A DNA stretch of 60,986 nucleotides from Mucilaginibacter polytrichastri (GTDB taxonomy: Bacteria; Bacteroidota; Bacteroidia; Sphingobacteriales; Sphingobacteriaceae): positions 16,273 to 77,258 of the forward strand of contig NZ_MPPL01000001.1 in the NCBI RefSeq assembly GCF_001911425.1, in the 5' to 3' direction. Below the pieces are notes generated by a model, which worked only from the letters and a program-made list of their open reading frames with translations, ran no database searches and was not told where the DNA came from. The translations under genes were made by a program, and so were the position numbers. Each line of letters starts with the position of its first letter. The stretch's first letter is position 1. Of this stretch, positions 1 through 60,986 are shown piece by piece.

Positions 1-184
1 GATTGCCTGGTGTTGTTGTAGGAACGAAACAAGTTGGGATGCCATGGATACAAAAGTAAAAATACCCTCTGTTTTAAGCTCAAGCTATCCGAAGTTTTTT
101 TAGGTGGATTACTATGCTAGTAAATTCGGATTTACAACTGTTGCCATGTTAGTCGGATCTATAATCTGTTTCCTGGACGTATCG
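1..184. other. Non-coding end of an upstream element
   Basis: No convincing reading frame is visible here. It lies immediately outside the left 121-bp repeat. Because that repeat corresponds to the right-hand end of the following element, this stretch is probably the right end of a second, related element that continues upstream of the window. That reading is inference; nothing coding supports it. Confidence 0.4.
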
Positions 185-305
185 GATGTCCTTATGTAAT
201 TGACGCGATGTTGGTTATTGTGCCACAAATGTGCCACAGTTTTAAAATATAGTACGTAATTTTTTTGTTTTCAATCGGTTACAGATGGGAGAATCCTGCT
301 GTTAA
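185..305 (+). repeat. Left 121-bp direct repeat (attachment-site arm)
   Basis: It matches 17886-18006 over 121 bp with two mismatches and no gaps. It contains two close copies of TGTGCCACA, which look like arm-type integrase binding sites, and ends with the core CTGTTAA. Unlike the right copy it is not followed by tRNA sequence but by CAGGAT, which completes a palindrome around the core. This is what a junction between two tandemly integrated elements, or an unrecombined attP, would look like. Confidence 0.9.
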
Positions 306-311
306 CAGGAT
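293..311. other. Palindromic att core at the left junction
   Basis: The sequence ATCCTG-CTGTTAA-CAGGAT is a perfect 6-bp inverted repeat around a 7-bp spacer, the usual form of a tyrosine-recombinase crossover site. The spacer equals the anticodon loop of tRNA-Asn(GUU). At the right end (17994-18011) the same left arm and spacer are followed by TCAGA from tRNA-Asn instead of CAGGAT, so the exchange point falls in this spacer. A second inverted repeat (GATAAC/GTTATC, 309-325) follows and may bind the recombinase. Confidence 0.7.
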
Positions 312-447
312 AACAAATGGTTATCTGCTGTTGAATCTTAACAAACCCACTACATTTAGATAGCAGACAAATTTTTGTGACTATTTCTTTATCGCAATGT
401 CCTAATACGGCGAAACCAAGTAATTAGAAAATTATTGGCTGGTCCCG

Positions 448-2646
448 TTAATGGGTATGACCTTTTATATTATTTAACTCGTTAAAACGCTCCATATATA
501 TACCAAAATGGATCAGATCACTGCGGCCGAGGTTGCTGTAAAAAAGATATTCTGGAATTACTTGTTGTTCATTTGGATGTTTGTCAGCCTCTTCCGAATA
601 AATTTTGCGTCGTTGATGAAACAGCATACTTCTGTTATATGCATTGGCCTGTGCTTGCATATTACGTCCGTAAATGCCACCATCAGGTTTAAGGTCGAGT
701 GATTGCCGGAATGTGTCAGAGATATAAGACGTCCTGATCATATGTGATAAAAAGCTGAGCCAGTTCGGATGTATTGGGTCCGTCGCTGCAAGTCTGAGAT
801 TATTTAATAACCGAAGATAAAGAGTACTGCTGGAATCAATAGCAATTGGCAGGTAAGTTGTAGTGACAGATAAGCAATGGTTCTCGAAAAATGCATTGGC
901 AATCGTATTGATAGTGCCATAGGTAGGTGCAGTGTTGCAGGCGCATAGGAACACCAAAGGAGCACTGATGTCGTGAAGGACTACAAGTGGGCCGGTAAGT
1001 TGCTCGTCACCCAGCATTAGAAATGATGTTTTGTTTTCAGAGTTATAACCTCCGTGACAATCGAAAATAAGCAGATCCGGTTTATGTTTTCTAAATGCTT
1101 TTACCGCTGCGGCCACGGACAGACATACTTCAGTAACAAATTCATGCGTTTTGGCTAACTCTTTGACTTGGTAACGCCATGGCAGTAACTCCATCTCATT
1201 ACTACCAAAAATAACAAGTGTCTTTTTCAGGATATCTTTGGGCACAGTGTAAATGAAATGCTCGTTGGCAGCAAAGGAACTCATTAAACCGTGAAGTGCG
1301 GTTTCAGGAAGTCTGCAGATATCATGGGTGAAAGACAGCGGCACTCCGTCTGTTTCTAACCATTCTATCGGGAGGTCGGTAATGGCCACAATCTGACGAT
1401 TTTCCACAAGTAATTTAGCCTTTAATCCCGGAGATAATGTGCGTTCAGCTAGCTGACTTCCAAATTTAGAAATGGTCTCTTTGAGTATTTTACGCGTTTC
1501 ATGATCAGCATACTGGTCGATTTGGGAGGCGTCGAAAGCCGATAAGGTTTGGTTCAGTGTTTTGCCTTGAAACGGCAGGCGGATGACGGGAGAATAGGCA
1601 AATGAGGCATGAAGAGCGCCCAATGAATCAAGATATTTAATTTTTTGAAGAGTAACCTGCATCACCATACGCATTGATGTTTCGGTCATCGGTGGAAGAG
1701 AGTTAATATAATTCTGCGTCTGCTCAAAATCCATAGACGTGAGGAGATTAATTAGCTCCGGATCAAATTCAGCCGAAGCCGGACTTCGGTCCAATTTCAC
1801 GAGATCGGGATTTTGGTAAGGAGCGATGATCACGAGGGGTGAATACATGGTTTCTATCTCATGAACTGGTTTGATAATGTTATGCTCACGCATCAACTCA
1901 AAGAATTTATCAATCTTCCTCGTTGATCGGATCAACGTTTTAAGGCGCCCAAATGAGTAAGGGGCTTTTTGCGCTTCGATGAACTCGCGCTCATGTTCCG
2001 CTTTAATTTCTTCTTTACTTTTCTCAATAGTCCCGGGCCCGTATTTAAAGTTTCCAATAATCGAATTAAGCAAATGATAATTATTTTGTGCAGGCACAAA
2101 TATGGGGAAATCATAAAAATCCCGGGAGTAGACGTCCACGTGTGGGTGAAAAATAATATCAGGAGCCCCAATTAGTTCGAGGATATGCTGATGTTCTGCA
2201 TAAAGCATCCGCAAAAATTCTCCTGGGTCACTTACTTCATGGTCAAGACCGAGCGGCTGGTCATCTTTTTTATTAAAAAAAAAGTAATAGCTTAAGGGCT
2301 GATGAGCATCCATAAGGGTATTTAAAACGCTATCAAGTTCAAGAATATTTGTGTTGATCATGTAAAGCCGGATAATGTTCCTGCGACTATTTTCCAGGTA
2401 CGGAATGAGGCTTGAGTGATAGAGTACATTTAACCGGTAAGGGTTGTCATTTCTCAGACGATAAGCATTTTCGAAGAAATTTACCGGGTTGTCTATTTGC
2501 AGGATATCCTTTGGCAAGCATCGTATAAAGTCGAGTGCCGGCCCTTCGAGCTCCATTGGAGGAATGAAAGGGATAAATAAATTATCTTTTTCGGTGATGA
2601 GCAAGTAATGAATTTGCGTGATTTGGTTGGGTCTAAGTGATAACAT
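448..2646 (-). CDS. CHAT-domain (caspase-like) protein, 732 aa
   Basis: The C-terminal part (about residues 470-640) is a CHAT protease domain, the caspase-related family named after HetF and TPR proteins. The catalytic His-Gly is in FDCHGG (H531) and the catalytic Cys in FLCACNTAP (C570, with C568 just before). The first 450 residues match nothing I recognise and carry no obvious TPR array; they are probably the sensor or partner-binding part. There is no signal peptide, so it should act in the cytoplasm. It is divergent from the second CHAT gene with only 76 bp between starts, so the two probably share a promoter region. CHAT proteins usually cleave one specific partner; the substrate here is unknown. 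Confidence 0.85.
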   Translation of the reverse strand: MLSLRPNQITQIHYLLITEKDNLFIPFIPPMELEGPALDFIRCLPKDILQIDNPVNFFENAYRLRNDNPYRLNVLYHSSLIPYLENSRRNIIRLYMINTNILELDSVLNTLMDAHQPLSYYFFFNKKDDQPLGLDHEVSDPGEFLRMLYAEHQHILELIGAPDIIFHPHVDVYSRDFYDFPIFVPAQNNYHLLNSIIGNFKYGPGTIEKSKEEIKAEHEREFIEAQKAPYSFGRLKTLIRSTRKIDKFFELMREHNIIKPVHEIETMYSPLVIIAPYQNPDLVKLDRSPASAEFDPELINLLTSMDFEQTQNYINSLPPMTETSMRMVMQVTLQKIKYLDSLGALHASFAYSPVIRLPFQGKTLNQTLSAFDASQIDQYADHETRKILKETISKFGSQLAERTLSPGLKAKLLVENRQIVAITDLPIEWLETDGVPLSFTHDICRLPETALHGLMSSFAANEHFIYTVPKDILKKTLVIFGSNEMELLPWRYQVKELAKTHEFVTEVCLSVAAAVKAFRKHKPDLLIFDCHGGYNSENKTSFLMLGDEQLTGPLVVLHDISAPLVFLCACNTAPTYGTINTIANAFFENHCLSVTTTYLPIAIDSSSTLYLRLLNNLRLAATDPIHPNWLSFLSHMIRTSYISDTFRQSLDLKPDGGIYGRNMQAQANAYNRSMLFHQRRKIYSEEADKHPNEQQVIPEYLFYSNLGRSDLIHFGIYMERFNELNNIKGHTH

Positions 2647-2722
2647 GCGAATTGATAGGTTTATAGTAGCAATTTAGAATATTCGCAGGAATTTATCAGT
2701 AAATTTGATTTAAACGAATACA

Positions 2723-5700
2723 ATGCATCCAGTGAACGTCAAGCTGCCTGACCTTGCCATTTTACTTAAACGAAAGCAGTACAAACTTATCCTAAAGATC
2801 ACTTCGGGCCTAGCAATAAACGATCATCAATATTTTCATTCTCAGCTCTATCATTTCCGGGCATTAGCGGAATCAGGGAAATTTGTTAGTGCCAGCAGGC
2901 ATTGTAAGAAGTTAATCCCTGTAATGCCTTCGGATCATGGTCTCTATCCTATATTTCAGGCATGGAATATTTTTCTTGAACTTTTTGTTACAGAAAGGAA
3001 TAATTTCAAAGAAGTATTTGAAAGCCTCGGCGAAAATGAATGCACAGAAGATCAGACTTTGAAAGCCTTAACATGCTATTTGCAAAGTCGCGTCATATCA
3101 TTTGCAATGGCAGTTGGCAGTTGGCCACAAAACGCGATAAATCATGCTATAACACTCATGCAAGTTGCAGCAGATACCTATTTAAGAAGTGACGATCTAA
3201 TAGAATACGGTTCAGCAATAAAATCCATAGCGCTTCTTTACAGTAGCAATAATATCGCCGATATCCCGAAGGCAATCCTGTGTTTGCAACAGTTGTTACC
3301 GATCAGCGCCCATCCTGACAATTTATACTTTACGACAACGGTTCAACTATCACTTTTAATCCTTGAAAACCAAGCTGCTTTTGATACAGGTTGTTTCGTA
3401 GATCAGAACAAAAATGACCAACGCATTAATGAACTTATCCGTCAATTCCTAATAGCGGGTCATCCGTTGGGGGAAGCTGATGTCAAATTTGAGTGGGGAG
3501 TGCTATTATTGGAATACGGTTACGAAAAAGGCATGCCATTTTTGTTCAATTCGATCGAATTATATGATAAATATGGGGAGTTCAGTAACCGCCAGTCGGC
3601 TTGGAAAAAAATGGCAGACTGGTATGAGCGGAGGGGCCAGGCAGAAGAAGCCGACAATGCGTATCGGGAAAGTGCCAAAGTGGATACCCATATCGAACTG
3701 GAAATGACCGGAGCGATACAGGCTATCATGGAGATTCACCATGCATTCATGGCTAAGCCGGAACGGGAAGCTGTGCGACTCGGCAGATTTTATTTAAATA
3801 AATACAAAGATAGCCGCATTGCTCCGCAACTCAGGGCTCTGCTGGCGAATGCGCTTAGCCAGGGCGCGGGAAAGACGGAGGCACTTGAGCACTTTGAAGC
3901 CATTGTTGACTATTATCAGGGTTCATCACCAAGTAGTTTTTTGAGCGACGCCTTATTCAACTACAGCAACGCGCTTTTCTCAGTTGACCCTGTCGCTGCA
4001 AAGAATGCGGCTTTGAAAGCGATCGACATTGCATTTGAATTAAAAGACTATATTTCATTAGGGAAATATTTTCGTGAGCTGGCGCTGCACCTTTCCCAGC
4101 AAAAAAAAATAGCCCCCCTTTTAGTTGGGGCTAATGAGATCGAAGATACTTTCCGGAAAGCCCATGATTCATTTGCTCACGTGCAAACGCTAAAAGCGCG
4201 CATTGAAAAGTTCAATGCGATACAGCAACTGGGCAACTATTATTTTAATGAAAGGCAATTTGATAAAGCCCTAAACTGCCTGGATCAGGCGCGTGAATTT
4301 TATCATTCCAATAACCTCAGGATCAATTCTGCATTCGTGTTATCGCATATCGGACTTCTCAAATTTGAAGTGGCGAGGACTAACCGTATTCCGTCCTTAC
4401 TATTGGAGGCCGCTACCGATTTTGCAAAATCCGCGCAGGACTTCATTCAGATAAATGGGCATCGCTTTTCGTGGAAAAGTACACTCTTGGAGGCGCAGTC
4501 TATCGCAGAATATGCATCTTTGTATACTGTGGGGGAACTAGCAGAGCTTAATTATGAAAGAGCACAGACTTGTTTTTTACGTGCCGCTAATGTTGTCGAT
4601 TATCTAAAAGGGCTTCAGCAGATCGTCCTGTCAAAATACGATGAACAGTTTACACATGTTGATGGATTTTCTGGCCTCCCCGCAGATTTCAATAAAGTTT
4701 TTACAGGGGCTTTTAAGGCTGCTTATTACGGCAGAAAGCGCGCAGATCTTGCTCTTGAATGGGTGGAGCGAAATAAAAGCAGACGGCTGCAAACAGAACT
4801 TTGGAGAACGAGTGACATATTCGCGCCTGTGGATATGGCTTATGTACCGGGATTTGAAGAATTGAGAAAGATGCTGGTGGCATATCAGTTAGATTTCTCT
4901 ACCGAAAAGATGATGTTTTGTGAATTCTTTATTCTTGATCAGACCATTATTCTTTTTCTGATAAGGCCAGAGTGGAGCGGTCCCAAATATTTTACATTAG
5001 CTGTTCAATCCGATGAAATCGGCCGGGCCGTAACCGCTTTGATAAATGATCCGATAGCCAACGAAAATATGACCATCGCTTTACCATTAATTCAACATAT
5101 CCTCAATCATAGCGACCGTGACGATCTGCTATATATAATTCCGCATGGTTTTTTGCATCAATTACCATTCCATATGATCGATGTTGGTCAGGGCGAATAC
5201 CTGATCCAACGTAACCCCGTAGCTTATTTACCGGCCTTATCTATCTTATATCATCTTCAAAATAAATCGAAGGCGAAAGAAGGAAAGGTAGCAGTAAAAT
5301 TCGCGGTCTTTGGAAATTCGCGGGAGGACCTGCAGTTTTCTGAAGATGAGGCAATCTATGTGAGTACTTTACTTGATAGTGACTGTTATCTCCGTAACGG
5401 AGTGGATAAAGACACATTCATCAAGGAATTGGCTAACTCATCTGTCGTACATTTCGCCGGTCATGCAGAAGCTAAGCCTGTTAAGGGCCTAGATCAGCAC
5501 CTTCTCTTAGCGGGATTGGAAAGTATTTCGGCCAGCGAGCTAATGCTGATCAGGAACGATTTAGAACTACTCGTGTTAAGTGGTTGTCAAACAGGAATAA
5601 CTGCAATTGAGGTAACCACAGACGAAATAATCGGATTTCCCGCAGCCGCGCTGACAGCCGGGGCGTCTGCGGTAATTACGACATTATGGAAAGTGGAAGA

Positions 5701-5857
5701 TAAATCGACAAGACAATTTTTTAAATATTTTTACGAATCGTTTCGCAACAGGAAGTTGTCTAAAATTCGTTCAATGCAGTATGCCATGAAAGCCCTGATT
5801 AAAAACCCCGAATACGAACCATTCAACTGGGCGCCATTTATATTTACGGGCAGGTAG
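2723..5857 (+). CDS. TPR-CHAT caspase-like protease, 1044 aa
   Basis: About 650 N-terminal residues are alpha-helical with TPR-like repeats (for example around residues 280-330 and 500-545). The C-terminal 250 or so residues are a CHAT domain with the catalytic pair visible: HFAGHAE (H914) and LVLSGCQTG (C955). The ending, with GFPAAALTAGASAVITTLW, is typical of full-length CHAT proteins. The size and layout resemble Csx29, the TPR-CHAT protease of type III-E CRISPR, though that is an architectural comparison only. It is divergent from the other CHAT gene and ends 8 bp from the convergent subtilisin gene. The repeats could dock on the Argonaute or another sensor; this is inference. Confidence 0.88.
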   Translation: MHPVNVKLPDLAILLKRKQYKLILKITSGLAINDHQYFHSQLYHFRALAESGKFVSASRHCKKLIPVMPSDHGLYPIFQAWNIFLELFVTERNNFKEVFESLGENECTEDQTLKALTCYLQSRVISFAMAVGSWPQNAINHAITLMQVAADTYLRSDDLIEYGSAIKSIALLYSSNNIADIPKAILCLQQLLPISAHPDNLYFTTTVQLSLLILENQAAFDTGCFVDQNKNDQRINELIRQFLIAGHPLGEADVKFEWGVLLLEYGYEKGMPFLFNSIELYDKYGEFSNRQSAWKKMADWYERRGQAEEADNAYRESAKVDTHIELEMTGAIQAIMEIHHAFMAKPEREAVRLGRFYLNKYKDSRIAPQLRALLANALSQGAGKTEALEHFEAIVDYYQGSSPSSFLSDALFNYSNALFSVDPVAAKNAALKAIDIAFELKDYISLGKYFRELALHLSQQKKIAPLLVGANEIEDTFRKAHDSFAHVQTLKARIEKFNAIQQLGNYYFNERQFDKALNCLDQAREFYHSNNLRINSAFVLSHIGLLKFEVARTNRIPSLLLEAATDFAKSAQDFIQINGHRFSWKSTLLEAQSIAEYASLYTVGELAELNYERAQTCFLRAANVVDYLKGLQQIVLSKYDEQFTHVDGFSGLPADFNKVFTGAFKAAYYGRKRADLALEWVERNKSRRLQTELWRTSDIFAPVDMAYVPGFEELRKMLVAYQLDFSTEKMMFCEFFILDQTIILFLIRPEWSGPKYFTLAVQSDEIGRAVTALINDPIANENMTIALPLIQHILNHSDRDDLLYIIPHGFLHQLPFHMIDVGQGEYLIQRNPVAYLPALSILYHLQNKSKAKEGKVAVKFAVFGNSREDLQFSEDEAIYVSTLLDSDCYLRNGVDKDTFIKELANSSVVHFAGHAEAKPVKGLDQHLLLAGLESISASELMLIRNDLELLVLSGCQTGITAIEVTTDEIIGFPAAALTAGASAVITTLWKVEDKSTRQFFKYFYESFRNRKLSKIRSMQYAMKALIKNPEYEPFNWAPFIFTGR

Positions 5858-5865
5858 CTGTCAAA

Positions 5866-7071
5866 TTAATTTACAGGCGCTTTAATCATCCCGCTTCCGT
5901 AATCTTCAGACATTTCTCCGCTTAAAAGCTCGTCGTCACAGGATACCATTAAATTTGAATGAAGCATATTAGTATGGAATTGGTTCTTCTTCATTAATTT
6001 TTCTGCCCACATTGCAGCTATCCCGGCGACGTGTGGGGTAGCCATGCTGGTACCGTTTAGAGAGATGAGTCCGGTTGAGTTAGCTTCCGCTGAAAGAATA
6101 TCCATTCCCGGACCAGATAACATCACCCCCGTATTTGAAAATGGTGCAACATATAAACCTTTGCCATTCCATCCGAGCGCCCCCACGGAAATAATCTGTC
6201 GGGAAACAGCCGGTGGGCTAACAGCAATTTTATAGTCGGGGCGTGCGCTCTCATTGCCAGCCGCGGCGATAATCGTAACCGGCTGTGATGCCTCTGCATG
6301 CGCCTGTGTGGTTACAAGATTAGCCAGGCTTTCAAACAGTAGTACGTTTTTGCGGTAGCCTTCCAATGCAAAGGAAATCGCCGCCTCTTTATGCATACCT
6401 GCGAGCTCAAGCTCTTCGACAAAACCTGGGAAGTCCATACCTAAGGACATAGAAATAATATTGGCACCTTCTTTTACCGCCCATTGGACGGCATTGACCA
6501 GCATGTCACTTCCGCCCGCGTTTTTGCCGAGTACTTTTCCGATCAATACATTATCCGCTTCCCTTGCTACTCCTATACGATACCCGGAAACATCTCGTCC
6601 AAAAGCTACCCCTGCACAATGCGTTCCATGGCCTTCCGTATCGCCGTTACCTTCTCCTGTAAAATCTTTTTCCGTTATACGAATACCCGCAAAAGCAGGA
6701 TGACTTCTGTCAATTCCGGTATCTAAGATACATATCCTTACGCCTGCGCCTTGATATGGGCTAGTATCTGCGCCAATAGCTTTGATATTCCATAGCGGCT
6801 GACTTTCGGGCCTTGTACTTTCAGTCCCACGAAATGGTTTTATCAATTTAAGTGGCATCGCAGGAGCTATGGCCAGTACTTCCCTATTCCTATCCTGAAT
6901 TCGTCTGACCTGGTCGCCTTCCAATTGTTCTACTGCGACTTTTATCTCAGGGGCGACAACGAACTTGTCCATTTTTTTGCTGAGTTTTGACAGGCTCGGT
7001 CCGGAAGTGCGACCGCGAAAGCCGACTGTTGTTGATTTGTCGGTATAAAGTATTATGTGATTTATTTTCAT
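5866..7071 (-). CDS. Subtilisin-like (S8) serine protease, 401 aa
   Basis: The complete S8 catalytic set is present: Asp117 in ILDTGID, His148 in EGHGTHCAG, oxyanion Asn273 in AAAGNES and Ser342 in NGTSMATPHVAG. Residues 34-78 look like a short I9-type inhibitory propeptide, so the enzyme may be made as an inactive precursor. No signal peptide is seen, which is unusual for subtilisins and suggests a cytoplasmic job. It is the last gene of a three-gene minus-strand operon (small protein, NUC1 endonuclease, protease), 46 bp after the endonuclease. A plausible role is as the second step of a cascade, activated by a CHAT protease and acting on the neighbouring nuclease. That is inference. Confidence 0.92.
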   Translation of the reverse strand: MKINHIILYTDKSTTVGFRGRTSGPSLSKLSKKMDKFVVAPEIKVAVEQLEGDQVRRIQDRNREVLAIAPAMPLKLIKPFRGTESTRPESQPLWNIKAIGADTSPYQGAGVRICILDTGIDRSHPAFAGIRITEKDFTGEGNGDTEGHGTHCAGVAFGRDVSGYRIGVAREADNVLIGKVLGKNAGGSDMLVNAVQWAVKEGANIISMSLGMDFPGFVEELELAGMHKEAAISFALEGYRKNVLLFESLANLVTTQAHAEASQPVTIIAAAGNESARPDYKIAVSPPAVSRQIISVGALGWNGKGLYVAPFSNTGVMLSGPGMDILSAEANSTGLISLNGTSMATPHVAGIAAMWAEKLMKKNQFHTNMLHSNLMVSCDDELLSGEMSEDYGSGMIKAPVN

Positions 7072-7117
7072 GGTTGTCCTTTAAATTAAAGTTTACATAT
7101 AGGGTCGATTTGCATGA

Positions 7118-8161
7118 TCAAAGTCCTCGAAGAAATGTGCCCCATTCGAAGGTATCCATCTGTTGACGAAATTCTTCAAACTTCAAGACTCGATTCAACG
7201 GCTTGTTGATTGTGCGTGCGGCATATTGGCTTTTCCCCTTATAATCATCAGCATCGTTCAATCCAAAACGAAGCCCCGTTTTTTCCTCGATCAGACTTAT
7301 TTTGATCTGCGCCGCCAAAAGCTCTTTTTTTTGAAATAGCCGCTCAATAGCTGCTCTTGTAAGTGTTGGTTTTACCGTTTTAAGTATTTCCAGTAAAGGC
7401 CCTTTTTGAGTTTTAAGATTATCCAGATATGGCTCCTGACTCATAAGGAAACCAAGTGCTTTCAGATTTCCTGCATTTTCGAAAACGAGGATTTTCCAAA
7501 AATTCATCGGCACCAACAAGCCATTGATGTATTGTGCTTTATTGAATATAGGGCCGGAAAACAGGGTAATCTTATTATCCTGAAAAATATTTCTCGCGGC
7601 ACAATAGTCCTCTAAATAATTCCAAACTATACCATTGAAATACGGGATTTGCGGACAGCAATTCGTATAGTGGAAAGTATCTCCTATGGCAATTTTCTGC
7701 TCTTCGGCAGTCCCCCAGGCCGGATCGTAATAACGTACCAAATGTCCTTTAGCCAAGCCTGAATGCAGGTAATCTGCATTTCCATACTGCAACGTGTTTT
7801 CACCGGTGATGATGCGTTCGTCGGCATACCAAGAATCGCTACCGCGTTCATCGTGCACCATGCCTAAAAGGTTGGTTTTGCCATACATATTGACGGCGCT
7901 GAAAAACGGCAGGCGTGCATCCTTATTAAATGATACACTGAAATGGGTATAATCCAACACTTTGTCACCATTCGGGCCGGCATTTTTTAACACGCTTGCA
8001 ACTTTATCCATGTCAGTTGAGGCTATCAATGGCAATGGCAGCCGGGCACTTAGAAAACCTGGATCATATCCTTTTCGATTATTCAATTGATCTGTATGTA
8101 CAGCCTGCTCAAATTTGGGGACGTTTAAAGAATGTCTTAGAGCTAATTTAAAAAGTTTCAT
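7118..8161 (-). CDS. DNA/RNA non-specific endonuclease (NUC1 family), 347 aa
   Basis: The middle of the protein carries the NUC1 beta-beta-alpha-metal signature. KGHLVRYYD replaces the usual DRGH and supplies the general-base His140; then come DTFHYTNCCPQ and YFNGIVWNYLE, where Asn176 is the expected metal ligand. The N-terminal GYDPGFL...LPLP segment is also seen in conflict-system members of this family. No signal peptide is present, so an active enzyme would degrade the cell's own nucleic acid. That fits a tightly controlled suicide effector kept as a proenzyme or bound to an inhibitor. The small gene upstream and the protease downstream are the obvious candidates for control (inference). 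Confidence 0.85.
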   Translation of the reverse strand: MKLFKLALRHSLNVPKFEQAVHTDQLNNRKGYDPGFLSARLPLPLIASTDMDKVASVLKNAGPNGDKVLDYTHFSVSFNKDARLPFFSAVNMYGKTNLLGMVHDERGSDSWYADERIITGENTLQYGNADYLHSGLAKGHLVRYYDPAWGTAEEQKIAIGDTFHYTNCCPQIPYFNGIVWNYLEDYCAARNIFQDNKITLFSGPIFNKAQYINGLLVPMNFWKILVFENAGNLKALGFLMSQEPYLDNLKTQKGPLLEILKTVKPTLTRAAIERLFQKKELLAAQIKISLIEEKTGLRFGLNDADDYKGKSQYAARTINKPLNRVLKFEEFRQQMDTFEWGTFLRGL

Positions 8162-8175
8162 GATAAGTATTTAAA

Positions 8176-8427
8176 TCAGGAAAAATTCAAACTAGAAAGA
8201 AATGAAGAGACCTCTTGATTGCTTTTTGATTGACCGAGATCATTATTGCAAACAACCTCGCTAATCTCAGCGCCGTTGCTTTTATAGTAAATGTCGCCAG
8301 CACCAAAACTTGTTTCATACAGATGAAATCCATCTGGTAATTTCGGGATAACGCCGTTTATGGAAGATATACTGTTTTTTTGGATGGTGTAATGAAAATA
8401 AGGCATAGGATTAACGATTTGTGGCAA
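8176..8427 (-). CDS. Small protein upstream of NUC1 endonuclease, 83 aa
   Basis: I do not recognise this protein. It is first in the operon with the NUC1 nuclease (14-bp gap) and the subtilisin. It has no signal peptide or membrane segment; the C-terminus is Ser/Asn-rich. Position and size suggest an inhibitor or chaperone of the nuclease, or a substrate that links protease and nuclease, but no motif supports one choice over another. Confidence 0.6.
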   Translation of the reverse strand: MPQIVNPMPYFHYTIQKNSISSINGVIPKLPDGFHLYETSFGAGDIYYKSNGAEISEVVCNNDLGQSKSNQEVSSFLSSLNFS

Positions 8428-8529
8428 AATACTGATTTTTTGCTATTAATTAAAAGTGATTCACCATAACAGCAAAGATTAATGGTGTTGATATTTTAAT
8501 CAATTTTAAGTAAGAAGAGTGGTAAAAAT

Positions 8530-8667
8530 ATGCAGCAAAACATGGGAATGTCGATTTGGTATGCTGATATTCACGAAATCAATGTGCTAATGGTTTTACC
8601 GGAAGCTTTAGGTAAAGTTTTAAAAGATTCGATTTGTCCTTGGCAGAGCTCATATTACGCAGATTGA
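8530..8667 (+). CDS. Possible 45-aa ORF between operons
   Basis: A short frame from ATG 8530 overlaps the end of the convergent helicase gene by 13 bp and is the only plausible coding content of the 227-bp gap 8428-8654. It has no recognised domain. It may equally be a degraded remnant or chance. Confidence 0.25.
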   Translation: MQQNMGMSIWYADIHEINVLMVLPEALGKVLKDSICPWQSSYYAD

Positions 8668-10868
8668 TCAGTTACTCTATGGACATGATTTATAGCGGCC
8701 CTCAATTCAAAAAAACTATACTTGTTCCCAGCCTTAATTTTCAGTTCGTTAATGTCAACGTTTCCATGTGGTATCAGTGTTAGCAGGTTAATGATCTTTT
8801 CTGGTGGTAAAATCTCCTCCAATTTTATCATTCCTGTTTTGATCAGTTCGGTAATGTGGTTTTCAACAACATGTAGTGCCAACTGCCGTTTTTCGGCAAT
8901 TTCTTGAAGCGACGCGCCTGTGCGGAAATATTCATAGGTTTTTTGCTGTGTCGCTTGTTTGTTGTTTGGCCTGTTCCGGGTATTTGAAACGGTGGCTGTT
9001 GGCATGCTGTTCAACGGTTTTTTTAACTGATTATAATTAAAAAACAGATCCTCCGGGCTCAATCCATTCATCATGCCAGAGGCAAGACTTTGAGTTATTT
9101 CCAGGTCCATTTGCTTATGTTTAAGCAGGTCCATTATTTTTATATTGGCTTCCTGGAACTCTTTTTGGTCTTTATCTTCAACAGCTGTTGAAAAAATGGC
9201 ATGTGCCAAAGGTGTCAGATCTTTTTCAATGATACCGTCGAAATACACACGGGCAGCCATTACTCTTTCCGTAATATATTTAAAATCAACCGTTGATTTT
9301 GAAACCTGCTCTGTTAAAAGGCGGACAAGTTTTAAAGAAGTTTGCTGTTGTTGTTCAACTATCCCGCATAACTCTTCTATCTTTAAAAGCTTGTCGAATT
9401 TTGCCGTTATTCGCCAGGAATCAATTTGCTTGGCTGTATTATGAAGATAAGCGGAAAGGGAATTCCAGCTGAAAGCACTAATCAGTAGATTGAATACGTA
9501 GTTCCGGCTTTCCTGGTCCAACGATGATTCCGGACTAGCTTCTGACTGGCATTGCATCACAAAGTTGAGGACAATTTCGCTTGGTTTAAGGGTTTCCGCT
9601 GAAATGGGCGAGGATAAAAACAATCCTTCGAAATTTGTCAAGCGGCTTAAGGCGACATAAACCTGTCCCTCTGAAAACGATTCGGCGGCATCGATGACGG
9701 CCTCATCAAATGATAAGCCCTGGCTTTTATGAATAGTTACCGCCCAGGCCAGCCGGAGCGGAAACTGTTTCAATTCGCCCAGAGTGCTGACAATTGTTTT
9801 TTCATCAACATAACCATATGATAAGTTTTTCCAAGACTCTTTCTGGATCAAAACCGGCTCGTCAAATTCATTGAAAACTACTGCTATAGCGTTATCTGAA
9901 ATCTGATAAACATTGCCAATCTTTCCATTGTAGAACCTTTGCCTACCGTCTGTATCGTTTTTGGTTACCATCACCCGCGCACCGACCTTTATTTTTAGTT
10001 CGGCCTCGCCCGGAAAGTTTTTGCTGTCAAATTTACCGATGACCTGCGCAGGGTAAGTAAACATCTCGCCCGGTAATTCCGCCAAGTTTCTTGCATTAAT
10101 TTCCTCCACTTTGCGAACGTGGGAAGTCAGCGTAATCAATTGATTTTGCCGGATGCTGTTAGGGTCAATAACTTTTCTATTCAGTTCATCGAGATTTTGT
10201 TGTTCGATTTCATTATGTCTTATTTTATTAAGCAGCCCGATAAAATAAGGGTCTTTTTGACGATAGATGGTTGACAGTTCGATATAAATCACCTTAGACT
10301 GTCGAATGACATGTGCATCAAAAAAATAGCGAGAGAAATAACAGGCTGAGAAAGCCGCCTCTTCGTTGCCGGTCAACACCGGGGAAAGCTGAAACAAATC
10401 ACCGATAAATAACACTTGAACGCCTCCGAATGCACGTTCCGGGACATTTCGGATCTGTTTAAGTAATAGATCGATCATGTCCAGAAGATCCGCCCTTACG
10501 ACAGAAACCTCATCGATAACCAATAGTTCTAAGTTCTTCAGCAACTCGAGTTTGGAGGTGTTGTAATTTGTGTTTTTTAGGATATGTGTTTGTAAGGCAA
10601 CATTCGCCTGTAACGCGTGAATATCCTCTCCCGGTAAAAAAAGGGCGTTAGGCAGATTGAAAAGAGAATTAAGAGTAACCCCGCCCGCGTTGAGTGCGGC
10701 TATACCGGTATACGCTGTAATAAGGAACTTTTTCTTCGTAATCGTTTGAAGATTGCGTAAAAAAGTAGTTTTTCCCGTTCCGGCTTTCCCTGTTAAAAAA
10801 ATATTTCGGCCGGTTTGGTTGATATATTTTCCGGCCAGGACTAATTCTTTATTTTTTGCTTCATCCAT
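8655..10868 (-). CDS. Pif1/RecD-like SF1 helicase with C-terminal HTH, 737 aa
   Basis: An ATP-dependent DNA helicase of the Pif1/RecD2 group. Walker A is GKAGTGKTT (Lys33), Walker B is LVIDEVS near residue 115, and a late helicase motif is WAVTIHKSQGLSFDEAVIDA. About residues 645-690 form a helix-turn-helix of the kind appended to RecQ- and Pif1-like enzymes (ASLQEIAEKR...VVENHITEL). It is divergent from the sigma/Argonaute operon across 139 bp, and helicases often accompany long Argonautes and Cas4-type nucleases. Likely work is unwinding duplex to provide guides or expose targets (inference). Similar helicases also occur as housekeeping genes in this phylum, so membership in the system rests on position. 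Confidence 0.85.
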   Translation of the reverse strand: MDEAKNKELVLAGKYINQTGRNIFLTGKAGTGKTTFLRNLQTITKKKFLITAYTGIAALNAGGVTLNSLFNLPNALFLPGEDIHALQANVALQTHILKNTNYNTSKLELLKNLELLVIDEVSVVRADLLDMIDLLLKQIRNVPERAFGGVQVLFIGDLFQLSPVLTGNEEAAFSACYFSRYFFDAHVIRQSKVIYIELSTIYRQKDPYFIGLLNKIRHNEIEQQNLDELNRKVIDPNSIRQNQLITLTSHVRKVEEINARNLAELPGEMFTYPAQVIGKFDSKNFPGEAELKIKVGARVMVTKNDTDGRQRFYNGKIGNVYQISDNAIAVVFNEFDEPVLIQKESWKNLSYGYVDEKTIVSTLGELKQFPLRLAWAVTIHKSQGLSFDEAVIDAAESFSEGQVYVALSRLTNFEGLFLSSPISAETLKPSEIVLNFVMQCQSEASPESSLDQESRNYVFNLLISAFSWNSLSAYLHNTAKQIDSWRITAKFDKLLKIEELCGIVEQQQQTSLKLVRLLTEQVSKSTVDFKYITERVMAARVYFDGIIEKDLTPLAHAIFSTAVEDKDQKEFQEANIKIMDLLKHKQMDLEITQSLASGMMNGLSPEDLFFNYNQLKKPLNSMPTATVSNTRNRPNNKQATQQKTYEYFRTGASLQEIAEKRQLALHVVENHITELIKTGMIKLEEILPPEKIINLLTLIPHGNVDINELKIKAGNKYSFFELRAAINHVHRVTDQSA

Positions 10869-11007
10869 AACAAGGTTTAAAGATAGGGCTTATTCGTGTT
10901 TTACTGCTCAAAACAACCTAAAGAAACCATTTAACGGGTTGAAATTGTATCTTTATTTGATCAGCTACCTTTTCGGTAACCTGATTGCATATATATAAGT
11001 AAGAGCT
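10869..11007. promoter_or_regulatory. Divergent control region of helicase and sigma/Argonaute operon
   Basis: This 139-bp stretch must hold promoters for both directions. I could not assign a convincing TTG/TAnnTTTG pair. About 25 bp before the sigma start is an imperfect palindrome at 10962-10983 (CAGCTACC ... GGTAACCTG) that could be an operator or an autoregulatory element of the sigma factor. Confidence 0.35.
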
Positions 11008-11601
11008 ATGATAGACTACAAAGACATAATGCAATTGATCATCAATCAAGACCCCAAAGGACTTGAGGAATTGTATGATACATACGGTAAAAAATTCTAT
11101 ACCTATTGTGTCCATAATTGGCATTTATCTGAAGATGAGTCCTGGGAAGTTATTTATAAGACGTTGGAAACACTGATCCTTAAACTGGCTCATTATGAGT
11201 TTGAATCTAAGCAGCATTTTGACAACTTTCTATATAAGGTTCTGACTAATTTTCTTCGGCAATATTTCAGGAAAAACCGCTGCAACAGTGAGCATGAATT
11301 AGCGTATGTCGATTTGATGGGTGAGGAAGCAGATTCCAGTGAAATTAACAAGCATATTAATCAGCTTTCATTTACTGATTATTATAAATCAGAGTTTATT
11401 GACAGCCCGGAATTGCTCCATTTGAATGAGGCATTGGAAACATTAGACCCGCTGGACAAGGATATTTTGCTTTTACGTGCGCAAAATTACAGTTACGACG
11501 AAATATCCGCTTTCCTTGGGGTTGAGAATAAGCAACTTAAAGTGACTCATCACCGTGCTAAGAAGAAACTGATTGATAAATTAATTGAAAAACAACTATA
11601 A
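11008..11601 (+). CDS. ECF-type RNA polymerase sigma factor, 197 aa
   Basis: A short sigma-70 family protein. The region 2-like part spans about residues 12-95 (DPKGLEELYDTYGKKFYTYC, then aromatic and basic residues up to YFRKNR), and the region 4 helix-turn-helix spans about 145-192 (LETLDPLDKDILLLRA, YSYDEISAFLGV, THHRAKKKL). It opens the six-gene Argonaute operon and is followed after 3 bp by an unknown protein of the same length. ECF factors are normally held by an anti-sigma encoded next door, so that protein is the candidate. A dedicated sigma factor in an Argonaute operon is unusual and recalls the RpoE of type III-E CRISPR loci. Confidence 0.85.
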   Translation: MIDYKDIMQLIINQDPKGLEELYDTYGKKFYTYCVHNWHLSEDESWEVIYKTLETLILKLAHYEFESKQHFDNFLYKVLTNFLRQYFRKNRCNSEHELAYVDLMGEEADSSEINKHINQLSFTDYYKSEFIDSPELLHLNEALETLDPLDKDILLLRAQNYSYDEISAFLGVENKQLKVTHHRAKKKLIDKLIEKQL

Positions 11602-11604
11602 GCC

Positions 11605-12198
11605 ATGAACAACCGCATTGATATTACGGATGAAGCCTTGAGGATATACTATCTGGAGAGTGCAAAGGAGGCTGATGATCATATTGCTGAACGAGAGATC
11701 AGCTACGTACTTACGTTATCGCCTGACGACGAGATTGATCAGGGACGCGAAACTCAACTTATGAAAAAATTGCGGGATGTCCTGCTCAATATGTCGCTGG
11801 GCCAATTGATCCAGGAGCGGATGGTGCAGTCTTCAATTTCTGAAGACTTGCTTGCGGAATCCTCTTCTTTACCTGTAGAAATGATCCGAGAAATAGTTGA
11901 GGATAAAATATATGCGAACAACATTCCAGTTGTGATTCTGAAAGACCTGTTAAAGGGCTTGAAGATCTCGTTTGAAAAAGCAGAACGTGCCATTCATAAG
12001 ACCTTCGAGATATTACAGCATCAGAATCTGGGGAAAAGCAATTTTTCAGCTTTTAACCCTTCATTTCGTAAAAGTGTTTATATTTCCAAGGATATGATCT
12101 CTGATATCGTTCCGAAGACAGATGGCAAAGAATTGTTTGAAAACAAGCTGGCGATGGAAAAATACCTTACCCGTTTAAATGAACTTTTAAGCGAATAA
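11605..12198 (+). CDS. Unknown 197-aa protein; candidate sigma-binding partner
   Basis: I recognise no family. The protein is soluble, mostly helical and rather acidic. A central stretch (about residues 85-145) reads like two or three short helix-turn-helix-type bundles, and the rest has no Cys/His metal site. It sits 3 bp after the sigma gene and 3 bp before the nuclease gene, so translation is probably coupled. The position is that of an anti-sigma or sigma-tethering protein. By analogy with Csx30 in type III-E systems it could be the protease-cleaved switch that frees the sigma factor. This is a position-based inference without homology. Confidence 0.7.
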   Translation: MNNRIDITDEALRIYYLESAKEADDHIAEREISYVLTLSPDDEIDQGRETQLMKKLRDVLLNMSLGQLIQERMVQSSISEDLLAESSSLPVEMIREIVEDKIYANNIPVVILKDLLKGLKISFEKAERAIHKTFEILQHQNLGKSNFSAFNPSFRKSVYISKDMISDIVPKTDGKELFENKLAMEKYLTRLNELLSE

Positions 12199-12201
12199 GT
12201 C

Positions 12202-13197
12202 ATGAATGTGAAATGGGCCTATACGACTGTTAATACCTGGAGGGAATGTAATCGCAAATATTACTTCGCTTCTGTTTTAGCTAACCATAACCGCAAAAAT
12301 TTGGTCAGACGGAAAGCCTATGAACTTCGCGCCATGCAGAATTTAACAATGTGGAAGGGAAGTGTGGTCGATAAGTTTTTAGAAGTGGTGATCATACCAA
12401 TGATTACAGCGCAAAAGGAATTGGATTTTCAGTGCCTTTCCGAGCAAGCTGTCGCATTCGCCCGGAAACAATTCCGTTTTTCCGAAAACAAGCTTTACGA
12501 TAATCCAGAACTGAAAAAAGGGGATATTGAAAGTGAATATTGTATTCTTGATATCCATGAAACCGGTCAACCCTACACAGAGCAAGATCTGTTAGTATGT
12601 TATGATGACATACGGAAAGCCATATTAAATATTCCGTTAGTCGTTTTACCGGACGGTCGCCATTTGATGAATTTGCTGAAAGAGGCAAACTGGCTGAAGC
12701 CAAATGTGGAGGACAGATTAGTTTACGTGGGTAACGCGATAGTCAAACCCCAAATGGACTTACTGGTCTCCGATAACTGGAAGCCGGTCATCATAGATTG
12801 GAAATTGTCCGACAGCATGGTTTCCGACTACGCTCGCCAGCTACAGATAAGCGGTCTGACCATTTATAAAAAAAGACTGGATACACCGGGTAAGCCGCCT
12901 TATCTATTTGAAGATATCGGGCTTTTAGAGGTTAATCTGTTAAAGGGCATTGCCAAACATCACGACTTTAATCAGGAGATATATAACAATACGATTGATT
13001 ATATCTCCCTGACAAGCCGTGATATCGCGCTTATGACGGGCGAGGATATTGATATTGAAGATTTTGAGCTTACAAACAACCAGGTTTCCTGCAAAAACTG
13101 CAATTTCAGATTGCTATGCGGGTATTTAATAAAAAATAACAATATATACGATGAAGGATCATATCTTAAATCTGTACCGGATAGACAACTTGTCTGA
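12202..13197 (+). CDS. Cas4-like PD-(D/E)XK nuclease with Fe-S cysteines, 331 aa
   Basis: The fold of Cas4/RecB-type exonucleases is indicated by the N-terminal WRECNRKYYF (Cys16), the catalytic Asp186 (PQMD) and DWK (Asp199-Lys201), the motif-Q helix ARQLQISGLTIYKK (Gln213), and the C-terminal Cys297-x2-Cys300-x5-Cys306. With Cys16 these make the four ligands of a 4Fe-4S cluster, as in Cas4, AddB and Dna2. The usual upstream His is replaced by Asp57. Its last 47 bp overlap the start of the Argonaute gene, so the two are made together. Cas4-like partners could trim guides or degrade targeted DNA; which applies here is unknown. Confidence 0.85.
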   Translation: MNVKWAYTTVNTWRECNRKYYFASVLANHNRKNLVRRKAYELRAMQNLTMWKGSVVDKFLEVVIIPMITAQKELDFQCLSEQAVAFARKQFRFSENKLYDNPELKKGDIESEYCILDIHETGQPYTEQDLLVCYDDIRKAILNIPLVVLPDGRHLMNLLKEANWLKPNVEDRLVYVGNAIVKPQMDLLVSDNWKPVIIDWKLSDSMVSDYARQLQISGLTIYKKRLDTPGKPPYLFEDIGLLEVNLLKGIAKHHDFNQEIYNNTIDYISLTSRDIALMTGEDIDIEDFELTNNQVSCKNCNFRLLCGYLIKNNNIYDEGSYLKSVPDRQLV

Positions 13198-15538
13198 ACT
13201 GGACTTCTCTTATAAACTGATTGATTTCGACCTGTCGTTTATTGCAGGCAAGGAGGAATTGCTCAATAAGCAACTGCAAAAAATTGCGGAAGAGGTTTCT
13301 TCAGTTACTAAGGGTCCAACTGCTGTTTTGAAAAGGAACCAACGGTTTTTTGTAGCTGTTCCGGCTGATAAGCAGATGGAGGACCGAAGCATAGATGGCA
13401 TACCTTTCAGCATCCCAATCAAACTTCTCCCGGAGGTATACCGGATCGATTCAAAAGATATACAAGGCCATCAGCTTGACGTAGTCTATAAATTCCTTGA
13501 TTATGAAATCAGGCGGCAGTTGGGGCAGCATCGTGATCTTTGGAAATTGAATACCCATCAGTTTTTTCTCCGGGATCCGATGAAGGGCATCCAGGGATCG
13601 ATAAACGTTTTTGAGGGCTTTACTTACAAGTTGGCACGGTTAGCTGATGGGCATTTCTATGTCACATTGGATCTTTCTACTAAGTATATTGATAAATATT
13701 GTCTTTCTCATTATATCAATGAAGGAAATGTGCGGACTTTTGAAAATAACTACAAAGGCAGGCGTTTCCTCTATTTGAACGGCGATAATTGGTATACCAT
13801 TGAACTACTGGGATTTGGAAAATCCGTCAAAGAACAGGATTTTATCAGAGAAGGTACGACTTATAATGTATTGAATTATATTACTGAAAAGATAGAACAT
13901 AGCCGTACCGATCTGAAGAGGTATGTCAAGCCGAATGACCTTTCCATGTCCTACACTTATCCCGGGAGAACCATGGATCCACATAGCGGTGCCACTTCCC
14001 TGGCTAGAATGCTTTACAATACCAAGGATGAAAGGGTGAAGTCGCTACATTACCTGTCGATCAAAGGCCCATCGAAGCGATTTGAAGCAATCAATAATTA
14101 TATCAGTTCCTATTTCAAGAACCTGAAATTTAATGCCGGTAAGTTACTTATCAGCAATGAGCCACTAGTGGAAAAGATTAAAAATTTCTGGATACCTGAA
14201 CTGTTGTTCAATAACAATCGGCGCTTGAAAATCACCGGTTTTAATTCCGGGATGCGGGATTTTGCTTACCAACGGAAACAACTTATCAAGAATAACGGGG
14301 TTCTTAACCGCACTTCTTTTGATGTGCAGTATCTTCTTGTTCCGGATGAACAGTATATGGACGCCAATCTTGTGGAGGGGTTCAAAAATAATGCTGAGTT
14401 CCTGATCAAGAAATTAGCACCGGCTTTTGATAAATTCATAATTATCCGTTACCCTGTCAAAAGCTGTACCTCTGCATCTGTGCAGATTCAGGAGATCGAA
14501 AAGGTGCTTCACCGCAGGAATGCATTACATGGTTTTGCGCTGGTGGTACTGCCAGACCTGGATGCTTTCTCACCGGCCTTTCTAAAAACGTTTCACGAAC
14601 TGCTTAAAAGCAAGTTCTATCCTGACCTAAAAGTGCAATGTGCATCGGCGCATAACATCAGCTCATTCTTCAAACCGTTTTCTACTGCTGGTAACAATGG
14701 CATAGTTGAATACCGTGTAGTAGAAGCCTTAAAGGGGCGTTTCAGTTCTTACCTTTTTTATCTGGTGCTTGAACACCTGATCGTAAATAGAAAATGGCCG
14801 TATGCTTTGGCCAAAAACTTGTTTTACGATATCTATATCGGGATCGATGTGCATGACCGCCATGCCGGTTTTACATTTTTCTTTAAAAACGGTGAGCAAA
14901 TTATATTTCATCCGGAAGAAGTACCGCAGAAAACAAACTCCCAGCGCGTGGAGAAAGTCCGGGCAAAGACGTTGAATAAGGTGATCTACGAAAAGCTGAA
15001 ATTGTATATCCCGCTTTACGCGCCTAATCCTAACGGGATCGTAATTGTACGGGACGGCAGAAGCTTTGGAGTAGAATATAAAGCGTTGCAGGGCGCCATT
15101 AACACCCTTGCCGCTGAGGGAATTGTCAATAAAGATACAGTAAAATATGGCGTTGTGGATCTACATAAACAGAGTTCCGTTCCGATTAGGATCGCGGCAA
15201 AAACAAACAGCTACGACAAACTGGAAAACCCGGTAGCAGGGTCTTATAAACTGGTATCACCGAAGGAAGGATTTATTTTTAGTACCGGTTATCCGTTCGA
15301 TATTAAAGGAACTTCAAGGCCCCTAAACCTATCCATGAAAGAAGGCGATCTCGATTTTATGAAGGTCATGGAGGACGTTTTCTGTCAAATCATGCTGGCT
15401 TTTTCGGCGCCTGACAAAAGTAACTTCCTCCCGGTTATCATTAAACTCATCGATACCCTGCTCGAGCCGTTGACCGCTACCCGAGAAACTGCGGATGAGG
15501 ATGAAGAGGATGAAGAAGAAATGATGGACATCAATTAA
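13151..15538 (+). CDS. Long prokaryotic Argonaute, 795 aa, probable active PIWI
   Basis: The start ILNLYRIDNL is typical of long pAgos and supports ATG 13151 despite the 47-bp overlap. N and PAZ-like regions span about 1-330, MID about 370-530 and PIWI about 550-770. PIWI residues: Asp566 (YIGIDVHD), Asp635 (IVRDGR, 69 residues later as in TtAgo and CbAgo), probable glutamate finger Glu601, and the KGTSRPLNL ending where Asn726 may be the fourth residue. The enzyme should therefore be catalytic (DEDN-like). A classical MID 5'-phosphate signature is not obvious; Gln496 in LKVQC may belong to it. The tail (about 780-790) is strongly acidic. DNA-guided, RNA-cleaving Argonautes are known from Mucilaginibacter and Pedobacter; whether this belongs with them needs an alignment. 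Confidence 0.88.
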   Translation: MKDHILNLYRIDNLSELDFSYKLIDFDLSFIAGKEELLNKQLQKIAEEVSSVTKGPTAVLKRNQRFFVAVPADKQMEDRSIDGIPFSIPIKLLPEVYRIDSKDIQGHQLDVVYKFLDYEIRRQLGQHRDLWKLNTHQFFLRDPMKGIQGSINVFEGFTYKLARLADGHFYVTLDLSTKYIDKYCLSHYINEGNVRTFENNYKGRRFLYLNGDNWYTIELLGFGKSVKEQDFIREGTTYNVLNYITEKIEHSRTDLKRYVKPNDLSMSYTYPGRTMDPHSGATSLARMLYNTKDERVKSLHYLSIKGPSKRFEAINNYISSYFKNLKFNAGKLLISNEPLVEKIKNFWIPELLFNNNRRLKITGFNSGMRDFAYQRKQLIKNNGVLNRTSFDVQYLLVPDEQYMDANLVEGFKNNAEFLIKKLAPAFDKFIIIRYPVKSCTSASVQIQEIEKVLHRRNALHGFALVVLPDLDAFSPAFLKTFHELLKSKFYPDLKVQCASAHNISSFFKPFSTAGNNGIVEYRVVEALKGRFSSYLFYLVLEHLIVNRKWPYALAKNLFYDIYIGIDVHDRHAGFTFFFKNGEQIIFHPEEVPQKTNSQRVEKVRAKTLNKVIYEKLKLYIPLYAPNPNGIVIVRDGRSFGVEYKALQGAINTLAAEGIVNKDTVKYGVVDLHKQSSVPIRIAAKTNSYDKLENPVAGSYKLVSPKEGFIFSTGYPFDIKGTSRPLNLSMKEGDLDFMKVMEDVFCQIMLAFSAPDKSNFLPVIIKLIDTLLEPLTATRETADEDEEDEEEMMDIN

Positions 15539-15549
15539 ATTTAAATATC

Positions 15550-15993
15550 ATGAGTGATGTAAGCATATTGTCCAACCAGTACAATCAATTGGTTGCGACC
15601 TCGGATAAAGTAAATAACTCGGTTATTACTTTTAAAAAAGAATACCTCTTGACCGATAAGAGCAACAAGGATAAATATCCGAAGTTAGCTGTGTCCGCAG
15701 AAGAACATGCGGAAGCTAAAAAGACCCTCACAGCTTTTTTGGATAATATTAAAAAGATCATGGATGACAATGAGTTAAAGTCGGATTTCATACCATCGCT
15801 GATCATTCTTGATTATAAAGACCGATTGTCCCAGCACCATGACCTGGAGAATGGTTTAAAAACTTTGATTGATCGGGTGGCGAATGATCAGCCTATTGAA
15901 AATAAAGAACTGCTGGTACTTGACGATCTATTGACGGTACTTGACAGCGAGCGGAGCACATTGTTCAGGAAGCTAAGAAAAGGGCGCGGATGA
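15550..15993 (+). CDS. Unknown helical 147-aa protein after Argonaute
   Basis: I do not recognise this protein. It is hydrophilic and almost entirely helix-forming, with possible coiled-coil stretches, no signal peptide and a very basic C-terminal end (FRKLRKGRG). It starts 11 bp after the Argonaute stop and overlaps the metallopeptidase start by 4 bp (ATGA), so it is translated with its neighbours. It could be an adaptor, an inhibitor of the peptidase or its substrate. Nothing in the sequence decides this. Confidence 0.7.
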   Translation: MSDVSILSNQYNQLVATSDKVNNSVITFKKEYLLTDKSNKDKYPKLAVSAEEHAEAKKTLTAFLDNIKKIMDDNELKSDFIPSLIILDYKDRLSQHHDLENGLKTLIDRVANDQPIENKELLVLDDLLTVLDSERSTLFRKLRKGRG

Positions 15994-17117
15994 TTTTTTT
16001 TCTGAAAGGGTTATTCTTTGATCAGGCATCCAAAATCTCCAAAATGATGGATGAATTGAATGCCTCAACAATTTCGCCGGAGATTGACAGCGCCTTTTTG
16101 CAAAAAACGAAGGACCTCCTGCATGAACTTTATCAGGAAACTCAATTGTTGATCGGTTCTGGCGACTTGGATATCGAATCTTTAGCGTCCAATAATATCA
16201 TCCGCTATAATACGATTCACGAGAAGATTCTAAATATCGAGCTATTCCGGTTTTTAGTAATAATCAATTATGACGATGCAGAGATTTATTTCAAAAAAAA
16301 GATTACTAAAATTTACGAGGAGATTAATTGCTTTTTTCAAAATCCGCCGATCATTACGACAATCAGTAATTCCGACGACTATTTTTGGGCGTTTCCCGGC
16401 TATGATATCATTGCCGTACCCAATGGAGAACAACGGAACTTGTTGAATTTGCCCGATCTATATCACGAAATGGGGCACCTATTTTTCAGCCAATATGAAA
16501 AATTCCTGATTGGAAAGATCAATAAATCCATTGAGGTATTTTACAACAGAGAAATCATTCGGGTAGACAGCGAGCAACGCGTGCAGACTCTAAAAGGTTT
16601 TTACAGAGAAAAACTTGTCAGGTGGGCCAACGCGTGGGTCATGGAGTTTTCTTGTGACTTGATTGCTACCTACCTTGTCGGCCCAGCATATGCCTGGACT
16701 AATCTTAAGATATGTACATTGAGCAGCGGACACTCCAACATATACAACGATTCGGCCAAGCATCCTTCGGACGAAGCACGGATGAGGGTGATTTGTTACC
16801 TGCTGTCCAAAATGGGACATTCGGCAGAAGTTTCTGAAATCGACGCGGCCTGGGATAAATTTCTGAAAGCCACCAATAATCCCGTTCCAGCTAATTATGG
16901 CGATATATTTCCGAAAGAATTACTAGAAGAACTTGCTGATAATGTCTACGAAGGGTGCAAAAAAATAGACCTGAGGGTTTACGCGGATCAACTCTTCAAA
17001 TATGGTCAGCCGATATCCAAAATACTAAATGATGCCTGGGCAGAGCTTTTTGAAAACCCAGATAATTTTGCCGACTGGGAAAAGCAAAGGATTGTGGAGA
17101 TCAATGCCTCACTGTGA
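15990..17117 (+). CDS. HEXXH zinc metallopeptidase-like protein, 375 aa
   Basis: The zinc motif HEMGH is at residues 159-163 in a DLYHEMGHLFFSQY helix. Glu219 in WVMEFSCDLIATYLV provides the third ligand with Asp223 four residues on, the HEXXH + ExxxD arrangement of gluzincins. A later KHPSDEARMRV stretch (about residue 262) resembles the HP...R segment seen in several such peptidases. About 150 residues of unknown helical sequence precede the active site. No signal peptide or TM segment is visible, so it should be cytoplasmic. It closes the Argonaute operon. A fourth protease in the same element strengthens the idea of proteolytic signalling; the substrate is unknown. Confidence 0.8.
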   Translation: MIFFLKGLFFDQASKISKMMDELNASTISPEIDSAFLQKTKDLLHELYQETQLLIGSGDLDIESLASNNIIRYNTIHEKILNIELFRFLVIINYDDAEIYFKKKITKIYEEINCFFQNPPIITTISNSDDYFWAFPGYDIIAVPNGEQRNLLNLPDLYHEMGHLFFSQYEKFLIGKINKSIEVFYNREIIRVDSEQRVQTLKGFYREKLVRWANAWVMEFSCDLIATYLVGPAYAWTNLKICTLSSGHSNIYNDSAKHPSDEARMRVICYLLSKMGHSAEVSEIDAAWDKFLKATNNPVPANYGDIFPKELLEELADNVYEGCKKIDLRVYADQLFKYGQPISKILNDAWAELFENPDNFADWEKQRIVEINASL

Positions 17118-17136
17118 GCTCAGAAAAATAATGCAC

Positions 17137-17208
17137 TTATCGTAATTTAATTTGTGTGATTTTAAAAAGATTAATCCAGATAAAAATGATGATAAGTAAT
17201 ATAAACAT
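17137..17208 (-). CDS. Possible 23-aa membrane peptide
   Basis: A short minus-strand frame begins with Met followed by a nearly uninterrupted Leu/Ile/Phe/Trp run and ends with a basic tail, as in a single membrane span. It lies just past the metallopeptidase in AT-rich DNA, where hydrophobic frames can arise by chance. Listed because a second such frame occurs at 17720-17827. Confidence 0.2.
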   Translation of the reverse strand: MFILLIIIFIWINLFKITQIKLR

Positions 17209-17320
17209 GCTAATGCCCAGAATTAACAGATCATTATTATAGTTGAAATATAATTGTTAATTGCCCCAATGTCAAATATGGCGATTGAAGATATTCCTAT
17301 TTCCTTATTTTGACTTTATT

Positions 17321-17343
17321 GTCTTTGTATTTGATACAAAGAC
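17321..17343. repeat. Perfect 10-bp hairpin
   Basis: GTCTTTGTAT and ATACAAAGAC pair fully around a TTG loop, followed at once by a second palindrome (GTAAGAACTTAC, 17344-17355). It is about 200 bp downstream of the Argonaute operon. There is no clear T-run, so it is not a textbook terminator. It could still end the operon or bind a protein. Confidence 0.5.
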
Positions 17344-17596
17344 GTAAGAACTTACACCGTTCTTGGTTGCGAAGAAATTACATAATTTTTAACAGGCGAA
17401 TTAATTCAGATATACAAAACGATTCGATATTCTTGAATTATCGAACCCACAGTTCTCCATCGATAAACAACAACTGAACATTATGCTTTCCAGCATTCTT
17501 TCTGCCCTTGCTTTGATTCACAACCCAACTGGCATAATCCTGCATCCTTAAATATCGCCGACAGCGGTAGTCAGTCTGCGCTTGGTTTGCTTTTTA

Positions 17597-17704
17597 TTAT
17601 TTGTGCTGGCTGCCAAATTCTTCCTGCAGACGAAGGATTGTTCCCGCATTTTCGATCGCTGTGGTAACCTTAAACTTGGTCCGAATAACACCCGAATCAT
17701 TCAT
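17597..17704 (-). pseudogene. Fragment of DNA-3-methyladenine glycosylase I (tag)
   Basis: The 35-residue frame reads NDSGVIRTKFKVTTAIENA followed by LRLQEEFGS. It resembles the segment of Tag that reads QDAGIIRHRGKIQAIIGNA in E. coli. Neither the N-terminal nor the C-terminal parts follow in any frame, so it is a remnant. The region 17400-17600 next to it also contains broken frames, for example one ending in LLFIDGELWVR, which I cannot name. It shows that the right end of the element collects decayed DNA. Confidence 0.5.
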
Positions 17705-17719
17705 CAGGCGTTCGCATCG

Positions 17720-17827
17720 TTACATGCGTCGCTGTCTCTCTACCCATGAATCCGTTAACAGTGTGTTCATTAGGATAATCAAAAGCAGCAATATTATAAA
17801 GATCAACAGCAGCAGTAATACCTCCAT
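17720..17827 (-). CDS. Possible 35-aa membrane peptide at element end
   Basis: The frame begins MEV followed by an unbroken run of about 17 Leu/Ile/Phe residues and ends with a basic tail (WVERQRRM). This looks like a small toxin, holin-like or regulatory membrane peptide. No ribosome binding site stands out. It is 58 bp inside the right 121-bp repeat. It may be a chance frame. Confidence 0.3.
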   Translation of the reverse strand: MEVLLLLLIFIILLLLIILMNTLLTDSWVERQRRM

Positions 17828-17885
17828 TTGAAACCCAGATTTGTTTCCAATTCGGCAGGAAAATTTGTATAATTGTATAGCATAA

Positions 17886-18006
17886 GATGTCCTTATGTAA
17901 TTGACGCGATGTTGGTTATTGTGCCACAAATGTGCCACAGTTTTAAAATATAGTTCGTAATTTCTTTGTTTTCAATCGGTTACAGATGGGAGAATCCTGC
18001 TGTTAA
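17886..18006 (+). repeat. Right 121-bp direct repeat (attR arm)
   Basis: Second copy of the repeat at 185-305, with two substitutions (near 17954 and 17963). It carries the paired TGTGCCACA motifs and the crossover core CTGTTAA (18000-18006), then continues directly into tRNA-Asn sequence. It defines the right end of the element. Confidence 0.9.
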
Positions 18007-18043
18007 TCAGAGGGTCGCTGGTTCGAGCCCAGCCTCAGGAGCC
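18007..18043 (+). tRNA. Displaced 3' half of tRNA-Asn (attB remnant)
   Basis: After the anticodon-loop core come the 3' anticodon stem TCAGA, the variable loop, a full T arm (GCTGG-TTCGAGC-CCAGC), the acceptor strand CTCAGGA and GCC. The upstream 121 bp do not supply a D arm or a pairing anticodon stem (TCCTG cannot pair with TCAGA), so this is a half gene separated from its 5' part by integration. A functional tRNA-Asn should lie upstream of the window, rebuilt by element-borne 3' sequence. Confidence 0.8.
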
Positions 18044-18059
18044 TGAAAATCAATGATTT

Positions 18060-18088
18060 AACCCAACTCTGGCGAGTTGGGTTTTTTT
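18060..18088 (+). terminator. Rho-independent terminator behind tRNA-Asn half
   Basis: A perfect 10-bp stem (AACCCAACTC / GAGTTGGGTT) with a TGGC loop is followed by seven T. This is presumably the original terminator of the tRNA-Asn gene. It now also insulates the SPARTA operon from the element. Confidence 0.85.
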
Positions 18089-18271
18089 GTTCTCACACAT
18101 TTCTCACACATTTTTGAAGTTTTTTAAATTAAGCTAAAACCTTCGTTTGCGAATATTAGCGGATATTTGGATTGCCACAGATATAAATTGCGTTTCAATT
18201 TGCTATTTATCCACATTGGATTTTACTAATACATTTAGCACTATATTTATATTCCATAATCTAAACCAATA

Positions 18272-19666
18272 ATGAGGGATACAATATTTATTAGTCATGC
18301 TACTCCTGAAGATAACGAATTTACAGTTTGGCTGGCCTCAAGGCTGGAATTACTTGGTTATAAGGTTTGGATAGACAAGAAAGAATTGCTGGGTGGAGAA
18401 ACATTCTGGGAAACAATTGAATTAGCAATAAAGAATGATGCTGCGAAATTTTTGTTGGTTTATTCAAAGAATATATGTTATGCAGATGGTAGTGGTGTGG
18501 TCAAAAATGGGATCCAAAAAGAGATAGATTTCGCTAAACAAGTGATGGCTGACAATGCCGATCTAAAAGATTTCTTTGTTATTTTACATATGGACGATTC
18601 TGGGTATGACCTGTTTCCCGGTGCAAAAGATCTGAACCAAATTCCATTTAGCGACAACTGGGCAGAAGGCTTAACCACGCTTCAAAAAAAGCTTAATAGA
18701 GATGAAATAGTTAAATCGAAGCCACATGAATTTGATGAGGCTGCTACTTGGTATCTTAATAATTATTTAGTAAAAAACCCAATTATTGAAAGAAAGGAAT
18801 TGTATTACACCAATTGGTGGAGCGTTGAAGATTTACCAAGATCCTATTATATAATAAAGTATAAAAACGAAACTCAGGCAAACACTGTGGCCAGCCTAAA
18901 TGAACAAGTTTTAATTGTAAAAGATGCTAATTGTCTAACCACTTTTAAGAAAGATTTAGTAGCTGAAGTAACTGATAATTTCGGAACAAGTCAAATTAAG
19001 CCGGCAGACATCTTTGAAATTGACATTAGTCATCTGCTTCAAGGATACACAAAAGAATCGTTTCCTTCTTTTCGCGATGCTGAAAATCATTTTAAGAAAT
19101 TATTAAAAAGAGCTTTACATAATTATCTTAAAACCAAGCAATTATATTGGTATGATATGGCTAGCAAAAATATGGCCTACTACCATACTTATTCTAGCCT
19201 TCCAACATCTAAAGTAAACTTTGATTATCCTTACAGGCAGAATGCACGAAGCAAAACAAAAAACTTGCTCGGCAAACATCTGGACATTGGCAAATGGCAT
19301 TTCGCAATATCCGCAAAGCCCTCTCTTTTACCTTTTGTCGGCTTTAATATTAAAAGTCATTTAGTATTTAGTAAGAAAGGCTATCAGGCAATCGACGATA
19401 AAGAACTTCAACATTTACACAGGCGAAAGAAGGGAAAGAGAATGTTTAATGAAGAGTGGAGGGATTTATTGCTAGCTTTTATCAAGAGTATTGGAGATGA
19501 GAACGGAAATGTTATACTTTCAACTAACATAGAAAAGGATATCGTTATGAAGCCTAATCTAGAAATGTATTGGTCAGATTTTGGGTATCTTGATCCAAAA
19601 GATTTAGAAAGACAAGAATTATTTGTCGAAAATGAACGCGAGGAATTTATTGAGGACGCCGAATAA
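18272..19666 (+). CDS. TIR-APAZ protein of a SPARTA system, 464 aa
   Basis: The N-terminal 130 residues or so form a TIR domain: IFISHATPEDNEFTVWLASRL, GYKVWIDKKELLGGETFWETI, with Glu47 in the position of the catalytic NADase glutamate, and FLLVYSKN. The remainder (about 150-460) fits an APAZ domain, the part that binds a short Argonaute and replaces its missing N/PAZ lobe. In SPARTA systems RNA-guided recognition of invader DNA makes the complex oligomerise, and the TIR domains then deplete NAD+ and kill or arrest the cell. The partner gene follows after 7 bp. The reading frame is AT-rich compared with downstream genes, which suggests transfer. Confidence 0.9.
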   Translation: MRDTIFISHATPEDNEFTVWLASRLELLGYKVWIDKKELLGGETFWETIELAIKNDAAKFLLVYSKNICYADGSGVVKNGIQKEIDFAKQVMADNADLKDFFVILHMDDSGYDLFPGAKDLNQIPFSDNWAEGLTTLQKKLNRDEIVKSKPHEFDEAATWYLNNYLVKNPIIERKELYYTNWWSVEDLPRSYYIIKYKNETQANTVASLNEQVLIVKDANCLTTFKKDLVAEVTDNFGTSQIKPADIFEIDISHLLQGYTKESFPSFRDAENHFKKLLKRALHNYLKTKQLYWYDMASKNMAYYHTYSSLPTSKVNFDYPYRQNARSKTKNLLGKHLDIGKWHFAISAKPSLLPFVGFNIKSHLVFSKKGYQAIDDKELQHLHRRKKGKRMFNEEWRDLLLAFIKSIGDENGNVILSTNIEKDIVMKPNLEMYWSDFGYLDPKDLERQELFVENEREEFIEDAE

Positions 19667-19673
19667 TGACCAT

Positions 19674-21191
19674 ATGGAAATAGAACCAGAAATGCTTTTT
19701 ATAAAAGAACCTGAATTATCTTTTGGTTATAATCAAAGAACCGCCGATCCTAGAGATGGATTAATGCTATTCGGCCCTCATGATCGCGACAAGGTGAAAG
19801 GTCAAGTGAATATTGGTATAATTGGTTGCCACAGTCAGCGTGAATATCTGAAGATTTACCTGAAAAGAATTCACCAGCCTGTGGCTTCAGCCAATGCGGA
19901 TGTGGCAAGGCCTTTTTTTCCTGGCTTGGAAGCAGCATTTGGCATTCACCTTAATTTCGACAACGTTGTTGAAATCGACATCAGCGAAAGCGAGGTTAAG
20001 AAGTATCTACAATATGCAGATGGGCACCAACGTGTCCATAATTTATCCAATCTATTTGCCGATGAACTTATTAAATATCACCGAGAAGAAGAACGCCCGG
20101 TTACGGTATGGTTTGTGATTATCCAAGATGACATTTTTAAATTCGGGCGGCCAAAATCTAAAATTCCAAAATCGCCGGAAAATGTGAGGCTTGGATTAAA
20201 AAAGAAAGAGCGAAGTTCTGCTCAACCTTTTTTATTTGATGTCTTTAACCAAATGCAGGAGGCTTATGATTACGAAATTAATTTTCATAATCAAATAAAA
20301 GCTAAACTATTGAATGATAAGATTGTAACGCAAATTTTGAAGGAAAGTACAATAGCTTACGAACATTTATGGGAAGATCAAAAGAAGATTGAACAACAAC
20401 GTTTATTTGATAGTGCCAAAGCTTGGAATATAGCAACGACATTGTATTATAAAAATGGAGGTTTACCTTGGCGTCTTGGGGATATAAGAGAAGATGTTTG
20501 TTATTTGGGTCTGGTTTATAAAAAATTAAACGAGGATCCACAAAATAGAAGTGCCTGCTGCGCTGCACAAATGTTTATTGACTCAGGGGACGGCATGGTT
20601 TTTAGAGGAAATATAGGTGATTGGTATAACCCGGAAACGAAAGAGTTTCACATTAAAAAAGATGATGCTGCTGAGATGATAAACCAATCACTCGAAGCAT
20701 TTAAACAAAAACTGGGTAAGGGCCAATACCCACGCGAGGTGTTTATTCATGCAAAAACCCTTTTTGATGATGACGAATGGACGGGCTTCACAGAGATGGC
20801 AGTTGGAAAATCTAAAATTATAGGTGTTCGCATTCAAAGTACAAGCCAATTCAAATTATATAGAGACTACTCCTTTTGTGTTCCCCGTGGCATGATGATG
20901 AAGACTGCAACAGAAAAGGCCTATTTGTGGACTAAAGGTTTTATTCCTCGTTTACAAACTCAAATTGGATTAGAAACCCCCAATCCAATAGTTGTCGAGG
21001 TAACTCGTGGTTCAGCAGATATTGAGCAAGTTTGTAAAGATGTTTTGGCATTAACGAAATTAAATTACAACGCCTGTATTTTTGCTGATGGACAGCCTGT
21101 CACTTTGCGTTTTGCTGATTCAATCGGCGAAGTATTAACAGCTGGAAAAAATGTTGTGACATCCATTTTGCCATTCAAGCACTACGTATAA
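19674..21191 (+). CDS. Short Argonaute (MID-PIWI) of SPARTA, 505 aa
   Basis: The chosen start (MEIEPEMLFIKEPELSF) matches the N-terminus and length of characterised SPARTA short Argonautes (about 507 aa). It lies 7 bp after the TIR-APAZ stop; a longer frame from 19623 would overlap that gene. Family landmarks are RDGLMLFGPHDRDKV, RPFFPGLEAAF, VCYLGLVYKKL, RSACCAAQMF, VFIHAKT and the C-terminal LTKLNYNACIFADGQPVTL with RFADSIGEVLT. The PIWI part lacks the catalytic Asp residues, as expected for a short pAgo that senses but does not cut. Confidence 0.93.
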   Translation: MEIEPEMLFIKEPELSFGYNQRTADPRDGLMLFGPHDRDKVKGQVNIGIIGCHSQREYLKIYLKRIHQPVASANADVARPFFPGLEAAFGIHLNFDNVVEIDISESEVKKYLQYADGHQRVHNLSNLFADELIKYHREEERPVTVWFVIIQDDIFKFGRPKSKIPKSPENVRLGLKKKERSSAQPFLFDVFNQMQEAYDYEINFHNQIKAKLLNDKIVTQILKESTIAYEHLWEDQKKIEQQRLFDSAKAWNIATTLYYKNGGLPWRLGDIREDVCYLGLVYKKLNEDPQNRSACCAAQMFIDSGDGMVFRGNIGDWYNPETKEFHIKKDDAAEMINQSLEAFKQKLGKGQYPREVFIHAKTLFDDDEWTGFTEMAVGKSKIIGVRIQSTSQFKLYRDYSFCVPRGMMMKTATEKAYLWTKGFIPRLQTQIGLETPNPIVVEVTRGSADIEQVCKDVLALTKLNYNACIFADGQPVTLRFADSIGEVLTAGKNVVTSILPFKHYV

Positions 21192-21285
21192 TTAACTTTG
21201 CATACCTATAATAATTACTCGAAATAATACGGCTTGGAAAACAAAGACTATGTAATTAATTTTATACATAGAAAAATGACAGGCT

Positions 21286-21462
21286 ATGCAGCATCTAAAA
21301 GAATTCCTAACCCGCATCCAAACCTTTGATTTACGTATTGTCGAAGATAATATTCAAACGGAATCGGGAACGAATGAAAAGAAGCATGTTAAAGCTTACG
21401 ATTTAACTTACCAAACCCAATATTATGATTCCTTTGCTTATAGGAGCGAACTAAGGGTGTGA
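21286..21462 (+). CDS. Possible 58-aa ORF downstream of SPARTA
   Basis: A frame starting MQHLKEFLTRIQTFDLRIVE lies 94 bp after the short Argonaute and 6 bp before the next ORF. It is hydrophilic and I recognise no domain. The spacing to the following frame suggests the two are translated together. It could be part of an unknown cargo operon or a remnant. Confidence 0.4.
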   Translation: MQHLKEFLTRIQTFDLRIVEDNIQTESGTNEKKHVKAYDLTYQTQYYDSFAYRSELRV

Positions 21463-21468
21463 AAGGAT

Positions 21469-22119
21469 ATGGCTTTTATTGACCTGGTTGCGTTAGATAA
21501 AGAGCGCATTAAACTTCAACTTGTGGAATTATCCAAAGTCCGCAGCAGATTTAAAGAGTTTTGGGGTAATTACAACCAATACTACTCGGAAATGAAGCTG
21601 GTTTATGACGGATCTTTTATTTTTTCAGTCAGGTTACAGTACTTATTTATCGTGAATAATCTGCAGTCTGATAGTGCTGACATAGAAGTGACATCCAAAT
21701 TTGTTGAAGATTTGGGCGACTCTGTTAAACTACGTGAAAAGTTTTTAATGGAATTGATCTATGATGCCGAAAACTCGATCAAAGAACATATTTCATTTGA
21801 AGAATTTCAAAAAACGTTAGAAACCAAGAGAAAGATTGAAGAACCGACAGAATCGGAAAACAACGGGGAGTCGGAAATAGTGATTGAAAATGAATCTATA
21901 GCAAAGTCAATTGGCCGATACCCGACTTTCAAACCGAGCATTGCTTTTTTCAGCGTGCCATCCGTAAACGCTGGGCGGAGACCCGGTTCATCACACAGGG
22001 AGAATTTGGAATGGCCTGGCGCCGGCATTACAAGAGCAACAGTTTTGCTTACCGCTTTGAAGAGCGCGGCTCCGGTATTGGAGGCTCTGATGCGGATAAG
22101 GAAATCCGGTGGTTCATGA
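21469..22119 (+). CDS. Unknown ORF with chimeric end, up to 216 aa
   Basis: The first 145 residues or so (MAFIDLVALDKERIKLQLVE and on, helical, acidic towards the end) look like a genuine but unrecognised protein. From about residue 146 the frame reads out of phase through a fragment of a DUF3863-type gene that is coded in another frame (21906-22367). The natural C-terminus has therefore been lost at a junction near 21905, and the last 70 residues are not a real domain. Confidence 0.45.
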   Translation: MAFIDLVALDKERIKLQLVELSKVRSRFKEFWGNYNQYYSEMKLVYDGSFIFSVRLQYLFIVNNLQSDSADIEVTSKFVEDLGDSVKLREKFLMELIYDAENSIKEHISFEEFQKTLETKRKIEEPTESENNGESEIVIENESIAKSIGRYPTFKPSIAFFSVPSVNAGRRPGSSHRENLEWPGAGITRATVLLTALKSAAPVLEALMRIRKSGGS

Positions 22120-22367
22120 ACAAAGATTTCCGGTTTGCTTTGCTGAACGGACTGGAAAAAGCTGCACCGGTAAAAGTGATCGATTTTACAAATTACACGA
22201 TCAAAGCACATGAACCTGCTGAAATGACACGTAGATGGAGTTTATTAGGAGAGATTAATCAAAAGCAAACCCGCCCTCAAGACCGGCCGATACCCGTTGA
22301 CTCGCTTTCGGATAACGCGCGCAAGCTAATCAATAAACACTATCCGCAGATCACAGGCTACCGGTAA
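21906..22367 (+). pseudogene. 5'-truncated DUF3863-type gene, C-terminal 150 aa
   Basis: From VNWPIPDFQTEHCFFQ on, through FITQGEFGMAWRRHYKSN, RGSGIGGSDADKEIRWFMNK and the end at TGYR, the frame reads as the C-terminal part of a Bacteroidota DUF3863-type protein, which I believe is a relative or tandem partner of the next gene. Everything upstream is missing and replaced by the unknown ORF. A start at ATG 22011 would give only 118 residues. This marks the right edge of the accessory DNA that begins after tRNA-Asn. The family name is from memory. Confidence 0.6.
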
Positions 22368-22404
22368 CCATCCTTTAAGAAAGGCGGAAAATAATAAAAA
22401 CGAT

Positions 22405-24087
22405 ATGAAAATTACCAGCAACTTTAAACGCGCCGTAATGGCGGGCTTAGTGTTCATAGCACTAAATTCCTTTATTAACGTTAAATCAATTATAAAAGAG
22501 CGCAAAACGCCTGAACCCAGGATCGTTAATATAGTTAATTTTATCAGATTACTGGAACCGAGGGACCCAGCCATTACACAGGATGTGCTCTATCAGACGG
22601 TCGTTAAACAGGTGGAACTGATGAAAAAACATCACCTGGGCGGAACCTTTCTTTTACAATACGATGCCTTAATGGACTCTCGTTACCAACAATTGCTCAA
22701 AACACTGCCAAAAGAAAGTTTCGAGATCGGCGCATGGTGGGAGTTACCGCAGCCGCTGATTGAAAAAGCAGGTTTAAAATGGCGCGGCCGCTATCCCTGG
22801 GACTGGCATGCCGACGTAGGTTTTGCAACCGGTTATACCCCATCCGAACGGGAAAAGATCATCGATGTTTATATGGCAGATTTCAAAAAGATCTTTGGTT
22901 ATTACCCGCGCTCGGTGGCTTCCTGGTTCATCGATGCCCATTCCTTACAATACATGTATGACAAGTATAAGATTGTAGCATCTGCTAACTGTAAGGACCA
23001 GTATGGTACCGATGGGTATACCTTATGGGGAGGCTACTGGAACCAGGCGTATTACCCAAGCAGGATCAATTCTTATATGCCTGCTCAAAATGCTGCAAAT
23101 CAGATTCCGGTACCTGTTTTCCGAATGCTGGGTAGCGATCCGGTAAGGCAGTATGATACCGGCATAAATTCAGCCAGGCAGGGTGTAATTACTTTGGAAC
23201 CTGTTTACCCCAAAGCAGGCGGTAACGCCGATTGGATCGACTGGTTCTTTGATGCCTTTACCCGAGCACCGGCATTAGGGTTTAATTATACCCAGGCCGG
23301 TCAGGAAAATTCCTTTACCTGGCCCGCCATGCAAAAAGGGCTGGAAATTCAGTTCCCATTGATAGAAAAACTTAGAAATGAGGGCAAAGTACGCGTAGAG
23401 ACGATGGAGCAGTCCGGTTTGTGGTTTCGCAAGATTTATCCTGTGACTCCGCCTACATCTTTTACCGTAACCAAAGACGTTAAAGGCAGTAACCAAAAAA
23501 CGATTTGGTATAACAGCCGCTTTTACAGGATAAATATCATGTGGGAGGATTCCACATTGAGGATCCGGGATATCCATTTCTTTAATGAAAACATCGCTGA
23601 TAAATACACCACGCAGACGGCAACTTCTAATGAATGCCAGTTTTTTACCCTTCCGGTAGTGGACGGTTATTTATGGAGCAAACGCGGCGACCTTGCCGGC
23701 TTAAAACTTAAAGCCGTATCCGGGGGTAAGGAATCGCTTTTAAAAGGTGGTGATCCTGTATTTACGAATGTGGATAAAGAAACAGTTGATATTAACTGGC
23801 CCTTAGCGGGCGGAGGAATGCTAAAATTAAGGCTAAAGGAGAAAACGGCTGCTATAGAGTTGGTCTCTTCAAAACCGCTGAACTGGTTTTTCGATCTGGA
23901 AGTGGCACAGGGTGCGAAAACGCCTTTCGTTAAAGCGGATAAAGGTCAGGTATCCTACCGTTTTGAGGGCCATGATTACCAGTTAAAGTTGATTAAAGGA
24001 GCAGTTTCTGCCCCGGCTACCGGAGCGGTTTTCAGGCTCCAGCCACAGTCAAATGTTATTGATTTGAACATGACCGATATGAACTAG
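22405..24087 (+). CDS. Secreted DUF3863/DUF3864-type protein, 560 aa
   Basis: A hydrophobic N-terminal segment (AVMAGLVFIALNSFI) acts as signal peptide or anchor. The body contains GAWWELPQPLIEKAGLKWRG, YPWDWHADVGFATGYTPSER, SVASWFIDAHSLQYMYDKY, CKDQYGTDGYTLWGGYWNQA and FFDAF, which I associate with the DUF3863/DUF3864 proteins of Bacteroidota. These proteins look like barrel-type carbohydrate-active or deacetylase-like enzymes. Activity is unknown. It follows the truncated relative by 37 bp, so the pair was probably an operon before the insertion. Confidence 0.65.
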   Translation: MKITSNFKRAVMAGLVFIALNSFINVKSIIKERKTPEPRIVNIVNFIRLLEPRDPAITQDVLYQTVVKQVELMKKHHLGGTFLLQYDALMDSRYQQLLKTLPKESFEIGAWWELPQPLIEKAGLKWRGRYPWDWHADVGFATGYTPSEREKIIDVYMADFKKIFGYYPRSVASWFIDAHSLQYMYDKYKIVASANCKDQYGTDGYTLWGGYWNQAYYPSRINSYMPAQNAANQIPVPVFRMLGSDPVRQYDTGINSARQGVITLEPVYPKAGGNADWIDWFFDAFTRAPALGFNYTQAGQENSFTWPAMQKGLEIQFPLIEKLRNEGKVRVETMEQSGLWFRKIYPVTPPTSFTVTKDVKGSNQKTIWYNSRFYRINIMWEDSTLRIRDIHFFNENIADKYTTQTATSNECQFFTLPVVDGYLWSKRGDLAGLKLKAVSGGKESLLKGGDPVFTNVDKETVDINWPLAGGGMLKLRLKEKTAAIELVSSKPLNWFFDLEVAQGAKTPFVKADKGQVSYRFEGHDYQLKLIKGAVSAPATGAVFRLQPQSNVIDLNMTDMN

Positions 24088-24660
24088 CCTTTTCTGAGAC
24101 GTCCCTTCTTTAAATTTATTTAGTTTATCTTATTTACAAATGCATTCAATAATCTGGAAACTGCCTTATAGCATACCGGATTGCTATTTTTGTAACGTCG
24201 CCCGGCCTTTTATCAATTTCTGACGGCACGCATTTTCCGGCGTCAGCCCAGAGAATTCTGGGCATCCGTTATTTCAGCTTGGAATGAACGGGCTAATATT
24301 AGGGTCTGATTTTTTTGATTTTGCTTGAATAACCTAGGTTGAAATAGAAAGGAAAGCCCTTAAATCACATAATTTAGGGGCTTTTGACTCGGGTGGTATC
24401 GCTTTAGTCGGGGATCAAGGGACTCCATTAGAACACCTACAGGAAATTTCAAGGAATTATAGAAATTTATAAAGGTAAGAGCCAATAAATAAGCGAAATT
24501 ATCTTAATAAACATGTGTCATAAATAAGCATTAATCTAATTGTTTAAATTTGCTAATCTCTAATCTGAAAGCATTGGTAATTTATAAACTGCCTAACGAT
24601 TTCAATTCAGCAGAAGAGCACTTGACATTTCATCCGGCTAGCGCTTTTGGTGCCTAAGCG
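24088..24660. other. 573-bp intergenic region with hairpins
   Basis: No gene is seen. Two adjacent hairpins lie at 24220-24246 (CTGACG/CGTCAG) and 24247-24262 (CCCAGA-GAAT-TCTGGG). A third, longer one is listed separately at 24353-24384. The stretch 24385-24660 is AT-rich and shows nothing I can support. Confidence 0.5.
24353..24384 (+). terminator. 13-bp hairpin, possible terminator
   Basis: AAAGCCCTTAAAT pairs with ATTTAGGGGCTTT (one G-T pair) around CACATA, ending in TTTT. It is 265 bp after the DUF3863-type gene, so either the transcript is long or an unannotated RNA ends here. Confidence 0.45.
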
Positions 24661-24723
24661 ATGAAATGGGATGGTGTGTTTAATGTAATTGTCGAAGTCT
24701 CACAAATTCATACCTTTGCGCCA

Positions 24724-25110
24724 ATGTTCAAAAGGTTTACCGCCATATTGCTTCTTGTAACGCTGATTAGTTCCAACTTTTCGTTGTTCATGGTGTATGC
24801 AGGCTTTGAAATGAACCATAAATATATTGCAGAAACGCTATGTATTAACAAATCTCGTCCCTGGATGCATTGTAATGGAAAGTGCTATTTCATGAAAAAG
24901 GTACATCAGGCTGGGGAAAATGAGAAGAAGCAGGAAGCAAAAGACAATTTGAACCGTCTGGAAGTTCCTTTTTTCCAGGAACCTTTCCAATTGTCATTTA
25001 TTGAGCCAACAATTTTAGAAATGGTAAAAAACTCCCTTCCTGCTTACACCTACCAATACAGCAGCCGCTATATTGAAACAATCTTCAGACCACCAAAATT
25101 TACCGTATAA
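24724..25110 (+). CDS. Small exported Cys-containing protein before TonB receptor, 128 aa
   Basis: The start at 24724 gives a clean signal sequence (MFKRFTAILLLVTLISSNFS); a longer frame from 24661 would bury it. The mature part has a conserved-looking LCINKSRPWMHCNGKCYFMKK segment with three cysteines that could bind a metal or form a disulfide, followed by a charged stretch. I recall similar small proteins directly upstream of TonB-dependent receptors in Bacteroidota. It probably belongs with the receptor downstream in metal uptake, but no function is established. Confidence 0.65.
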   Translation: MFKRFTAILLLVTLISSNFSLFMVYAGFEMNHKYIAETLCINKSRPWMHCNGKCYFMKKVHQAGENEKKQEAKDNLNRLEVPFFQEPFQLSFIEPTILEMVKNSLPAYTYQYSSRYIETIFRPPKFTV

Positions 25111-25251
25111 GTATCCTTTCCGTTTTGTATGGCCTTTACGGGCACACAATTCCTCACATTTAATTCATGCTGCTAACAACGCATCCAAAGGAAGTTAAAT
25201 TCCAGGCCAAGTGCGTATAGCAGTATTTTCCATGTACTTATATCAATTCTT

Positions 25252-27828
25252 ATGTTCTTTCATTTATACAGGAACCTAATCTTGCTATTGCTATTGGCTG
25301 GCGCAACTGCCAACTTAGCGGTTGCAAAAATTACTTGCACCAACAAATATATCCGTGTATTGACCAATACCCGTAATAGCGGGAGTTTTCTTTTAAAATC
25401 ATCAAACCAAATTACTCAAAAGAAGACCATAAATGGCAATGGTAAAATAACCGGTAAGATCACTGATAAGAGCACCACCCGGCCTATACCTGGTGTAACC
25501 ATTACTGTTCCCGATTTAAAGGTATCAACAAGCACGGATGAAAATGGGCAATATTTATTAAAAGGATTACCTAATGGCCAGTACCTGATCCAGGTAAGCA
25601 TGGTTGGTTATGCCAGCGAAACTAAAGTGGTTGACCTGGGTAATACTTATGCTGTAGATTTTAAACTTTCGGCTTCCAATTATGAACTATCGGATGTAGT
25701 GGTAACCGCGTTAGGCAATACCACTACCCGGAAGCGTGCAACGATACCTATTATCGTAGTGACTAATAAAATGATCCGTGAAGGTGTGGCCAATACGGCT
25801 ATTGACTTGGTGGCCTCGCAGCCAGGTGTCAACGCGACAACAGAAGGGGCGGGTACAACTAAGCCACAAATCAATGGTTTAGGATTTGACCGTGTGTTGA
25901 CCCTAATGGATGGTTTGCCACAGCAGGATTTTCAATGGGGCGATGATCATGGTATATTGATCGATCCATACGCGATACATAGCGCCGAGGTGATCAGAGG
26001 CCCCGCTTCATTACAATATGGTGCCAGTGCAGAAGCCGGAGTCATAAGTTTCAAATCAGCACCATTACCACAAAACGGAACAGTAGTGGGTAGCGTACTT
26101 ACGGAATACCATACTAATAACGGTTATCTTGGCACCTCCTTAAATATAGCAGGCAACCATAACGGATTTGTATGGGCGTTTCAGGCAAGCGGCGAAGCAG
26201 CGCACAGTTATTCTAACCCCAAAGACGGCTATGTCTGGGGCACCGCCTGGAACCAGGTAAATGGCAGGTTGGTACTGGGCATCAACAAAGGATGGGGTTA
26301 TTCTCGTCTTACTTTAAGCGCTCTGCACCGCAGGATAGAATTACCGGACGGTAATCGCGATAGTACCGGACGCTTTATGTTCGACTTTCCTCAGAACGGA
26401 AAAATATATCCTACACGGTCTGACTTTTTATCCTATAACGCCAACATCGCCAGTGATAAAATTTTAGGTGAATACCAGGCATGGTGGCAAAATAGTGTTA
26501 ACGTAGGCAAGGGAAAAATTGGATTTGATATCGGTTTTGCGCGCAGTGTACATCATGATATTGATAGCGGAACAGTCGGTGCCAGTAACTTACTGTTGGG
26601 CGATATCCCTTTCAACCTGAAATACCAAGTCGCAGGTGAGAGATCAGGTTTAAAACTAACCACAGGTATTAATGGACTGTATGAATTTCATCGCAACGGT
26701 GATGCTCCGCCGGCACCATACGTACCTGATTATGCCATACCAAATTATACCGATTTTGAAATAGGGGGTTATGCTATCGTAGAAAAGAACTTTAAAGATC
26801 TGACTTTGAGCGGTGGGTTACGTTTTGACCGAACGGATTTTGTTGGCGACCCTATGTCGTTAAACGGTGACGGTCATATCGTTTTACCTGGAACGCCGGG
26901 ATCTGCGGTGCAATTCACTAGTTTCAATAATAAATATAGCGGTTTGTCCGGCAGTATCGGAGCGTCTTACCATCTACCTGATAACAACTATGTAAAACTG
27001 AATGTTTCAAAAAGCTACCGTGCTCCGGCAATCAATGAATTGACCAGCAACGGACTCAATATTGGTTCAAACTTGGTTAACCTCGGCAATATCCATTTAA
27101 AAGCAGAGCAGGGCTACCAGGTAGATTTAGCCTACGGCTATGATAGTAAGAATATAAGTGTGGAGGCTGATGGTTTTTATAACCATATCAGCAATTTCAT
27201 ATTTGCGAACCGCACGGATTCGCTATCCGACGGATTTCCGATCTACCAGTATCTTTCTACCAACACCGCGATCATTCAAGGCGTTTCAGGCTTTCTGAAC
27301 ATTCATCCGGCTGCAGCTAAATGGCTGGAAATCGATAATGGTTTTACTTATATTTATTCACGTATACCCAATGAAACGGATTCAACAAAGCATTTACCTT
27401 ATATACCGGCACCGCATTTAAACTCTGAAGTTAAGTTTAGGTTCAATGACGGACATAATTCGGTTTTTAAAGAGTCTTATATTAAGTTCGGTTTACAGCA
27501 TGACTGGGCGCAAAATAATGTTTACAGTGCGTTTTATACTGAACTGCCGTCTGCACAGTATACCATATTTAATGCGGGTATTGGCACCAATGTCGTTAAT
27601 ACTAAAACCGGGAAAACGATATGCGCAATATATGTAAATTGCACTAACCTAACCAATGTGGCCTACACCGACCACCTCAATTTAGCACAATATTTCCTGG
27701 CTTACAACGGCACACCCGCTACCGTGACCCAACAAAACCAGGGGATTTACAATATGGGCAGAAATATCAGCTTTAAATTAATTTTTCCTTTTGGCAGCAA
27801 CACTAACAAAACAGTGTCGGCAGAGTAA
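25252..27828 (+). CDS. TonB-dependent outer-membrane receptor, 858 aa
   Basis: A signal peptide (about 1-25) is followed by a carboxypeptidase-D regulatory-like domain at about 60-150 (GKITDKSTTRPIPGVTITV, STDENGQYLLKGLPNGQYLI). A plug domain comes next (about 155-270, ANTAIDLVASQPGVN, QINGLGFDRVLTLMDG, ASLQYGASAEAGVI), then a 22-strand-type barrel to the end. It imports a substrate across the outer membrane using TonB energy. The single-gene setting without SusD and the Cys-containing neighbour suggest a metal or metal complex rather than a glycan. The substrate is inferred only. Confidence 0.88.
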   Translation: MFFHLYRNLILLLLLAGATANLAVAKITCTNKYIRVLTNTRNSGSFLLKSSNQITQKKTINGNGKITGKITDKSTTRPIPGVTITVPDLKVSTSTDENGQYLLKGLPNGQYLIQVSMVGYASETKVVDLGNTYAVDFKLSASNYELSDVVVTALGNTTTRKRATIPIIVVTNKMIREGVANTAIDLVASQPGVNATTEGAGTTKPQINGLGFDRVLTLMDGLPQQDFQWGDDHGILIDPYAIHSAEVIRGPASLQYGASAEAGVISFKSAPLPQNGTVVGSVLTEYHTNNGYLGTSLNIAGNHNGFVWAFQASGEAAHSYSNPKDGYVWGTAWNQVNGRLVLGINKGWGYSRLTLSALHRRIELPDGNRDSTGRFMFDFPQNGKIYPTRSDFLSYNANIASDKILGEYQAWWQNSVNVGKGKIGFDIGFARSVHHDIDSGTVGASNLLLGDIPFNLKYQVAGERSGLKLTTGINGLYEFHRNGDAPPAPYVPDYAIPNYTDFEIGGYAIVEKNFKDLTLSGGLRFDRTDFVGDPMSLNGDGHIVLPGTPGSAVQFTSFNNKYSGLSGSIGASYHLPDNNYVKLNVSKSYRAPAINELTSNGLNIGSNLVNLGNIHLKAEQGYQVDLAYGYDSKNISVEADGFYNHISNFIFANRTDSLSDGFPIYQYLSTNTAIIQGVSGFLNIHPAAAKWLEIDNGFTYIYSRIPNETDSTKHLPYIPAPHLNSEVKFRFNDGHNSVFKESYIKFGLQHDWAQNNVYSAFYTELPSAQYTIFNAGIGTNVVNTKTGKTICAIYVNCTNLTNVAYTDHLNLAQYFLAYNGTPATVTQQNQGIYNMGRNISFKLIFPFGSNTNKTVSAE

Positions 27829-28240
27829 ATTGCGGGGCAAAAAAAATGAATTGCCGATAAAACGGACATTCTTCTGTACATAAGCAGGAAAGTGCCGAAA
27901 GAACAAAATGGCAGCAAATGTGTCGTAAGATATTAATCTTCTTATTAATGGTTATATTTGGTAAGCCGATAATTTATGACTTATGAAAATAGTATTTAAC
28001 TGCATTATGCCCGTCTTCCCGATGATGCTTTAGCAAACATTAAAACAATCCCAATTCTATAAAAGATTGTCGAAAATCAAGTGCCGAAATGTTAGTTCTT
28101 ATTTAGCAATTTGCTGAAAGATAGTATGCGCAATTAATGCTTCTATCCACAACATTTACTATGAAAAATTAGTTTCAGGAATGGAGCGATAATGATGACC
28201 GCCAACCTATCGAATCTCAAAAAGCGAAGGATTTTTGACC
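27829..28240. other. Intergenic region without gene
   Basis: About 410 bp follow the TonB receptor. Frames are short and broken. I see no gene, repeat or RNA that I can support. Confidence 0.4.
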
Positions 28241-28280
28241 AATATAATTATTCAACACGTAAGTGTTGAATAATTATATT
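28241..28280 (-). terminator. Perfect 18-bp hairpin after SDR gene
   Basis: The arms (28241-28258 and 28263-28280) are fully complementary around GTAA. It begins 6 bp past the stop of the minus-strand SDR gene and is rich in A/T at its base, so it works as a terminator for that gene in either direction. Confidence 0.75.
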
Positions 28281-28285
28281 ATAGA

Positions 28286-29029
28286 TTATTTTAATGCATA
28301 AGTATGGTAACCGCCATCAGCTGTGATTTCTGTTCCTGAAATATAGCCCGCTGCATCAGAAGCCAGGAACAACACTGTTTTTGCTATTTCATTGGGATCG
28401 CCAAGCCTTTGCAAGGCGGTAGCGCCAGCCAAATAAGCTTCTGCTCCTGGAGGAATTGCATTAAGTAAACCCTGTGTCCTAATAGGCCCTGGACTAACGA
28501 TGTTTACGCGGATTTTTCTTCCTGCCAGTTCGTTAGCTGCAATCTGAGCAATTTTATTCAGTGCAGCCTTGGTTGCAGCATATACACTGGATCCCAAATT
28601 TGCAGCTGATGCTACGGATGAAGAAGTAAATACTACTGCTGCGCCATCGGCCAGGTGCGGAATTAATTTTTGCAATGTAAAAAAGTTCCCCTTGACATTG
28701 GTATTGAATTGTGTGTCAAAATTTTCTTCGGTAACTTGTTCTATTGGCCCAAATGTTCCAATTCCCGCATTCAGGAAAAGAACGTCTACTTTGTTTCCTG
28801 TATCAGCAATTGCTTTTTCAAGGATGGCTATGTCTGCAAGTTTTGAAGTGTCTGATACCACGGTATTCAATTTCGGGTTGTTTATTTCTGTGCTTGCATT
28901 TTGTAAATTTTCGGCATTTCTCCCTGTGATCCAAACATTCGCCCCTGCACCGATAAATGCTTTGGCGGTTGCCAATCCGATTCCTGTTGTTCCGCCTATG
29001 ATAACGACGTTTTTACTTTTAAAATCCAT
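28286..29029 (-). CDS. SDR-family NAD(P)-dependent oxidoreductase, 247 aa
   Basis: A classical short-chain dehydrogenase. The nucleotide motif is VVIGGTTGIGLATA (residues 9-22), followed by LFLNAGIG. Catalytic Ser is in VVFTSSSVAS, the YxxxK is SVYAATKAALNK, and SPGPIRTQGL follows. Length and the ending (GYISGTEITADGGYHTY) fit the enoyl-ACP-reductase-like/3-oxoacyl group of stress SDRs. It is divergent from an HxlR regulator over 92 bp that contain palindromes, so it is probably repressed by that regulator and induced by a reactive compound. The substrate is unknown. Confidence 0.88.
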   Translation of the reverse strand: MDFKSKNVVIIGGTTGIGLATAKAFIGAGANVWITGRNAENLQNASTEINNPKLNTVVSDTSKLADIAILEKAIADTGNKVDVLFLNAGIGTFGPIEQVTEENFDTQFNTNVKGNFFTLQKLIPHLADGAAVVFTSSSVASAANLGSSVYAATKAALNKIAQIAANELAGRKIRVNIVSPGPIRTQGLLNAIPPGAEAYLAGATALQRLGDPNEIAKTVLFLASDAAGYISGTEITADGGYHTYALK

Positions 29030-29049
29030 AATTAAATTTGGTTATTTTT

Positions 29050-29108
29050 GTAGTCTGTTTTATGAACTACAAATCTATCAAAAAGTAGTTTGTAAAATAA
29101 ACTGCTTT
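29050..29108. promoter_or_regulatory. Operator palindromes between SDR and HxlR genes
   Basis: AAAGTAGTTT and AAACTGCTTT (29082-29108) form an inverted repeat with 9 of 10 matches around 7 bp. A smaller one, GTAGT/ACTAC, spans 29050-29070. Both share the GTAGT half-site and lie in the divergent promoter region, where HxlR dimers usually bind. Confidence 0.55.
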
Positions 29109-29121
29109 TAATTATGACATT

Positions 29122-29565
29122 ATGAAAACAGTCGAAAGAAGATCACCATGCCCAATCAATTATTCTGTGGAAATTTTCGGTGACAAATGGATGTTGTTAC
29201 TCTTACGGGATATAATGTTTGAGGGTAAAAATTCTTTCTTAGAGTTTCGGGCATCAGTCGAGAAAATATCTTCAGCAGTACTTACCGAGAAGCTAAATAC
29301 TCTTTTGAAAGAAGGTATTGTTTCCAAAGTAACCTCCCCTAAAAACGCTTCGAAATTCCTGTACCTGCTAACTGAAAAGGGAATCGAATTGGTGCCTATC
29401 ATGGTAGAGCTTCTTACCTGGGGTTCCAGCTACAATCCGGACGGCGGCCCCAAATCATTGCTTGATCAAATCAAGCAGAACAAAAAGAAAGCAATTAATG
29501 GATTACAAGATAAATTAAGAAGTGAACGTCATTCCTATTTAGAAAATCCAATAGCGTCTTTTTAG
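29122..29565 (+). CDS. HxlR-family transcriptional regulator, 147 aa
   Basis: A winged helix-turn-helix of the HxlR type: CPINYSVEIFGDKWMLLLLRDI, FLEFRASVEKISSAVLTEKL and the wing YLLTEKGIEL. Cys10 stands at the position used for redox or quinone sensing in several HxlR proteins. It is divergent from the SDR gene and probably controls both. The C-terminal extension (about 115-147) is basic and helical. Confidence 0.9.
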   Translation: MKTVERRSPCPINYSVEIFGDKWMLLLLRDIMFEGKNSFLEFRASVEKISSAVLTEKLNTLLKEGIVSKVTSPKNASKFLYLLTEKGIELVPIMVELLTWGSSYNPDGGPKSLLDQIKQNKKKAINGLQDKLRSERHSYLENPIASF

Positions 29566-29775
29566 TTATTTATGTTAAAGAGGACAAGGTTATAGCCCCC
29601 CAATTGTAAGCTCCACAATACATTTGTTGTACAAATTTGGATATTTAAGCTATTTCCATCAGGTTAAAGAATTTAATTTTGAAAGTTGGCACTACTGGTA
29701 AGAAATAAATAACCAGTCAGAACTCATTATTGTAGATTGTCGGCAAAAACCACACTTAATATCTGCAAAATCAAT

Positions 29776-32718
29776 ATGCAACCAAGAATCTGGATTCTCT
29801 CATTGTTAATAGTAGTGATCCCCTTCAAAACATTCGCGATCGGTAAAGAAACTTATATATCGACAATACCTGGTAAAGGAGCATTCGCTCTTTCTACAAA
29901 AGGTAAGTCTGCGCCTCTGTATGTAAATTCTGATGATTTTCCGGGAGTGATACGTGCTTTAAAAGACTTGAAAAGCGATATAGGCAAAGTAACCAATCAT
30001 GAGCCGGATTTGATTTTTGACAAGGTGCCACGCGAGGGGGATATCATCATTGTTGGAACAATAGGAAAAAGCGCTATAATAGATCAGCTGGCCCAATCGG
30101 GTAAAATAGACATCAGTTCGATCAGGAATAAATGGGAACATTTTATCCTGCAAGTGGTCAATAATCCTTTGCCTGGTGTAGCGCGTGCTTTCGTGATCGC
30201 TGGAAGTGATAAACGGGGCACTATTTACGGAATATACGATGTGTCGGAAAAAATTGGAGTATCCCCTTGGTATTACTGGGCTGACGTACCCATTATGCAC
30301 AAAAACTCTTTATACGTTAAGGACGGAAAATACGCTGAAGGCCCAAGTGTTAAATACCGGGGCATCTTTATTAACGATGAGGCCCCCGACCTAACGAGTT
30401 GGGTTAAATCAAAATTTGGCACCGTCAAAAAAAGTCAAAATCCACCTATTAGAGAAGGGGTACCTAATTATAACCACGAGTTTTATGCAAAGGTTTTTGA
30501 ATTGCTGTTGCGCTTAAAGGCCAATTATCTTTGGCCGGCGATGTGGTCAAATGCTTTTAACGAAGATGATCCTGAAAATCCCCGTTTGGCCGACGAATAC
30601 GGTATTGTTATGGGTACATCTCATCAGGAGCCAATGCTACGTTCGCAACAGGAATGGGACAGGCGCTACATACGCACACTCGGAAATTGGAATTACAAAA
30701 AGCATCCGGATACCCTGGCAGAATTTTGGCGTGGAGGCATCCGCCGGAACAAAAATTTTGAAAGTATAATCACTATGGGCCTGCGAGGCGCTAATGATAG
30801 TGAGATAGAGGGCACATTGCAGGAAAATATCGCCATGGTTGAGAAGATTGTAAAATCTCAACAGCAGATCATAAATGAGGAACTTGGCGCTCAGGCTACC
30901 ACAGAACCGCAGGTATGGTGCCTGTATAAAGAGATCATGGAATATTACAACAACGGGATGCGGGTACCGGATAATATTACCCTATTGTGGGCTGATGATA
31001 ATTGGGGAAATATACGCAGGCTTCCTGATGCCGCCGAGCGGCAGAGGCCCGGTGGTGCAGGCGTTTATTATCATTTTGATTATCATGGGGATCCGCGAAG
31101 CTATGAGTGGATCAATACCAATCCTCTTGCTAAAATATGGGATCAAATGTCCCTGGCCAAACAGTATGGCGCTGACCGGATCTGGATCGTTAATGTCGGT
31201 CACTTCAGAGGGTATGAACTTCCCCTCGAATACTTTATGAATTTGGCCTGGAATACAAAAAAATGGACTAATAACAATATTAACGAGTACACCCGGCTAT
31301 GGGCTGCAAGGGAATTTGGCGCTACGTATGCGAATGATATTGCTGATATTCTTGCGAAATACACTAAATATAACGGAAGGCGCAAGCCTGAGTCGCTGAC
31401 CGCTTCGACTTATAGCCTTGTTAACTACAACGAAGCAGAAAATGTTGTTGCAGATTATGCAGCAATTGAAGCAAGAGCGAACGTTATTTACAAAAATTTG
31501 CCTGTAGAAATGCGCGACGCTTTTTACCAGATCGTTTTGTTCCCAGTTACAGCTTGTTACCAGGTTAACAGGATGTACCTGGCTGCGGCTAAAAATAAGC
31601 TTTATGCAAGTCAGCATCGGGCTAGCACAAATGTTATGGCGTTTCAGACGCGTGACTTGTTCCGTAAGGATTCTACGCTTATGGATTATTATAATCATAC
31701 GTTTGCCGGTGGAAAATGGAATCATTTTATGGATGAAACCCATATAGGTTACACCACTTGGGCACCACCAAAAGTAAATAATCTGAACGCTATAAAACTA
31801 ACCGAGTTAACAGTGCCGGATGCTGCCGGAATGGGCGTTAGCATGGAAGGAACCGAACTTAGTTGGCCCGCTACCGGTACCCAGCTATCTCTTCCGGCTT
31901 TCGATAATTACAGCAACAAGGCTCACTATATCGAAGTTTTTAATAGAGGAAAACAAGCATTTAAATATCACATTACTACCGGGGTACCGTGGGTAACCGT
32001 TAGCGAGCCCTCGAGTGATATAGGAACGGATGATAAAAAGGTTTGGTTTAGGGTAAATCCGTCTAAATTACCTATCGGCAACAGCCAAGGAGTGATCAGA
32101 ATTTCAGGCGCTGGAACTAAAGTTGATATAAAAGTAACAGGTTTCCGTCCTTTGCCTGGCAGGGAGGTACCGAAAGGTTTTATAGAAAGCGGTGGGGTTA
32201 TTGCGATTGAGGCTGAGCATTTTTCAAAAAACATTTCAAATAACGAACGTCAATGGATCAAAGTAGAAGATTATGGTTTAACCTTATCAGGTATGCGCGC
32301 TTCGGCCCCGGCCAACGAGCCAGCTGCCACACCGCTCCAAACAGCTCCTTGTTTGGAGTACCCTATATATTTATTTTCTAAAGATACGGCCCAGATTACT
32401 CTGGTTACTTCACCGCTTTTAAACATCATGCCGGGGCGTGATATAAAAATCGCTGTGTCGGTAGATGAAGAACAGCCTGTGTATGTGACTAACGTACCCG
32501 ATAAGTTCAAAGTTCATTGGTCTAATCCGGCATGGGCACAAACCGTTGTCAATCAGGCAAGGCAATCGTCTGTAAAACTTAGATTCAAGAAGCCGGGTCG
32601 CCATACGCTTAAAGTCTGGATGATCGATCCTGGTGTGATTGTGGAGAAGGTCATCATCAATACCGGGGGGCTTAAATCTTCCTATTTAGGACCAAACGAA
32701 AGCGTGTCAAGAAACTAA
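29776..32718 (+). CDS. Glycoside hydrolase family 115 (xylan alpha-glucuronidase), 980 aa
   Basis: The start at 29776 gives a signal peptide (MQPRIWILSLLIVVIPFKTFA). GH115 landmarks are IYDVSEKIGVSPWYYWADVP, KYRGIFINDEAPDLTSW, NYLWPAMWSNAFNEDDP, MGTSHQEPMLR, LLWADDNWGNIRRLP and YYHFDYHGDPRSYEWINTN, followed by the GH115 C-terminal beta domain with EAEHFSKN. The family removes (4-O-methyl)glucuronic acid from xylan. Its stop overlaps the start of the GH43 gene (TAATG), so the two are one operon. A TACATTTG box resembling the phylum's -7 element is at 29619, beside an ATTTGT/ACAAAT palindrome (29622-29636). Confidence 0.9.
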   Translation: MQPRIWILSLLIVVIPFKTFAIGKETYISTIPGKGAFALSTKGKSAPLYVNSDDFPGVIRALKDLKSDIGKVTNHEPDLIFDKVPREGDIIIVGTIGKSAIIDQLAQSGKIDISSIRNKWEHFILQVVNNPLPGVARAFVIAGSDKRGTIYGIYDVSEKIGVSPWYYWADVPIMHKNSLYVKDGKYAEGPSVKYRGIFINDEAPDLTSWVKSKFGTVKKSQNPPIREGVPNYNHEFYAKVFELLLRLKANYLWPAMWSNAFNEDDPENPRLADEYGIVMGTSHQEPMLRSQQEWDRRYIRTLGNWNYKKHPDTLAEFWRGGIRRNKNFESIITMGLRGANDSEIEGTLQENIAMVEKIVKSQQQIINEELGAQATTEPQVWCLYKEIMEYYNNGMRVPDNITLLWADDNWGNIRRLPDAAERQRPGGAGVYYHFDYHGDPRSYEWINTNPLAKIWDQMSLAKQYGADRIWIVNVGHFRGYELPLEYFMNLAWNTKKWTNNNINEYTRLWAAREFGATYANDIADILAKYTKYNGRRKPESLTASTYSLVNYNEAENVVADYAAIEARANVIYKNLPVEMRDAFYQIVLFPVTACYQVNRMYLAAAKNKLYASQHRASTNVMAFQTRDLFRKDSTLMDYYNHTFAGGKWNHFMDETHIGYTTWAPPKVNNLNAIKLTELTVPDAAGMGVSMEGTELSWPATGTQLSLPAFDNYSNKAHYIEVFNRGKQAFKYHITTGVPWVTVSEPSSDIGTDDKKVWFRVNPSKLPIGNSQGVIRISGAGTKVDIKVTGFRPLPGREVPKGFIESGGVIAIEAEHFSKNISNNERQWIKVEDYGLTLSGMRASAPANEPAATPLQTAPCLEYPIYLFSKDTAQITLVTSPLLNIMPGRDIKIAVSVDEEQPVYVTNVPDKFKVHWSNPAWAQTVVNQARQSSVKLRFKKPGRHTLKVWMIDPGVIVEKVIINTGGLKSSYLGPNESVSRN

Positions 32719-33950
32719 TGAAAGTGGTTACTTCAATAATTATCATCCCTATTGACTTTATGAAGCATTTCAATCTAATGAGTAGGTTTTCTTTCATGCC
32801 AGTAAAGGGCTTTTTATATAAAAGTGCATTTTTTGTCTTACTCTTTTTAATTTTTAATACCACACTGAAAGCGCAGGTTGTAACTGATGATGAACGCCCG
32901 GCATTTGCCGATTCGCCTAATAAAAGCGTAAAGAACGGAAATATCCATGCGTTCAGCTTTAGGAATCCGATCATACAGGATACAACCATTGCCATGCGCG
33001 ACCATTTTATTATCCGGGTTGGTAACAAGTGGTATTGTACGGGCAGTTCGCTGCCTGTATGGACAGGCCCTAATCCCGGAGTGCGCTTGTTGGTTTCTGA
33101 CGACCTTGTTCATTGGAAACAGCAGTCGTGGCTGATCGATGCATCCAAACTTTCCCCGGAGTGCCCATATAATGGACGGTTCTGGGCACCAGAGATCCAT
33201 TTAATCAAGGGGAAATTTTGGCTTACTGTAAATAGCGGTAAGGTTACGACACAAGACCCGAAAGGGATGGCCAATCATAACATCTGGCTTTTTAGCGCCG
33301 ATAATGTGACCGGTCCTTATAAATTAGTTAACGGTCCGCTAACGCCGCAATACAATAACGATGCAACCTTATTTGAGGATTCTGACGGCCAGGTCTACTT
33401 GTATTGCAGCGGAAACGGTTTGTTCCAGGCGAAGATTGATTTGGAGAAGGGGGAAATTATTGGAGAGCTTCAAAAATTTAGAACTGCCCGCGAAAGTATA
33501 AACCCACGTTGGATGTGGGGTGGGATTGAAGGCCCATTTGTATTGAAAAGAGAAGGTATTTACTATATGTTTTTTTCTACCTGGACAAGAGGCTATGAGG
33601 TAGGGCTGCTGAAATCCAAATCGCCTATGGGGCCGTGGGATTTAGCATCAAACGAGCCAATATTTGGCACACGTAAGAAAGCATACCGGGGTGAAGTAGC
33701 GCGTGTTGCAGGTGGTTTTGAAGACTCGAAAGACCCTTATGCGGAAACTGGCCACAACGCTATTTTTGAAGGCCCGGACGGAAAGTTGTGGAGTTCATGC
33801 CATTATATCTTTTATAAAGGACAAAAATTTCCTGGGTTAAACGAAATGGAGGAACCTAAACCGCAGTTAGGTATTGAGCCGCTATACTTCAGAAACGGAT
33901 TATTTGCCATTGACGGGCCGACCTGGACGGAGCAAACAATTAAGTATTGA
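32718..33950 (+). CDS. Glycoside hydrolase family 43 enzyme, up to 410 aa
   Basis: A five-bladed propeller hydrolase acting on xylan or arabinan side chains. DHFIIRVGNKWYCTGSS, LLVSDDLVHWK, WAPEIHLIKGKFWL, NNDATLFEDSDGQVYLY and the proton-donor region GGIEGPFVLKREGIYYMFFS are visible. The start is uncertain. ATG 32718 overlaps the previous stop, but the signal peptide (KSAFFVLLFLIFNTTLKAQ) is better served by ATG 32796. It probably cuts xylose or arabinose after the GH115 enzyme has removed glucuronic acid, with both in the periplasm or outside the cell. Confidence 0.87.
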   Translation: MKVVTSIIIIPIDFMKHFNLMSRFSFMPVKGFLYKSAFFVLLFLIFNTTLKAQVVTDDERPAFADSPNKSVKNGNIHAFSFRNPIIQDTTIAMRDHFIIRVGNKWYCTGSSLPVWTGPNPGVRLLVSDDLVHWKQQSWLIDASKLSPECPYNGRFWAPEIHLIKGKFWLTVNSGKVTTQDPKGMANHNIWLFSADNVTGPYKLVNGPLTPQYNNDATLFEDSDGQVYLYCSGNGLFQAKIDLEKGEIIGELQKFRTARESINPRWMWGGIEGPFVLKREGIYYMFFSTWTRGYEVGLLKSKSPMGPWDLASNEPIFGTRKKAYRGEVARVAGGFEDSKDPYAETGHNAIFEGPDGKLWSSCHYIFYKGQKFPGLNEMEEPKPQLGIEPLYFRNGLFAIDGPTWTEQTIKY

Positions 33951-34398
33951 TCCCGAAAGTTGTGTGGCCACATATGTTTCAAGGTTTCTTGTCCCAAAAG
34001 CACGAATGATAACAAGAGACCGCTGATATCAGGAACTCTCAAAAGAACGGATTGAGAGACTGAAAGCTTTGCGTCTTCACCAACACCATGGTGAAACGCA
34101 AAGCATCGACTCAGCTTCTTCTGAGCCCTTTAATGTTACCCACATAATAAGTGTCCTGGGCACCAAGGTAGCCAGGGTGAGGATGAGTTTAAATTATAAA
34201 CAATTGATAATTAAATCTTTTATGGATTAGAAAAAAAAGTTAAATATTTGCCAATATCTAACAACAGAGTTCCGCTGAGCCAATTCCCCGGTTTAGCAAC
34301 CTGCAATGATTAATCTAAATTCAATCTATTAATTAAGTTGTAGGAACGATAATTGGTTGGCAATTTTGGTCAGCAACCTTTAAGAAACTATCATAGCC
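33951..34398. other. Intergenic region, 448 bp
   Basis: No gene is supported. It contains one strong hairpin (34066-34104, listed separately) and a small CTCAG/CTGAG inverted repeat just after it. The rest is AT-rich and featureless to me. Confidence 0.4.
34066..34104. repeat. Long hairpin, 16-bp arms
   Basis: GCTTTGCGTCTTCACCA pairs with TGGTGAAACGCAAAGC with a single bulged base. It could be a terminator-like structure for the GH43 transcript, a REP-type repeat or the end of a lost insertion sequence. No second copy was noticed in the window. Confidence 0.55.
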
Positions 34399-35709
34399 TT
34401 AAAACTCAACATGAGCCCTCATCCCCAGAACATTTACCGGACCCCGGTCTTTATTATAAGCTGGATTGATGATAAACTGGCAATCCGGCGACAACCATAA
34501 TTTATGCTGATAGGTATTCATCTTATAATAAAGTTCAGCGATCATCTCCGGTGCGTAATTTAACTTTCCATCACCAATCAAGAATCCGTACCCACCTGCG
34601 GCTAAATAATCACGGTGGGGTTTCGACAATCCATTACCTATAAAAGCAAGGCCTAATTCATCATCAATACGCTTCCAGGAAGTACCTTTCAATACGCCGC
34701 CAAAAGTAATAGAGTGGTCTATTTCTGTAAAATACCAGGTTTCGGTATGGCCATCATTCCAGCTTGCTTTAGCGAATAACCCAAAATCTTTACTCAAATA
34801 CTGGTCGGCGCTGACACCGAAGCCATATTTATGACGTCCATAGGCTTGCGTTGTATCTACGTTTGGGGCAACAGGATTTAGATTAAGCGCCTGCTGGTAA
34901 TTACCCATTTTTCCGTTATTCCTAAAGCCCAAAATTCTCACAGTTCCCTTTTGTCCGTTTATGCTATATCTTTTTTCGTATTCCAGGGTTTGTGTGTTGG
35001 CTTTGCCAAGTTTGGCATCCCATATCGCACCGTTTGCCTCCGTGGTTGACATGGTGAAGGCAAATCTTAAAGTCCAGTTCGGTTGCCCAAATTCCGCTGT
35101 TGCGCCGATAACATAACCGCGTGTGTTGGCAGGATAATCCCAGGCCGCATTATCCATCAGCGCCCAATTCATGAATTGCGCACGGGGATCATGACTAAAT
35201 TCGTTACCGTCGAAAAAATCGGCCATTCCATATTTGCCCACGGCTATTGAGAAGTAGCGTTTACTTTTTATACCGGCTAATTGATTTACGTCATCTGATA
35301 AAGTGTCTTTTTCAGTACCCCATTCGAACCGCTGCTTGAGGTAAAGCCGGGCAATGTAGATCGCCGGGGATGCGCTCCCGACACGGAAGGTTTCCCCGTT
35401 TGGAAAACCTGCAACGCCCAAAGTCCTGCTTAATCCTGCACCGCCGGATAATTCAGGATTAAAATACACTTCGGCCCCCTTCCATAACTTCGCCCCGCCG
35501 AACAAGGTAGTGGTGATCGAACTCTGTGTTTCAGAACCGGTAAGTAAACTATTCGCGCCGCTATAAGCTGCACTGAACGTAGGTTTGTATTGGGTAATAA
35601 TCGTTTGCTGAAAGTGCAAATTAAAGTGTTGCTGTTTTACAGTATCTTGCGCAAAGGTAAGTTTAATCGTGCTCAGCAGTAAAATGGTGATGAGTATGTA
35701 TTTCTTCAT
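34399..35709 (-). CDS. Carbohydrate-porin-like (OprB-type) outer-membrane protein, 436 aa
   Basis: The start at 35709 yields a standard signal peptide (MKKYILITILLLSTIKLTFAQ); the longer frame to 35823 runs through an upstream small gene. The mature protein alternates aromatic and polar residues as in a beta-barrel. FSAAYSGANSLLTGSETQSS, KGAEVYFNPELSGGAGLSRT, KYGMADFFDGNEFSHDPR and the C-terminal aromatic residue (HVEF) fit porins of the OprB group. It is the last gene of the mgtA operon, so it may act as an outer-membrane route for cations rather than sugars. That is inference. Confidence 0.75.
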   Translation of the reverse strand: MKKYILITILLLSTIKLTFAQDTVKQQHFNLHFQQTIITQYKPTFSAAYSGANSLLTGSETQSSITTTLFGGAKLWKGAEVYFNPELSGGAGLSRTLGVAGFPNGETFRVGSASPAIYIARLYLKQRFEWGTEKDTLSDDVNQLAGIKSKRYFSIAVGKYGMADFFDGNEFSHDPRAQFMNWALMDNAAWDYPANTRGYVIGATAEFGQPNWTLRFAFTMSTTEANGAIWDAKLGKANTQTLEYEKRYSINGQKGTVRILGFRNNGKMGNYQQALNLNPVAPNVDTTQAYGRHKYGFGVSADQYLSKDFGLFAKASWNDGHTETWYFTEIDHSITFGGVLKGTSWKRIDDELGLAFIGNGLSKPHRDYLAAGGYGFLIGDGKLNYAPEMIAELYYKMNTYQHKLWLSPDCQFIINPAYNKDRGPVNVLGMRAHVEF

Positions 35710-35744
35710 AATGTGTAATTTGACCTGTATATTTAATAATTGAG

Positions 35745-35849
35745 TTACCGATGATGAAAATAATTCATCAGGTAATCGACCAGGAAAACGAGCAGGGCCA
35801 TACCGATGATAGCCCATACCCATTGTTTGTTTTTCTTGCTTAAAGCCAT
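35745..35849 (-). CDS. 34-aa single-span membrane peptide overlapping mgtA
   Basis: The frame MALSKKNKQWVWAIIGMALL, then a short hydrophobic stretch and YFHHR, has a basic N-terminus, one membrane span and a His-containing end. Its ATG lies inside the last 10 bp of mgtA, which implies translational coupling. It precedes the porin gene by 35 bp. Tiny membrane peptides that modulate P-type ATPases are known (MgtR for MgtA-type pumps, KdpF for Kdp), so a regulator or subunit of this MgtA is a reasonable guess without sequence homology. Confidence 0.6.
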   Translation of the reverse strand: MALSKKNKQWVWAIIGMALLVFLVDYLMNYFHHR

Positions 35850-38542
35850 TGACTGAATTTTTTAATGAACCATGTTTTAACCAGTTGGGTTAACAGGCAG
35901 TAAGTAAATAACATGCCGATCAGCCATGGAAAAAAGGACAAAGGCAGTGCTTGCATTTTAAAAGCTGTTGCAAATGGCGAGAACGGAATAAATATCGCGA
36001 TGGCCATAATGGCTGATGTTAACGCCACCACCGGTGCTGTCGCCCAGCTTTGGATGAAAGGAATCTTGCGGGTACGGATCATGTGCACGATCAGTGTTTG
36101 CGATAACAGACTTTCCACGAACCAACCGGTTTGAAACAAACTTTGGTGCGCCGGGCTGTTAGCTTTAAAGACAAACCACATCACTGCAAAAGTGGCATAA
36201 TCGAAAATGGAACTGATCGGGCCGATGAACAGCATAAACTTACTGATGCCCCTGGCATCCCATTTTTGAGGCTGGTTAATGAAATCGGTATCCATGCTGT
36301 CCCATGGAATGGAGGTTTGGGATATATCATACAATAAGTTATTGACTAAAATCTGTATCGGCAGCATGGGCAAAAATGGCAATAAAGCACTCGCGCCTAA
36401 CATACTGAACATATTGCCGAAGTTGCTGCTGGCTGTCATCTTGATATATTTAATGATATTGCCAAAAGTCCTCCGGCCATAGATCACCCCTTTACGCAAA
36501 ACCATCAGGTCTTTTTCCAGTAAAATAATATCCGCGCTTTCTTTGGCGATGTCCACGGCGGTATCCACAGAAATTCCCACATCCGCATCACGCAGCGCAG
36601 CCGCGTCATTAATACCATCACCCATAAACCCTACGGTATGCCCTTTAGCTTGTAAAAGTTTAATGATCCGGGCTTTTTGGATGGGACTCAATTTGGCCAG
36701 GATACTGGTTTCATCCAGTTTCAAAGTCAGTTCCTGATCGCTCATCTGTTCCAGTTCCTTACCGGTTAGTACGTGCTGTAGCGGAATGCCTACATCGCGA
36801 CAGATCTTTTTGGTAACCACCTCGTTATCGCCTGTCAATACTTTAATGCTTACGCCTAATTTCTGAAGACCCTCGATGGCTGGTTTGGCAGACGGTTTGG
36901 CCGGGTCAAGAAAGCCGACGAATCCTGTCAATACCATATCTGTTTCGTCGGCAACAGTGTAAGTCAGCGGTCTTTCATCGTATTCTTTAATGGCGACCAA
37001 TAACACACGGAGACCTTCCTCATTGAGTTTGTGCGAAGTATTTAAGATCAGTTTGCGCATGGCATCGTCCATCGGCACGATCTTGTCGTTCTCGATATGC
37101 AGTTGTTTATCTTCTCCCGGATCAAAGGCACGGGAACAGAGGTCAAGCATTTCCTCAACAGCTCCCTTACAGATCAATAAGTGTTTCCCGTTCTTTTCTT
37201 CCAGGATCACGCTCATTCTCCGTCTTTGGAAATCAAAGGGTATTTCGTCAATCTTGGTAAACGATTCATCCGCCTTGACGCAGCTATGGATCTCCGCATG
37301 TTCCAGCACGGCGACATCCAACAAGTTCTTTAGCCCGGTTTGGTGGAAACTGTTCAGGTAGGCCCATTTCATCACTTCATCATCCTCGTCTCCAAAAACA
37401 TTGAGGTGTCTTTCCAGTACGATCTTATCCATTGTCAGCGTGCCGGTTTTGTCTGTACACAGAATATCCATCGCCCCGATATTCTGAATGGCATTTAACC
37501 GTTTAACGATCACCTTACGCTTGCTCATGCTTTTAGCGCCTTTCGCTAAATTGGCCGTAACAATCATCGGCAGCATTTCAGGCGTAAGGCCAACTGCTAC
37601 AGAAATGGCGAACATTAATGCTTCAAACCAGTTGTGTTTGGTCAGTCCGTTGATCAGGAAAACCAGCGGCACCATCACCAGCATAAAGCGGATGAGCAGC
37701 CAGCTTACTTTATTCACTCCTTTATCAAAACTGGTTTCGTTGCGTTTGCCGGTGATGGCTTTCCCTATTGTGCCGAAATAGGTAAGGTTACCGGTAGTTA
37801 CCACGATAGCATGTGCCGTACCGCTCACCACGTTGGTACCCATAAAGCAGGTATTTTCCAGTTCGAGCGGCGACTTTATATCGGCATCGGGAATAGCTAA
37901 CTCACGCTTTTCTACAGGCAGGGATTCCCCGGTCAGCATTGCCTGGCTAATAAAGAGGTCTTTTGATTGAATGATCCGGCAGTCCGCAGGGATCATATCT
38001 CCGGCGCTTAAAAAGACGATATCACCGGGAACGAGGTCTATAATATTGATCTCGAATTTCCCCTTGCCTTGGCGTAAAACGGTCGCCGTGGTTTTGACCA
38101 TGCTCTTTAATTCTTCCGCAGCTCGGTTACTGGTGTATTCCTGCCAGAACCGGAGCAGCGAACTGAGCATGACCATGACGCTCACCACGATTACCGTTTT
38201 AAAATCTCTTTCACCAGGTGCCGCCATCAGCACATCCATCACAAAAGACACACCAGCCAGGATGATCAAAACTGCGATAAAAGGGTTTAGAAAAGCCTTA
38301 AATAACTGCACATACCAGGCGGGGGCCTTTTCGTGCTGAATTTCATTCAGACCGAATTTTCCTTTCTTATTGGTCACTTCAACCTTACTTAGTCCCTGTT
38401 CACTACTTTGCAGCGTGGTATAAAAGGAGGTGGGATCTTCTTTCGACACCTGGCGAAGCAGGGTAACCGCGGCTTCGTCAAATCCTGATACCGCACTGCT
38501 TCCGGGAATTTTCAATTTTCTTGTGGTTTCTGTTAAAGTCAT
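35840..38542 (-). CDS. mgtA: Magnesium-translocating P-type ATPase, 900 aa
   Basis: A P3B-type ATPase that imports Mg2+ across the inner membrane. The phosphorylation motif is DKTGTL, with VMLTGES-like AMLTGESLPVEK earlier and the hinge MGDGINDAAALRDADVG later. The N-terminal cytosolic part and about ten membrane spans with length 900 match MgtA/MgtB. It starts 4 bp inside the preceding six-TM gene (ATGA) and its 3' end overlaps a 34-aa peptide gene. A two-component system and mgtE lie just upstream on the same strand, so magnesium-responsive control is likely. Confidence 0.93.
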   Translation of the reverse strand: MTLTETTRKLKIPGSSAVSGFDEAAVTLLRQVSKEDPTSFYTTLQSSEQGLSKVEVTNKKGKFGLNEIQHEKAPAWYVQLFKAFLNPFIAVLIILAGVSFVMDVLMAAPGERDFKTVIVVSVMVMLSSLLRFWQEYTSNRAAEELKSMVKTTATVLRQGKGKFEINIIDLVPGDIVFLSAGDMIPADCRIIQSKDLFISQAMLTGESLPVEKRELAIPDADIKSPLELENTCFMGTNVVSGTAHAIVVTTGNLTYFGTIGKAITGKRNETSFDKGVNKVSWLLIRFMLVMVPLVFLINGLTKHNWFEALMFAISVAVGLTPEMLPMIVTANLAKGAKSMSKRKVIVKRLNAIQNIGAMDILCTDKTGTLTMDKIVLERHLNVFGDEDDEVMKWAYLNSFHQTGLKNLLDVAVLEHAEIHSCVKADESFTKIDEIPFDFQRRRMSVILEEKNGKHLLICKGAVEEMLDLCSRAFDPGEDKQLHIENDKIVPMDDAMRKLILNTSHKLNEEGLRVLLVAIKEYDERPLTYTVADETDMVLTGFVGFLDPAKPSAKPAIEGLQKLGVSIKVLTGDNEVVTKKICRDVGIPLQHVLTGKELEQMSDQELTLKLDETSILAKLSPIQKARIIKLLQAKGHTVGFMGDGINDAAALRDADVGISVDTAVDIAKESADIILLEKDLMVLRKGVIYGRRTFGNIIKYIKMTASSNFGNMFSMLGASALLPFLPMLPIQILVNNLLYDISQTSIPWDSMDTDFINQPQKWDARGISKFMLFIGPISSIFDYATFAVMWFVFKANSPAHQSLFQTGWFVESLLSQTLIVHMIRTRKIPFIQSWATAPVVALTSAIMAIAIFIPFSPFATAFKMQALPLSFFPWLIGMLFTYCLLTQLVKTWFIKKFSQWL

Positions 38543-39144
38543 TGGATGTTATGCTTAAATAGTTCAATAATCAGGAGTACGTTTCCGGTCATCAGCAGAA
38601 ACACGGACACCGTGTTTAGGTATTTAAATGTTTTTTCAAAATGATATTTCCCCAGTAATGCGCCTACAAGCAAAAAAATAGCAGTAAAAACGAGCAGCGA
38701 AAGGATGAATACCAGACGGTCAAGATGGAGCCAATTCAAAGCGCAGCCAAAAGCAAATACATAAACCGCAGTACCTAAACCGATCTCCAGAAAGTACTGG
38801 GTATCTAATAAAACCTGCTTAACTGTTCCGTTTTTACTTTTCAGTTCCTGTGCCATCTTCATGCTTATTGAAAACAATAGGCCGATTGCTATCAGTTGTT
38901 CCTGCCCGGATAGCATAGGTTTGGTATACAAACCGAACCACTTGCCATAGAAAAAGACCATGTTCTGGATGATAAAAAGTAAAAAGAACAGCACCAGCCA
39001 GCGTGGAGGGCGCGCCGCTGGTTTCGGTGCTTCCAACCGGGACGCCCCGAAAATGGCTATTTCGTTGCCGCTTACGAACGCGATCACCAGGTTATCTGCC
39101 GCGACCCCGGCAGCAATAAAAATTATAGCGATGTTACAAATCAT
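38539..39144 (-). CDS. Six-TM MntP-like membrane protein, 201 aa
   Basis: Six hydrophobic segments are visible. The first contains AAGVAADNLVIAFVSGNEI, where an Asp within a small-residue helix recalls the DAFAVS-type helix of MntP manganese exporters. A middle loop is Lys-rich. It overlaps mgtA by 4 bp and should be co-expressed with it. An exporter protecting against Mn2+ or another ion leaking through MgtA would fit. The family assignment is tentative. Confidence 0.55.
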   Translation of the reverse strand: MICNIAIIFIAAGVAADNLVIAFVSGNEIAIFGASRLEAPKPAARPPRWLVLFFLLFIIQNMVFFYGKWFGLYTKPMLSGQEQLIAIGLLFSISMKMAQELKSKNGTVKQVLLDTQYFLEIGLGTAVYVFAFGCALNWLHLDRLVFILSLLVFTAIFLLVGALLGKYHFEKTFKYLNTVSVFLLMTGNVLLIIELFKHNIQ

Positions 39145-39543
39145 TACCCTGGTAATTAGCTTGATTCTTTTTCATCAGCAATCCGTTGGTAAAACAGCAG
39201 AAACGCTGAAGCTCAATACCGCTGATACCGCGCTGTCAAATACCTTTGCCGGTTTCTGCTTGTGCCTGGAAAATGAAGAATAAGGGGTATTGGTAATAAT
39301 TAAAATGGCGTGTTTTTTTTCTTTTTTACGCATGACGATAGTTTTGTCCCGGTTTGCAGGACTGCGTAATTAAGCGGCCCTGAGTTTAGCGGGAGATAAA
39401 TAATTGATAATTTGTACTCGGACCAGTATCCATGTTTGTTTTGTTTGATAATTTCTTTGTGAAATGCAATGCAAAGTTAAATCACCGCCAATAGATTGGC
39501 CGTTAGAGAAGTCTTATAAAAGTATTAGAAAACTATTAGAATG
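39145..39543 (-). promoter_or_regulatory. Leader/promoter region of the mgtA operon
   Basis: This 399-bp gap separates the kinase gene from the mgtA operon and should hold its promoter and leader. Two short frames overlap on opposite strands. On plus, 39131-39283 encodes 50 aa with a hydrophobic start (MLQIITLVISLILFH). On minus there is about 50 aa starting MRKKEKKHAILIITN. Either might be a leader peptide, but neither is clearly real. I see no magnesium-riboswitch structure that I can name. Confidence 0.35.
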
Positions 39544-40911
39544 TTAAATGTGGGGAAGCTCTACCGTAAAAGTAGTGCCTTCGTTTCGTTGGGAAGAAAC
39601 GGTGATCGTGCCTTTGTGGAGTTCTATGATCTTTTTGGTTAGAGATAACCCGATGCCGTTACCGCCCGAAAATTGCTGATTAGAACCCCTGTAAAAAGCT
39701 GTGAATATATGGGGAATCTCTTCGGCGTCCATCCCGATGCCATGATCCTGAAACCGCAATATGGTTTTTTCTTTAAAATAGTTGATGGCAACTGCCACTT
39801 CTTTATCAGCCGAAAATTTACATCCGTTTTCGATGAGATTAATAAAAGCGACTTTCAACAAATACTCGTTCCCCATCACCGAAATAAAATCATCATCTTC
39901 AATTTCTTTTTCGAAAATAATATTGATCCTGCAGCCGGGCTGATCATGCAAAGCATCATTGCGGGCATCCAGAATAAGTTCGTCCAGCCGTAGTTCTTTA
40001 AAACCAATTTCTGTATGGTCATAGTTGGCTTTTGCCAGGTCGAGCAGGCTATTGGATAACCTGACTAGTTTTTGCGCATCACTAATCGCATGATGTATAG
40101 CGTCCCTGTAAAATTCATTACTTCTTTCCTTATCTGCTGTAACCTGAAGCTCAGTCAGCATCGCGGTAAGCGGAGTTCTCAACTCATGTGAGATATTGGA
40201 AACAAAATCCTTTTGCGCATCAAATGATTTCTCTAACCTGTTCAGCATCGCGTTAAATGTCACTGCCAGTTCTGCGATCTCATCCTTTCCATTACCCTCT
40301 TTGATGCGCAGGTCGAGGTTAGTAGCCGTAATTTCTTCTACCTCATCTACCATGTCTGACACCGGCTTGAGGGCCTTGCTCGAAAAAATATGACCAGCGA
40401 TATAAATAAAAATGATGGACACAAAAAATGCAATGATTAAGGTATATTTCAAGTTACGCAGTTTGGCATAGCCGTTTTGGTCATTTGCCGCCGACGTAAT
40501 TACGTAATCTTTCGAGTTAAGCTGATAAAATATTCCGACGACCTGCATATCGCCCTGGTAAAACCGGATCTGTTTTTTGGACACGATCTCATCGATCATG
40601 TGACGGGTTTCTTTTACCTTATCGATTTCAACGGCATCATGGTATAACAGGTGAAAAGAAGTGTCGTATATGGCCACCTCTTCCTGAAACTGTGCATTGG
40701 GTGAGTGCTTGTAGATCAATTGAAGAACCTGCGGCTGAACTTTGGCGTTCAGCAACAGATTGGCCTTGGTAATGGCAGTATGACTTAATGAACTATAATA
40801 TTCATCCTCTCTATTTTCTGAGAAAGAAAAATAGACAACTAACGCAAAAGCCAGCAACAGCGCTGCTATAATGCCTGTAAAAAGAAAGGTAAGCCTGCTG
40901 CGTATCGTCAT
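39544..40911 (-). CDS. Sensor histidine kinase, 455 aa
   Basis: An N-terminal TM helix, a periplasmic domain of about 130 residues, a second TM helix near 165-185, then a HAMP domain (SSKALKPVSDMVDEVEEI). HisKA follows with FVSNISHELRTPLTAMLTEL (phospho-His), then the N box INLIENGCKFS, G1 DHGIGMD and G2 GGNGIGLSL. It overlaps its response regulator by 4 bp. The gene lies between mgtE and the mgtA operon, so it may sense Mg2+ or envelope state and act on mgtA. The regulon is inferred from position. Confidence 0.92.
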   Translation of the reverse strand: MTIRSRLTFLFTGIIAALLLAFALVVYFSFSENREDEYYSSLSHTAITKANLLLNAKVQPQVLQLIYKHSPNAQFQEEVAIYDTSFHLLYHDAVEIDKVKETRHMIDEIVSKKQIRFYQGDMQVVGIFYQLNSKDYVITSAANDQNGYAKLRNLKYTLIIAFFVSIIFIYIAGHIFSSKALKPVSDMVDEVEEITATNLDLRIKEGNGKDEIAELAVTFNAMLNRLEKSFDAQKDFVSNISHELRTPLTAMLTELQVTADKERSNEFYRDAIHHAISDAQKLVRLSNSLLDLAKANYDHTEIGFKELRLDELILDARNDALHDQPGCRINIIFEKEIEDDDFISVMGNEYLLKVAFINLIENGCKFSADKEVAVAINYFKEKTILRFQDHGIGMDAEEIPHIFTAFYRGSNQQFSGGNGIGLSLTKKIIELHKGTITVSSQRNEGTTFTVELPHI

Positions 40912-41591
40912 TTTTCTATTGCGAAAATAAAACCAAGTCCTTGTTTGGTATGGATCAGTTTATCGGTAAATTCCCTGTCGATCTTCTTTCTCAGGTAATT
41001 GATATAAACGTCGATAAAATTAGTCCCGGTATCAAAATGGGTATCCCAGACTTTTTCAGCGATCTCTGTTCGGGATAATACCCGCTCGCTGTTTTGCATC
41101 ATATATTGCAGTAATTTTAATTCTTTTGGTGTAAGTCTTATTGGCTTACCCGAACGGTTAACGGTTTTGGTTTGATTATTCAATTCCAGATCGGCATAAC
41201 GTAAAATATCAGGCAGAAAAACAGGGCTGCCTACCTTGCGGTTCATTACCGCCCGTATTCGAACCAGTAGCTCCCTGAAATCAAAAGGCTTAACCAAATA
41301 GTCGTCTGCGCCTGCATCGAAACCTTCCACTTTATCGTCAGTCGTTCCCAATGCAGTCAGCAAAATTATGGGCATGTCCGGTTTGGCAGAACGTACCTCA
41401 CGGCACAGTTCAAGACCTGTCAGTTGAGGCAAAATAATATCGGAGATCAGTAGGTCATAATCATGCTGCAAAGCCAGTTTTTTTCCATTTAAACCGTCGT
41501 AAGCGATCATAACAACATGTCCCTGTTCTTCCAAGCCTTGTTTAACCAGGCTGGCGATGCGCTCTTCATCTTCTACGATCAGTATTTTCAT
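40908..41591 (-). CDS. OmpR-family response regulator, 227 aa
   Basis: A receiver domain with the acidic pair in VEDEE, phospho-Asp in LLISDIILP (about residue 53) and Lys in LVKPFDFRELL, then a winged-helix DNA-binding domain (RLTPKELKLLQYMM, RTEIAEKVWDTHFDTGTNFIDV, GLGFIF). It is 5 bp downstream of mgtE and overlaps the kinase gene. It is typical of the copper/metal-type OmpR regulators of this phylum, but its neighbours point to magnesium transporters. Confidence 0.93.
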   Translation of the reverse strand: MKILIVEDEERIASLVKQGLEEQGHVVMIAYDGLNGKKLALQHDYDLLISDIILPQLTGLELCREVRSAKPDMPIILLTALGTTDDKVEGFDAGADDYLVKPFDFRELLVRIRAVMNRKVGSPVFLPDILRYADLELNNQTKTVNRSGKPIRLTPKELKLLQYMMQNSERVLSRTEIAEKVWDTHFDTGTNFIDVYINYLRKKIDREFTDKLIHTKQGLGFIFAIEK

Positions 41592-41596
41592 CTGCT

Positions 41597-42979
41597 TTAT
41601 TTTAAGATCGTACCATGTAACACAACGGCCGCAATGCTAAAATAGATCACCAGTCCGGTAACATCGACCAATGTTGCCACAAATGGGGCCGAGGAAGTCG
41701 CTGGATCTTGCTTTAGTTTTTTTAAAACGATCGGTATCATGGAACCGCTTAATGTACCCCACATCACTATGCCGATTAGTGAAAAGAAAATGGTGACTGC
41801 CATCAATAACCAGTGTGTCCCATAGTCATACCAGCCTAACTTTTGCCAAGCTGTGATTCGGAGGAAACCAATCGCACCCAAAATAATGCCTAGGGAAATA
41901 CCGGATAATAGTTCCCGTCGTAATACATAAAACCAACTCTTAACAGTAAGTTCACCCACAGATAGTGCCCTGATGATCAATGTAGCCGCCTGTGAACCAC
42001 TGTTACCACCGCTGGAAATTACCAGCGGAACGAAAAGTGCCAGTACGACAGCTTTGGCTATTTCTTTCTCAAAAAAGCCCATCGCAGTAGCAGTAAACAT
42101 TTCACCGACAAACAGAATGATCAGCCACCCGGCACGTTTTTTAATCAGCGATCCAACAGACGTTTTTACATAAGGGTATTCCAAAGACTCAACACCCCCA
42201 AATCGCTGTATTTCCTTTGTGGTATTCTGTTCTGCAACATCGATCAGGTCATCAATGGTCAAGACGCCAAGTAGAACATTTTCTGCATTGGTCACTGGCA
42301 AAACTGTTCGATCATACTGTTTGAAACGGGAAATGGCTATGTCTGTAGAATCTTCGATTTCAAGTTTCACAAATGACCAGTCCATAATATCATGGATCGT
42401 TTTTGAACTCTCGTTCAAGACTAATCTTCTGATCGGCATATCATCGATCAGCTTTCCGTCTTTATCAGTTATGTAGATCACGTCTGCTGCGTCAGAATCT
42501 TCATGGTTAATGCGCAGGTGATCTATTGCTTGTGCAATCGTCATTTCCTGGTTCAAGGTGCAAAATGAAGTGTTAACCAAGCGTGCGACACTTTGCTTAG
42601 GATAGCCGAGCATATCCTGTGTAGCTTTACGGTTCTTCTCGTCCAGTAGTTCCAGAAAAGTTGACCGTTGCAAACCGTTGAGCGCACTGTAAAAAGTATA
42701 ACGGTCGGTGGAGTTTAAGCGGTTCAGTAAAAAAACTGCTTTTTCTTTTGGCATTGTCCTGACTACATTTTGTTGCAGGTAAGCACCCAAGAAATTAAAA
42801 AGTACCAATTGCGAATGCTCGGGAAGTTCCAAAAAAGTTTCTACGGCAGATTTTATTGGCAGACCATTGAGCATGTGCGCAACTTCCGACGGGTGAATTT
42901 GTTCCTTATTGTGGCCGGAAAGCATGGATATCAGTTTGCTTGGTAACAGCTTGTCTTTAAGTTGTGCTAAATTAATCAT
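41597..42979 (-). CDS. mgtE: MgtE-family magnesium transporter, 460 aa
   Basis: Layout of MgtE: an N-terminal helical superfamily domain (about 15-135), two CBS domains (about 140-265; DLIDVAEQNTTKEIQRFGG at the linker) and five TM helices with the family signature PLVISSGGNSGSQAATLIIRAL and the C-terminal SAPFVATLVDVTGLVIYF. It conducts Mg2+ inward and is gated by the CBS/N domains when internal Mg2+ is high. First gene of a mgtE-regulator-kinase operon. Confidence 0.93.
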   Translation of the reverse strand: MINLAQLKDKLLPSKLISMLSGHNKEQIHPSEVAHMLNGLPIKSAVETFLELPEHSQLVLFNFLGAYLQQNVVRTMPKEKAVFLLNRLNSTDRYTFYSALNGLQRSTFLELLDEKNRKATQDMLGYPKQSVARLVNTSFCTLNQEMTIAQAIDHLRINHEDSDAADVIYITDKDGKLIDDMPIRRLVLNESSKTIHDIMDWSFVKLEIEDSTDIAISRFKQYDRTVLPVTNAENVLLGVLTIDDLIDVAEQNTTKEIQRFGGVESLEYPYVKTSVGSLIKKRAGWLIILFVGEMFTATAMGFFEKEIAKAVVLALFVPLVISSGGNSGSQAATLIIRALSVGELTVKSWFYVLRRELLSGISLGIILGAIGFLRITAWQKLGWYDYGTHWLLMAVTIFFSLIGIVMWGTLSGSMIPIVLKKLKQDPATSSAPFVATLVDVTGLVIYFSIAAVVLHGTILK

Positions 42980-43197
42980 AGGTTGATGTTCTGATAATTT
43001 ATTTAGGATACCAACGGGTCTATATATTGTTTTTAAAGATAGATAAAAGGACTTTAACGTTTGTTATTTACAAACTAAGGCGAGGCAGCGATCAGCCTCA
43101 CGTTCAGTTTCTAAAGTGCATACTGGCCAGCCTTGTAAAAATAGCCCGTAAGAGCCGCGGCATTCCACGCCTCTTTTAGTAAAACTAATAGTTTGGC

Positions 43198-43719
43198 TTA
43201 ATCCATCCGAACTTTTAAAAGTTCCTGATACGGATTGCCCTTCAGGCCTAAGATTTCAGCAAATGCAGGCTCGGTTTTATAACCTTCCAGTTTAAGTGCT
43301 ATAACTTTTAACCTAAAATCCAGACCGTTTTTTAAGAGTAACCTATACTCGATTAGCATATGTAAGTAAGCATGCTGTTTTTGGGTTGGAATATTTTGAC
43401 CAAAAATTTCTATTTCGAAATCATCGATAAAAAAAATAGCCTTTACCGAACCGAATTTCTGATTCCGGGAAAGTTCAAATCCCTTGCTCTTTCCAAATAG
43501 CGAAAAAAGGGTATTGCTGAATTCTTGCTCATCTCTCATGTAACATATAATATCCAAGTCACTGGTTTCAATATCAACCTCAATTGGTATCGTGCCTACT
43601 AAGATCGGTTCGAACGCAGCAAGCTTTTCTAAAATTTCATGGTTTGAGAGTACCCTAAAAGCTCGTTTTTGTTTCTCTGAGCCGGTCTTCAAATAGTAGA
43701 TGTTCAGGAAATTTATCAT
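43198..43719 (-). CDS. DUF4269 family protein, 173 aa
   Basis: A small cytoplasmic protein matching DUF4269. The segment LVGTIPIEVDIETSDLDIICY resembles the active-site strand of nucleotidyltransferase-fold proteins (D-x-D), and KVIALKLEGYKTEPAFAEIL and GNPYQELLKV are typical of the end of this family. A nucleotidyltransferase-like activity is suggested but not shown. It is 65 bp behind the AraC gene and may be cotranscribed. Confidence 0.75.
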   Translation of the reverse strand: MINFLNIYYLKTGSEKQKRAFRVLSNHEILEKLAAFEPILVGTIPIEVDIETSDLDIICYMRDEQEFSNTLFSLFGKSKGFELSRNQKFGSVKAIFFIDDFEIEIFGQNIPTQKQHAYLHMLIEYRLLLKNGLDFRLKVIALKLEGYKTEPAFAEILGLKGNPYQELLKVRMD

Positions 43720-43784
43720 TTAAAAATCTTAATTATTGTAACTTAACTGGATTGCGAATAAATATTATGTGTTTTAACTGGTAT

Positions 43785-44657
43785 TTAGAGAGGGCTTAGA
43801 TCAAGCTTCCGCTTGGCATCTTCGCAAAATTTAGACGGGGTTATGCCAAATTTAAACGTAAAAGCTCTGGAAAAATGGGACAGATCTTCAAAACCAATAT
43901 TGAGATAAATTTTGGAAGGCGAATTTTCAATCCTTGATAACAAAATTTTCGCTTCTTCAAGTCTGCGATTGAGCAACCATTTTCCCGGGGAAGTGAAAAA
44001 TGTATTGATAAAATCACGCTTATAACTTGCCAGACTTCGTCCGCTCAAATATGCAAAGCGGGAAAGGGGAAGGTTATATCGAAAGTTCTTTTCCATAAAC
44101 CCTGCAAGATCACTTTTTACCGGCACTGAGAAATCAAAAAGTACATTTTGAAGTTCTGGCTGCTCTTTTAACAGGATGAATAAAATTTCCTGCACCTTCA
44201 TATCTATGAGCTGCCTGTTTTCTCCCTCGTTAATTTCACTATATGATATTAATGAGGAAATAAGCGATTGGTAAAGCACAGCTTTTTTAAGCAGGATAAC
44301 GCTGGGCCCCGTAGGCTGGCTTCTGGGTGAATAGCCATGGGCATCCGCGAATGAACGCAGCATTTCTTTTCTTAGCACAACGCTTAACGAGCGGTAAGGT
44401 ATAGATTTATTGGCCTGTTTGATATACTTGATCACCCTATTCTGGCGCACAAGCCGAAAACTGCCTGCCGGATAGTGGGAAACTTTATTATTCTGTTGGA
44501 TTTGGAGACTGCCTGAAATCTGGTAACTGAAAAGGATCTCTCCGGTATACTGTTCTCCTGAAAAACTATTTGTGTAGTAAACGGCCGTATTTATTTGTTT
44601 AGATTCCTGCATTGCGATAACCTGGCGCATAAAAAGAGCCTCCTTTAAAGACCTCAT
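43785..44657 (-). CDS. AraC-family transcriptional regulator, 290 aa
   Basis: The N-terminal 160 residues look like a cupin-type sensing domain (GSLQIQQNNKVSHYPAGSFRLV). The C-terminal 100 hold the two AraC helix-turn-helix motifs (LSRFAYLSGRSLASYKRDF, then KIYLNIGFEDLSHFSRAFTFKFGITPSKF). Starts at 44657 or the internal Met codons at positions 9 and 16 are possible. It follows the aldehyde dehydrogenase gene by 17 bp and probably regulates it. Confidence 0.88.
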   Translation of the reverse strand: MRSLKEALFMRQVIAMQESKQINTAVYYTNSFSGEQYTGEILFSYQISGSLQIQQNNKVSHYPAGSFRLVRQNRVIKYIKQANKSIPYRSLSVVLRKEMLRSFADAHGYSPRSQPTGPSVILLKKAVLYQSLISSLISYSEINEGENRQLIDMKVQEILFILLKEQPELQNVLFDFSVPVKSDLAGFMEKNFRYNLPLSRFAYLSGRSLASYKRDFINTFFTSPGKWLLNRRLEEAKILLSRIENSPSKIYLNIGFEDLSHFSRAFTFKFGITPSKFCEDAKRKLDLSPL

Positions 44658-44674
44658 CGAAGGTGGCTGCTAAA

Positions 44675-46093
44675 TTAATACAATGTAATCACTTTTGGTT
44701 CTACATACGCCTCTATTCCATATTTCCATGATGTTCTGCCTATGCCTGATTGCTTAAACCCACCAAACGGCGATTTTGATTCCTTATTTACAACGGTATT
44801 AATGAGCACCCTGCCAGCAAGAATTTGAGAGGAAACACGATCGAGCCTGCTTTTATCCTGTCCGCTTAAGTAGGCAGAAAGACCATAAATGGTATCGTTC
44901 GCAATTTCAATTGCTTCCGCTTCATTGTCATATTCAATCACCGAAAGCACAGGGCCGAATATTTCCTCACGCTCAATTTTCATTCCTGGCTTTACACCAG
45001 TAAATATTGTTGGCCTTACATAATAACCGTCCAAGCCTTTTGGGTTGCCAAGGCCACCTACCAAAATTTTTGCACCCTCAGCTATCCCTGACTTGATGTA
45101 ATCTTGTACTGTTTGATACTGTTTTTCACTTACCATTGGCCCAATGAAACTATCGGCATCTTGTAGATTACCGATCTTTAGCTTTGAGGCTGCTTGGATC
45201 AATAAATTCTTAATTTCAGCAGCTTTCAATTTCGGGATTATTAGTCTGGTTCCCGCATGACAGGCTTGCCCACTATTGCTAAATGCAATGTTCAACGCCA
45301 TAGGAATTGCCGTTTCCAGATGAGCATCATCCAGGATGACATTTGGTGACTTGCCTCCAAGCTCTAATATTACTCTTTTCATCGTGCCTGCCGCTGCACG
45401 GTAAATGATTTTACCAACTGCGGTAGAGCCGGTAAATGTAACAACGTCTACGTCGGCATGTTCGCTCAGGGCAGATCCTACTTCAGCACCCGTCCCGTTT
45501 AAAATATTTATAACACCCTCTGGCACATTCGCCGAGGCAAAACATTCAGTCAGGATTTGGGTTTGAGCAGCGCTCAGCTCGCTGGGCTTAACAACAATTG
45601 TACAGCCAGCGGCAATGGCAGGTGCAAGTTTACCACAGATGTGTGTGTAGTCTGCATTCCATGGCGTAATTGCAGCTATTACCCCCAAGGGTTGTTGGAT
45701 GATTTGGGCATGATCTAATGTTTGTGAAAATTGAAATTCTTCCATGGCAGCCTTCGTATCTACAAAAATCTGCGCAGCATATACTGTTCGTGCATTAGTT
45801 GCACTAATTGGGGAGCCGTATTCGTTTATAGCGACTTGGTTTAGTTCGTCCCTTCGCTCCAAGATAGCCTGATAAATTAGGTCGAGTATTTCACCCCGTT
45901 CCTTAATGGTTGTTTTGGAGAATGTTTTAAAAGCTTTTTTTGCGGCAGCAACGGCAATTTCTACATCTGCTGAATTTGCGAGGGTTACTACGGAAGCTTG
46001 TTCGCCATTTTCCGGATTGTAAAGTTTCATAACTTTCTGGCCCATGGGAGTCCGGAAGTTTCCGTCGACAAAAATTTTATCTATTGTTTTCAT
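44675..46093 (-). CDS. NAD(P)-dependent aldehyde dehydrogenase, 472 aa
   Basis: Full-length ALDH-superfamily enzyme. ITPWNADYTHICGKLAPAIAAGC precedes the cofactor loop FTGSTAVGK. The catalytic Glu is in ILELGGKSPNV and the nucleophile Cys in NSGQACHAGTR, and EIFGPVLSVIEY and SPFGGFKQSGIGR follow. It oxidises an aldehyde to the acid; the substrate cannot be read from the sequence. Together with the AraC gene and the oxidoreductases at the right end of the window it suggests handling of reactive carbonyls. Confidence 0.92.
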   Translation of the reverse strand: MKTIDKIFVDGNFRTPMGQKVMKLYNPENGEQASVVTLANSADVEIAVAAAKKAFKTFSKTTIKERGEILDLIYQAILERRDELNQVAINEYGSPISATNARTVYAAQIFVDTKAAMEEFQFSQTLDHAQIIQQPLGVIAAITPWNADYTHICGKLAPAIAAGCTIVVKPSELSAAQTQILTECFASANVPEGVINILNGTGAEVGSALSEHADVDVVTFTGSTAVGKIIYRAAAGTMKRVILELGGKSPNVILDDAHLETAIPMALNIAFSNSGQACHAGTRLIIPKLKAAEIKNLLIQAASKLKIGNLQDADSFIGPMVSEKQYQTVQDYIKSGIAEGAKILVGGLGNPKGLDGYYVRPTIFTGVKPGMKIEREEIFGPVLSVIEYDNEAEAIEIANDTIYGLSAYLSGQDKSRLDRVSSQILAGRVLINTVVNKESKSPFGGFKQSGIGRTSWKYGIEAYVEPKVITLY

Positions 46094-46456
46094 TTCTCTT
46101 TATTTTGTAGGAGTAAAATTATCTTAAATGAAAAGAGAATGGTTGACTGAAAAGCTCAAATAGACTTGTCCGAGGAGTCCAATATGCGGCAAATCTACGT
46201 TGTAAAACATATTCAAAATATAACCGCCATTGGGCCAGGCATACTTTTGGCAACCTTGCGCGCAACACCTGCAGAAAAAGGAAAACCGATGTGGCATTAG
46301 CACTTAATCACATTGACCAGGCTCGAAAACAGCTGATATTTATTTAGCGAAAGACCGGGCAATTATTGACGAGGTACAATTAGCTGTATCACATTTGTAA
46401 AACACATATAGTTATGTAGTGAAGCTTTAAAGTGAACTGTTTAGTAGGAAAATAAA
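46094..46456. other. Intergenic region with broken frames
   Basis: No intact gene. Between about 46280 and 46400 two short plus-strand frames look like one protein split by a frameshift (DVALALNHIDQARKQ, then YLAKDRAIIDEVQLAVSHL), which I cannot identify. The area between the aldehyde dehydrogenase and the metal-efflux genes appears to be decayed DNA. Confidence 0.4.
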
Positions 46457-46535
46457 AATTAAGTATCGCCAGCAAGGCTACACCTACATCAGCAATAACG
46501 GCTTCCCATAGATTCGCGACACCACTTGCTCCAGG
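46457..46535 (-). pseudogene. C-terminal remnant of a heavy-metal P1B-type ATPase
   Basis: The minus-strand frame reads GASGVANLWEAVIADVG followed by VALLAILN. It resembles the last transmembrane helix of CadA/ZntA-type ATPases (NLWxAVxADVGVxLLxILN). Nothing else of the gene remains. It lies directly after the decayed Fur gene on the same strand, so the efflux operon once probably ended with a metal ATPase. Confidence 0.6.
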
Positions 46536-46536
46536 T

Positions 46537-46931
46537 TCAAATTAAGCAGGTAAGCATTGCAATCGTAGTGCATTTATTTCTTGCATCGGAGTATAAGCCT
46601 TTTACTAACAAGCTTGCTTCCTGCCGTTCATACCCACTTGGTAGCTTCACTTCCGCTATCTGCGTTTTTGGCAAACAATGGGTTTCACCGCAATTGGTAC
46701 AATAGAAATGCACATGCAGGTCATGGTGTCCTTCAGTGGTGCACGATGGCTGGCAGATCGTAAACTTCGTAATGCTGATACCATCATCTATACGATGCAC
46801 CAACCCATGTTCTTCAAAAGTCTTTATAATGCGGTATAGTGTAACCCAATCTGTTTTTTCGAGGCTTAACTCCATATCAGTAAGACTTACCGCATTAGCT
46901 TTTCCAGTAAGCTATTTTCCAGTTCTTTCAT
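46537..46931 (-). pseudogene. Degenerate Fur-family regulator
   Basis: The frame 46537-46875 (112 aa) carries the back of a Fur protein: SLEKTDWVTLYRIIKTFEEHGLV (recognition helix) and HHDLHVHFYCTNCGETHCLP (metal and dimer region). The expected start MKELENSL overlaps the adaptor-gene stop at 46931 but goes out of frame after about nine codons, and some 30 residues including the first DNA-binding helices are missing. The C-terminus also drifts into unrelated sequence. A short product from 46875 could still be made but would lack a complete winged helix. Confidence 0.6.
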
Positions 46932-46934
46932 CAA

Positions 46935-48131
46935 TTATTCCTCCTCTGCACCACCCGATGCTTTTGACTGTAAATAGAATGCGCCTTTCAGGGCAACCTT
47001 TGTGGATGCAGGCAGGTCTTCAAGGTTTTTAATCTGTACATAACCCAACTCAGTTACACCGGTTGTTACTTCGGCTTTTTTAAATTTCAACAAATTGCCT
47101 TTATCTGCTTCTGAAACAACTACGAATATGAATTGCTTACCTTCCGACCGCACCACCGCATCAACAGGTACCGCCGCCGTCAGGCGGCTGCCCGTACTGA
47201 TCAAGGCTGTAACATACATGCCTGGGATTAGGTTCTTTTGCTCCTTATTATTGATGACGGCATGTACAGTAACACCTTTGCTTTCATTTTCAAAAGATTT
47301 ATTGATGCCGTTGATTGTTCCGGTAATGAGTTGGTTTTCCTGGTTTGTTAACTGGAAACTTACTTTCTGTCCTACTTTGACATGCATCAGGTCTTTTTCA
47401 AATACTGTAAGGTCGCAGTGTATTTTAGAATTATCTACCACCTCCATTATGGAAGTACCTGGCTGAACAAAAGCACCGGTATTAGCGGTGATTTGGCCGA
47501 CCGTACCGCCGATAGGTGACAATACAGGGAACTGCGAAACGATATTTCCGTTGTCAATCCTGCCCGGCGAAATCCCTAACTGACTTAGCTGGCTTTCATA
47601 AGCGGTGATACGGGAACGCTCGGCATTATAAGTAGCTTCGGACGACTGGAAAGATTTGCCTGTACCTGCACCAGCCTCCTGTAGCTGCTTTTGTCGGTTG
47701 TATTCTGCCTGTACATAGGTGAAATTGTTTTTGGCTGCCAGGTAGTCTTGCTGTATTTTAATCAGGTCCTGGTTCTTAATAGTAGCCAATAACTGCCCGC
47801 GCTTAACCTGTTGTCCTTCAATAACGCTGATGTGATTGATGATACCACCCGAAAGGATACTTACGTCCGCTTTGTTTTGAGGCGGTACGGCCAATTGGCC
47901 ATTGGCCTTGATCACCGAATCCAGGTTCTTTTGCGCAATTGGTCCGGTTACAATGCCAACAGTCTGCATTTGTTCCGCTGTCAATTCCAGACCATCAGGC
48001 CTTTTGGCTTCCGTGCTGCCTTCATTTTCTTTCTTGTCCGTTTCTTTTTTCCCGGAATCACCCGAGCAGGATGCAAAGGCGACCATTATTAAAAGGGCAG
48101 CCGTAAAATGTTTATATGTTCTAATGTTCAT
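46935..48131 (-). CDS. RND efflux periplasmic adaptor (CzcB/CusB-like), 398 aa
   Basis: A lipoprotein signal (LLIMVAFASCSG, lipobox Cys about residue 22) leads into a membrane-fusion protein. The barrel-sandwich halves are VSILSGGIINHISVIEGQQVKRGQLLATI and FPVLSPIGGTVGQITANTGAFVQPG, flanking a hairpin coiled coil, then a beta-barrel domain. It joins the inner-membrane pump to the outer membrane. The start is 2 bp from the pump's stop, so the genes form one operon. Confidence 0.92.
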   Translation of the reverse strand: MNIRTYKHFTAALLIMVAFASCSGDSGKKETDKKENEGSTEAKRPDGLELTAEQMQTVGIVTGPIAQKNLDSVIKANGQLAVPPQNKADVSILSGGIINHISVIEGQQVKRGQLLATIKNQDLIKIQQDYLAAKNNFTYVQAEYNRQKQLQEAGAGTGKSFQSSEATYNAERSRITAYESQLSQLGISPGRIDNGNIVSQFPVLSPIGGTVGQITANTGAFVQPGTSIMEVVDNSKIHCDLTVFEKDLMHVKVGQKVSFQLTNQENQLITGTINGINKSFENESKGVTVHAVINNKEQKNLIPGMYVTALISTGSRLTAAVPVDAVVRSEGKQFIFVVVSEADKGNLLKFKKAEVTTGVTELGYVQIKNLEDLPASTKVALKGAFYLQSKASGGAEEE

Positions 48132-48133
48132 AA

Positions 48134-51100
48134 TTATTCTCCTTTAATAAATTTTATCTGAATGGCTGATTGGTTCAAACGGCTAACCGCTTCGATATAG
48201 GCTAATTTGACCTGTACCGCTGCGGACATATTCTGAATATACTCGATGTAGCCAATTTCGCCCAGATTGAAAGATACCTGAGCGATCCGCAATTGTTCAT
48301 CAGCCTGTTTTAACCCGCTTGCCAAATAATAGTCAACTGATTGCTTGAATTTAAGGTATTGCTGCAATTCTTGTTCGTATTGCAAACGTACCTGTGATTG
48401 GGTGTTTTGAAAATTGGTTTGCGCAACCTGGGCAGACAGTCGTTCTGATTTTACCCTTGCACGGTTCGCGCCATTGAATAGCGGAAGCGCAACACCGACC
48501 TGTATCCCTGCGATATGTGTACCGGGCGAATAGTCACGGTTGATATTAGCGGGGTTAAAGCCGGAAATTACCAGCTGTTGATTATATCCTAAAGTGAAAT
48601 CCGGTAAACCCTTCGATTTTTCAACAGCGACTCTTGCGTTAGCCACTTCAATGTTTTGCAGATCGATATTTACCTGCGGGTTATTAGCCACGTTTATCGT
48701 ATCCGGCGTAACTGGCAACAACATAGATAATTTGCTTTTAGCGATTACTATGGGTTCGGAAGTATTCAATAATTGCTGTAAAACCAGTTCATTACTTTGC
48801 AGATCGGCTTGTGCGGCTATCTTCAAGGCTACAATTTCCTGGTACTTATTCCGTGCGCTAATCAGTTCAAGGTTAGAGGTTTCGCCAGTTTTAAACCTGA
48901 TCTCCGCTTTTCTTACAAATCCTCTGTAAACGCTATCCTGATAGTCCAGGATGCGCAGTGTTTCCCTGTTCAACACATAAGCATACCACGCGCTCCGTAC
49001 CTGTCGTGTGATCTCTGTACGTGTTAAGTGTCGGGAACGTTCTGCCAGCAACGATTGCTGATTGAACAGTTTGCGTTGGTTTTTATATAAACCAGGCCAG
49101 GCAATGGTTTGCGTAATGCCAATGGCATTATCCATATTGCCACCGCTGGTAGGGTCTTGTGTGACCATCAGTTCGGTTTTTGGAATGTCCGCACCTGATT
49201 TTTGCAAAGCCCTGGCCTGTTCAACGGATAAGCCCGCAGACCGAATTTGCAGGTTGTTTTGCAAGGCTTTGCTTATCGCGCTGTCTAAGGTCAGCGGTAT
49301 TCGGCTTTGTGCATTGGCGTTTCCTTGCTGGCAGAGGCCAAATCCAATGATCAGCAGTATCGTAACCAGTGCTTTGGGCACTTTGATCTTTTCAGTTTCC
49401 TTGCGATTGAATAAGAGGTAAAGGCATGGAAGTACAAATAGCGTTAAGAATGTAGCGGTAATTAAACCGCCAATTACAACTGTTGCGAGAGGCCGTTGAA
49501 CTTCTGCACCTGCACTGGATGATAAAGCCATTGGCAGGAAACCTAAAGAGGCAACGGAAGCCGTCATCAATACCGGGCGCAGCCTCGTTTTCGTACCTTC
49601 TAAAACGCGGTCGTAAATATTACTCATCCCTTCTTCCTTTAACTGGTTGAAATATCCGATCAACACAATGCCATTTAGTACGGCAACGCCGAACAAGGCG
49701 ATAAAGCCCACACCTGCGGAAATACTGAATGGCATTCCCCGTAGCAACAAAGCAGCCACACCACCCATTGAAGCCAGCGGAACCGCAGTAAATATGAGTA
49801 AGCTTTCCTTAACCGAGCGGAACGTAACGTAAAGCAGCACCAGAATGAAAAGCAAAGCGGCGGGAACTGCATTTAGTAACCTGGCTTTAGCAGCTTGCAG
49901 GTTCTGAAACTGCCCCCCGTAGGTCAGGTAATAACCCGCCGGAAGCTTTAAAGCGGTGGACAATTTCCCCTGTATTTCTTTAACAGTTGTTTCCACATCG
50001 CGGCCCTGTACATTGAAACCTACATAGATACGTCTTTTGCCGTTTTCACGAGAAACTTGTGCAGGGGCATCTTTAAAAGATATATCGGCCACCTGGCTTA
50101 ACGGTACTTTGTTACCTGATGGTAGCGGCACTAACAGGTTCTCAACGCCCGAAATATTTTCCCGCAAGTCACGGTTCAAACGAACGACCATATCAAAACG
50201 CTTTTCACCCTCGAACACAACTCCTGTGACACTTCCGGCGAAGGCTGTTTTAAGGATCATATTCACATCACTGATATTTAAGCCGTACTGCGCCATTTTA
50301 TCACGATTGTAAGCGACTTGTATCTGTGGCAGCCCGCTCACTTTTTCGATATAAGGTTCGCTTACACCTTTCACAGGTGTAAGCAGTTTCGCAAGCTTTT
50401 CTGCCTGGACAGCCAGTATATCAAGGTCGTCACCATATATCTTAATCGCTACATCCTGCCGAATGCCCGTCATGAGTTCATTAAAACGCATTTGCATCGG
50501 CTGAGAGATTTCCACGTTGATACCCGGAATAGCGGATAGCGTTTCTTCCATCTTTTCGATCATTTTTTCTTTGCCAGACGCTGACTTCCATTCGCCTTTA
50601 GGTTTCATGGCCAGCATCATATCGCCCTTTTCCATAGGCATGGGATCGGTTGGTATCTCCGAACTGCCGATTCTGGTAACTACTTGTTTGATCTCCGGGA
50701 ATTTGTCTTTTAAAAGCTTCTCCGCTTTACCGAAAGTTTTAACCACTTCAGTCAATGAAGTACCCTGCATCATCGATATTTCCACGGTAAGATCGCCTTC
50801 TTCCAAAGTGGGTATAAATTCGCCACCCATCCGGCCAAATGCCCATATCGCAATACCAAATACGATGAAGACAACAGTTACGGTAATTAACTTAACCTTT
50901 AGTACTGTAATTAAAGCGCGTTGGTAGATTTGCTGTAAAAACTCAATGATACGGTCTGATATATTCCGCTTGTGGACAGTTTTTTTACTCAAAAACAAGG
51001 CGCTTGCCATTGGTACGTAGGTGAGTGAAAGGATGAACGCGCCCAATATGGCGAAGGCTACTGTTTCCGCCATTGGGCGGAACATTTTACCTTCAATACC

Positions 51101-52510
51101 TACAAGTGATAATAAAGGCAAGTACACGATCAGAATGATGATCTGTCCGAATGCCGCTGATTTCATCAGCTTACCGGCACTATCCCGAACCTCAACATCC
51201 ATTTGTTCGGTCGTTAGTTTTTCAACCCCTTTTTGCCTGTAGCTGCCTGTTGTAATGTGATGCACTACGCTTTCAACGATAATAACTGCACCATCAACGA
51301 TCAGTCCAAAATCTATAGCACCTAAACTCATCAGGTTTCCTGATACACTGAATAAGCGCATCATGGAGAAAGCAAACAGCATAGCCAATGGGATTACAGA
51401 TGCCACCACTAATCCTACCCTTAGATTGCCTAAAAGCAACACTAACACAAATACGACGATCAATGCACCTTCTAATAGGTTGCGTTGTACTGTGCCGATA
51501 GCACGGCTAACCAGTTCAGTACGGTCAATGAACGGTTCGATGACTACGCCTTCCGGTAAAGATTTTTGGATCTGCACCATTCGCTCCTTGACGTTTTTAA
51601 TAACCTCGCCAAAGTTTTCGCCCTTCAGCATCAGAGCAACCCCCGCAACTACCTCGCCTTCACCATTTCGGGTTACTGCACCGTAGCGGGTTGCGCTCCC
51701 AAATTGTACAGTGGCAATGTCACGGACCAATATGGGTGAGCCTTTGGTATTGGCAACTACGATCCGGCGAATATCGTCGAGGTTCTGCACCTGACCCAGC
51801 CCGCGAATAAAGTATGCATTGCGTTGTTGTTCAATATAAGAACCACCGGTATTTTCATTGTTCTTTTGCAGGGCCTCATACACCTGCGGTATCGTAATCC
51901 CTAACGAGTTGAGCTTATCATTGTCTAAAGCGATTTCATATTGTTTTACATAACCGCCCCAGCCGCTTACTTCTGCAAGGCCTACAGTTCCGGCTAATTG
52001 AGTTCTTACGATCCAGTCTTGGATAGTACGCAGATCAGTAGGTGAGTATTTATTTTCATACCCCTTTTTGGTGTGGATTACATACTGGTAAATTTCACCA
52101 AGCCCGGTGGTAATGGGTGCCAATGTCGGTTCGCCTAAGCCCGAGGGGATGCTGTTTTCAGCCTCTTTTAATTGGGCATTCACTTGTTGCCTTGCCCAAT
52201 AAATATCAACGTTGTCTTTGAAAACAATGGTAATAACGGATATGCCTGAACGGGATATAGAACGTTTTTCAATGATACCGGCGATATTAGCCATTGATAA
52301 TTCTATAGGAGCGGTAATGAACTGTTCTACTTCCTGTGCGCCCAGGCTGGGCGCTTGCGTAATGATCTGTACCTGGTTATTGGTGATATCGGGTTGCGCA
52401 TCAACCGGCAGGTTGTATGCTGAATAAATACCCACCAGTACTAACACCAGTGTCATGATCCCGATAGCTACCTTGTTCCGGATAGAGAACGCGATAATCT
52501 TATCAAACAT
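48134..52510 (-). CDS. CzcA-type heavy-metal RND pump fused to TolC-like channel, 1458 aa
   Basis: Residues 1-1040 or so form an HME-RND pump. IIAFSIRNKVAIGIMTLVL opens TM1, and GAIDFGLIVDGAVIIVESV in TM4 is the DFGxxxDGAxxxVE motif of the divalent-cation group (Co/Zn/Cd/Ni) rather than the copper group. From about 1070 (LTLDSAISKALQNNLQIRSAG) to the end is an outer-membrane factor of the TolC/CusC type with its repeated coiled-coil halves. A signal-like helix (LVTILLIIGFGLCQQGNANA) separates them. The reading frame is continuous, so pump and channel are made as one polypeptide. Such fusions occur in Bacteroidota and may be processed after export. Confidence 0.92.
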   Translation of the reverse strand: MFDKIIAFSIRNKVAIGIMTLVLVLVGIYSAYNLPVDAQPDITNNQVQIITQAPSLGAQEVEQFITAPIELSMANIAGIIEKRSISRSGISVITIVFKDNVDIYWARQQVNAQLKEAENSIPSGLGEPTLAPITTGLGEIYQYVIHTKKGYENKYSPTDLRTIQDWIVRTQLAGTVGLAEVSGWGGYVKQYEIALDNDKLNSLGITIPQVYEALQKNNENTGGSYIEQQRNAYFIRGLGQVQNLDDIRRIVVANTKGSPILVRDIATVQFGSATRYGAVTRNGEGEVVAGVALMLKGENFGEVIKNVKERMVQIQKSLPEGVVIEPFIDRTELVSRAIGTVQRNLLEGALIVVFVLVLLLGNLRVGLVVASVIPLAMLFAFSMMRLFSVSGNLMSLGAIDFGLIVDGAVIIVESVVHHITTGSYRQKGVEKLTTEQMDVEVRDSAGKLMKSAAFGQIIILIVYLPLLSLVGIEGKMFRPMAETVAFAILGAFILSLTYVPMASALFLSKKTVHKRNISDRIIEFLQQIYQRALITVLKVKLITVTVVFIVFGIAIWAFGRMGGEFIPTLEEGDLTVEISMMQGTSLTEVVKTFGKAEKLLKDKFPEIKQVVTRIGSSEIPTDPMPMEKGDMMLAMKPKGEWKSASGKEKMIEKMEETLSAIPGINVEISQPMQMRFNELMTGIRQDVAIKIYGDDLDILAVQAEKLAKLLTPVKGVSEPYIEKVSGLPQIQVAYNRDKMAQYGLNISDVNMILKTAFAGSVTGVVFEGEKRFDMVVRLNRDLRENISGVENLLVPLPSGNKVPLSQVADISFKDAPAQVSRENGKRRIYVGFNVQGRDVETTVKEIQGKLSTALKLPAGYYLTYGGQFQNLQAAKARLLNAVPAALLFILVLLYVTFRSVKESLLIFTAVPLASMGGVAALLLRGMPFSISAGVGFIALFGVAVLNGIVLIGYFNQLKEEGMSNIYDRVLEGTKTRLRPVLMTASVASLGFLPMALSSSAGAEVQRPLATVVIGGLITATFLTLFVLPCLYLLFNRKETEKIKVPKALVTILLIIGFGLCQQGNANAQSRIPLTLDSAISKALQNNLQIRSAGLSVEQARALQKSGADIPKTELMVTQDPTSGGNMDNAIGITQTIAWPGLYKNQRKLFNQQSLLAERSRHLTRTEITRQVRSAWYAYVLNRETLRILDYQDSVYRGFVRKAEIRFKTGETSNLELISARNKYQEIVALKIAAQADLQSNELVLQQLLNTSEPIVIAKSKLSMLLPVTPDTINVANNPQVNIDLQNIEVANARVAVEKSKGLPDFTLGYNQQLVISGFNPANINRDYSPGTHIAGIQVGVALPLFNGANRARVKSERLSAQVAQTNFQNTQSQVRLQYEQELQQYLKFKQSVDYYLASGLKQADEQLRIAQVSFNLGEIGYIEYIQNMSAAVQVKLAYIEAVSRLNQSAIQIKFIKGE

Positions 52511-52586
52511 AAATTATAAAAAATTAATACGAATACTAAAAAGCCATGCAAAGTTTATTGCAGGCGGAAACATTTAAAAAATCGTA

Positions 52587-52901
52587 TTAACCTATTTGAG
52601 GGGGTTGCCAGATTTTGATTGGCTGCTTTTGTATGGCAGGAATGCCGTAATCAGGATATTCACGTACTACTTGTTGTGTATGAATGGCGGTAGTGATTGT
52701 TGCCGTTAATTGTCTTGCTGTAGAGCAGCATTGACAGGTACAAAACGGGGGGCAAGTTTCCTGTCCTCTTTCATCATTTGTGGAATGACTTTTTTGTAAG
52801 GTTACATGAATCACACTCGCGATCATATCTTCCCTGTCCTGGCAAGGTAATAATGCCAGCAGGGTAAAATAAATACTGAATATGAAAGCGATGTATTTCA
52901 T
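52587..52901 (-). CDS. DUF6660-type small exported Cys-rich protein, 104 aa
   Basis: The start at 52901 gives a signal sequence (MKYIAFIFSIYFTLLALLPC). The mature part contains CPPFCTCQCC, a dense cysteine cluster suited to binding a soft or divalent metal, and ends QKPIKIWQPPQIG. I match it from memory to DUF6660 proteins, which lead metal-efflux operons in this phylum. It is 76 bp upstream of the pump gene and probably cotranscribed. A periplasmic metal-binding role is inferred. Confidence 0.7.
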   Translation of the reverse strand: MKYIAFIFSIYFTLLALLPCQDREDMIASVIHVTLQKSHSTNDERGQETCPPFCTCQCCSTARQLTATITTAIHTQQVVREYPDYGIPAIQKQPIKIWQPPQIG

Positions 52902-53054
52902 TCGATACAAAGGTAATGAATTACTTTGCACATTTATATTGAATGCTCCGGTTCAATAAGCAACTGTCTAACTAACTATTTAATGTGTCACTAATTCAAC
53001 CAACATTGAATATTTTATTAGTCTACAAAAAATATTTATTAGGTATTCACAACT

Positions 53055-53362
53055 CTAAATCTCGCTGTTAATGAGAGGGCGCTGGTTCTTAGCCAATTCG
53101 GTAACCAGCACCAGCGGTACCGAACGCATATACATTTTGGTGCGTGCATATACAGCCAGCTTACCCACAAACACAGGGTCGCACGCGGTAATCAGTTTTT
53201 GCAGGCGCACTAAACGCGACTCGTCTTTTTCGTAAAAGGAATCGTTTAAGCTCCAGGTAACCACGGCGGTATACAGTTCCATTTCCGGCGACAGCGTAAA
53301 CGCTTTGGCGCCCGCATGGTTAATGGTCTGGTTTTTAATTTGCTTAACAGGTTAAATTTCAT
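53055..53362 (-). pseudogene. Truncated, frameshifted TROVE (Ro60) gene
   Basis: With a ribosome site (AGGAGG) and ATG at 53362 the frame begins MKFNLLSKLK, then needs a one-base shift in an A-run to continue through INHAGAKAFTLSPEMELYTA and KMYMRSVPLVLVTELAK, clear TROVE-module sequence. After that the protein abruptly changes to NQRPLINSEI and stops, at the site that resembles tRNA-Asn. TROVE proteins bind Y-like RNAs and often sit beside RtcB, whose remnant lies at 56639. Confidence 0.75.
53065..53088 (+). repeat. tRNA-Asn-like sequence at the TROVE break
   Basis: CTGTTAATGAGAGGG followed by CGCTGGTTC matches the tRNA-Asn anticodon-loop-to-T-arm sequence at 18000-18024 with one mismatch and one missing base. 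It starts with the same CTGTTAA core used by the left element and sits exactly where TROVE homology ends. It looks like an attachment-site scar carried in by an element. Confidence 0.6.
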
Positions 53363-53524
53363 TGTGAACCTCCTTTATTTCTTTAATGTTGATACAAAGA
53401 AATAGAGGTGCTGCGCAGTGTATTTGCGTAGGTGAGAATCATTTTTTTAAAAAATAATAATTGATACTCCCTTAGAAAAAGTATTTTTGTCAAAAAAACC
53501 AAGTTAAATTTAACAAGGTATAAA

Positions 53525-53848
53525 ATGGAAAGTTTTGGTGGTTATATTAAACGTTTAAGAATTATTCACGGTCTTAATCAAACAGAATTAGCTGCAAAAG
53601 TTGGTTTAGATAGTGGAGGATTAAGCAAAGTGGAAAATGGACGAAAGATATTAAAAGAGAATAAGCTAAAATCGTTAGCCAAGGCTCTTGAAGTTGATAT
53701 AACTGAATTGACAATAGAATATTTAAGTCAGAAATTTGCGGAGGATTGTTTTAAATATCAATGTCCGGAAAGTGTTTTTCAATTAGCACAGGAGAAGGCC
53801 AAGTATTATAAGTCAACAAAAGTTAAACAAGGTAATTTGAACCTATAA
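53525..53848 (+). CDS. XRE-type regulator of restriction-modification cassette, 107 aa
   Basis: An N-terminal Cro/C1-type helix-turn-helix (LRIIHGLNQTELAAKVGLDSG, LSKVENGRKIL) followed by a short helical tail. It starts the R-M operon, 3 bp before the methylase-nuclease gene. This is the usual place of a controller protein that delays nuclease production until methylation is complete. The DNA is clearly more AT-rich than the flanking genes. Confidence 0.85.
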   Translation: MESFGGYIKRLRIIHGLNQTELAAKVGLDSGGLSKVENGRKILKENKLKSLAKALEVDITELTIEYLSQKFAEDCFKYQCPESVFQLAQEKAKYYKSTKVKQGNLNL

Positions 53849-53851
53849 ATT

Positions 53852-55651
53852 ATGGCTAACGAAAGAAAAACCGAAGCGATTGTTCGTTCACATTTTGATA
53901 AATATAAATTGTCTATCGAAGTTGAAGAACAAATTTCAGATAATTTTAAAATAAATAAGCTATTAAAAACAGCTTCTAAAAAAGCTACAGGGAAAGGGTT
54001 TCCAGAATTTATTATTTCTTATAAAGAAACTTCGGATTTAATTATTGTAATTGAGTGTAAGCACGATATTTCTAAACATGAAAGCCTTCATCACGATAAA
54101 TATGACAAGTATGCTGTTGATGGAGCATTGTTATACGCAACCTATTTATCAAAAGATTTTGATGTTATAGCAATTGCAGTTAGTGGAGATTCTCATAAAA
54201 ATTTAAAAATATCTCATTATTTGCATTTAAAAAATGAAAAAAAAGCAGTAGAGATATTCGGGAATATCTTATTGACACCCGAAGATTACTTAAATGGATA
54301 TTTAAAAAGTCCAGATAAGTTTCGACAAGATTATAATGCTCTTTTAGAATTCACCAAGAAGCTAAACGAAAAACTTCACACGTATAAAATTCTTGAAAGC
54401 CAGCGCAGTTTGCTAATTAGTTGTATTTTAATTTCTTTAGAAAATGAAGGGTTTAAAAGATCTTACCAATCACACAAAATCCCTAAAAACTTAGCAAATC
54501 TTTTAGTTAACACCGTTTCAAATGAATTAGAAAGCGCCAATATATTAGGGAAAAAATTAGAAAATTTAAATATTCAATTTGGATTCATAAAAACAGATAC
54601 ATCACTTTCAACTAAAGCTAATGTTCTAAAAGAGCTAATAGATGAGATTGATGCAAATATTAATCAATTTATTAAAACACATGAATATTTTGATGTTCTT
54701 GGGCAGTTGTACATTGAATTTTTACGTTATGCTAATAGTGATAAGGGGCTAGGAATAGTATTAACTCCGCCACACATTACTGATTTTTTTGCTGAATTAG
54801 CCCAAGTTAATAAAAATTCAATTGCATTTGATAATTGCACTGGAACAGGCGGTTTTCTAATTTCAGCAATGAAAAAAATGATAGAAGATGCCAAAGGGGA
54901 TGAGCAGAAGATTAAACAAATTAAATCTACTCAACTGATCGGGATTGAATATCAAGCACATATTTTTGCACTTGCTGTATCGAATATGTATATTCATCAA
55001 GATGGCAAAACCAATATCATTAACGGTAGCTGTTTCGATGATGAAATTATTGAACAAGTTAAAGATCGTTCACCTACAGTTGGCTTTTTAAATCCGCCAT
55101 ATAAAGCAGATAAAAAAACAGACACTGATGAATTAGAGTTTATATTAAACAATTTAGAATGTTTAATAACTGGTGGAACATGCATCGCTATTGTTCCAAT
55201 GCAAAGTGCATTATCTCAATCTGGGAAGGTTTATGAATTAAAAAAGAAGCTTTTAGAAAAGCATACATTAGAAGCCGTTCTATCTATGCCGAATGAATTG
55301 TTTTCGAATTCTAATGTAGCTGTAGTTTCATGTATAATGATTTTTACCGCCCATAAACCCCATTCAGAATATAAAGAAACATATTTTGGCTATTACAAAG
55401 ATGATGGATTTGTAAAAAGAAAATCACTCGGAAGAATAGATGCTTACGGTAGGTGGGATTCAGTCAAAAAACATTGGTTAGCAACCTATTTAAATAGAAA
55501 ATCAGAGGCTGGGCTAAGTGCCAATAAAGTAGTTTCCGCTAATGACGAATGGTGCGCAGAAGCGTATATGGATACTGATTTTTCCAAAATTTCTGAAGAT
55601 GACTTTATAAAAGAAATCAAAAAATACGTAGCCTTTAATATTTTGAATTGA
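53852..55651 (+). CDS. BcgI-like restriction-modification fusion, 599 aa
   Basis: The N-terminal part has a PD-(D/E)XK nuclease signature (FPEFIISY... then LIIVIECKHD, about residues 50-72). The C-terminal half is an N6-adenine methylase of the HsdM type: GIVLTPPHITDFFAELA, motif I AFDNCTGTGGFLISAM and motif IV VGFLNPPYKAD. Nuclease and methylase in one chain plus a separate specificity protein is the plan of BcgI-type (type IIB) enzymes, which cut on both sides of their site. It overlaps the next gene by one base (TGATG). Confidence 0.85.
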   Translation: MANERKTEAIVRSHFDKYKLSIEVEEQISDNFKINKLLKTASKKATGKGFPEFIISYKETSDLIIVIECKHDISKHESLHHDKYDKYAVDGALLYATYLSKDFDVIAIAVSGDSHKNLKISHYLHLKNEKKAVEIFGNILLTPEDYLNGYLKSPDKFRQDYNALLEFTKKLNEKLHTYKILESQRSLLISCILISLENEGFKRSYQSHKIPKNLANLLVNTVSNELESANILGKKLENLNIQFGFIKTDTSLSTKANVLKELIDEIDANINQFIKTHEYFDVLGQLYIEFLRYANSDKGLGIVLTPPHITDFFAELAQVNKNSIAFDNCTGTGGFLISAMKKMIEDAKGDEQKIKQIKSTQLIGIEYQAHIFALAVSNMYIHQDGKTNIINGSCFDDEIIEQVKDRSPTVGFLNPPYKADKKTDTDELEFILNNLECLITGGTCIAIVPMQSALSQSGKVYELKKKLLEKHTLEAVLSMPNELFSNSNVAVVSCIMIFTAHKPHSEYKETYFGYYKDDGFVKRKSLGRIDAYGRWDSVKKHWLATYLNRKSEAGLSANKVVSANDEWCAEAYMDTDFSKISEDDFIKEIKKYVAFNILN

Positions 55652-56601
55652 TGGAACTTATAGAATTAAATAAATTATTTAGTATCCAATATGGAAATCA
55701 ATTTGACTTATATAAGTTACAGTTTGACGGGGCAAGTAATATTAATTTTGTTTCGAGAAGCAGTCAAAATCTGGGTGTAGTGGCTAAAGTTTCAAAGTTC
55801 AAAGAAGTTAGACCATTTGCAGCTGGGCTAATTACAGTGACTCTTGGAGGAACTTATTTATTAAGTTCGTTTGTTCAACCAAGCCCATTTTATACCGCAC
55901 AAAATGTAAAAGTATTAACACCGCTAAATGAAATGTCATTTAGTGCGAAACTGTTTTATTGTAAAGCGATAGAAGCTAATAGATTTAAATATACATCTCA
56001 TGGACGAGAAGCAAATACTACTTTGGATACACTTTTATTGCCATTGTCTGTTCCAGAAAATTTCTTAAAGATTGATATTGAAGAATATAACAAGATATCA
56101 AAAAATAGTTTTTTAAAGGAAGAAATCAATATTTTCCAATCAGACTGGGGAGATTTTAAATACGAAAACTTATTTGAAATTAAAAAAGGTAAAAGACTTA
56201 CAAAAGAAAATTTTATCAGCGGAGATACTCCTTTTATTGGTGCAATAGATTCAAACAATGGTTATAGAGAATACATCGGGCAACCCGCTATTCATAAAGC
56301 AAATACTATTACAGTAAATTATAATGGCTCAGTAGGAGAAGCATTTTATCAACCACACCCTTTTTGGGCAAGTGATGATGTTAATGTATTATATCCGAAA
56401 TTCAAAATGAATAAATTCAGTGCTTTGTTCATTATAACACTAATTCGAAAAGAAAGATATAGATTTAATTTTGGAAGAAAGTGGGAAATGGAAAGGATGA
56501 GGGATACGACTATTAAATTACCGATAGATACAAATGGAAGCCCCGACTGGGGGTTGATTGAAAACTACATAAAATCATTGCCTTTTTCCAAAAGTGTTTA
56601 A
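55651..56601 (+). CDS. DNA specificity subunit (HsdS/BcgIB-like), 316 aa
   Basis: Two target-recognition halves are visible. The second begins WGDFKYENLFEIKKGKRLTKENF with GDTPFIGAIDSNNGYREYIG and TVNYNGSVGEAFYQPHPFWASDDVNVL, typical of type I and BcgI specificity domains. The first half (residues 1-140) is a diverged copy with VRPFAAGLITVTLGGTYLLSSF. It gives sequence recognition to the fused enzyme. ATG 55651 is preferred over TTG 55648. Confidence 0.85.
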   Translation: MELIELNKLFSIQYGNQFDLYKLQFDGASNINFVSRSSQNLGVVAKVSKFKEVRPFAAGLITVTLGGTYLLSSFVQPSPFYTAQNVKVLTPLNEMSFSAKLFYCKAIEANRFKYTSHGREANTTLDTLLLPLSVPENFLKIDIEEYNKISKNSFLKEEINIFQSDWGDFKYENLFEIKKGKRLTKENFISGDTPFIGAIDSNNGYREYIGQPAIHKANTITVNYNGSVGEAFYQPHPFWASDDVNVLYPKFKMNKFSALFIITLIRKERYRFNFGRKWEMERMRDTTIKLPIDTNGSPDWGLIENYIKSLPFSKSV

Positions 56602-56638
56602 GTTCACAGAGGACTAGATCAAATGTGAAAATTCTACC

Positions 56639-56812
56639 TTAATCCTCCGGCTTCTCCCTCGCATCCGCCATCCTCACAATCCTCGGCTCAAACTTCGCCA
56701 GTACTTCTACCAAATCATTCTGTGCGGCCATAACGGCATGAATATCTTTATAAGCCATCGGTGCTTCGTCTACGTCGCTGCCCATTAGGGTGATGCGCTT
56801 ATCAACCAAATT
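56639..56812 (-). pseudogene. C-terminal fragment of RNA ligase RtcB
   Basis: The minus-strand frame reads NLVDKRITLMGSDVDEAPMA, then YKDIHAVMAAQNDLVEVLAK, and ends at a stop after KPED. It is the end of RtcB, with the conserved DEAPxAYKDI and MxxQxDLV segments. The rest of the gene is absent. The 3' end abuts the R-M cassette and the 5' side joins unrelated DNA near 56813-56860. With the TROVE remnant it shows an RNA-repair locus broken up at this spot. Confidence 0.75.
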
Positions 56813-56864
56813 GGCGGCAATGGGTGTTGGCTTTACTGAGATTGCCGGGAATAAAGGTGCAATT

Positions 56865-57053
56865 ATGCTTACTATTTTAACCTACAAGTCTTTAAATATC
56901 ACCGGCAATTATAAAGTATTATTTAGTCAGCCGGTCTTTACCAAGCAGGGCTTAAGTAGGGTTGCTTTAGTGACAACGGTGGAAAATCTAAGTGCAACTA
57001 TCAAAACACTATTGGATGATAAAGTTATTATTGAACATGTGTATGACTACTAA
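56865..57053 (+). CDS. Unrecognised 62-aa ORF, probably a gene fragment
   Basis: The frame starting MLTILTYKSLNITGNYKVLF, through GLSRVALVTTVENLSATIKT, to HVYDY looks protein-like but matches nothing I know. The reading frame is open further upstream into antisense rtcB sequence (from 56790), so the true start is unclear. It begins just after rtcB homology ends, so it may be the tail of a gene brought together with it by a deletion. Confidence 0.35.
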   Translation: MLTILTYKSLNITGNYKVLFSQPVFTKQGLSRVALVTTVENLSATIKTLLDDKVIIEHVYDY

Positions 57054-57081
57054 TATTTGTACTCTTTTTAGAACTTCAATA

Positions 57082-57181
57082 CAACCTATTTTAGGACGAC
57101 TCAAAAAAGGCCTTTAGGGGGCCAAAAAACGCGGTTTTTGTGTTTTTATTCCTTGCATGTCCAATAGGTTGTTTTTTGAGT
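57082..57181. repeat. Interleaved inverted repeats (pseudoknot-like order)
   Basis: CAACCTATT (57082-57090) pairs with AATAGGTTG (57163-57171), and ACTCAAAAAA (57099-57108) pairs with TTTTTTGAGT (57172-57181). The pairs are in the order X-Y-X'-Y', which cannot nest. A small GGCC/GGCC stem sits between. It may be an RNA with a pseudoknot, terminators for the two facing genes, or chance in AT-rich DNA. Confidence 0.3.
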
Positions 57182-57199
57182 TCTCATGATGTTCTAAAA

Positions 57200-58183
57200 T
57201 TATGGTTTAAGAATAATGCTACCGGTCGTTTTGCGGGACTCCAGATCTGCATGAGCTTTTGCAGCATCCGCTAATGCATAAACCGTTGGTTTTTGGACAT
57301 CCAATATGCCTTCTCTCACTAAATTGAATATCCCGGTAACGGCTAAGGCTATTTTTTCGCGGTTTTCCAGGTATTTGTAAAGGGCGGGGTTAACATATTG
57401 AATCTTCCTTTGCTCCATTTCTTCTGCGTTTATAATCGGCATACCCGAAAGCCAACCGTATAATATCGCACTACCACCGGCTTTGATCAATTCAATAGAT
57501 TTTTGAAAAGTCGCCTCGCCAGTGCCGTCATATACTGCATCCAAGCCTTTGCCTTGCGTTACTTCGTTTACTACTTCAGCAAAATCTTGTGACTGCAAAT
57601 CGACTACATGCTCAAAGCCACGCTTTAGGGCCAGTTCTTTTTTCGTAGCGCTTCCCACTGTCCCTATCACAATAGCACCTAATGCCCTTGCCCAGGCACT
57701 CAATAAGGTTCCAACTCCTCCTGTCATGGCATGTATCAAAACAATATCACCGGCCTTAACACCATAACTTTGTTTGAGTAGCATATGGGCAGTAAGCCCC
57801 TTTACCAAAACAGCAGCCGCCTGGTCAAATGAAATATCATCGGGCAGTTTGAATAAACTGGCTGCGGGAATAATCCTGCTTTCAGCATAAGCTCCAACAG
57901 AAAATGGATAAGCTACACGGTCGCCAACAACAAAATCTTTCACTCCTGGGCCAACAGCTTCGATAACACCTGCTGCTTCCGAGCCTATTGGTGCCGGGTA
58001 GGCCTCCATTGGAAACGTCCCGTTTCTAAAAAAAATATCTACGAAATTTACGCCAATGCTTTTTTGAGCAATTAACACTTCTCCCTCTCCGGCTTCCTTT
58101 AATATGGTGGTTTGATATTTCAAAACGTCCGGTGATCCGGTATGTTCGATCGACACCACGCCGCTTGATTTATTTGTATTCAT
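57200..58183 (-). CDS. Zinc-independent quinone oxidoreductase (MDR family), 327 aa
   Basis: The start at 58183 follows an AGAGAG-type ribosome site; the longer frame to 58246 overlaps the operator. GroES-like N-terminal half (SIGVNFVDIFFRNGTFP, GSEAAGVIEAVG) and a Rossmann half with VLIHAMTGGVGTLLSAWARALG and SGMPI, as in NADPH:quinone reductases; zinc ligands are absent. It reduces quinones or enals. It is divergent from an HxlR regulator with a strong palindrome between. Confidence 0.9.
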   Translation of the reverse strand: MNTNKSSGVVSIEHTGSPDVLKYQTTILKEAGEGEVLIAQKSIGVNFVDIFFRNGTFPMEAYPAPIGSEAAGVIEAVGPGVKDFVVGDRVAYPFSVGAYAESRIIPAASLFKLPDDISFDQAAAVLVKGLTAHMLLKQSYGVKAGDIVLIHAMTGGVGTLLSAWARALGAIVIGTVGSATKKELALKRGFEHVVDLQSQDFAEVVNEVTQGKGLDAVYDGTGEATFQKSIELIKAGGSAILYGWLSGMPIINAEEMEQRKIQYVNPALYKYLENREKIALAVTGIFNLVREGILDVQKPTVYALADAAKAHADLESRKTTGSIILKP

Positions 58184-58250
58184 TTCAATCTCTCTTTTAA
58201 TTTTTATGAATTGCAAAGATAAAACGGCTAACTTTACAAAAGACACGAAT

Positions 58251-58281
58251 TTCCCAAATGGAAGTTACTTCCTTTTGGGAA
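58251..58281. promoter_or_regulatory. Palindromic operator between oxidoreductase and HxlR genes
   Basis: TTCCCAAATGGAAG and CTTCCTTTTGGGAA form a 14-bp inverted repeat with 13 matches around TTA. It lies in the short divergent promoter region, 16 bp before the HxlR start. It is the likely binding site of that regulator. Confidence 0.7.
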
Positions 58282-58297
58282 CGTAATTATAAATGAG

Positions 58298-58660
58298 ATG
58301 ATTATGGAAAAGATATCGGATGATTGCCTGCAAAAATTTAAGGCGATAAATGATGTAAAAGATATTTTAAGCGGAAAATGGAAGGTGATGATTATTGCGA
58401 GCTTATCCGTTTTTGGTGAAAAACGGTACATGGAACTGCAACGGATAATTGACGGTATAGGAACTAAAATGCTTTCTAAAGAGTTACAGGAACTGGAAAT
58501 AAACGGGTTGGTTAAAAGGACGGTAATGGATACAAAACCCATTACCGTGAAGTATGAATTGACCGAGTACGGGCGCTCGCTCACGCCTGTTATTGATGAG
58601 ATGGCTTCCTGGGGAATTCAGCATAGGGAGCGGATAATACAGGAAATGAGCGCTAAGTAA
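58298..58660 (+). CDS. HxlR-family transcriptional regulator, 120 aa
   Basis: Winged helix of the HxlR family: CLQKFKAINDVKDILSGKWK, YMELQRIIDGIGTKMLSKEL, ELEINGLVKR and YELTEYGRSLTPVIDEMA. Cys10 of the longest frame is at the usual sensing position. ATG 58298 or the next Met codon (58304) may be used. It probably represses the divergent oxidoreductase and itself in response to electrophiles. Confidence 0.92.
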   Translation: MIMEKISDDCLQKFKAINDVKDILSGKWKVMIIASLSVFGEKRYMELQRIIDGIGTKMLSKELQELEINGLVKRTVMDTKPITVKYELTEYGRSLTPVIDEMASWGIQHRERIIQEMSAK

Positions 58661-58673
58661 ACCATCACTAAAC

Positions 58674-59657
58674 ATGTTAATAGAGTTTGTTACCCAGCCG
58701 CAGTTCAATTTTTTGACGGCTTTTGCTGAGGCTCTAAAAGTACCTGTGGTTAATAATGAGCTGCAAATCCCTTCATCCCTTGGCGAAGGGTTTGTGCGTC
58801 GGGTTGACCTAAACGATGACTTCCGCCTGCTAATCCATCGGTATCGGCTGAAGCAGGAGTTGATCTTAAAACGGATAGGTTCAAAAGAACCGGCGAGCTT
58901 TATCAGTGTGATTTTCTATAATAATGAAGAGCCGGTAAACATCATTAGCGATGAAACGCAACAACGTAGTTTTAGTCGTTATAACGATATGGCGATACAA
59001 ATAGCCTCCAATAATTTAGACTCGCTGATTACGTTCCCGGCTAATACCGAGATCTATTTTACAGTAATTGGATTAAGTGCAACTCGCCTTAAGGGTTTGT
59101 TGGAGCTTAATCGTCCTGATCATTTGATCGATACTATTGTTAACCCCAAAGAGTCTTTTCTTTTTTATGAAAGCATGGGGACGGAAACACAAATGACACT
59201 CAAGCAGCTATCGGAATCGCAGGCCGAAAACGGCTTAGCCGGGTTTTATTACCGGCTTAAGGCGGAAACGCTGCTTTATCATGTGTTTAGTCAGCTGCAC
59301 AACCGCCAATCTACCGGGCATAGCCCCGTTAATAAGGCTGATGCAGAAAAGCTTGCTATCATCCGGAAAGCTATACTCAGCGATCTTAGCCAACCGCCCA
59401 GCCTGCCTGAGCTCGCCAAATTAGGCGGTCTGAGTGAAACCAAGATGAAAGATTTGTTCAGGCAGGTATTTGGCGATAGTATTTACAATTATTACCAAAC
59501 GGCACGCATGGAGGAAGCAGCCTATCTGCTCAAACATAAAAATTATTCGGTGAGTGAGGCCGGCTATCAGTTAGGCTTTAGTAATTTGAGCCATTTTACC
59601 CGCTTATTCGAGCGGCACCATCACCAAAAGCCAAAAAAATACGCATCAGGCGGATAA
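58674..59657 (+). CDS. AraC-family transcriptional regulator, 327 aa
   Basis: The C-terminal 110 residues have the two AraC helix-turn-helix units (SLPELAKLGGLSETKMKDLF, then SVSEAGYQLGFSNLSHFTRLF). The N-terminal 200 residues are an unassigned sensing domain. It starts 13 bp after the HxlR stop, so the two may be cotranscribed, and 86 bp before the alkene reductase, its probable target. Confidence 0.9.
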   Translation: MLIEFVTQPQFNFLTAFAEALKVPVVNNELQIPSSLGEGFVRRVDLNDDFRLLIHRYRLKQELILKRIGSKEPASFISVIFYNNEEPVNIISDETQQRSFSRYNDMAIQIASNNLDSLITFPANTEIYFTVIGLSATRLKGLLELNRPDHLIDTIVNPKESFLFYESMGTETQMTLKQLSESQAENGLAGFYYRLKAETLLYHVFSQLHNRQSTGHSPVNKADAEKLAIIRKAILSDLSQPPSLPELAKLGGLSETKMKDLFRQVFGDSIYNYYQTARMEEAAYLLKHKNYSVSEAGYQLGFSNLSHFTRLFERHHHQKPKKYASGG

Positions 59658-59743
59658 GACTATTTTTAGGGCGAAGTGCGCTATTTTAAATTTGGTATCC
59701 TGGCGACCTTTGACATATCATTTAAAACATAAAAGCAAACGAT

Positions 59744-60814
59744 ATGAAAAAGTTACTCATGCCCTATAATAGTCAGTCCCTGAATTTGAAGAATCATTTA
59801 GTGATGGCACCCATGACCCGCAGCCGTGCTATCGGCAACATACCAAACGCCCTGATGGCCGAATACTATGGACAGCGCCGGGGAGCAGGCTTGATCATTA
59901 CGGAAGGTACCGCCCCAGCCCCGGAAGCATTGGGTTATGCCCGTATTCCTGGTATATTTTCGGCTGCACAAATCGAGGGCTGGAAATTAACGACAGCGGC
60001 AGTACACCAAAACGATACCAAAATATTTTTGCAATTGATGCATACCGGCCGTATCGGCCACCAGGCGAATCTGCCTGAGGGAGTGCAGGTGGTAGGTGCA
60101 TCAGCAATACCGGCAGCAGGGCAGATGCATACCGATACGATGGGTATGCAGGATTACCCGAATCCGGTAGCTTTATCTACCAAAGGCGTACAAGATGTGA
60201 TCAGCGGATATGTAACAGCCGCTAAAAATGCTATTGCCGCAGGCTTTGACGGTGTGGAATTACACGCGGCAAACGGCTACCTCATCGAGCAGTTTCTTAA
60301 CCCGAACGTAAATAACCGCGCAGATATTTATGGTGGCAACATTGAAAACAGGAGTCGGTTTGCCCTGGAGGTGGCACAACGTGTAGCGGATGCTATCGGT
60401 AAAGAAAAAGTTGGTGTCAGGATCTCGCCTAACTCCACGCTGGGCGACCTGCAGGCTTATGATGCAGATGCTACGGAAGAGACTTACATTCACCTAAGCC
60501 GGGAGTTTAACCGCATCGGGCTTGCCTATATACACATTAGCATCAATCCGCAGGTTCCTGCATATACATTAGCAGCTATTCGTACTGAATTTGAGGGGAC
60601 TATTATTTATTGTAACACCTTTACTGCAGAAAAAGCCGAAGTTGAATTAAATAACGGGGATGCAGACCTTATCGCTTTCGGCAGGGCATTTTTAGCAAAT
60701 CCGGACCTGGAGCAACGCATTATTAATGGTACAGAATTGAACGCGCCAGATTTCACTACACTATATACACCAGGTGCTAAAGGATACACCGATTACCCGG
60801 TTTTATTTAACTGA
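59744..60814 (+). CDS. Old Yellow Enzyme alkene reductase, 356 aa
   Basis: FMN-dependent ene-reductase of the NemA/OYE family. LVMAPMTRSRA, GLIITEGTAPAPEALGYARIPGI and LQLMHTGRIGH line the flavin site. FDGVELHAANGYLIEQFLNP holds the substrate-binding His-x2-Asn pair, followed by NRADIYGG, VGVRISP and LIAFGRAFLANPDL. It reduces activated C=C bonds of enals, enones and nitro compounds. With the quinone reductase and regulators to the left it forms an electrophile-detoxification group. Confidence 0.93.
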   Translation: MKKLLMPYNSQSLNLKNHLVMAPMTRSRAIGNIPNALMAEYYGQRRGAGLIITEGTAPAPEALGYARIPGIFSAAQIEGWKLTTAAVHQNDTKIFLQLMHTGRIGHQANLPEGVQVVGASAIPAAGQMHTDTMGMQDYPNPVALSTKGVQDVISGYVTAAKNAIAAGFDGVELHAANGYLIEQFLNPNVNNRADIYGGNIENRSRFALEVAQRVADAIGKEKVGVRISPNSTLGDLQAYDADATEETYIHLSREFNRIGLAYIHISINPQVPAYTLAAIRTEFEGTIIYCNTFTAEKAEVELNNGDADLIAFGRAFLANPDLEQRIINGTELNAPDFTTLYTPGAKGYTDYPVLFN

Positions 60815-60872
60815 TCCTTTCGCGGTGTTTTGCTTAAATGTTAAAATTTCGACACCATGCTATATTAAAGTT

Positions 60873-60896
60873 CCGGCGGTATAGATCTACCGCCGG
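60873..60896. terminator. 9-bp hairpin after alkene reductase
   Basis: CCGGCGGTA and TACCGCCGG pair fully around TAGATC, 59 bp past the stop. There is no T-run on the plus strand, so it is only a probable terminator. The remaining 90 bp of the window hold no supported gene. Confidence 0.5.
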
Positions 60897-60986
60897 AGCA
60901 AAAAATATGGCACCCGCCATGATCAGATTGAAAGTGGAAGAACTGTTGTTAAAGTATAAATGCAGGGGCCGGTAAAAAACAGGATG

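What the first reader, a model, noticed from the sequence alone, without database searches (positions are those of the whole stretch)
306..18006. Candidate Argonaute-protease system: a pAgo analogue of Craspase
Seen: one mobile unit carries a catalytic-looking long Argonaute, a Cas4-like nuclease, a helicase, an ECF sigma factor with an unknown partner, two CHAT proteases (one TPR-CHAT), a cytoplasmic subtilisin, an HEXXH peptidase and a NUC1 nuclease. Known: in type III-E CRISPR a guided RNA nuclease activates a TPR-CHAT protease, which cleaves a protein (Csx30) that controls an ECF sigma factor. Inference: here the Argonaute is the guided sensor, the TPR-CHAT protein the first protease, and the sigma factor and nuclease the outputs. 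I know of no described Argonaute system with this set of parts.
Basis: partly seen in the sequence, partly recalled or inferred. Interest (0 to 1): 0.96.

Follow-up and report, generated by a model that had tools for sequence, protein, structure and literature searches.

The report
Argonaute operon with built-in peptidase switch
A bacterial Argonaute operon, which sits beside an apparently separate cluster of protease and nuclease genes, carries in all 29 related loci examined its own peptidase gene, in most of them together with a sigma factor and a predicted repressor, and these would likely act together as the switch that turns this defence on.

Summary
Their union into one Argonaute-Craspase pathway is not supported. 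The Argonaute belongs to the published D-R pAgo "PnyAgo group" (DNA-guided RNA nucleases with a Cas4-like gene and a sigma factor). Related loci keep its core genes, and 28 neighbourhoods searched give no TPR-CHAT or BovA hit. BovA relatives lack these neighbours in 4 of 4 loci; CHAT/S8/NucA sets occur without Argonaute, like the published peptidase-NucA "System 3". Apparently undescribed: an HEXXH peptidase and a small gene follow the Argonaute in 29 of 29 loci, and on 72,556 plasmids peptidase and Argonaute hit the same five records. Upstream stands either sigma+p197 (21 of 28) or a Cro/C1 repressor gene (6 of 28); p197 itself models as Cro/C1, closest to CapH, which the peptidase CapP cleaves. 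A GTAACC element precedes sigma in 21 of 22 operons; the window has no second good site. Likely mechanism: a peptidase-released, self-amplifying expression switch, CapH/CapP-like in logic, unproven. Kept open: two distant Argonaute operons carry the same subtilase.

The parts
10970..11003 (+). conserved promoter-like element GTAACCT...TGCATATATATAAGTAA before the sigma gene (likely sigma promoter; an operator is possible)
   Evidence: GTAACC[TC] 30-64 nt before the start of the sigma ORF in 21 of 22 sigma-type operons, window included; matrix score in window 40.4 bits (this site is in the training set), next site 8.6; whole genome 1 exact match
11008..11601 (+). ECF-type sigma factor (197 aa)
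   Evidence: TIGR02937 55.6 bits, cut-off 42.9; in 21 of 28 related loci with a complete 5' part, always with p197
11605..12198 (+). p197, predicted regulator with Cro/C1-type HTH at residues 64-131
12202..13197 (+). Cas4-like PD-(D/E)XK nuclease
   Evidence: PADLOC Aga_Cas4-like_Nuc 1.8e-67; D186, D199, K201 and C16/C297/C300/C306 in 28 of 28 aligned sequences
13151..15538 (+). long catalytic-looking pAgo, D-R pAgo PnyAgo group
   Evidence: PADLOC pAgo_II 1270 bits; tetrad D566 E601 D635 D755; PDB 8xih differs at 5 of 795 residues
15550..15993 (+). p147, small conserved protein between pAgo and HEXXH
   Evidence: family HMM in 23 loci, remote relatives in 5 more (hhalign 91.8%, E 7e-7), by position alone in 1 more
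15990..17117 (+). HEXXH metallopeptidase (H159 E160 H163, E219, C222-D223, H258-P259, R264)
   Evidence: 29 of 29 related pAgo loci; listed residues invariant in 30 of 30 aligned sequences (window, 28 loci and a second copy in L079); same 5 plasmid records as pAgo
8655..10868 (-). PIF1-type helicase with HTH_40, frequent accessory
   Evidence: Pfam PIF1 91 bits; within the fetched flanks in 15 of 23 related neighbourhoods, on either side; DNA similarity to M. agri runs 8683-8864 and 9615-17050
448..2646 (-). neighbour, separate system: Borvo-type BovA CHAT protein
   Evidence: PADLOC BovA 8.5e-46; no other window protein beside it in 4 of 4 fetched loci
2723..5857 (+). neighbour: TPR-CHAT protease of the protease/NucA cluster
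   Evidence: CHAT 151 bits; E<=1e-40 in 1 of 201 genomes, the window's own
5866..7071 (-). neighbour: S8 subtilase of the protease/NucA cluster
   Evidence: Peptidase_S8 122 bits; relatives beside CHAT, caspase or trypsin genes on plasmids
7118..8161 (-). neighbour: NucA (Endonuclease_NS) nuclease
   Evidence: PF01223 125 bits
185..305 (+). left 121-nt direct repeat of the unit
   Evidence: 119/121 identical to right copy; both copies run up to CTGTTAA, which is also in the tRNA-Asn gene at its GTT anticodon
17886..18042 (+). right 121-nt repeat (17886-18006) running into the last 43 nt of tRNA-Asn (18000-18042)

Best explanation
It is a conserved operon of a likely DNA-guided, RNA-cutting Argonaute (published D-R pAgo, PnyAgo group) whose HEXXH peptidase, present in all 29 related loci, probably releases expression by cleaving the operon's own predicted Cro/C1-type regulator, and it lies next to, but is likely independent of, a CHAT/subtilase/NucA protease cluster. 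Steps. (1) Shown: gene order sigma-p197-Cas4-pAgo-p147-HEXXH; in six more distant loci sigma+p197 is replaced by one Cro/C1 repressor gene. (2) Shown as a pattern: a GTAACC element stands before sigma; inferred: sigma transcribes its own operon from it. (3) Predicted: p197 folds as a Cro/C1 repressor over residues 64-131; inferred: it holds the sigma or the promoter down. (4) Inferred: DNA damage or single-stranded DNA from an invader (as in CapP/CapH and PprI/DdrO) activates the HEXXH peptidase, perhaps through p147; it cuts p197 (or the Cro/C1 repressor) and the operon amplifies itself. (5) Inferred from published relatives: Cas4-like nuclease and helicase make or load short DNA guides, and the pAgo cuts complementary RNA. 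The CHAT/subtilase/NucA genes would act as their own proteolytic cascade.
Confidence: 0.5

Rival explanations
1. Argonaute-guided peptidase: the HEXXH protein is the effector, not the switch. Target recognition by the pAgo, relayed by p147, licenses HEXXH to cut cell or phage proteins.
For: p147 (or a small gene in its place) and HEXXH follow pAgo in 29 of 29 loci while the regulators upstream are exchanged; gaps of 11 and -4 nt in the window. A relative of HEXXH (tblastn E 4e-4) with a small gene before it precedes a dCTP deaminase gene on an Emticicia plasmid, about 8 kb from that plasmid's pAgo operon.
Against: The pAgo is itself catalytic-looking and needs no effector. Pairing of a peptidase with a Cro/C1-type regulator is an established switch.
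Confidence: 0.2
2. One reading: Argonaute senses, TPR-CHAT cuts a sigma-controlling protein, sigma and NucA are outputs.
For: All parts share one repeat-bounded unit; the CHAT domain aligns with PDB 'CHAT domain protein' chains 8d9f and 7x8a (E 1.5e-5 and 1.7e-5; Craspase entries by recall) and with Csx29 7y9x at E 0.017.
Against: No TPR-CHAT or BovA hit in 28 related neighbourhoods; TPR-CHAT relatives at E<=1e-40 in 1 of 201 genomes, its own; sigma scores 18.7 bits against the type III-E sigma model with cut-off 100; p197 matches no PDB chain at E<=10; no good sigma element before CHAT or NucA genes.
Confidence: 0.05
3. The subtilase and NucA are optional effectors of D-R pAgo operons, the CHAT genes being bystanders.
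For: 59-60% identical subtilase 20 and 33 nt after HEXXH on the same strand in G015 and G033, NucA 63% identical upstream in G015, although those pAgos are only 24% identical to the window's; 3 of 3 subtilase genomes among 250 and 2 of 2 NucA genomes among 250 have it near pAgo.
Against: G015 and G033 are one genus, so perhaps one event; of 28 neighbourhoods 25 have no subtilase hit and one a weak one (24%, E 4e-4); relatives lie beside CHAT, caspase or trypsin genes or in an ordinary neighbourhood, as in G413.
Confidence: 0.15
4. HEXXH and p147 serve guide making: HEXXH matures the Cas4-like nuclease or pAgo, and regulation is by sigma alone.
For: Strict linkage of pAgo, p147 and HEXXH in 29 loci, and of Cas4 in the 28 with a 5' part, fits a shared biochemical step as well as a switch.
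Against: Purified pAgos of both groups cut RNA without partners (PMC9360449 passages).
Confidence: 0.1

Closest known systems
D-R pAgos, PnyAgo and PliAgo groups (Lisitskaya et al. 2022, PMC9360449; passages read)
   Same: Cas4-like PD-(D/E)XK gene before pAgo; sigma70 factor (PnyAgo group) or HTH regulator (PliAgo group); catalytic tetrad.
   Different: The main text never uses 'peptidase', 'protease', 'metalloprotease' or 'HEXXH', and the passages read name no p147- or p197-like partner. Its Fig. 1b was not seen and may draw unnamed genes.
CapH-CapP of CBASS, PprI-DdrO, ImmR-ImmA (peptidase cleaving a Cro/C1-type repressor; PMC10904395 passages; ImmR recalled)
   Same: Cro/C1-type regulator and peptidase encoded with a defence module; p197 model closest to CapH.
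   Different: Peptidase not recognised as the same family; sigma factor added; regulator and peptidase lie at opposite ends of the operon; cleavage untested.
Craspase, type III-E CRISPR
   Same: CHAT domain of the neighbouring TPR-CHAT aligns with PDB CHAT chains 8d9f/7x8a (E about 1.5e-5; Craspase by recall).
   Different: CHAT not conserved with the Argonaute; no CRISPR array seen in 1-24000; sigma is not the III-E family.
System 3: multiple peptidases coupled to NucA (Kaur et al. 2020, PMC7159879; passages read)
   Same: NucA with several peptidases including S8; proposed proteolytic cascade.
   Different: Window cluster has CHAT in place of trypsin.
Borvo (BovA) and SPARTA
   Same: BovA match 8.5e-46; TIR gene plus short pAgo next door.
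   Different: Separate systems, not parts of the pAgo operon.

Membership tests
D-R pAgo, PnyAgo group | long pAgo with DEDX tetrad | tested here: met
   D566, E601, D635 invariant, D755 in at least 90% of 26 sequences
D-R pAgo, PnyAgo group | Cas4-like PD-(D/E)XK gene directly upstream and sigma70 gene in the operon | tested here: met
D-R pAgo, PnyAgo group | DNA guides, RNA targets | not testable with these tools
   a near-identical protein has a solved structure (8xih) but the search for its entry code found no paper
Craspase (type III-E) | TPR-CHAT co-conserved with the guided nuclease | tested here: not met
   0 of 28 related pAgo neighbourhoods
Craspase (type III-E) | type III-E sigma factor | tested here: not met
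   NF041236 18.7 bits, cut-off 100; generic ECF model scores 55.6
Craspase (type III-E) | Csx30-like sigma regulator | tested here: inconclusive
   p197 matches no PDB chain at E<=10 and no NCBIfam model; p197 model is Cro/C1-like; no direct comparison with Csx30 was made
Craspase (type III-E) | CRISPR array and Cas7-11 | tested here: inconclusive
   no CRISPR-like repeat family in 1-24000 and no Rfam match in the window; the genome was not searched for Cas7-11
CapH-CapP type switch | Cro/C1 HTH regulator in the operon | tested here: met
   by model for p197; by Pfam HTH_3 for one exchangeable gene
CapH-CapP type switch | peptidase of the ImmA/IrrE family | tested here: inconclusive
   no Pfam match at E<=0.01 to such a family in 29 members though the HEXXH motif is invariant; fold search showed no clear relative, which does not exclude one. 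Filed as works-like, not member
CapH-CapP type switch | ssDNA-activated cleavage of the regulator | not testable with these tools
   needs purified proteins
System 3 (peptidases + NucA) | NucA nuclease with several peptidases in one cluster | tested here: met
   CHAT, S8, Endonuclease_NS adjacent
System 3 (peptidases + NucA) | trypsin-like peptidase core | tested here: not met
   no trypsin domain in the four proteins at 448-8161; filed as similar only
Borvo | BovA protein, single-gene system (the latter recalled) | tested here: met
   PADLOC 8.5e-46; none of the other 12 window proteins beside it in 4 of 4 fetched loci
SPARTA | TIR-APAZ partner beside short pAgo | tested here: met
   PADLOC TIR-PNTD1-PNTD2 1.3e-143 and pAgo_I 9.8e-202; short-pAgo PDB chains E about 1e-145 to 1e-137 (that these are SPARTA is recalled)

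The most novel reading that the evidence does not exclude
A true Argonaute-peptidase system: nucleic-acid recognition by the Argonaute (or the ssDNA it is loaded from), relayed by the small p147 protein, activates the dedicated HEXXH peptidase, which cleaves the predicted Cro/C1-type p197 and frees the sigma factor. This would be a guided-nuclease-to-protease-to-sigma chain evolved separately from Craspase and, in its peptidase half, shared by all D-R Argonautes.
Probability: 0.2. Interest if true: 0.9.

Novelty: new variant of a known kind. Interest (0 to 1): 0.58.

Why it matters
D-R pAgos are proposed as RNA tools, but their natural role is open, as the 2022 paper says (passages). If every such operon carries a peptidase and an exchangeable regulator, experiments with the pAgo alone lack the likely switch, and the trigger becomes directly testable. 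It would also show one control logic (peptidase plus Cro/C1 regulator) reused by CBASS, DNA-damage responses and Argonautes. The check also removes a tempting but unsupported Argonaute-Craspase claim.

Tried and rejected

Rows dropped or thin: L020, L022, L024, L025 (same loci as L062, L011, L010, L015). L019 (4.3 kb) lacks its 5' part and is left out of the regulator counts; it counts among the 28 neighbourhoods though it is short. 25 of those 28 hold 10 kb or more upstream of pAgo; L016, L019 and G375 hold less. The 19-kb G580 neighbourhood (L097) was not searched with the CHAT queries, only its small match locus L055. For BovA, G145 was read only as its small match locus. NUC1 plasmid hits: 20 of 52 records seen. 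In one search, 120 of 398 HEXXH relatives were listed. The matrix was trained on 21 sites that include the window's own. The Cro/C1 gene of G580 was not tested for GTAACC.
Full report
Observation. The unit 306-18006 is bounded by 121-nt direct repeats (119/121 identical) and the right copy continues into the last 43 nt of a tRNA-Asn gene whose intact copy is at C1:5684228-5684302 of the same genome. Both repeat copies run up to CTGTTAA, the sequence at the GTT anticodon of that tRNA, which is what integration there would leave (inference). No integrase gene was found in the unit.

The Argonaute is known in kind. PADLOC places it in pAgo_II; PDB entry 8xih holds a protein with 5 differences in 795 residues, and 9wmd scores the same (no paper found by entry code; MbpAgo of Mucilaginibacter paludis is a recalled candidate). 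Lisitskaya et al. 2022 (PMC9360449, passages) described two groups of DNA-guided, RNA-cutting pAgos, both with a Cas4-like gene, one with an HTH regulator (PliAgo group) and one with a sigma70 factor (PnyAgo group). The window operon has the second composition. Relatives come from Mucilaginibacter and other Bacteroidota and, on plasmids, also from a cyanobacterium and a Rhizobium.

Conserved core. I gathered 29 distinct related pAgo loci: 12 from genome contigs, 7 more, 5 more and 5 plasmids. In all 29 a gene of the HEXXH family follows pAgo after one small gene. In 21 of the 28 loci with a complete 5' part sigma and p197 precede Cas4, always as a pair; in 6 a single Cro/C1 HTH gene stands there; in 1 (cyanobacterium L076) neither was found. 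pAgo identity to the window's runs from 90% to about 24% in the loci where tblastn aligned it, and the G580 pAgo matches the family profile at 3.7e-36. L077 is the RslAgo operon: its pAgo accession WP_013921749.1 is the one purified in the 2022 paper. Control from another collection: among 72,556 plasmids, pAgo (E<=1e-20) hits 5 records and HEXXH (E<=1e-3) hits the same 5. A PIF1 helicase lies in 15 of 23 fetched neighbourhoods.

CHAT cluster. None of 28 neighbourhoods (23, 5; 25 of them with 10 kb or more upstream of pAgo) has a tblastn hit at E<=1e-3 to TPR-CHAT or BovA. DNA similarity to the M. agri locus, whose pAgo is 90% identical, covers window 8683-8864 and 9615-17050 only. BovA relatives (6 of 201 genomes, own included) have no other window protein beside them in 4 of 4 fetched loci, as expected for Borvo (a single-gene system by recall). 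A subtilase relative on an Agrobacterium plasmid follows a 1157-aa CHAT gene, near another S8 gene and a trypsin-NucA fusion; Sphingomonas and Bradyrhizobium plasmids have the subtilase next to caspase and trypsin genes; a Methylobacterium plasmid has it without such a neighbour directly beside it. Kaur et al. 2020 describe NucA with multiple peptidases as 'System 3' (PMC7159879, passages). So the left half is best read as Borvo plus a System-3-like cluster.

Evidence that keeps a link open. G015 and G033, with pAgos only 24% identical, have a 59-60% identical subtilase 20 and 33 nt after HEXXH, and G015 a 63% identical NucA gene upstream. In 250 genomes of the order the subtilase (E<=1e-60) is in 3, all beside pAgo, and NucA (E<=1e-40) in 2, both such. 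Against: G015 and G033 share a genus, in which 2 of 145 genomes have it, and in a sample of 148 genomes of the phylum the one hit besides the window (G413, 52%) has no pAgo hit on the 20 kb fetched and ordinary-looking neighbours.

Promoter element. GTAACC[TC] lies 30-64 nt before the sigma ORF start in 21 of 22 operons; exact GTAACCT is in 20 of 22 stretches of 180 nt, where its density in the loci predicts about 0.27 (rows are related, so this is a pattern, not a probability). It is absent from 200 nt before the Cro/C1 gene in 5 of 5 tested. A weight matrix finds one site in the window (40.4 bits, itself in the training set; next 8.6; five shuffles reached 8.4 to 15.0). Pattern search with up to 3 mismatches gives 8 window hits against 5.6 expected; the sigma site alone has 1 mismatch, another at 21622-21638(-) has 2. 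The genome has 1 exact match and 2 with one mismatch (control 1). So sigma appears dedicated to its own operon.

Mechanism. Best reading: HEXXH peptidase removes p197 (or the Cro/C1 repressor), sigma then amplifies the operon, Cas4-like nuclease and helicase supply guides, pAgo cuts RNA. Gene order, conservation and the element are shown; the fold of p197 is predicted; cleavage, trigger and outcome are inferred. Novelty searches: papers on Argonaute with CHAT/TPR, Cas4-like operons (35), Mucilaginibacter Argonaute (67) and Argonaute with metallopeptidase/sigma (117) showed, in their listings, no description of the peptidase partner; the library lacks most subscription papers, and the supplements and figures of PMC9360449 were not seen.

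Noticed in passing
window 18272-21191: A SPARTA-type pair (TIR gene and short pAgo) starts about 230 nt after the tRNA-Asn fragment, so two different Argonaute systems lie side by side.
   Followed up: partly
L081:3865-5959 (Emticicia plasmid pEMTOL01): A relative of the HEXXH peptidase follows a small gene and precedes a dCTP deaminase gene inside a type I restriction locus, suggesting the small-protein/HEXXH pair may also serve other defence genes.
   Followed up: partly
L071 (Agrobacterium pTiCFBP5877): A trypsin-NucA fusion, two S8 peptidases, three CHAT genes, a caspase gene and two TIR genes lie within 17 kb of the plasmid.
   Followed up: partly
L006:7936-9252: An integrase-like gene (Phage_int_SAM_5) lies 213 nt after the intact tRNA-Asn at C1:5684228-5684302; it is not among the PF00589 matches.
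   Followed up: no
window 53852-56601: Type IIG-like restriction-methylation gene and specificity subunit in a low-GC stretch (31-34%).
   Followed up: no
L004:1501-1592: A decayed copy (79%) of the tRNA-Asn end and its right flank elsewhere in the genome, perhaps an old insertion scar.
   Followed up: no
L077:14232-16411 and L075:5089-7502: Multiubiquitin/ThiF/DUF6527 gene clusters lie next to D-R pAgo operons on two different plasmids (Runella, Spirosoma).
   Followed up: no
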